Part shown: piece after piece, positions 1 to 22,592 of the stretch | Layout: each line of letters opens with the position of its first letter | Position numbering within the stretch: position 1 is the first letter of the stretch | IMG/VR virus record: IMGVR_UViG_3300003690_002863 | Coordinates: 1 to 22,592 of that record | Source of the DNA: a virus | DNA length: 22,592 nt | Reading direction: 5' to 3' (one strand) | Notes under the pieces: generated by a model | Seen by the model: only the letters and a program-made list of their open reading frames with translations | Told to the model about the DNA's origin: nothing | The model's database searches: none | Program-made: the position numbers and the translations under genes

Positions 1-261
1 GGTGGCCGACGCTGGGCGAAGGCGGCCCCGTGTGGAGCCTGGGCCGAGGTGGTGGCGGTGGGCTCGACGCCCGAGACCTGGATCGGTCGAGGTGGCCGAG
101 CTCCGGGTGTGATCCAATGGTGGACCCGCGCCCGCACGTCGGCGGCCGTCTCGAAGCGCCTGGCGACGACTAGACTCAAGGTCCTGGTCCGAGGCCGGGC
201 GGTCGCCGGGCATGGGACCGTCACCGGATATGGGCGGTGGGACGTGGAGAGCCCGAGGTGA
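1..261 (+). CDS. Possible C-terminal part of an unidentified protein, cut by window edge
   Basis: This frame is open from the first base to TGA at 259-261 and would give up to 86 residues, so the true start probably lies outside the window. An internal GTG at 49 would leave 70 residues. The stop is 3 bases before the GTG of the next plus-strand gene, which suggests a small plus-strand operon. The visible protein is rich in Trp, Arg, Gly and Val and has no motif that I recognise. GC-rich DNA produces many spurious open frames, so the main support is the tight spacing to the next gene. It could be non-coding. Confidence 0.35.
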   Translation, partial: GGRRWAKAAPCGAWAEVVAVGSTPETWIGRGGRAPGVIQWWTRARTSAAVSKRLATTRLKVLVRGRAVAGHGTVTGYGRWDVESPR

Positions 262-264
262 GCG

Positions 265-588
265 GTGGCGATTGACCAGCCGGGGCTCGAGGTGCGCCTG
301 GCGGCCCTGATCGCGGCTCACGAGCAGGCCCGCGACGACGCCCACCAGCCAGGCCACGCCGGGCTGGACCACGGACGACCACCACCAGACAACGACGGGG
401 AGCTAACGGCGGACACCGTGGAAGAAGTGGTTTTTGACCTCGAGCTCGTGGTGGCTCTGCGGGAGGCCTGGCCGCACGTCCACCGCCAACAGCACGGCTC
501 CCACGACCAGGACCGGGCCGACGCGAGGGCCTGGCTCGACCGCTGGGCACACCTTCGCCGACGCCTGGCGATCTGGCCTGTGAAGTGA
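265..588 (+). CDS. Hypothetical protein, 107 aa
   Basis: The GTG start at 265 follows a GAGGTGAG stretch that can serve as a Shine-Dalgarno site. The protein has a helical-looking N-terminus (LAALIAAHEQAR), a polar His/Asp/Pro-rich middle (about residues 25-45), an acidic stretch (TADTVEEVVFDLE) and a Trp/Arg-rich C-terminus ending RLAIWPVK. No family is recognised. Its stop overlaps the start of the next gene in a GTGA arrangement (585-588), the usual sign of translational coupling. The plus-strand genes converge on the late operon, so they belong to another module, perhaps regulatory or early genes. Confidence 0.5.
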   Translation: MAIDQPGLEVRLAALIAAHEQARDDAHQPGHAGLDHGRPPPDNDGELTADTVEEVVFDLELVVALREAWPHVHRQQHGSHDQDRADARAWLDRWAHLRRRLAIWPVK

Positions 589-1004
589 CCCCGCAGACCG
601 CCGAAGTCCTCGAATCGTGCGCCTTCGAGCCCGTCCCCGTGGACGCTATGGCCGTCCGCCTGGCCCTCTCACGACAAGACGTGGTCTCAGCGATGAGCGC
701 TCTCCAGGCCCTGCGCCTCGCCTGCATCAGCGGCGATATCTGCCGCGCTACGCCCTCGGGGGTCCAGCATGTCAGGGAGGGCCGAACGAGGGGCCTGGAA
801 GACGATCGGCGCCCGCTGTCGCAGGCTAAGCCAGGGCGCCCGATCGGTACCTGGCTCCGGGCCCGCAACGAACTGGACCGCCTGGGGTGGTTCGGGCTCC
901 ATGACTCCGCGGGCTACGTGGCAGTCTGCGGGTCCAGGACGGTACAGGCGGACAGTCCCGAGGGGCTGCTCCGGGCTGTCAGGGAGGAGGGGCGCGGCCC
1001 CTGA
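585..1004 (+). CDS. Putative winged-helix DNA-binding protein, 139 aa
   Basis: The GTG start overlaps the preceding stop (GTGA), so it is probably translationally coupled to the 107-aa gene. Residues 1-65 have the pattern of a winged helix-turn-helix: a helix (TAEVLESCAF), a second segment VDAMAVRLALSRQDVVSAM resembling the HTH, a recognition-like helix ending SALQALRLA and a strand pair before SGVQHVREG. Residues 80-139 form a separate, unrecognised part with a WLRARNELDRLGWFGLHDS segment. A regulator of the neighbouring phage genes is possible but inferred only from the fold-like pattern. It ends 13 bases from the end of the convergent late operon. Confidence 0.5.
   Translation: MTPQTAEVLESCAFEPVPVDAMAVRLALSRQDVVSAMSALQALRLACISGDICRATPSGVQHVREGRTRGLEDDRRPLSQAKPGRPIGTWLRARNELDRLGWFGLHDSAGYVAVCGSRTVQADSPEGLLRAVREEGRGP
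988..1002. terminator. Short perfect hairpin at the convergent gene junction
   Basis: AGGGGC (988-993), loop GCG and GCCCCT (997-1002) form a perfect 6-bp stem at the very end of the plus-strand gene, 15 bases from the end of the minus-strand operon. There is no T-tract on either side, so it is not a classical intrinsic terminator. It could slow polymerase or protect mRNA 3' ends, or be chance in GC-rich DNA. Confidence 0.2.
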
Positions 1005-1017
1005 CCATGTCCGCGGC

Positions 1018-1269
1018 TCAGCCCTCGATCACGGCCTCGGCCGCCTCGGCCTCGAGCTTTAGGCTCTGGGCGGCCAGGCCCAGGCCAGTACCCGCCCGCA
1101 CAGCGGCGGCTACGTCGACGGCGCCCTGGCCCACCAGGTAGGCCACCACGACGCCCAGCAGGGCCTCGGAATTCTCCGGGGGGAGCTCGAGGCCGAGGAA
1201 CGTGACACACGCCACGATCCCGATCGCCACCAGGGTGACCCACAACTTGCGCGATGCCAGCTTGCCCAT
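1018..1269 (-). CDS. Small two-TM membrane protein, holin-like
   Basis: This is the last gene of the late operon. The ATG at 1269 is preferred because GGAGG lies 8 nt upstream. An in-frame GTG at 1275 would be only 2-3 nt from that SD. The 83-aa product begins with a short basic segment (MGKLASRKLW), followed by a hydrophobic helix (VTLVAIGIVACVTFLGL) and a second one (LLGVVVAYLVGQGAVDVAAAV), with a short acidic, Glu-rich C-terminus. Two membrane segments, small size and position beside a peptidoglycan peptidase fit a holin that opens the inner membrane. No sequence family was recognised, so holin is inferred from topology and context. Confidence 0.55.
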   Translation of the reverse strand: MGKLASRKLWVTLVAIGIVACVTFLGLELPPENSEALLGVVVAYLVGQGAVDVAAAVRAGTGLGLAAQSLKLEAEAAEAVIEG

Positions 1270-1271
1270 GA

Positions 1272-1646
1272 TCACGCCCTCCGAGCGGTGCGGCGGGCCT
1301 GGCGCCCGGCCTGGCGGTCAGCCCGGCGCACCCGGCGCTCGAGGCGGCGGGCCTTCCGGCTGGCCCGCCTCTCCTCGTCCATGGCAATCGAGATCACGAC
1401 CTGGGCCAGCCGGGCGGCCATGTCGTCGTCGTGGTCCTCCAGGAAGGCGCCCAGCGGCCCGAGGTCCAGGGCCGAAAAGTCGATCAGGACGTCGACCACG
1501 TCCCCGACGATCGCGGCGGCCTGGCCAATGTCTCCCGTTCTCTCAATGGCCGCGTCGGCCACCGCCAGCAGGCCGGACTCCTCGGCAAGATTGTGGGCGG
1601 TCGCCAGGAGCCCCGGCTCCAGGGTCGTCAGATCGATCGGGTCCAT
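1272..1646 (-). CDS. Hypothetical protein with arginine-rich C-terminal tail
   Basis: The ATG at 1646 has AAGGAG 6 nt upstream. A TTG at 1652 is possible but sits on top of that SD. The gene starts just after the TGA of the peptidase gene. The 124-aa product is acidic and hydrophobic for about 90 residues (for example VVDVLIDFSALDLGPLGAFLEDHDDD) and then switches to a strongly basic tail of roughly 32 residues rich in Arg (RRLERRVRRADR and similar). No signal peptide or clear membrane helix is visible. The basic tail could bind nucleic acid or acidic membrane lipids. The function is unknown; it lies inside the lysis cassette. Confidence 0.6.
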   Translation of the reverse strand: MDPIDLTTLEPGLLATAHNLAEESGLLAVADAAIERTGDIGQAAAIVGDVVDVLIDFSALDLGPLGAFLEDHDDDMAARLAQVVISIAMDEERRASRKARRLERRVRRADRQAGRQARRTARRA

Positions 1647-1648
1647 TC

Positions 1649-2122
1649 TCAACTCCTTGCAGTGCGGTAGCCGCGGTCGGCGTCCCAGGTGAGGACCTGG
1701 CCACTTCGCGCAAGCGAGCGGTACGGGTAGCCAAGGCTCAGGTGAATCCAGGTTGGCTCGGTGGCCTTAGTGCCCTCGAGGATGAGCTGGCCGAAGCGCA
1801 ACCCAGAGCCCTCGATCCAGCGGAACACACTAGCCAGGTCGACGCCGTGGACGTGGAAGTCGACCGCCTCCCCGAGCTGGTGCTGGCTCGTTTGACTCCC
1901 GCCGATCGCCCGGTTCAGCCCGCTGCACCGATAGCCACTATGGATGATTACCGGCGCCCCGAAGTGGTCCCGGATCGGCTGGAGGTGCCCAAAGGCCTGC
2001 ACCTTGAGCCGGCAAAGGACCTGGGGGGAGCCCGAGGCCTTCGTGTGGTTGATCGTCTTCCACGCGGACTGCGCCGTCTGAGTGAGCTCGGCCAGGCTGA
2101 AATTGGGCGCCAGGTGGGTCAA
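1649..2122 (-). CDS. Endolysin: M15-family peptidoglycan peptidase
   Basis: The product is a 157-aa zinc peptidase of the D-Ala-D-Ala carboxypeptidase/L-Ala-D-Glu endopeptidase type. It carries the M15 zinc site SQHQLGEAVDF (His81, Asp88) and the second metal motif TWIHLS (His127), with the usual upstream segment IIHSGYRCSGLN. The N-terminus LAPNFSLAEL matches the family's usual beginning, which supports the TTG start at 2122. That TTG overlaps a TGA in the preceding frame (TTGA). The expected role is cleavage of peptide cross-links in the host wall at lysis. There is no signal peptide, so it would need the neighbouring membrane protein (holin) to reach its substrate. Confidence 0.85.
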   Translation of the reverse strand: MTHLAPNFSLAELTQTAQSAWKTINHTKASGSPQVLCRLKVQAFGHLQPIRDHFGAPVIIHSGYRCSGLNRAIGGSQTSQHQLGEAVDFHVHGVDLASVFRWIEGSGLRFGQLILEGTKATEPTWIHLSLGYPYRSLARSGQVLTWDADRGYRTARS

Positions 2123-2181
2123 GGGGTGCGCTCCAGGACATCGGCCGCGCAGCGGTGGAGGTCCTCGGCGGCGGCCTTCAC
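2119..2181 (-). CDS. Possible 20-codon coupled ORF or frameshifted coiled-coil extension
   Basis: Directly after the stop of the 155-aa gene, the -1 frame encodes amphipathic helix-like residues (ALERVKAAAEDLHRCAADV) and ends in TGA at 2119-2121. A GTG at 2181 overlaps the upstream TGA (GTGA), and the downstream stop overlaps the peptidase TTG (TTGA). Either this is a very short coupled ORF, or the upstream protein continues here after a -1 shift. I see no slippery heptamer. It may also be coincidence. Confidence 0.25.
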   Translation of the reverse strand: MKAAAEDLHRCAADVLERTP

Positions 2182-2645
2182 GCGCTCGAGCGCGGATCTG
2201 AGATCGACGCAGTCAGATCGATCACGGCTGAGCTCAGGCTCTGCAGGGCCGAGCCCATCGCCCGTTGATCCGCCTCGAGGGCCTGGAGCCGGTCCACCAG
2301 CTCCGTGTGGCGGTCCTGGTGGACCACCTGGAGCGGGACGTCTCTGTGGTCTCGAGGGTGGGCCGCCTGAGCGACCAGATCCGCCAGCGTGGAGAGCTGC
2401 CCCCGGAGCTCGTGGAGCGAGACCTCCACAGGTGAGATCGTCGGCTCCGATGAGCGATCCCGCCCGAGGCGGGCCTGTGCCATCGGCAGCCCTTTCCAGG
2501 CGGCCAGCATGGCGGCCAGCAGGGAGGGGATCCCCACACCGAGGGCCCAGGCTAGCGTGGTCATCCATGGGTCATCCGGGGCAGGTGGGGCAGGTGGGGC
2601 GGGGACGTCCTGGCCACGGGCCAGGGAGATGAGCAGGGCCAGCAC
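2178..2645 (-). CDS. Membrane-anchored coiled-coil protein of the lysis cassette
   Basis: The GTG start at 2645 has GGAGG about 4 nt upstream. The 155-aa product has a short hydrophobic N-terminus (LALLISLA), a proline-rich linker (PAPPAPPAPDDP), one membrane helix (about residues 29-50, TLAWALGVGIPSLLAAMLAAW), then a long heptad-patterned region (VSLHELRGQLSTLADLVAQ and LVDRLQALEADQRAMGSALQSL). A membrane anchor with a coiled coil next to an endolysin resembles an inner-membrane spanin, but no outer-membrane lipoprotein partner is visible. It could equally be an antiholin-type or structural protein. The coiled-coil pattern seems to continue in another frame after its stop. Confidence 0.6.
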   Translation of the reverse strand: MLALLISLARGQDVPAPPAPPAPDDPWMTTLAWALGVGIPSLLAAMLAAWKGLPMAQARLGRDRSSEPTISPVEVSLHELRGQLSTLADLVAQAAHPRDHRDVPLQVVHQDRHTELVDRLQALEADQRAMGSALQSLSSAVIDLTASISDPRSSA

Positions 2646-2664
2646 GGGGCCTCCGAGACGGCAT

Positions 2665-2677
2665 TAGGGGACCCCTA
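2665..2677. promoter_or_regulatory. 13-bp palindrome upstream of the lysis cassette
   Basis: TAGGGG and CCCCTA flank a single central base, about 20 bp upstream of the first lysis gene. This is a perfect dyad in DNA, while as RNA it could only form about 4 bp. It may be an operator for a dimeric regulator; no factor is known. Confidence 0.25.
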
Positions 2678-2701
2678 GGCAGGACGGGACGGGGACGGCC
2701 T

Positions 2702-2718
2702 GGGGCGTCTCACGCCCC
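2702..2718 (-). terminator. 7-bp stem-loop after the 220-aa gene, terminator-like
   Basis: In the sense direction GGGGCGT, loop GAG and ACGCCCC form a perfect 7-bp stem beginning about 20 nt after the stop of the upstream gene. The gap 2646-2738 is among the longer ones in the operon and separates virion genes from lysis genes. There is no T-tract, so it is more likely to act as a partial terminator or mRNA-end stabiliser than as a complete stop. Confidence 0.35.
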
Positions 2719-2738
2719 CGACCACGGGCTGTATCAGA

Positions 2739-3401
2739 TCAGATCCAGTGATACTCCAGAGTACAGTCTGCCCAGGTGACCTCTGAGGCAGGTGAGGCGC
2801 CCTTTTGGCCAAGGGCCACGCCCAGATAGACGTCGGTGAATGTGCCGGTGGCAGCGGTGAGCTCAGCGAGCGGGAGCTCATCGGATGCCCCCTTGGCCAC
2901 GCCCAAGGCACCCCGGGCCTCGGTGCCGTTGAAGTAGGCGAACAATTCCGTCGTGTATGGGCCGACGCCCAGATTAGGTGCGGTGGCTGTGGGAGCAGTC
3001 CCGATCCGCTCGCATGCTCCGATCCGCTGGGTGGGGGTGCCCGTCTGGGTCAAGGAGACGTGGTAGCCCTCGGTCACTGCCAAGCTGGCATCCGGCGCCA
3101 CCACGATCGAAAGGCTCGCATAGCTCCCGCCCGGGTCCTCGGTCGGAGCCGTGGGCACCGTGAGGACAGCGTGCAACGTGCTTTTGCCCGCCGGGGCGGC
3201 GTCGATGATCTGCAGATTGATATAGCAGTCGAGCGCGGCGTCGATGAGCCCATGGGTGGCGGCCACGACCAGGGTAGACGTGGATCCAAGGGTGGTGTCC
3301 CCGTGCTTCATCGCGGTATTGGCCTCGGTGCCCAGGCTGAGATCCAGCGTGGTCATGCCCGAGGCAGCTGCCGCGGCGGCGCGGTACTTGTAGCCGGCCA
3401 C
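2739..3401 (-). CDS. Hypothetical beta-rich virion protein, 220 aa
   Basis: The GTG start at 3401 is 2 bases after the preceding stop, and no strong SD is visible, so translational coupling is likely. The protein is rich in Ala, Thr, Gly and Ser with alternating beta-strand patterns (STLVVAATHGLIDAALDCYI, YASLSIVVAPDASLAVTEGY) and ends in EYHWI. No enzyme motif is seen. Low charge and a Thr/Ala/Gly-rich composition are typical of phage structural proteins such as decoration or tail-fibre-associated proteins. It is the last gene before the lysis cassette. The specific role is unknown. Confidence 0.65.
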   Translation of the reverse strand: MAGYKYRAAAAAASGMTTLDLSLGTEANTAMKHGDTTLGSTSTLVVAATHGLIDAALDCYINLQIIDAAPAGKSTLHAVLTVPTAPTEDPGGSYASLSIVVAPDASLAVTEGYHVSLTQTGTPTQRIGACERIGTAPTATAPNLGVGPYTTELFAYFNGTEARGALGVAKGASDELPLAELTAATGTFTDVYLGVALGQKGASPASEVTWADCTLEYHWI

Positions 3402-3403
3402 CT

Positions 3404-3730
3404 TCAGCGCTCAAACATGATGTGGGCGAAGGCCGTATTCGTCGAGGCCGCGAGGAACACGATGGAGTTATCGTCCGGCGCCTGCACCGCCCAGACATAG
3501 GCCCCACCCGATGCCACTGGCATCCAGTCGTCGCCCTTGCTGGCGGCATCGGTGCCCGCGAAAGTCACGAAGCCAGCGGCGTCGGTGGAGTCGTCGTTTT
3601 CCTTAAACGCCACCGTCACGAGCCTGGCCCAGTCCGGCAGCGTCACCTTCGTCAAGTTGTCGGCCGTGGCGGCGAGAGCCACCCGCATGCATTGGCGCGG
3701 TGGCGTCTGGGCCGAGAGGTCTACAGCCAT
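3404..3730 (-). CDS. Small beta-rich virion protein, 108 aa
   Basis: The ATG at 3730 overlaps the end of the upstream sigma-like gene by 10 bases (ATGGCTGTAG). The protein alternates short hydrophobic strands with polar turns (LVTVAFKENDDSTDAAGFVTF, GAYVWAVQAPDDNSIVFLAA), which suggests a compact beta-sandwich of the kind found in head-decoration or tail-accessory proteins. One of the seven TCGGTARNAC motifs lies 27 nt upstream of the start, inside the end of the upstream gene, as in other virion genes here. No specific family is recognised. Confidence 0.65.
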   Translation of the reverse strand: MAVDLSAQTPPRQCMRVALAATADNLTKVTLPDWARLVTVAFKENDDSTDAAGFVTFAGTDAASKGDDWMPVASGGAYVWAVQAPDDNSIVFLAASTNTAFAHIMFER

Positions 3731-4191
3731 TGTCTGAGCTCCGGGGGCGTGGAGTCCGTTCTACCGAGGGCCACGTCCTCGAGCTCGGGGACCGGCGGCT
3801 CGACCCACATAGGGATCAGGGCGCCCATGCAGGCATCCTGCTCGAGGCCGACCTGGCCAAGCCGGACGTCGGCCCGGCGGTGGTGGTCGAGAAAATTCAA
3901 TGTGACCGACCGGATCACGATGTAGGCATAGTTGCTCAGGCTGCTGAGCTGGGGATCGAATGGCCGGCGCCCACGGTTGCGGGTCAGGAAACCCCGATAA
4001 ATCTCCTGTAGACAGTCCTCTGGATCGAGCCCTTTGGCGCTGACCAGGTGGGCGAAGCGTGCCCAGAACTGCCGCATAATCAGGCCACGCTGGTCGTCGT
4101 CATCCAGGTCGACACCTGGGGCACCCGCCGGGGACACAAAGCGTGGTGGGGTCAGGTGGGGAGCCGCATCGGGCCGCCGCTTGCTGGTCAC
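3721..4191 (-). CDS. Sigma-70 region-2-like protein
   Basis: The 156-aa product has a Pro-rich N-terminus (1-35), then a region that follows the sigma region 2 pattern: RQFWARFAHLV (40-50), DPEDCLQEIYRGFL (56-69, the usual D-x-x-Q-E core), FDP (78-80), then SSLSNYAYIVIRSVTLNFLD (83-102) and HHRR, equivalent to the helix that contacts the -10 DNA. No region 4 HTH follows; the C-terminus is short and Pro/Glu-rich. If real, it could bind core RNA polymerase and help late transcription. The GTG start at 4191 has no obvious SD and lies 18 nt after the chaperone stop in the same frame. The resemblance is judged by eye. Confidence 0.6.
   Translation of the reverse strand: MTSKRRPDAAPHLTPPRFVSPAGAPGVDLDDDDQRGLIMRQFWARFAHLVSAKGLDPEDCLQEIYRGFLTRNRGRRPFDPQLSSLSNYAYIVIRSVTLNFLDHHRRADVRLGQVGLEQDACMGALIPMWVEPPVPELEDVALGRTDSTPPELRQWL
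3758..3767 (-). promoter_or_regulatory. TCGGTARNAC motif copy 7 (before the 108-aa gene)
   Basis: In the sense direction this site reads TCGGTAGAAC and ends 27 nt before the ATG at 3730. Unlike the other copies it lies wholly within the coding part of the upstream gene. Confidence 0.45.
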
Positions 4192-4209
4192 GGTGTCAAT
4201 GGGTGGCCA

Positions 4210-4931
4210 TTATCCCGATAGGTCGGGCTCAGCCAAAAGCTGACCGAGTAGCCCATCCATGAGATCACCACCCGCCGTGGTGGACTTTCGCCCGGTAGAT
4301 ACGGTGCTGAGCAGGTGGACAAGGTCAGAGGCCTGGAGGCCTGACGTCGACCAGAGCGCGAGGTCTGACTCCTTCCGGGCCAGCATGTAGGCCATGACCG
4401 TGACCCGATGCTCTCGGGGCAGCTCGTGTAGCCACTCAGGATCCCCACCCCCGTAGAGCAAGCCGGCCTCTATGGCGAGGAAGTCCAGCCGGCCCCCGGG
4501 GGTGGTCAGTTTCCCGACTGCTCGGCGGCCTCGGTGCTCTCGGCCATCCGTGACCCCAGCTCCCCTATGAGCCGATTGACGAGCATCATCACACCGGACA
4601 GCTTGACCCCGTGTTCCTGGAGCTCGTCGATGACCGAGTCCCCATACTCTCGCCAGGCCTGGCCCTCGAGCACGATGGGAGCTGCGCCAGCCGTCAGATC
4701 GTATCCGCGGTTGTACCAGCATGATCCGATCGCATAGCCGGCGACGTCGAGCAGCTCGACCAGCCGATCGAGGCCATCGCCCTCCTGGAGGGCCTGGAGC
4801 AGGCCGACCATTCGAGCCGCCTTGCCATAGCTCGGGAAGCGGAACTCAAAATCCCCGAGGGGCTCCCCGAGATCCACGGCGAAGTACCGATCAGAATCGG
4901 GGATGGTGCGGACGGTCGAGCGCGGGGTCAT
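4210..4931 (-). CDS. Tail assembly chaperone, long form made by -1 frameshift (GT-like)
   Basis: A -1 slip at GGGAAAC (4509-4515) lets ribosomes bypass the TGA at 4506-4508 and read 99 further codons to TAA at 4210, for a 240-aa product (141 + 99). The added domain begins LTTPGGRLDFLAIEAGLLYG and has normal protein composition (YMLARKESDLALWSTSG), but no start codon or SD of its own at a sensible place. In lambda-like siphophages the G and GT proteins bind the tape measure and tail-tube subunits during tail assembly and are absent from the virion. This pair matches that design, but lies after the tail-tip genes rather than before the tape measure. Confidence 0.75.
4445..4515 (-). promoter_or_regulatory. 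Programmed -1 frameshift signal: slippery site plus nested stem
   Basis: In the sense direction the in-frame heptamer G GGA AAC (4515-4509) is followed at once by TGA. After TGA, CCACCCCC (4505-4498) is perfectly complementary to GGGGGTGG (4452-4445), and inside it two copies of GCCGGC (4493-4488 and 4467-4462) can pair with each other, giving a two-part stem-loop starting 3-6 nt after the heptamer. Lambda uses the near-identical GGGAAAG. The stem is a visual prediction. Confidence 0.75.
4506..4931 (-). CDS. Tail assembly chaperone, short form (G-like)
   Basis: The ATG at 4931 has a strong SD (AGGAGG, 7 nt away). The 141-aa product has a beta-like N-terminus (YFAVDLGEPLGDFEFRFPSYG), followed by helices (RMVGLLQALQEGDGLDRLVELLDVAGYAIGSC and VIDELQEHGVKLSGVMMLVNRLIGEL), and a polar C-terminus ending QSGN at the slippery site. 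This size and architecture, a helical domain feeding a frameshift at its last codons, are those of siphophage G-type chaperones. No motif proves it alone; the call rests mainly on the frameshift arrangement and its position after the tail-tube gene. Confidence 0.7.
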   Translation of the reverse strand: MTPRSTVRTIPDSDRYFAVDLGEPLGDFEFRFPSYGKAARMVGLLQALQEGDGLDRLVELLDVAGYAIGSCWYNRGYDLTAGAAPIVLEGQAWREYGDSVIDELQEHGVKLSGVMMLVNRLIGELGSRMAESTEAAEQSGN

Positions 4932-4952
4932 GGGTGTCCTCCTGACCTGTGG

Positions 4953-5525
4953 TTATCGTGTTTGCTTCGGCCTCCGGGCCGCCTTTCGCGGGGGCGCCTT
5001 GGCCTTGAGCGGGCGGACTACGGCAGCCGCCAGCCGGCGGCGGGCGTGGTGGTATAGGTTGCCCCCTTCGGGACAGTCCAGGACCAGGGCCTCGACGCGC
5101 TTCAATGACACGCCCAGACGGTCAGCGATCTGGGGAAGGCTGGCCTGTGCCTCCCGTCCGGCCATACGGACCCGGCTGATAGCCGCCAGGGTCTCGGGGG
5201 TGTGCTGAGTCCTGGGGATGATGGGCATAGCCACCATTTTGACCTGACCACCTGGGCCCAGTGCAGTCTTGACCACCACGTCCCAGTCATGGCCGTCGTA
5301 GAGGTGCTTGCGCTTTTGGAGCAGCCACTTCACCCGGGCTTTGATCTCGAGGTCCTCGATCCCCCGACTACCGACGATCCCAGGGCCTAGACGGGATCGG
5401 GCTGGCTCTCTCCAGCTCGGGTGCAGCTCCGTGAGCTCCGCCTCGATCTCGAGGACCTGGTCCGCGAAGCGCTCCGGGGGCAGCGCGGCCCTGAGATGAG
5501 CCGACGGGAACACGAGGGCCGCCAC
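4953..5525 (-). CDS. Hypothetical protein with HTH-like segment and basic tail, 190 aa
   Basis: The GTG start at 5525 lies 6 bases after the tail-tube stop; no good SD is visible. Residues 20-35 form an acidic helix (ADQVLEIEAELTELH). The middle contains KARVKWLLQKRKHLYDGHDWDVVVK. Residues 128-148 (ASLPQIADRLGVSLKRVEALV) fit a helix-turn-helix like those of sigma region 4 or phage regulators, and the last 25 residues are Lys/Arg/Pro-rich (RPLKAKAPPRKAARRPK). Between tail tube and chaperone one would expect a tail protein, so a DNA-binding role is surprising. It might be a regulator, or a structural protein whose HTH resemblance is fortuitous. Confidence 0.55.
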   Translation of the reverse strand: MAALVFPSAHLRAALPPERFADQVLEIEAELTELHPSWREPARSRLGPGIVGSRGIEDLEIKARVKWLLQKRKHLYDGHDWDVVVKTALGPGGQVKMVAMPIIPRTQHTPETLAAISRVRMAGREAQASLPQIADRLGVSLKRVEALVLDCPEGGNLYHHARRRLAAAVVRPLKAKAPPRKAARRPKQTR

Positions 5526-5531
5526 GAGCGG

Positions 5532-6038
5532 CTAGGCCAAGGTCGGTCTGATGTCGCTGTGACTGACCCAATTAACGGAGGTGGTGTCCGGATCTCCCTC
5601 TGCGAAGGAGTAGTCGAAGGAGCAGTCCGTGATCGTGATGGTGTGATCCGCGCCGTCTCCGTGATCGGATCCTTCGATCGAGAGCCGCAAGTCCAGGGCA
5701 AACACCTCTGCCGTCGCGCCGATCGTGCTGACCCAGGGGGCCGTCGAGACGTACCCGCTTTGATTCAGAATGTCGAAGAGGGTGGCCACACCGGCGTCGG
5801 TGGCGTCCCTCCAATAGGCCGAAAAGGACCCACTAAGCCCGGTATCGTCCCCGTACCTGGTCGACGTGACCAGGCGCCCACGGTCGAGGAAGTCTAGCCG
5901 GCTCTCCTGGGTCGCGGACATCGTAAAGTCACCCGGCTCGGCGCTGAGATCGATCGTATTACTGCCGCCGAAGCCTGCAGCATCGGCCAGGCTGATGAGC
6001 CCGTCACGCTTGGTTTTTACGACGGCGCTGTAAGCCAT
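5532..6038 (-). CDS. Probable major tail (tube) protein
   Basis: The 168-aa product has the look of siphophage tail-tube subunits: an N-terminal DGLISLADAAG segment, GDFTMSATQE, a charged loop and strand (RGRLVTSTRYGDDTGLSGSFSAYW), a helix (DAGVATLFDILNQSG) and a C-terminal strand pair (HTITITDCSFDYSFAEGDPD). This resembles the gpV/Hcp-like tube fold, stacked in rings around the tape measure. The ATG at 6038 is preceded 30 nt upstream by a TCGGTARNAC copy, as expected if the motif marks abundant virion genes. The gene follows the tail-tip genes, whereas tube genes usually precede the tape measure. A related beta-sandwich virion protein is the main alternative. Confidence 0.65.
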   Translation of the reverse strand: MAYSAVVKTKRDGLISLADAAGFGGSNTIDLSAEPGDFTMSATQESRLDFLDRGRLVTSTRYGDDTGLSGSFSAYWRDATDAGVATLFDILNQSGYVSTAPWVSTIGATAEVFALDLRLSIEGSDHGDGADHTITITDCSFDYSFAEGDPDTTSVNWVSHSDIRPTLA

Positions 6039-6068
6039 GGGATCTATCCGGTGGAGGCTGTGGGGGAG

Positions 6069-6078
6069 GTGTTACCGA
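6069..6078 (-). promoter_or_regulatory. TCGGTARNAC motif copy 6 (before the tail-tube gene)
   Basis: In the sense direction the site reads TCGGTAACAC, starting 3 nt after the stop of the 167-aa gene and ending 30 nt before the ATG at 6038. It is the only copy preceded by CG instead of CT/CC. Confidence 0.4.
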
Positions 6079-6080
6079 CG

Positions 6081-6584
6081 CTACGCCGAGCGGCCCAGGA
6101 GCAGCACGTCATAGTCGATGGTGTCTGATCCTGGGTCGATCGTGATGGTGTCCCCAGTGCCCGCCACGGGGGTGACACCGTCCACCGGATCGAGCCACAC
6201 GAAGGTGGACCCAGGGCCGATCTTGATCAGATCACCAGAGGCGCCCCAGAGCCCTGTGATGGGGTTCGAGCCGCCGCCGATGCTCAGGATCTCGGTGCTG
6301 GTGGTGGACTTGTTGCGGACCAGGACCCCGCATAGCGTGACGAAGCTGCCGGCGTCTCCTGTCAGGACCGAGGACAGCCCGCCGAGGACATCGATCGCCA
6401 CGGCCGAGCCAGCCGCCGAGCCGCTGTCTGAGTAGACACGATCGAAGGTCGAAGCTGTCGAGCCGGGCCCAAAGAAGGAGCTAACCGCGAGGTTGTGGGT
6501 CATTCGGCTAGTGCCGAGATCGTTGGCCTCCTCCTCCTTAGCCTTGAGGACCAGAGAGAAATCGGTCTTGACGGTGCTGGCCAT
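6081..6584 (-). CDS. Beta-rich virion protein, 167 aa
   Basis: The ATG at 6584 has only a weak GGA as SD. The protein has a helical start (SLVLKAKEEEANDLGTS), then many beta segments: SAVAIDVLGG, FVTLCGVLVRNKSTTSTEILSIGG, DLIKIGPGSTFVWLDP, TITIDPGSDTIDYDVLLLGRSA. The order VLVRNKSTT, then a 'GPG' turn, then a C-terminal DVLLLGRSA, recalls small phage proteins that decorate heads or tails, although I cannot name the family. It stands between the tail-tip protein and the tail tube, and a TCGGTARNAC copy lies 21 nt upstream. Confidence 0.65.
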   Translation of the reverse strand: MASTVKTDFSLVLKAKEEEANDLGTSRMTHNLAVSSFFGPGSTASTFDRVYSDSGSAAGSAVAIDVLGGLSSVLTGDAGSFVTLCGVLVRNKSTTSTEILSIGGGSNPITGLWGASGDLIKIGPGSTFVWLDPVDGVTPVAGTGDTITIDPGSDTIDYDVLLLGRSA

Positions 6585-6605
6585 GGGTCATCCGAGCGGG
6601 GGGGG

Positions 6606-6615
6606 GTACTACCGA
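6606..6615 (-). promoter_or_regulatory. TCGGTARNAC motif copy 5 (before the 167-aa gene)
   Basis: In the sense direction it reads TCGGTAGTAC and includes the TAG stop of the 550-aa gene. It is followed by a run of nine C and a second CGCTCGG before the ATG at 6584. Confidence 0.45.
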
Positions 6616-8261
6616 GCGAACACAGAAGGCTCAAACAAGATCAGCTGACAGCTGAGCGAGTCTTGCCCATACGATATCGAGCCCACCAGGCCCAGCACGT
6701 CGGTAAGGTGGAGGTCTTCGTCGGTCAGCGTGACCACGTCACCAGGTCTCAACCAGTCCAGCGATCTGGGCAACGAATAGAGGATCTCGCGGCGAGGGTG
6801 GCTGTGCCGGCGGGCCAGGTCCTGCAGGACGGCGCCAGCTGTCGCCGGGTCATAGATGACCGAGGCCTCGAGGGTCATCGATCGTTTGCCGAAGGTGGCC
6901 GCTGACCGGCGGCACCAGAAACCCGGGGACGTGTTCGGATCCTTGCTCGTGTATCGGTCACCGTTCAGCGTTCGGTATCGGCTGAATCCTCCCGTCTCCA
7001 CATTGGGCGCATAGCGGATCGTCAGGTCGTTGTAGACCTCGGCGGTGGACGTGTAGACAACGGCACCCTCGCGGGTGCAATTGCGGCCCTCCTCCAGGGC
7101 GTCGACGGCCTGGTCGAAGGACAAGGCACGGGCCAGCCAGGGCACGACAAAGAGCCCGTCTGGACCCGTGCCCACGGTCACCGGCAACAGGGGCAGCACC
7201 TCGGACAGGAGCCAGGCCCAGGGGCTGGAAGGCCCGTTAATGTAGGTGTCGATCTTGTAGCCGTCGAGGATCGATAGTTCACTGGTCCGGCTGTGGTCGA
7301 TCCGGAGGGAGGACTCACCGAGGGCCCACCGAATGACATCACCGGCACCACGAAGGGCACCCGCGGCAAAGGGATTTTGTAGCCCGCCACCCGAGGCCGG
7401 ATCCCAGACGGTGAAGAGCTGATCGCCCTCCTGGGGACTGTTGGACGTGGCGTCCGGCTCGACGTAGGTGACGGGCTGGCCCAGGACGTCGACCGTGTGC
7501 ACGAAGGTGGTGGTGGTGAAGGTCTTTGCGTCGTCGGTGGCATTGTAGATTTTGACGCTCGTAACGGGGGCTGTCCCACCACAGATCAGGATCCAATGGT
7601 CCCCCGTGGCGGTCCCGCCCGAGGCATCACGGCGGACCAGCAAAGCGGGTGAGCCCGGGATCTGATCGCTCAGACTCGCGGAGGTGGTGCCGACACCCAC
7701 GGCCAGGCCCGGCGCCCCGATCACGATCGGGTAGAACGATCCCACGATGCCGGGATCAGGGCCAAGGGTGCCGGTCTCTGCCCAGGTGGTCCCCGTCTCG
7801 ACCACCCAGGACGCCGGGGGCTTGACCGTTAGATCGTTGCCCGGGTCCTCGACGAGGGCAAATGTGAACAGCTCACCGAGCGCAGCATAGGCGGGCTCGT
7901 CAATGATGCCCGAGAGCACCACCCGCCGGGACTCCCAGGGCTCGCCCTCATACCACTGGGCGAGCTCGCCAGCCGCCGCAAAGAGCGCCGCACCTCGGGC
8001 CACGTCCTGAGCGAGATCGAAGTCGAGCAGGGCTTCGAAGGACAACGATCGGGCGGCTGGCATGGACGCCCAGAGATCGAGCGCTCGGTGGTAGTTGGCG
8101 GGTCCGAGCCCGCCCGTGAAGACGTATAGCTCCCCATCAGTGCCCGTAATTGTGACCGGCCCGTCTGTGCTGAGTCTCACCACCCGGCCCCCGATCGTGA
8201 TGGTGACGAGCCACCGATAATGATTAGCCAGGGCGCGGAGTGCTGGCCGGAGCTCCGGCAC
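6609..8261 (-). CDS. Tail-tip / baseplate hub-like protein, 550 aa
   Basis: The GTG start at 8261 immediately follows the TAG of the 1085-aa gene (TAGGTG), and the SD GAGGAGG lies inside that gene's end. The N-terminus (WLVTITIGGRVVRLSTDGPVTI) reads like the beta-rich start of tail-tip proteins. Residues near 75-100 (FDLAQDVARGAALFAAAGELAQWYEGE) and the distal WLRPGDVVTLTDEDLHLTDVLGLV suggest domains handling a ring-like tail end. The size and place, two genes after the tape measure, fit a distal-tail or hub protein that joins tube and receptor-binding parts. No catalytic motif is visible. The call rests on position and general composition. Confidence 0.6.
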   Translation of the reverse strand: MPELRPALRALANHYRWLVTITIGGRVVRLSTDGPVTITGTDGELYVFTGGLGPANYHRALDLWASMPAARSLSFEALLDFDLAQDVARGAALFAAAGELAQWYEGEPWESRRVVLSGIIDEPAYAALGELFTFALVEDPGNDLTVKPPASWVVETGTTWAETGTLGPDPGIVGSFYPIVIGAPGLAVGVGTTSASLSDQIPGSPALLVRRDASGGTATGDHWILICGGTAPVTSVKIYNATDDAKTFTTTTFVHTVDVLGQPVTYVEPDATSNSPQEGDQLFTVWDPASGGGLQNPFAAGALRGAGDVIRWALGESSLRIDHSRTSELSILDGYKIDTYINGPSSPWAWLLSEVLPLLPVTVGTGPDGLFVVPWLARALSFDQAVDALEEGRNCTREGAVVYTSTAEVYNDLTIRYAPNVETGGFSRYRTLNGDRYTSKDPNTSPGFWCRRSAATFGKRSMTLEASVIYDPATAGAVLQDLARRHSHPRREILYSLPRSLDWLRPGDVVTLTDEDLHLTDVLGLVGSISYGQDSLSCQLILFEPSVFAR

Positions 8262-11200
8262 CTAGACCTCCTCCTCGAGCCGGACACCGTTGAGGGTGAC
8301 GACCTCGGACGTGTTCTCCGTGCCGAGCCGGGCTTGACGGCTCACCGTGGACATGAGGCGGGCATAGACGCAGCCCTCACGGCTGCTGATCTTCGTTTGC
8401 TTGTCGCCTCCCGTAGTCTCGGGGATGCGAGGAACATAGACCACGGGCCGAGCTGCACCGCCGAGGTCTCGGATCAAACCTTCGATCAGAAGTGGAGCCC
8501 CATAGCGATCCGCCACCGGGGGCGCGGACACCGAGCGCATGCTCACGAAATCGGGATCGGGGGTGTCCCCTGAGATCGCGGTCAAGTCCACCTCAGACCA
8601 CCCAAAGGTGACGGCACGCCGAGCTGGGCCCAGGGCCTTGCCTGCTCGAGCTCCGGCCTGGTCCTGCCGAAGGCTGTAGTTGGGTGCGGTCTCAATGACC
8701 CGGCCTCGGGCGTATTTGTGACCGAGCAGGGCTACGGCGCCCATCAGGACCACACCGATCTCGAAGTACCCGTCTGCCGTGGTCGTGGCCGGGATCCTGA
8801 GCGCATAGCGGGAGTAGGTGGTCACGTTCTCGTGGAGCAGGACCAGGGCTGATGGGTGCCATAGCTCCACCGTCGCAGTGGCTCCCGCTGGTGCTGTGCC
8901 CTCAAACCGGAACTCGGGCCGCTTCGTGGTCGAGTCCGTGTAGCTGCCCTCGGAATTCCAGACGATCCGGCGGACGTCGCCACCATTGAAGCGGGCATAA
9001 CCACCCACGAATTCCCCGAATTGGACGTAGCGGGCGTCGACACTCGCGCCCGTGTCGACCGTGACGGTGTCCCCCGTCACGATGCACGCCACACCGCTCA
9101 GGCCCTGGTCGGCCTGGAGGGTGGCCAGGGTCACCCAGGCGGCCCCGTTCCAGCCGAGGAAGGTGGCCACAGGGAAGTTAATCCCGCCGAGGTATAGGCC
9201 AATTGAACTATTGCCAAGGGTGCTGGCCAGGGTCAGATCCCAGGAGAACGTGTGATCGGTGGTGTCAGTGCTTCGCCAGCGGCGTGTAGGCGTAGCGCTG
9301 ATGACCGGGTCCAGGGCGTCGACCGGATAATCAAACCGCGGCGCGATCTTCCAGGTGTCCCCCCGGGTGGCCGGGCCTGATGTGCCCCGGATGGTGAGCC
9401 CCTGGTCCAGATACAGGAGGTGAGGCGGCACAGGCAGCGGCGCTCCATAGAGCACCATCGGCCGCTGGGCCAGGGTGTCCTGGCTCAGATCGTCAAAATA
9501 GCGGCCCTGCTCACCGGAGCCGGCATCGGCCACCCAGTGGAAGAAGGTCCACTCAGAATCTTGAACGGCGAAATTGCCCCAGTCAATGAGATCCCCGGGG
9601 GATGCCCCAGCCGTCAGGGTCGTGGCCGTGATTAGCTGGGTCCAGGCGTCGGTGGCTGGCTGGCGGCTGTAGAGCGTAACGGAGCAGTCGGCGGCGCCCG
9701 TGTTGCTCTTCCGGAGCGCCAGCTTGAAGATCGTCTGCGAGCCGAGCCCGCCCGGGGTGACGGTCCCCACAGCGGAGCCGGCGTGGACGTCCCAGATCCT
9801 GATCTGGGTGGCGCTGAAGCGGACTTCGATCTCGAACGTGCCGAGGATGACATTGACCCCGACATTGAGGGCAGCCACCGAGCCGGCCGAGGAGAGGAAC
9901 ATCCCGAAATAGCAGATCAGGCCATCGGCCGCGGTGCCAGCCGGGACGACACTGTAATGGGTTGTGCCTGTCGGATTTAGACCGATCGGGGCGGTGCCAC
10001 TCGGGATGACAGCGCCGCCCGTCTTCGTCCACCCGAAGTATTCCGGGGCCTCTGTGGCGATCCAGGTGCCCGCCTCGGGGGACGTGGTCGACCCGAAGCC
10101 GCGGTTGGTAGTCGGATCCTGCTCCAGGATCCGGGGCTGACAAAGAGTGTTCCAGCCCCCTGTCTCGGCAATTATGAACTTGTGATCCGTCAGAGGCAGG
10201 GTGCCCGAGCTCGCGGTCTGACCGAGCAGCCAGCAGGCCCGGCCGGCGGCCTCGGTGACCTCCCAGGCGAAGACCTCTTCGGTGCTGTTCCAGTTCCAGA
10301 CCTGCTCGAGGTGTGCCCAGGTGGAGCCACCGTCCCGGCTCTTGTAGATATCGATCCCGTCCGTCTGGTCGAAGGTAACGTAGTGGCTGCCGTCCTGTGA
10401 CGTGTAGGCGACCAGGTGATCACACAGGATCGAGCTGAGCACCGTGACCAGCTCCCCGTCGAGGTAGCCCATGTAGGGGGAGCTCAGACGGAAGATCAAG
10501 ATCCGCGAGGCGGCCTGGTCCTGATAGACGAGCATGAACACACCGCTGACCCGGTCGACCAGGACGTCCATATGACGAGGGCCAGCCACTACGCCGTCGG
10601 CCTGGTCATCCTTGACCAGCACGAAATTTAGCCCGGTGTCGTCCGAGGCATATTGCAGGAAGCCACGCTTCGTGCCCAGGCTGACCCAGTCCTTTTCTAT
10701 GAACATGAGGACCGCGCCGGCCGAGTAGGCCGCCCGGAGCTTGTAGACATTGATACTCGAGAGATCGAGGACTCCGTCCCAGCCGAGATATTGGGCTGTC
10801 CGCCAGGTGGCCCCGTCGTCGTCCGAGTAGGACGCCCAGAGCTGGGTCGAGCTCGTGTTGGCATCGATCTCGAGCGCGATGTAGTAGGCGATCACACGGC
10901 CAGAGGGCAGGACGATCGCATCTACCAGGCTATCGGCCGCGGTTGGGTTCTCGTATGTTCCGGCATCGGCGTCGATCGTGGCCACCCTCTCGACCACCAC
11001 CACCGCCGCCGCCGCGGTGTGGGCCTCCGGGTCATACTTGCGGGCCAAAAGCTGGTTCTGATTCCAATAGAGAAACAGGGCCATGTCATCGGCGGTGGAC
11101 ACGGACGTGTAGTTGACCCCGGTGGAGGCGTCCCGGTTCAGCAGGCTGTCAACGTGGAGGTGTCCGGGGACGTTGGCTGTGTTCCATCCCCGCCAGGCGG

Positions 11201-11519
11201 TCCCCGTCAAGGCGTCCCGCCTGACCACGGTGGCGTCGGAGCCGGGCATTCCGCCCTTGAGCACCTTGACGTGGTAGGACTTAGTCGCGGACTGGTCGCC
11301 CAGGGCCTCGAGGCTCAGGCTCGGGCTAAGGTCCCCGGCGGTGGAGCTCGTGACGGCCACCTCGTCCTGGTCAAATTCGGGCACACCGGCGCGGGGTCCG
11401 GCCTGGGTGTAGTCACTGTTTCCTAGGACAGCGTCATTGGCGCGTAGGTTGGCAGTCTTGATCCGCTCATCGGGGATCAACAGTCCGATATAGGGGCCAT
11501 CGGCAGCACGGTCGCCCAT
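8262..11519 (-). CDS. Large tail protein with sialidase-type Asp-box repeats, 1085 aa
   Basis: The ATG overlaps the tape-measure stop (TAATG). Residues 231-239 (YSDDDGATW) and 393-401 (KSRDGGSTW) are clear Asp-box (BNR) motifs, S-x-D-x-G-x-x-W, and 290-299 (YASDDTGLNF) is a weaker one, so the first 450 residues probably form a beta-propeller like those of sialidases and other glycan-binding or glycan-cleaving proteins. The rest is beta-rich with no recognised domain; later parts (TVELWHPSALVLLH, YFEIGVVLMG) could be carbohydrate-binding-like sandwiches. A role in attachment to surface glycan is inferred. The sialidase catalytic Arg triad was not identified, so enzymatic activity is open. Confidence 0.7.
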   Translation of the reverse strand: MGDRAADGPYIGLLIPDERIKTANLRANDAVLGNSDYTQAGPRAGVPEFDQDEVAVTSSTAGDLSPSLSLEALGDQSATKSYHVKVLKGGMPGSDATVVRRDALTGTAWRGWNTANVPGHLHVDSLLNRDASTGVNYTSVSTADDMALFLYWNQNQLLARKYDPEAHTAAAAVVVVERVATIDADAGTYENPTAADSLVDAIVLPSGRVIAYYIALEIDANTSSTQLWASYSDDDGATWRTAQYLGWDGVLDLSSINVYKLRAAYSAGAVLMFIEKDWVSLGTKRGFLQYASDDTGLNFVLVKDDQADGVVAGPRHMDVLVDRVSGVFMLVYQDQAASRILIFRLSSPYMGYLDGELVTVLSSILCDHLVAYTSQDGSHYVTFDQTDGIDIYKSRDGGSTWAHLEQVWNWNSTEEVFAWEVTEAAGRACWLLGQTASSGTLPLTDHKFIIAETGGWNTLCQPRILEQDPTTNRGFGSTTSPEAGTWIATEAPEYFGWTKTGGAVIPSGTAPIGLNPTGTTHYSVVPAGTAADGLICYFGMFLSSAGSVAALNVGVNVILGTFEIEVRFSATQIRIWDVHAGSAVGTVTPGGLGSQTIFKLALRKSNTGAADCSVTLYSRQPATDAWTQLITATTLTAGASPGDLIDWGNFAVQDSEWTFFHWVADAGSGEQGRYFDDLSQDTLAQRPMVLYGAPLPVPPHLLYLDQGLTIRGTSGPATRGDTWKIAPRFDYPVDALDPVISATPTRRWRSTDTTDHTFSWDLTLASTLGNSSIGLYLGGINFPVATFLGWNGAAWVTLATLQADQGLSGVACIVTGDTVTVDTGASVDARYVQFGEFVGGYARFNGGDVRRIVWNSEGSYTDSTTKRPEFRFEGTAPAGATATVELWHPSALVLLHENVTTYSRYALRIPATTTADGYFEIGVVLMGAVALLGHKYARGRVIETAPNYSLRQDQAGARAGKALGPARRAVTFGWSEVDLTAISGDTPDPDFVSMRSVSAPPVADRYGAPLLIEGLIRDLGGAARPVVYVPRIPETTGGDKQTKISSREGCVYARLMSTVSRQARLGTENTSEVVTLNGVRLEEEV

Positions 11520-13939
11520 TATCCATACACCTTGACGCGCCCAATAGGTGCGCTGTTGAGGGTCGAGAGACTCCCACCTGACCTAATGTTCGTGCGGAAC
11601 ATGCGATCGAAGGCCAGGTGGCCATCACGAAGATCGAGGGTCACGACCTGGGCACCGGACCCCTGACCACCGGCGGCCTGGTGGGCCTGTCTCAGGAGCT
11701 CTTGAGGATCCGCCGCCGCGATGACCGTATCACCGGCGGCAAACCGGGCCGTGAGCCCCGTTAGCGGCGCCCGGATGGGGCCGGGGGTGTCCCCGAAGGT
11801 CTCCGTGGTCTGTGCCCCCGGGCTGAGCTCGGTGAGCATGTCCTCGAAAAACCGCCTGATGTTCTCAACGAAGGCTTCGGCCAGGGCCACCGGCAAGTCA
11901 ATCAAGAGGGCCTCAGTCAAGGCCATGGAAATCTCGGGAAGCCGGGGGACCAGCTCCGTTAGCACAGCATGGATCAGACTGATCGCCAGGTCCGGCAGGG
12001 CATCAGCCAAGGCGGCCAGGACGGAGGGCAGGGCGTCGATGACCGCCAGGGTGATGTCGGGGATCTGAGCGATAAGCGCACCGCCGATCTCACCCACCGC
12101 CTCGAGAACAGCATCGATCACCGTGGGCAGCGCATCGAGGACAGCGCCGACGATCATGGGCAGCTTAGCTATGATGCCGTCAAAGAGGCCGGGCAACAGG
12201 TCCACCACCGTGGACACCAGGCCCGGCAGCGCGGCCACGAGCTCGTCAATGACCAGTGGCACAGCATCGGCCACCGCTCGGACCACTGACGGGATCGCCG
12301 CGATGAAAGCGTCGATCAGCTCAGGGAGACCGGCCACAAAAGCCGCGAGGACCTCGGGCAGGTGCTCGATGAAGACCCGGATCGTCTCCTGGCCGCCCTG
12401 GATCATCTCCTCGACAATGGCCCCGACGTCACCACCCTCCGCGGCGACGGTGCCCAGGTCGGCCAGGCTAAACCCTCCAGCCAGCTGGAGGAACCGATCA
12501 AACATGGAAAGGGCCCCAGAAATCGCACCGCTCAGGCCAGAGACAGCACCCACAGCCGTGGTGGCTCCGGTCTCGAATTTCTCCCAGAATGATCGGACGA
12601 CCTCGGGATCGAGCTCGACGGCCACCTCCTGAGCGGCCAGGCTCAGCTCGGTCATTCGATCAGACACCCGCCGGATCTGTGACTCGAGGAGATCATCAGT
12701 AAAGCCGGAGGCTTGCCAGGCGCCGCTCAATGCGGCCAATAGGCCGGTAAGCTGGTCGAATTCGCTCAGGGCCTCTTTAGGGACCAGGCGATCCACGGCG
12801 TCCGATAGCTCCCGCATCTCTCGAATCCACTCAGGCGGGATCAGATCGTCAGGGCTGTCCTCGATCTCATCATTGAGCCCGCGGCGAGCATCCCCGGCGG
12901 CTCGGCTGGCATCGAGGACAAAATCCAGGTCTGATAGGAAAGCGTTCCACCGCTCGAGCTCTTCGGCCAGGGCCTTGGACAGCCGCTCGGACTCGCGGGC
13001 CAATCGATCTTTGGCGGCGGCGGCGGCCTCCGTCTTCGCGGTCGCTTCGTCCTGAGCGGTGGCAGCGGCCTCGGTGTCCTCTCGGAGAGCTCGGGTCGAC
13101 GCGGCGGCGTCGTCGAAGCGCTCCTGAAGTCGGGCGACCTCGGCTTTGAGCGCTATGATCTGCTTCTTCTTTTCCGCCCTCGGATCGATACCTGGACCTG
13201 CTAGGACGCTCCGTTGCTGATCATCGACATTGGCCAGGGCCTCCTCGAGCCGCCTCAAGTCGGCTTGCCGCTCTTTGAGCGTTGCCCGTAGCACCTCGGT
13301 GCTCTTTAGAAATTGCTCGTGAAAGCGGGCACGGCCCGTCGATAGATCGGCCTCGGCCTGGGTGAGGCTGCCCGTAGCTACAGCCAGATCACGCCGGGCT
13401 TGCTCGAGCCCTTCGGTGAGCGGCTTGAGCTGGTCAAGGATTTTCTTATTGGCTTCGCTGGCTTCCTTGCTCTTCACTTGCGCGGCGTAGAGTGAATACA
13501 GCCCGGCGGCAGCCGCGCCGAGGACCACCACGAAGGGGCCTAATAGGGCCAACATCGGGGTGAAGGATGAGCCCATGAGGGCCGTGCCCTTTGTGACTCC
13601 CTCGAGACCACCAGCCAGATCACCGGCGCCCATGAGCGCCTTTTCGAGCTCTGGGTTGATCAGCCCGATCGCTCCGGCCACCGCCTTAAGTGCTGAGTCG
13701 GTGTCTCCGGCCGTATCTCCCAGGCCTTTAAGGGCCTTCGTGCCCGTGTCAGACGCGGCCCGGTTGGCCTTGGCCACGGCCTTGGCCGATTTCTTTGCCG
13801 CTTTCTCAGCTTTCTGGACGGCCTTTTCGACCTGGATCAGCGTCTTTTGAGCGGCATCGGTGGAGAGGTTCGGCAGCTTGCCCAGCTCGCGCCGGAGCTC
13901 GGTAAGGTCAGCGCCAATTGAGACGGTGGTGTCGGCCAT
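11519..13939 (-). CDS. Tail tape measure protein, 806 aa
   Basis: The ATG overlaps the preceding stop by 1 base (TGATG). The protein has a long Ala/Lys-rich helix at the N-terminus (QKTLIQVEKAVQKAEKAAKK), a hydrophobic segment near residues 130-155 (MLALLGPFVVVLGAAAAGLY), a charged coiled coil (about 195-340, LKERQADLRRLEEAL) and, at about 524-688, tandem amphipathic helices each starting LP (LPELIDAFIAAIPSVVRAV, LPTVIDAVLEAV). These features and the length define tape measures, which set tail length and pass into the host membrane during DNA entry. About 800 residues implies a tail of roughly 120 nm by the usual 1.5 Å per residue rule, an estimate only. Confidence 0.9.
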   Translation of the reverse strand: MADTTVSIGADLTELRRELGKLPNLSTDAAQKTLIQVEKAVQKAEKAAKKSAKAVAKANRAASDTGTKALKGLGDTAGDTDSALKAVAGAIGLINPELEKALMGAGDLAGGLEGVTKGTALMGSSFTPMLALLGPFVVVLGAAAAGLYSLYAAQVKSKEASEANKKILDQLKPLTEGLEQARRDLAVATGSLTQAEADLSTGRARFHEQFLKSTEVLRATLKERQADLRRLEEALANVDDQQRSVLAGPGIDPRAEKKKQIIALKAEVARLQERFDDAAASTRALREDTEAAATAQDEATAKTEAAAAAKDRLARESERLSKALAEELERWNAFLSDLDFVLDASRAAGDARRGLNDEIEDSPDDLIPPEWIREMRELSDAVDRLVPKEALSEFDQLTGLLAALSGAWQASGFTDDLLESQIRRVSDRMTELSLAAQEVAVELDPEVVRSFWEKFETGATTAVGAVSGLSGAISGALSMFDRFLQLAGGFSLADLGTVAAEGGDVGAIVEEMIQGGQETIRVFIEHLPEVLAAFVAGLPELIDAFIAAIPSVVRAVADAVPLVIDELVAALPGLVSTVVDLLPGLFDGIIAKLPMIVGAVLDALPTVIDAVLEAVGEIGGALIAQIPDITLAVIDALPSVLAALADALPDLAISLIHAVLTELVPRLPEISMALTEALLIDLPVALAEAFVENIRRFFEDMLTELSPGAQTTETFGDTPGPIRAPLTGLTARFAAGDTVIAAADPQELLRQAHQAAGGQGSGAQVVTLDLRDGHLAFDRMFRTNIRSGGSLSTLNSAPIGRVKVYG

Positions 13940-14367
13940 CAGCTCAGGATCCCCGCCTCTATGGCACGGGCCAGGACACCTGGCAGGGTCTTTTTGAGCT
14001 TGCGGGTGGCAGCGCTCGAGGGCTTACGCACGTGCGCGGTCAGAGGGGACCGGGGCCGGGTGGCGTCCTCCATTGACCCGACACGGGTAGACCTGATGTA
14101 GCGGGTATAGGGATATGGATTGCTTAGGACGATCTCCACCAACATCGAGTCAGGATGCACCCGTAAGGTGGTGGTCCAGGCGTCCCGGGACTTGCCCGAT
14201 TTGACCGGCCAATTGACATCGATCTCGTCCTGGAGGATGGCGTCGGCCTCGGCCTGCATCTCATCAGCCACCGGGCCGAGCAGGGCGCGGATCTCGGCCT
14301 CGAGGTCATCAGCCAGGGGGCCGGTGATGGTGACCTCGGATCGGCCCTTTCCCACCTTGATAGACAT
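13939..14367 (-). CDS. Head-tail connector/neck protein, HK97 gp10-like
   Basis: The ATG at 14367 has a GAGGAC SD region and lies 15 bases after the previous stop. The 142-aa protein has an N-terminal helix (DDLEAEIRALLGPVADEMQAEADAIL), then WPVKSGKSRDAWTTTLRV, which is the typical 'P-x-x-SG-x-x-x-x-x-W' pattern of HK97-gp10-like neck proteins, a strand SMLVEIVLSNPYPYTRYI and a basic C-terminus (RKPSSAATRKLKKTLPGVLARAI). Such proteins sit at the head-tail interface. The place, just before the tape measure with no tube or chaperone between, is unusual; a tail-completion role is the alternative. Confidence 0.7.
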   Translation of the reverse strand: MSIKVGKGRSEVTITGPLADDLEAEIRALLGPVADEMQAEADAILQDEIDVNWPVKSGKSRDAWTTTLRVHPDSMLVEIVLSNPYPYTRYIRSTRVGSMEDATRPRSPLTAHVRKPSSAATRKLKKTLPGVLARAIEAGILS

Positions 14368-14382
14368 TGCAGGTCCTCGAGC

Positions 14383-14823
14383 TCAAGCAAAGGTGAAGCG
14401 GTGGAACACCGTCAGACGGATCAGACTGATCACCCAGTCACCCGCCGGGGACACGGTGCGGCTCGGCACACTGTCGATCATGACCTGCAGGTAGGTAGCA
14501 TCGAGATCGAGGAGAGCCCGGAGGACCTGGTGCTCGTGGTCGAGGCCTCGCCCATAGTCCCCGCTCTGATCGTCAGGTCTGAGCCGGTAGGCTGTCCGCA
14601 CCTCGATCACGGTCTCGGCCTCTCCCTCATCCCCGACACGTCCCCGGCCGTCAAACTGCGCCAGGGTGGTGCGGGGGGTGCTGATGCTGTAAGAGCCCGG
14701 GATCAGGTGATCGGTAGACCGGCCAAAATGGTCAGGGACAACCCTAGAGCGGGTGTAGCCGGCATCCGTCAGGGCCGTGTCGAGCCGATCTCTGACCTCA
14801 GAGACGGTGAGGACGCCCTGCAT
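14383..14823 (-). CDS. Tail terminator/completion-like protein, 146 aa
   Basis: The ATG overlaps the preceding TAA by one base (TAATG), indicating coupling. The protein starts with an amphipathic helix (LTVSEVRDRLDTALTDAGY), followed by beta segments with AETVIEVRTAYRLRPDD and, near the C-terminus, LQVMIDSVPSRTV and WVISLIRLTVFHRFTFA. A helix followed by a beta sheet is the pattern of tail-terminator (gpU-like) and neck proteins, which cap the tube and join it to the head. It lies between the adaptor-like and gp10-like genes. No decisive motif is present. Confidence 0.6.
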   Translation of the reverse strand: MQGVLTVSEVRDRLDTALTDAGYTRSRVVPDHFGRSTDHLIPGSYSISTPRTTLAQFDGRGRVGDEGEAETVIEVRTAYRLRPDDQSGDYGRGLDHEHQVLRALLDLDATYLQVMIDSVPSRTVSPAGDWVISLIRLTVFHRFTFA

Positions 14824-15566
14824 TAGTGCCGGCCAGCGAGCCAGATCGTCGGCTGTGCAGCTCGACGGGTCGACGGCGTGCCCTCGTCCTCGTCATCGCT
14901 CGAAGCGTAGATGAAATTCAGATCGGCCCAGGCGTCCTGGTATTGGGCGCGGTAGGCGTCCGCCTTCTCCCCATAGGTCTCGTTGAGGCTCGTGGAAAAG
15001 TCCGCAAAGATCAGCGACAAGGTAAGCGTGAGGTGGGCATCTCTGAGGGCTGACGGGCTCAGGATGAGGTTAGGCCGGTCACCCTTGGCAATGAGGCGGC
15101 CCTGCAGGGTGGCCCACGCTTCGTCCAGGTAGGCCTGGAAGTCGGACACCGAGCTCAGCGGGCTGGCGCTGGTCGGGTCCAGAGACCTATGGCGGCGGAA
15201 CAGGTCCGCGTCAGTCACCACCGGGTAAAGCACGTTGCGGATCAGACTCGCGTCATTGCGGAAGACGTGGGTGATCGTGTCAACGATGAGGGACCACTCC
15301 ACCCGCCACCCTTCGCCATAGATGACCGTGCTGGCCGGCGTGTGGCTGTAGGTAGCGATCGACGCTGTGACGGTCACGCTCTGGGCGCTGACCTGCTCAG
15401 TGCCGGAGCCATCCCAGATCGTGATGGTGCTGCCGGCCTCGGTGGGCGCCACGAGCGCTCCGTCCTGCCAGAGAGGACAGGCCAGGGCGTTAGCGCGGCC
15501 ACGCTCGAGCAGGTCCGGCAAGAGAAACCGGGCCGTGAGGGTGGAGGTGGCAGACCCGACCGCCAT
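14823..15566 (-). CDS. Head-tail adaptor-like protein, 247 aa
   Basis: The ATG at 15566 lies 2 bases after the upstream stop. The N-terminal half is beta-rich (ARFLLPDLLERGRANALACPLWQDG, TITIWDGSGTEQVSAQSVTVTA, EGWRVEWSLIVD). The second half is helical (PVVTDADLFRRHRSL, DFQAYLDEAWATLQGRLIAKG, ALRDAHLTLTLSLIFADFSTSL, EKADAYRAQYQDAWADLNFIY), a layout seen in proteins that sit under the portal and form the connector ring. A four-helix second half is similar to HK97 gp6-like adaptors. Function is inferred from this layout and its position after the head genes. Confidence 0.6.
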   Translation of the reverse strand: MAVGSATSTLTARFLLPDLLERGRANALACPLWQDGALVAPTEAGSTITIWDGSGTEQVSAQSVTVTASIATYSHTPASTVIYGEGWRVEWSLIVDTITHVFRNDASLIRNVLYPVVTDADLFRRHRSLDPTSASPLSSVSDFQAYLDEAWATLQGRLIAKGDRPNLILSPSALRDAHLTLTLSLIFADFSTSLNETYGEKADAYRAQYQDAWADLNFIYASSDDEDEGTPSTRRAAQPTIWLAGRH

Positions 15567-15568
15567 GA

Positions 15569-15796
15569 TTAGGCGGTCTGACCGAGGATCGGCACCCAGG
15601 CACCGGCCACCCGCATGTAGACCGCGTCATCCCCGTTTGTGGCGTCCGTCCGCATGTAGAGGCTCCCGTTTGGATTAGACGCAGACGGGACACCGGCCCC
15701 AGAGCTGACCGTGGGCGCGGACGTGGCCGAGGCTCGGACGATGACCTCATTGACGTCGACGGGGGCGTCGACCTTGAAATAGGGGGTGGTGCTCAT
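15569..15796 (-). CDS. Small head-decoration/fibre-like protein, 75 aa
   Basis: The ATG at 15796 has an AAAGGA SD about 7 nt upstream, and a TCGGTARNAC copy ends 28 nt before it. The short N-terminal part (TTPYFKVDAPVDVNEVIV) leads to SSGAGVPSASNPNGSLYMRTD and then DAVYMRVAGAWVPILGQ. The 'G-x-P ... NGSLYxRTD ... YxRxxGAWV' pattern recurs in small phage head-fibre and tail-fibre proteins, where it forms a beta-rich trimer-like module. This suggests an outer virion component, perhaps a capsid decoration. It is separated from the capsid gene by the sulfotransferase-like gene. Confidence 0.65.
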   Translation of the reverse strand: MSTTPYFKVDAPVDVNEVIVRASATSAPTVSSGAGVPSASNPNGSLYMRTDATNGDDAVYMRVAGAWVPILGQTA

Positions 15797-15824
15797 TGGG
15801 CATCCTTTGATGGTGGGGGGCTAC

Positions 15825-15834
15825 GTGCTACCGA
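15825..15834 (-). promoter_or_regulatory. TCGGTARNAC motif copy 4 (before the 75-aa gene)
   Basis: In the sense direction it reads TCGGTAGCAC and includes the TAG of the sulfotransferase-like gene. The flanking GGGCT and AGCCC can pair around it, so the motif core would sit in a loop. Confidence 0.45.
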
Positions 15835-16481
15835 GCCCACGGGATGAGGGGACCAGCTCGGGCCGCCTTGAGGAACTGATAGCCGCACCTGTCGATCAGC
15901 TCGCGGTCAGCCGACCGGACCCGATCCTTTAGGGCGCGGGTGTAGCGGTCCCGGTGTGCGCTCCCGGTGGCCCGCGCATTGCTCGGGGGGTGTGAGCTCG
16001 GCGGCCGGTCCAGGAGTAGAGACCAGCCGTTCGACACCTGGGCCAAGTCTATCAGCCAGGCGGGGAGCTCTCCTAAAAAGGCCCGATAGGTCCAGCTCCA
16101 AAGACCGCCGGCGAGCTCGGGGGGGGGACCGGGTCCATAGGGGGACCACACGACGCCCGGGGGATCGGGGATGACCTCCACCGTCTCCGGACGGGTCCAC
16201 CCTCGGAGGACAGCGTCAAAGGAGAGGTCACCGTTGCCCCATTGGGCAAGGGCTCTGTGCTGGCCCATTGCGTCGAGGTGCCCATAGAGGCTGGCATACC
16301 AGGACCATGGATCGCGGATCTGGGCGACTACCTCATGGGTGGGGATCAACCAGGCGGCCTCAGACGGGGGACCGTGTGACCCGTAGACCTTGGCAAGCCC
16401 GATCGCGGACCTGGTCCAATTCCCGCCCGTCTTCGGGACATTCGTAAAGAGGATCCGGTGCCCATCGACCAGATAGGGCAC
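15828..16481 (-). CDS. Sulfotransferase-like protein (PAPS-binding motifs)
   Basis: The GTG at 16481 lies 1 base after the preceding TAA. The 217-aa product carries both cofactor signatures of the family: residues 12-22 FTNVPKTGGNW resemble the 5'-phosphosulfate loop (PKTGGTW type), and residues 56-66 RDPWSWYASLY match the 3'-phosphate motif (R-x-P-x-x-x-x-x-S). The C-terminus DRYTRALKDRVRSADRELIDRCGYQF follows the usual family ending of helix then 'D-x-x-x-x-x-x-GY-x-F'. Such enzymes move sulfate from PAPS to a hydroxyl or amino group on sugar, lipid or protein. The target is unknown; position among head genes suggests a virion or host-surface acceptor. It could also be an inactive relative. 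Confidence 0.75.
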   Translation of the reverse strand: MPYLVDGHRILFTNVPKTGGNWTRSAIGLAKVYGSHGPPSEAAWLIPTHEVVAQIRDPWSWYASLYGHLDAMGQHRALAQWGNGDLSFDAVLRGWTRPETVEVIPDPPGVVWSPYGPGPPPELAGGLWSWTYRAFLGELPAWLIDLAQVSNGWSLLLDRPPSSHPPSNARATGSAHRDRYTRALKDRVRSADRELIDRCGYQFLKAARAGPLIPWAR

Positions 16482-16482
16482 G

Positions 16483-16653
16483 TTAACGCTTGCCCTCGCG
16501 CCGGAGCTTACCGTCTACCCGTTGCATGGACTCGCGGGCCAGCTGGCGGGCCTTGCTGGCGGGGATGCCGGCGTCGACCAGGTCCCGTGCGTTGTCGTCC
16601 ATCACACGCCGATCGCCTGCTTTCTCGCCAGGTGTTCCGGTGGTGGTGGGCAT
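16483..16653 (-). CDS. Small helical protein, 56 aa
   Basis: The ATG overlaps the preceding TGA by one base (TGATG). The sequence runs MPTTTGTPGEKAGDR, then an amphipathic, charged helix region (MDDNARDLVDAGIPASKARQ and LARESMQRVDGKLRREGKR) to TAA at 16483. Junctions on both sides (1-base overlap upstream, 1-base gap downstream to the sulfotransferase-like GTG) support a real coupled gene. The two helices with 'GIPASKARQLA' between them are similar in feel to small DNA- or protein-binding domains, but no family is recognised. Confidence 0.6.
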   Translation of the reverse strand: MPTTTGTPGEKAGDRRVMDDNARDLVDAGIPASKARQLARESMQRVDGKLRREGKR

Positions 16654-17330
16654 CAGTCCTCCAGGACGGGGGCAGCGGATCGGGCCTTGGCCTTCGCACC
16701 ACGGCCCGAGGCCTTCGTCAGGGCGTCGACCTGGATCAGGAGCTGCCGGGCACGAATGGTCGCCCGGCCTCCGTGCTTTGCGCTCAAGGCCTCGGCCTCC
16801 TCCAGGTGCTCAGTGGCTCGCTCGAGTAAGCGGCGGGCCAGGTGAGGCGGACAGCCCGGCAGCTTTCCCGAGGTGACCAGGCCCGCCAGCCACTTTGAAT
16901 AGCCGGTCTCGTCGGGCGCTGGGATGCGGTCACCCGCGTGGCAGGTCTCCCAGACGGAGACATAGGCCGTCCGGATCGTCTGTGACCCGTTGGGCCGGGT
17001 CTCGACGGTCGTGAGGTAGCTGTCACCACCTGGCCCCCATTCATAGGGGATCGGGATCCTGCCCTCCTCCTCGAGCTTCGCCCGGGTGGAGGCAAACCGG
17101 ATCCGCTTGTCCTTGTCGATCTCGATCCGATTAACGCCCGCCAGGAGGGGCAGCTTTGAGAGCATCGGGACCAGGCGCCCGTCCATCACCATCCAGCGCT
17201 GCGGGCTGTAGACCAGGATATATGCGGGGGTCGCATCGATCCAGGGATGCCCGAGACCGAGATCCCGGGTGGCGAATTCGGGCGTGTACGAGGCACCGTT
17301 TGACGTGGTGGGGGCTAGCTGCTTGGCCAT
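16653..17330 (-). CDS. Unknown head-module protein, 225 aa, downstream of capsid
   Basis: The ATG at 17330 follows GGAGG at a 7-nt distance, which decides the start; an upstream in-frame GTG at 17396 would run through the regulatory hairpins. The first part (PWIDATPAYILVYSPQRWMVMDGRLVPML) is beta-like, followed by NRIEIDKDKRIRFASTRAKLEEEGRIPIPYEW, and the C-terminal third has helices (PPHLARRLLERATEHLEEAEALSAKHGG, TIRARQLLIQVDALTKASGRG) and a short Lys/Arg/Ala tail. It could be a capsid accessory, cement or completion protein. No known family was recognised. Its expression seems specially controlled by the RNA element in the 126-nt leader. Confidence 0.7.
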   Translation of the reverse strand: MAKQLAPTTSNGASYTPEFATRDLGLGHPWIDATPAYILVYSPQRWMVMDGRLVPMLSKLPLLAGVNRIEIDKDKRIRFASTRAKLEEEGRIPIPYEWGPGGDSYLTTVETRPNGSQTIRTAYVSVWETCHAGDRIPAPDETGYSKWLAGLVTSGKLPGCPPHLARRLLERATEHLEEAEALSAKHGGRATIRARQLLIQVDALTKASGRGAKAKARSAAPVLED

Positions 17331-17436
17331 CTCGTGTCCTCCGAGATCAGGGGGCTTCGTAGTTCTACCGAGCGGCCAGCACGGAACGACACCCACGGCG
17401 GCAGCCCTCGGAGGACACCAGAGGATCCGCCGTGGG
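17329..17436 (-). promoter_or_regulatory. Candidate kissing-loop RNA element controlling the 225-aa gene
   Basis: Three arrangements are visible in the leader. CCCACGGCGG (sense 17436-17427) and CCGCCGTGGG (17401-17392) form a perfect 10-bp stem with a 25-nt loop. Inside that loop GTGTCCTCCGAG (17418-17407) is the exact complement of CTCGGAGGACAC (17345-17334), which contains the SD of the downstream gene. The SD itself lies in the 7-nt loop (GAGGACA) of a 6-bp hairpin, ATCTCG/CGAGAT (17347-17342 and 17334-17329), that includes the A and T of the start codon. The loops can pair, so the SD could be hidden or freed by a structural change. Function is inferred. Confidence 0.65.
17362..17371 (-). 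promoter_or_regulatory. TCGGTARNAC motif copy 3 (before the 225-aa gene)
   Basis: The sense sequence is TCGGTAGAAC within the 15-nt GCTCGGTAGAACTAC (17373-17359), which is identical to the copy before the capsid gene. It ends 31 nt upstream of the ATG at 17330 and lies between the two arms of the anti-SD pairing. Confidence 0.5.
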
Positions 17437-17456
17437 CGCCGTCAAGGGGCAAGGGG

Positions 17457-18365
17457 CTAAGCGTCGGAGATGACCGACACACCTGCACCGTCGATGGCCT
17501 TGGCCACACCGGCAGCATGCGACACGACGTAGGACGTGGCAACGTAGGTGCCCTGGCGGACACGCTCGAGCCGGGCGCGGCCCATGTCCACGATGTTGGG
17601 ATCGGACTCCGGGGCCATGGCAGCGTCGGCCCAGGCCAGGCCACCGAGGGTGGTGATGAAGCCCGCCCGGTCGGCGGCTGTGTTTGCCGTGGGCACAGCG
17701 CTCGAGGTGTAGAAATCGATCCCGAGCCAGGTGCCCTTGTATGCGCTCTCGAGCCCTTGATTGATCACGCCGCCCATGGTCTGGGCAGGCAAGACACCGG
17801 CGCTCATTGCATCGGTCTCGAGGTCTCCCCATTGCTGCGGGTGCAAGACACCGAGCATGGACCCGGAGCCCTTGGCGATCCCGATCGTGGTCTTGCCGTC
17901 AATGATGTCGGTCCACACCAGGTTGACCCCGGTGGATCCGACGTGGCTGCCGAAATCGTCGCCCACATTGGCCAGGAGCGAGATCAGCGTCTGAGCGACC
18001 GAGATCGCGGCATCGCGGGCAAACATGACGGGGTCCAATTTCCCGTCTGCGATGTAGCGGGCCAGGTCGTCGAGCGTGTAGCGCTTCGCACGGGTGGCGA
18101 TCGTCACGTCGGTCGAGGCATCGGTCAGGGCCGTGTTGGCGACCTCCGACCCGGGCGTGGTAGCCGCCAGCAGGTCATAGCCGTCGAGGCCGAGGTGGGG
18201 CACCCGCACCACGGTGGAGCTGGGGCTCGAGGCGGTGGCGTGGAAGAGCGCCGGGTGGGTGAGGATGCTGCCGTCACGGTCGGCAAGCAACATCAGGAAT
18301 TCGGCGGCCATTACCTCACCGGCAACGAGATCGCCAATTCCAGACGGGATAATTTCATTGGCCAC
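17457..18365 (-). CDS. Major capsid protein
   Basis: The GTG at 18365 has GGAG 6-7 nt upstream. The 302-aa product has an Ala/Glu-rich N-terminal helix (GDLVAGEVMAAEFLMLLAD), a loop with TDVTIATRAKRYTLDDLARYIADGK, the helix DPVMFARDAAISVAQTLISLLANV, then GIAKGSGSMLGVLHPQQWGDLETD, a central beta/turn part (GTWLGIDFYTSSAVPTA) and a C-terminal segment ending ATSYVVSHAAGVAKAIDGAG. The arrangement and length fit the HK97-fold capsid subunit without a fused protease or scaffold; the separate scaffold-like gene lies just upstream. No pre-protein cleavage site is evident. It follows portal and scaffold, the normal head order. Confidence 0.8.
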   Translation of the reverse strand: MANEIIPSGIGDLVAGEVMAAEFLMLLADRDGSILTHPALFHATASSPSSTVVRVPHLGLDGYDLLAATTPGSEVANTALTDASTDVTIATRAKRYTLDDLARYIADGKLDPVMFARDAAISVAQTLISLLANVGDDFGSHVGSTGVNLVWTDIIDGKTTIGIAKGSGSMLGVLHPQQWGDLETDAMSAGVLPAQTMGGVINQGLESAYKGTWLGIDFYTSSAVPTANTAADRAGFITTLGGLAWADAAMAPESDPNIVDMGRARLERVRQGTYVATSYVVSHAAGVAKAIDGAGVSVISDA

Positions 18366-18367
18366 GG

Positions 18368-18398
18368 GGGGCTCCAGGGATCAGAGGTGGAGCAGCCC
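18368..18398 (-). promoter_or_regulatory. Hairpin enclosing the capsid gene SD
   Basis: In the sense direction GCTCCA (18393-18388) and TGGAGC (18376-18371) form a 6-bp stem with an 11-nt loop, and GGG (18398-18396) can add pairs with CCC (18370-18368) after a 2-nt bulge. The GGAG of the second arm is the only visible SD of the capsid GTG start. Hiding of the SD is a reasonable inference; stability is not strong. Confidence 0.4.
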
Positions 18399-18438
18399 AT
18401 ACAGCCCGTGACGTGGGCGACCCGTGGACGGCTGGGTA

Positions 18439-18448
18439 GTTCTACCGA
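18439..18448 (-). promoter_or_regulatory. TCGGTARNAC motif copy 2 (before the capsid gene)
   Basis: The sense sequence is TCGGTAGAAC in the 15-nt GCTCGGTAGAACTAC (18450-18436), starting 4 nt after the scaffold TAA. Here the distance to the start codon is longest, 73 nt, and the site is itself a GGTAG-AA-CTACC dyad. Confidence 0.5.
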
Positions 18449-18452
18449 GCCC

Positions 18453-19097
18453 TTAACCCTTCGACGGCTGGCGATAGCCCGCGGCCACGCTGAGATCTTT
18501 GTAGCGGCTCCAATTACCTGTCTTCACGCCGATCTCGCGGGCCTGGCGGATTGCATCGGCAGAGACCGAAGACGGTGCCCCGGGTGGCGTGACCGATACC
18601 GCAGGCGGTCTGGGCGGCGAGCTCGGCGGCTGACCTGGTGGGACGGCGGCAGCGGGTGGGGGGCCCCCACCGAGGAACTGACGCAGGGCAACAGGCGCAG
18701 AGGCGGGATCGCCCTTTAGGGTTGCCAACCAGTCCCCGATCGTCGGCCGGTCAGACTCGGCCAGCTTCGACCAGGACCACTCGGCCAGCTCCACCACCTC
18801 CGGATCCGTCACACCCAGGGCCGCGCCGATGTCGCGGTAGGAAACAAAGCGGGCTTCAGCGGCGGCCGTCGCGGCCTGGGCCTCGGTCAGCTGGCCCGCC
18901 AGCGTGTCGACGTTGGCGGCTCGCTCGAGCGCTGTACTTAGATCCGCCTGTAGGGTCTGGACCTGGGCCTCTAGACCTTGCTTTGCGTTGACCACCCGCT
19001 GGAAGTGCTCATAGCCGACCGTCTTTGCTGTGCCATTCTCTGGCAATGGGGCCGGGGGGGTAGTGGCTGGCGGTGTGGTGGTGTCGGGGTCAGGCAT
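18453..19097 (-). CDS. Putative capsid scaffold protein, 214 aa
   Basis: The ATG at 19097 overlaps the portal stop by 8 bases and has GGAGG about 9 nt upstream. The protein starts with a Pro/Thr-rich tract (DPDTTTPPATTPPAPLP), then a helix with heptad spacing (residues 29-76, FQRVVNAKQGLEAQVQTLQADLSTALERAAN and AGQLTEAQAATAAAEARF), an acidic helical middle, a second Pro-rich tract (PPAAAVPPGQPPSSPPRPP) and a basic C-terminal end (VKTGNWSRYKDLSVAAGYRQPSKG). Coiled coil, low-complexity linkers, and a basic C-terminal end that could contact capsid are standard for scaffolds. It is encoded directly between portal and capsid, as expected. Confidence 0.75.
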   Translation of the reverse strand: MPDPDTTTPPATTPPAPLPENGTAKTVGYEHFQRVVNAKQGLEAQVQTLQADLSTALERAANVDTLAGQLTEAQAATAAAEARFVSYRDIGAALGVTDPEVVELAEWSWSKLAESDRPTIGDWLATLKGDPASAPVALRQFLGGGPPPAAAVPPGQPPSSPPRPPAVSVTPPGAPSSVSADAIRQAREIGVKTGNWSRYKDLSVAAGYRQPSKG

Positions 19098-20724
19098 TGC
19101 GGGTGTCCTCCGGCGTGACTGTAAAGCTTCGGCCTACGGTGCCCATTACCCGATCGGCAGTAGCTGGCGCCATATTGAAGAATTCGGTAAGCATGGCCAC
19201 ACCAGCGTCACGGGGCAAGGCACCGAGCGCCACACTCTGCACGATACCCTGGGCGGCTGTGACCTGGGCCCCATTGAGGGCCGTGTCCGCCACCTTGCTG
19301 ACATCACCAGGCAAGCCAGCAGGCAGACCCACCAGACCTGGCTCGAGATCGGCAGCAGGATCCGCGAGCTCGGCATCGCCCAAGCTGATCAGCATCAGGG
19401 CCTCTTTTGCCTCTTCACGGCTCAGGCCTTGGTTAAGTTCCATGTAGGCCGAGACCTTGTCCATTAGACCAGCCTCGAGCCGGGTGGTGATGCTGTCGAG
19501 CTCGGCACGCTGCTCGGCCGGATCCTGGGGTAGGGACTTGTAGGCTATCCGCCAGCCGTCGACCGGGCCGCCTAGTAGGCCCGCCGTGAGGGTGATGAGC
19601 TGCAGGTCCGAGCGCATGAACAGCGGTTCATAGGCCCGCTGGGCCTCGCGCTGTGCCTCCCGGCTCACGGCCAGGCTTGCGGCGGATCTGACATCGGACT
19701 CGCGCCGGGACACCCCCACGGTACCTAGGGCCATCTCGACGATCCGCCGCTCATAGCGCTCGATCGCGCTGAGAAAAGCGTCAGGATCCACCGGGCTCGT
19801 CCATTGCCCGACGACGGGCTGGCCGGAGCTGTCATCGGACTGTCGGAGCAAAAGCAGCGTTGCGGGGTCTGTGACCACCTCGGCGCGGCGGCCCTCCGTG
19901 GCGGCATCCAGGCCCACCGGCTCAGCCCCGATCGCGTAGCGCTGAGCCCAAGAGGCATCAGCGAAGGTATGGGCCAGCATCGTGTAGTAGACGCCCAGCT
20001 GGAGCGAGCCCTCGAAGACCTCGGCGCCGCTCCAGGCGTCGAAGGCGTAGCCGGTCTCGGCCGACGAATAGGCCACATACGGCAGCACAGCGCCCCGATC
20101 CGTCCACCATGGATAACTGTCACCCACCCGGACACCACCGAGGACACGCTCAGAGACATCGGCGCCCGACGCATCGATCGCCCGATAGCTGGGCGTCTGG
20201 GGATCGGTGATGAGCACCACCCACCGGGCCGGGTCGTCGGGGTCTCTGGACCACTCACGGACAGCCATGACCACGGAGGGCTGACGCGGATCTACGTCGA
20301 CCTGGACCATGTCCGGCCACACTAGGCGATAGACCGGCTCCCCATCCACGATCGAAACATGCACAAGGCTATTATTGAGCGCCAGGGTGTCCCGCTGGAT
20401 CCGGTTGGCCAGCTGCCAGTAGCCCGCCTCTGACATCGAGGCGGCCACGAGCTCCCCACCCACCGGGGGCGTGACCTCGGGCACCTGGCGATAGAGTCCG
20501 GCAAGCTGTGAAAAGACGTGACGGGCCGGGTTTGCGGTCAGGTCTGGAGGCGGCCACGCTTCGCGCCTGACATTGCCCACCGTCTGAGTCAGACGGTCGA
20601 TTATGTCCGGCTCGTGGAGGTTGTATAGGATTCGGCGTCGGAGCCGGGTGTGCTCGATCCGGCGTACCTCTGCCGGGTCCGAGGGCAGGGGCGGCGCTGT
20701 CAGGAGTGATCCATAGGTAGACAT
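19090..20724 (-). CDS. Portal protein, 544 aa
   Basis: The ATG at 20724 lies 9 bases after the TerL stop and has no strong SD, so it is likely to be translated by coupling. The N-terminal segment (RIEHTRLRRRILYNLHEPDI) and QLAGLYRQVPEVTPPV lead to a beta region (SLVHVSIVDGEPVYRLVWPDMVQVDVDP, VVMAVREWSRDPDDPARWVVLI), then helices (FLSAIERYERRIVEMALGTVGVSRR, AASLAVSREAQREAQRAYEPLFMRSD) that fit the long stem helix of portals, and the late part LEAGLMDKVSAYMELNQGLSREEAKEALMLI. Size and position after TerL and before scaffold match SPP1 gp6/HK97-like portals, the 12-subunit ring at the packaging vertex. Confidence 0.75.
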   Translation of the reverse strand: MSTYGSLLTAPPLPSDPAEVRRIEHTRLRRRILYNLHEPDIIDRLTQTVGNVRREAWPPPDLTANPARHVFSQLAGLYRQVPEVTPPVGGELVAASMSEAGYWQLANRIQRDTLALNNSLVHVSIVDGEPVYRLVWPDMVQVDVDPRQPSVVMAVREWSRDPDDPARWVVLITDPQTPSYRAIDASGADVSERVLGGVRVGDSYPWWTDRGAVLPYVAYSSAETGYAFDAWSGAEVFEGSLQLGVYYTMLAHTFADASWAQRYAIGAEPVGLDAATEGRRAEVVTDPATLLLLRQSDDSSGQPVVGQWTSPVDPDAFLSAIERYERRIVEMALGTVGVSRRESDVRSAASLAVSREAQREAQRAYEPLFMRSDLQLITLTAGLLGGPVDGWRIAYKSLPQDPAEQRAELDSITTRLEAGLMDKVSAYMELNQGLSREEAKEALMLISLGDAELADPAADLEPGLVGLPAGLPGDVSKVADTALNGAQVTAAQGIVQSVALGALPRDAGVAMLTEFFNMAPATADRVMGTVGRSFTVTPEDTRNA

Positions 20725-20730
20725 CGGCCC

Positions 20731-20740
20731 GTCTTACCGA
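20731..20740 (-). promoter_or_regulatory. TCGGTARNAC motif copy 1 (before the portal gene)
   Basis: The sense sequence is TCGGTAAGAC and includes the TAA of TerL. It ends only 6 nt before the portal ATG, the shortest distance of the seven copies, so it overlaps the place where an SD would be. Confidence 0.35.
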
Positions 20741-22206
20741 GGGCCGTGTGTTCTCACCGTGGGCAGCTTGCCCCACCTCTGGGCCTCGGCCCAATAATCA
20801 CGAAGGCCATACATCCAGGCGTCCAGGATGTCCTTTAGCGGGTGGCGGTCCCCGTAGTCCCATTGGGCCAGGCCCTCGATCAGGATCTCGCATTGAGGGT
20901 GGACTCGGACCCGATCCGCCGCGATGGCCCCATAGAGCCAGCGGCACCTGATGTCCTTGGATCGGCGCTGAGCGTTGGATCTGCCACCTCCCTCCTTCGC
21001 GCTCAGGATCCGAGGACGTAGCCGATTCTGATCGACGCGCTCCCGGCGAGCTATCCACCGGCCAAGCTCTCGATTTGAGGACATCACAAATCGGGACTTG
21101 ACCGGATTGTCCCCGAGGACATGGTCCAGCTCGGTCCACCGGATCCCCCTGTCCTGGAGCAGCTTTAGGATCTTCCCGGCGAATACTTCCATGGTGGAAT
21201 TGCCGGGGACCACCACCTCCCCGAGAACATACAGGTGAGGATGGATCCGGCCGTCTGACTCGGTGACCTGGTCGATCCCGGTCAGTACCGCGGCCATCCC
21301 ATGATCTCGGTCTGCCGCCGCGTAGTCGATGCCCAGGGCGAGCTCGAGCACGGTGCCAGGCACCCGCCGGTTGACCATTGTTTCGGCGTTGAAGCAGTCA
21401 AAGAACTGGCCTTCACACCTGCTTTCCCACTCCCCATCCAGCCGGATCGGTGCATCGATCGGGTTCTCCAGCCGCCGGAGCTCGGTGATGAAGTCCGCGT
21501 CCCAGGGCGTCCCGTCCTTTGTCCGCCTCGGCCGCCCTGTCATCGGGCTTACCTGGCTCTCTGCTGTCAGCGGGTAGTGGTAGTCCTGGACCCGTCCGTC
21601 GTCGCAGAGGTCACGCAGCCATGGCAGCGGTGGCCCGTTGATCGGGGTCAGGGTCAGACCCAGGGTGCCCCCCGTGTTCCGGACTCGCGCTCTACATTCA
21701 TCGAAGACCTCACGGGCCGGGGGCTCGTCGAGCAGTATGTAGGCATACTCGGAGCCGGCCAGGGCTCCGGCCCCCTGGGCATTGCTGTAGACGTGGATCT
21801 CGGAGCCGTTGCGGAACTCGACCACAGGACGGTGGCCCCTAAATCCGGTCCGGCTCGAGAACTCCGTCGAGGCAATGAGCTCTGTATTGGCCTGACCACC
21901 CAGCAGGTCCCACAGCACGCGCTGGATCTCAACGCTTTGCAGGATCGAAAAGCACACGAGGCTAAGGCGGACAGGGGCAGCGGGGACGGCCTTGTAGGGA
22001 TGCACGCCGCGAGCCCTAAAGATCAGCTCTCCACACCCGGCCGTTGACTTGCCCATGCGGTTGCCCAGACGGAGCAGGGCCGGCTCTGCCGCGTCGTGAC
22101 TCAGCCAGGCGACCTGGTAGGGCAGCCAGGCCAGATAGTCGACGGGTGAGCGAGCGGCCCGAGTAGAGAGCGCTTGCGCGGCCCGAGCCAGGCCCGTGAG
22201 GTCCAC
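20734..22206 (-). CDS. Terminase large subunit (TerL)
   Basis: The GTG at 22206 overlaps the preceding TAG by one base. The 490-aa protein is the packaging motor. The N-terminal ATPase has Walker A GNRMGKST (48-55), Walker B YILLDEPP (156-163, with the catalytic Glu161) and a coupling motif near TLTPING (185-191). The C-terminal nuclease has LGIDYA (Asp294), a second acidic site near GDNPV (Asp366) and HPLKDILDAWMYGL (about 456-468), the usual third Asp region. All catalytic elements are visible, so it looks active. TerL docks on the portal encoded next. The headful or cos mode cannot be decided from this alone. Confidence 0.92.
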   Translation of the reverse strand: MDLTGLARAAQALSTRAARSPVDYLAWLPYQVAWLSHDAAEPALLRLGNRMGKSTAGCGELIFRARGVHPYKAVPAAPVRLSLVCFSILQSVEIQRVLWDLLGGQANTELIASTEFSSRTGFRGHRPVVEFRNGSEIHVYSNAQGAGALAGSEYAYILLDEPPAREVFDECRARVRNTGGTLGLTLTPINGPPLPWLRDLCDDGRVQDYHYPLTAESQVSPMTGRPRRTKDGTPWDADFITELRRLENPIDAPIRLDGEWESRCEGQFFDCFNAETMVNRRVPGTVLELALGIDYAAADRDHGMAAVLTGIDQVTESDGRIHPHLYVLGEVVVPGNSTMEVFAGKILKLLQDRGIRWTELDHVLGDNPVKSRFVMSSNRELGRWIARRERVDQNRLRPRILSAKEGGGRSNAQRRSKDIRCRWLYGAIAADRVRVHPQCEILIEGLAQWDYGDRHPLKDILDAWMYGLRDYWAEAQRWGKLPTVRTHGPR

Positions 22207-22562
22207 TACACGATCCGCAACTTGCGCCCGTTGAGCTGGTCATCACAGGCGGCGGCGAGCTGGGAGACCAGGGTATCGGGCAGAGACCGGATCGCGGCAT
22301 GGACCACGGCTAGGATCTCCTCATCGGTCGCTTCGTCGAGGCCGTCACCCTTGGCCGCCTTCGCGGCCAGGTCTCGGGCGGCCTGGATCTCTCCCTCCAA
22401 TTTGGCCATCGATCCGGCAGCCGCATAGCTGCCCGCCTCGGTGGCGATCCGTCGAAGGCGCTGGATCCTGATGAGCGGATCGGACTCAGCCTCGGCCAGC
22501 CGCTCCCCCACCAGGCGGGCCAACTCCGTGCGGAGGGAGGAGACCGATTTTCTAGCCGCCAC
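22206..22562 (-). CDS. Putative small terminase subunit-like protein, possibly longer than the window
   Basis: From the GTG at 22562 the protein has 118 residues, but the frame stays open to the window edge without an SD in front, so the true start may lie upstream. It is largely helical and charged: VSSLRTELARLVGERLAEAESDPLIRIQRLRRIATEAG, then SMAKLEGEIQAARDLAAKAAKG and DEEILAVVHAAIRSLPDTLVSQLAA. No HTH is evident in the visible part. Position directly before and overlapping TerL suggests the small terminase, which binds the packaging site and regulates TerL. Without a DNA-binding motif the call rests on context. Confidence 0.55.
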   Translation of the reverse strand: MAARKSVSSLRTELARLVGERLAEAESDPLIRIQRLRRIATEAGSYAAAGSMAKLEGEIQAARDLAAKAAKGDGLDEATDEEILAVVHAAIRSLPDTLVSQLAAACDDQLNGRKLRIV

Positions 22563-22592
22563 CGCTGGCGTAAACGATCCCCGGCCCTGGGC

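Follow-up and report, generated by a model that had tools for sequence, protein, structure and literature searches.

A TCGGTARNAC repeat ahead of phage virion genes as a probable one-box late promoter for a phage-encoded region-2-only sigma factor

Introduction

The ECF sigma factor gp36 of phage phiEco32 serves middle and late genes from the motif tAATGTATAtA, with transcription starting 6-8 nt downstream of it (PMC4281155). In phage T4, gp55 is a region 2 protein without sigma4, and the late promoter is an 8-base pair TATA box (PMC2988020). Short repeats ahead of genes have also been described as the start-associated sequence (SAS) of cluster K mycobacteriophages, GGGATAGGAGCCC, which is located 3-7 bp from the start codon in the non-structural half and has a Shine-Dalgarno core (PMC3203893).

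The window analysed here is the whole 22,592-nt stretch of DNA, a linear fragment from IMG/VR, in which copies of TCGGTARNAC precede virion genes. By analogy, its system appears to be functionally most like those of phiEco32 gp36 and T4 gp55, with no sequence match of the window system to either protein. As in phiEco32, a phage-encoded sigma factor (in the window, a proposed one) would share a common short motif, whereas the motif sequence is different and the window sigma is only 156 aa long with no domain detected after region 2. The likeness to T4 gp55 lies in a region 2 protein without sigma4 and in one box at the -10 place with no -35, but the window box is GC-rich, unlike the TATA box of T4. 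The T4 late TATA-box consensus is TATAAATA, which is not matched by the consensus of the sites in the window and its relatives, (C)CGGTANNAC. The SAS resembles the window motif as a set of short, one-directional repeats just ahead of start codons, but differs in that the window motif has a variable distance to the start (5-114 nt across contigs), a separate downstream GGA core and virion-gene targets; the spacing and the separate core do not fit a cluster K-type SAS.

Motif sites in the window

An earlier sequence-only reading had reported seven copies of TCGGTARNAC on the sense strand, here the minus strand, which carries the coding sequence of the virion genes. All seven were recovered exactly at the positions claimed (Table 1), with none on the other strand of the whole window. 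The expectation by dinucleotide shuffling was 0.13 copies on average and seven were never reached, and permitting one mismatch yielded just five extra matches in the window, which is the chance level; that these repeats are real is virtually certain. The reported distances of 6-73 nt to the next start, with five of the seven at 21-31 nt, agree with those measured (Table 1). All seven sites lie no more than 85 nt upstream of a start, a range that holds 4.7% of both-strand positions when called starts are considered, and the corresponding chance is ~5e-10 in an estimate that used called gene starts and counted the 225-aa gene with a start other than the ATG at 17330. When patterns enriched ahead of starts were sought without prior assumption, TCGGT...AC came out first in the window, whereas enriched gapped 8-mers counted over the whole contig gave codon-usage-like patterns alone; the same kind of pattern search in the relatives found no motif of equal clarity. 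A sigma70-type promoter search across the window did not rise above chance.

At three sites, those following the TerL, 217-aa and 550-aa genes, translation of the gene ahead ends at the TAA or TAG of the motif itself, as had been pointed out in the earlier reading. A ribosome-site-like core, GGA(G/T), is found between motif and start at six window sites, all but that of the portal gene. The terminase matches Pfam and PHROG models, and the portal, capsid and tail names, taken over from the sequence-only reading, are putative assignments backed by gene order and orthology among the contigs. Elsewhere in the window, a GGGAAAC slippery heptamer is located at 4509-4515 (-), immediately before the TGA of a 141-aa ORF; a -1 shift there enters an ORF ending at 4210 that is conserved in contigs G001 and G016, and, to judge from the sequence, this is likely the frameshift site of a tail assembly chaperone.

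Table 1. Motif sites and associated features in the window, with proposed roles.
Feature	Sequence	Coordinates	Strand	Proposed role and context
Portal site	TCGGTAAGAC	20731..20740	-	Proposed promoter; ATG 6 nt downstream
Capsid site	TCGGTAGAAC	18439..18448	-	Proposed promoter; 73 nt to GTG; ahead of conserved leader
225-aa gene site	TCGGTAGAAC	17362..17371	-	Proposed promoter; 31 nt to ATG at 17330
75-aa gene site	TCGGTAGCAC	15825..15834	-	Proposed promoter; 28 nt to start; its TAG ends the 217-aa ORF
167-aa gene site	TCGGTAGTAC	6606..6615	-	Proposed promoter; 21 nt to start; its TAG ends the 550-aa ORF
168-aa gene site	TCGGTAACAC	6069..6078	-	Proposed promoter; 30 nt to start; gene named tail tube in the sequence-only reading
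108-aa gene site	TCGGTAGAAC	3758..3767	-	Proposed promoter; 27 nt to start; within the 3' end of the sigma gene
Capsid mRNA leader element		18396..18425	-	Conserved, hairpin-like; between promoter and start
156-aa sigma factor ORF		3721..4191	-	Region 2 at 3874-4062; candidate to read the motif
190-aa ORF		4953..5525	-	Weak helix-turn-helix; speculative partner of sigma

Conservation and lineage variants

Relatives of the window were IMG/VR contigs found via terminase and capsid and taken as whole records. In G001, the motif is conserved before the portal, 75-aa, 167-aa and 108-aa genes and absent before the capsid, 225-aa and 168-aa genes; G003 and G004 carry it before portal, capsid and 225-aa genes, G004 additionally before the 75-aa position; and G006, G013 and G016 carry it before the capsid, 225-aa, 167-aa, 168-aa and other genes. 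The site ahead of the 168-aa gene, lost in G001, is present in both G016 and G015. An alignment of 21 sites from five contigs, all 21 on the sense strand, fits (G/C)(C/G)C-TCGGTA-(G)-N-AC. The earlier remark that no second box is shared also holds for this larger set, in which a search for a -35 or other box at fixed spacing brought up isolated columns alone, as multiple testing predicts. When a PWM was trained on the other contigs, the seven window sites ranked first with 12-21 bits, against 9.7 for the best antisense match. At the site within the 3' end of the sigma gene, the codons CTC GGT AGA are unchanged between the window and G001 and the preceding ELED carries synonymous changes; over the sigma gene, the codon is changed at half of all identical residues.

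Several relatives carry a variant of the motif. In G015, CGGTA(C/T)CAC (CGGTAYCAC) precedes the portal, capsid, 225-aa and 168-aa genes as well as the gene that follows the 550-aa one; in G012, CCCGGTAGCAGT precedes portal, capsid and one other gene and TCGGTAGCAGT the first gene; and in G017, GGTAGAAC, mostly followed by GG, is found before the portal, scaffold, capsid and 225-aa genes. The core common to all variants is GGTANNA, and all seven contigs compared (the window, G001, G004, G006, G012, G015 and G017) have the portal start codon 6-7 nt beyond it. Promoters of this kind start RNA 6-7 nt after a -10-like TANNAC. Since the portal ATG lies at the same distance past the box, the portal mRNA is predicted to be leaderless.

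Apparent promoter exchange and leader at the capsid gene

In many relatives that lack the motif, the capsid gene is preceded by TTGACA-N17-TAnnnT. The broader pattern TTGAC-N16-19-TAnnn(T/C) was found upstream of capsid in 12 of 19 motif-less contigs as against none of six motif-bearing ones (hypergeometric 0.0097, with kinship between contigs uncorrected) and in 1.7% of random windows. Many contigs with this type of capsid promoter have the same leader element as the window. This element, with the consensus GGGTCG-N-CCCGTMAA-N-CGTAGG and a possible short hairpin, occurs in the window, G001, G004, G006, G012, G014, G017-G020, G026, G029, G030 and G038; in an alignment read by hand, its third pair is mostly C-G, with T-A in G006, G-C in G019 and A-T in G020. 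Rfam gave no match in the window and three weak, chance-level matches in five other loci. In relatives with a sigma70-type promoter, the end of the -10 box lies 13-17 nt, and once 19 nt, from the leader anchor (13 nt from the true anchor in G030), and the end of the motif lies 14-16 nt from it across contigs (15 nt in the window). Because the distance to the leader is equal, the motif is taken to occupy the place of the -10 box, and no other single observation argues as strongly for a promoter as this placement before capsid.

The capsid leaders of G006 and G016 contain the element in two tandem copies, a possible reason why motif and capsid start stand 114 nt apart. In G034-G037, CGGTAGTAC falls inside a TTGACA-type promoter region ~90 nt upstream of the capsid gene, either by chance or perhaps as a transitional form between the two kinds of promoter.

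A candidate phage sigma factor

The 156-aa ORF, which holds one of the seven sites in its 3' end and had been overlooked in the sequence-only reading, matches Pfam Sigma70_r2 (PF04542) with an E of 1.6e-4 and 21.9-22.5 bits, just below the curated cut-off of 24; its homologues in G001/G039 (30.5-31.3 bits) and G015 (27.5-28.6 bits) are above that cut-off, and Pfam gave no match for the G016 homologue. Its AlphaFold model has a pLDDT >90 over aa 31-70, and in a structural comparison of the modelled core (aa 30-111) sigma region 2 domains filled almost every top row, the best match having Z 6.3 over 75 residues with an rmsd of 2.5; for a bundle of helices, a Z of about 6 is modest. A Foldseek search by itself found nothing significant for the model, and the protein sequence had no match in PDB sequences or PHROG. 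On the model and the Pfam match, the protein appears to belong to the Sigma-70 family by region 2. It does not qualify as an ECF or full sigma factor, with region 4 for a -35 box: Sigma70_r4 was nowhere above cut-off in the contigs searched, which gave short, weak HTH matches only. As a region-2-only sigma, it would be expected to read a -10-like box without a -35, which matches the appearance of the sites. A tblastn search of the phage collection with the window sigma matched a single record, the 485-kb uncultured phage LR745208, in which an unannotated sigma2-related protein (LR745208.1, 74411-74665; L122) shares 34% identity over window aa 23-106 (E 8e-6) and is 244 aa long compared with 156 aa in the window.

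The sole weak HTH match of the window sits in the 190-aa ORF, which was seen only in contigs also carrying the sigma gene (the window, G001/G039 and G016) and for which a fold search gave no trustworthy match. As a guess, it might be a gp33-like partner; no sliding clamp gene was identified in the window.

Among all contigs, sigma homologues were found in the window, G001/G039, G016 and G015 only, a sample of three lineages, and the motif or CGGTAYCAC is present in each. The 17-30 kb contigs with no detected sigma (G007, G010, G018, G022, G034 and G035) have no multi-copy motif; as the contigs are fragments, a missing sigma gene in any of them is no proof of absence. In a terminase, portal and capsid tree, the motif-less G014, G007 and G010 are interleaved with the motif/sigma contigs, G014 branching next to the window's clade as its fully supported sister.

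A search for capsid relatives gave no match for the window or G022 capsid in the phage collection and a single one in the genome collection, on a Janthinobacterium MAG contig with 69% G+C and two CGGTA..AC matches, a match that was not taken to indicate the host.

Discussion

The TCGGTARNAC motif is very probably a promoter and is likely to be read by the phage sigma factor, and the combined reading, a one-box late promoter served by the phage's own region-2-only sigma, is the probable one. The repeats are observed, with their bias to one strand, their conservation and their placement, as are the sigma2 domain and its occurrence alongside the motif; that the sigma binds the box, that RNA starts at the box and that this takes place late is what we infer. 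The promoter would have an extended -10-like form, (C)GG-TANNAC, lacking a -35 box, at which host RNA polymerase with the phage sigma (3721-4191, minus strand) would start RNA ~6-7 nt past the box. Separate late transcripts would thus be made for the portal gene (leaderless), the capsid gene (with a structured leader) and the 225-, 75-, 167-, 168- and 108-aa genes.

Internal late promoters, mRNA processing sites and a start-associated element had all been offered in the sequence-only reading. The first is favoured here by conservation at orthologues, the -10-box placement, the lineage-specific variants and the co-occurrence with a phage sigma. An action in the mRNA, as a processing site or a start-associated translation element, would fit sites just ahead of starts and the constant portal spacing, but the start distance spans 5-114 nt and separate GGA(G/T) cores stand between motif and start at the six non-portal sites, both of which disfavour a translation element, and processing leaves the promoter swap unexplained. 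Moreover, mRNA folding did not pair the motif consistently (mean paired probability 0.48 vs 0.59 background), and in front of the capsid gene the motif stands ahead of the leader RNA element, where a -10 box would be, so that an mRNA element is considered very unlikely. A stoperator-type element as in mycobacteriophage L5, bound by a phage repressor or roadblock protein and repeated over the late region, would account for short, asymmetric copies in a single orientation at gene borders. However, the copies are limited to the starts of particular virion genes, before capsid the motif stands where a canonical promoter has its -10 box, a fixed portal spacing is unexpected for a roadblock and no repressor gene was identified in this fragment; such a role is judged extremely unlikely.

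The remaining alternative keeps the promoter and changes its reader, which would be a host sigma (an ECF or alternative factor, or the housekeeping one with a phage activator), the phage sigma2 protein doing something else. TANNAC does look like a -10 box, CGGTAGTAC in G034-G036 overlaps a TTGACA-type promoter, the 190-aa HTH protein could serve as an activator, and G012 and G017 carry motif variants with no sigma gene visible, both being short fragments with the sigma region outside the part covered. Against this, the 21 sites have no -35-like or activator box at a fixed spacing, the motif and the sigma gene coincide in contigs that are interleaved with contigs lacking both, and the variants of the motif are lineage-specific. 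A host reader is therefore regarded as unlikely. More specific than the preferred reading, and doubtful, is a split sigma in which the 156-aa and 190-aa HTH proteins together would read a GC-rich one-box promoter, box (TCGGTARNAC, CGGTAYCAC, CCGGTAGCAGT and GGTAGAACGG) and sigma would co-diverge, and the portal mRNA would be leaderless.

If the promoter reading is true, 5' ends are to be expected 5-9 nt after GGTANNAC. The analysis ties an orphan motif to a candidate reader encoded by the same phage, and the capsid locus provides a natural experiment in which relatives appear to exchange a host-type for a private promoter in the same place. A sigma this small, limited to region 2 and aimed at a GC-rich target, would be useful, together with its lineage variants, for reading sigma-DNA specificity, and the leaderless portal mRNA is a prediction conserved across this virus group.
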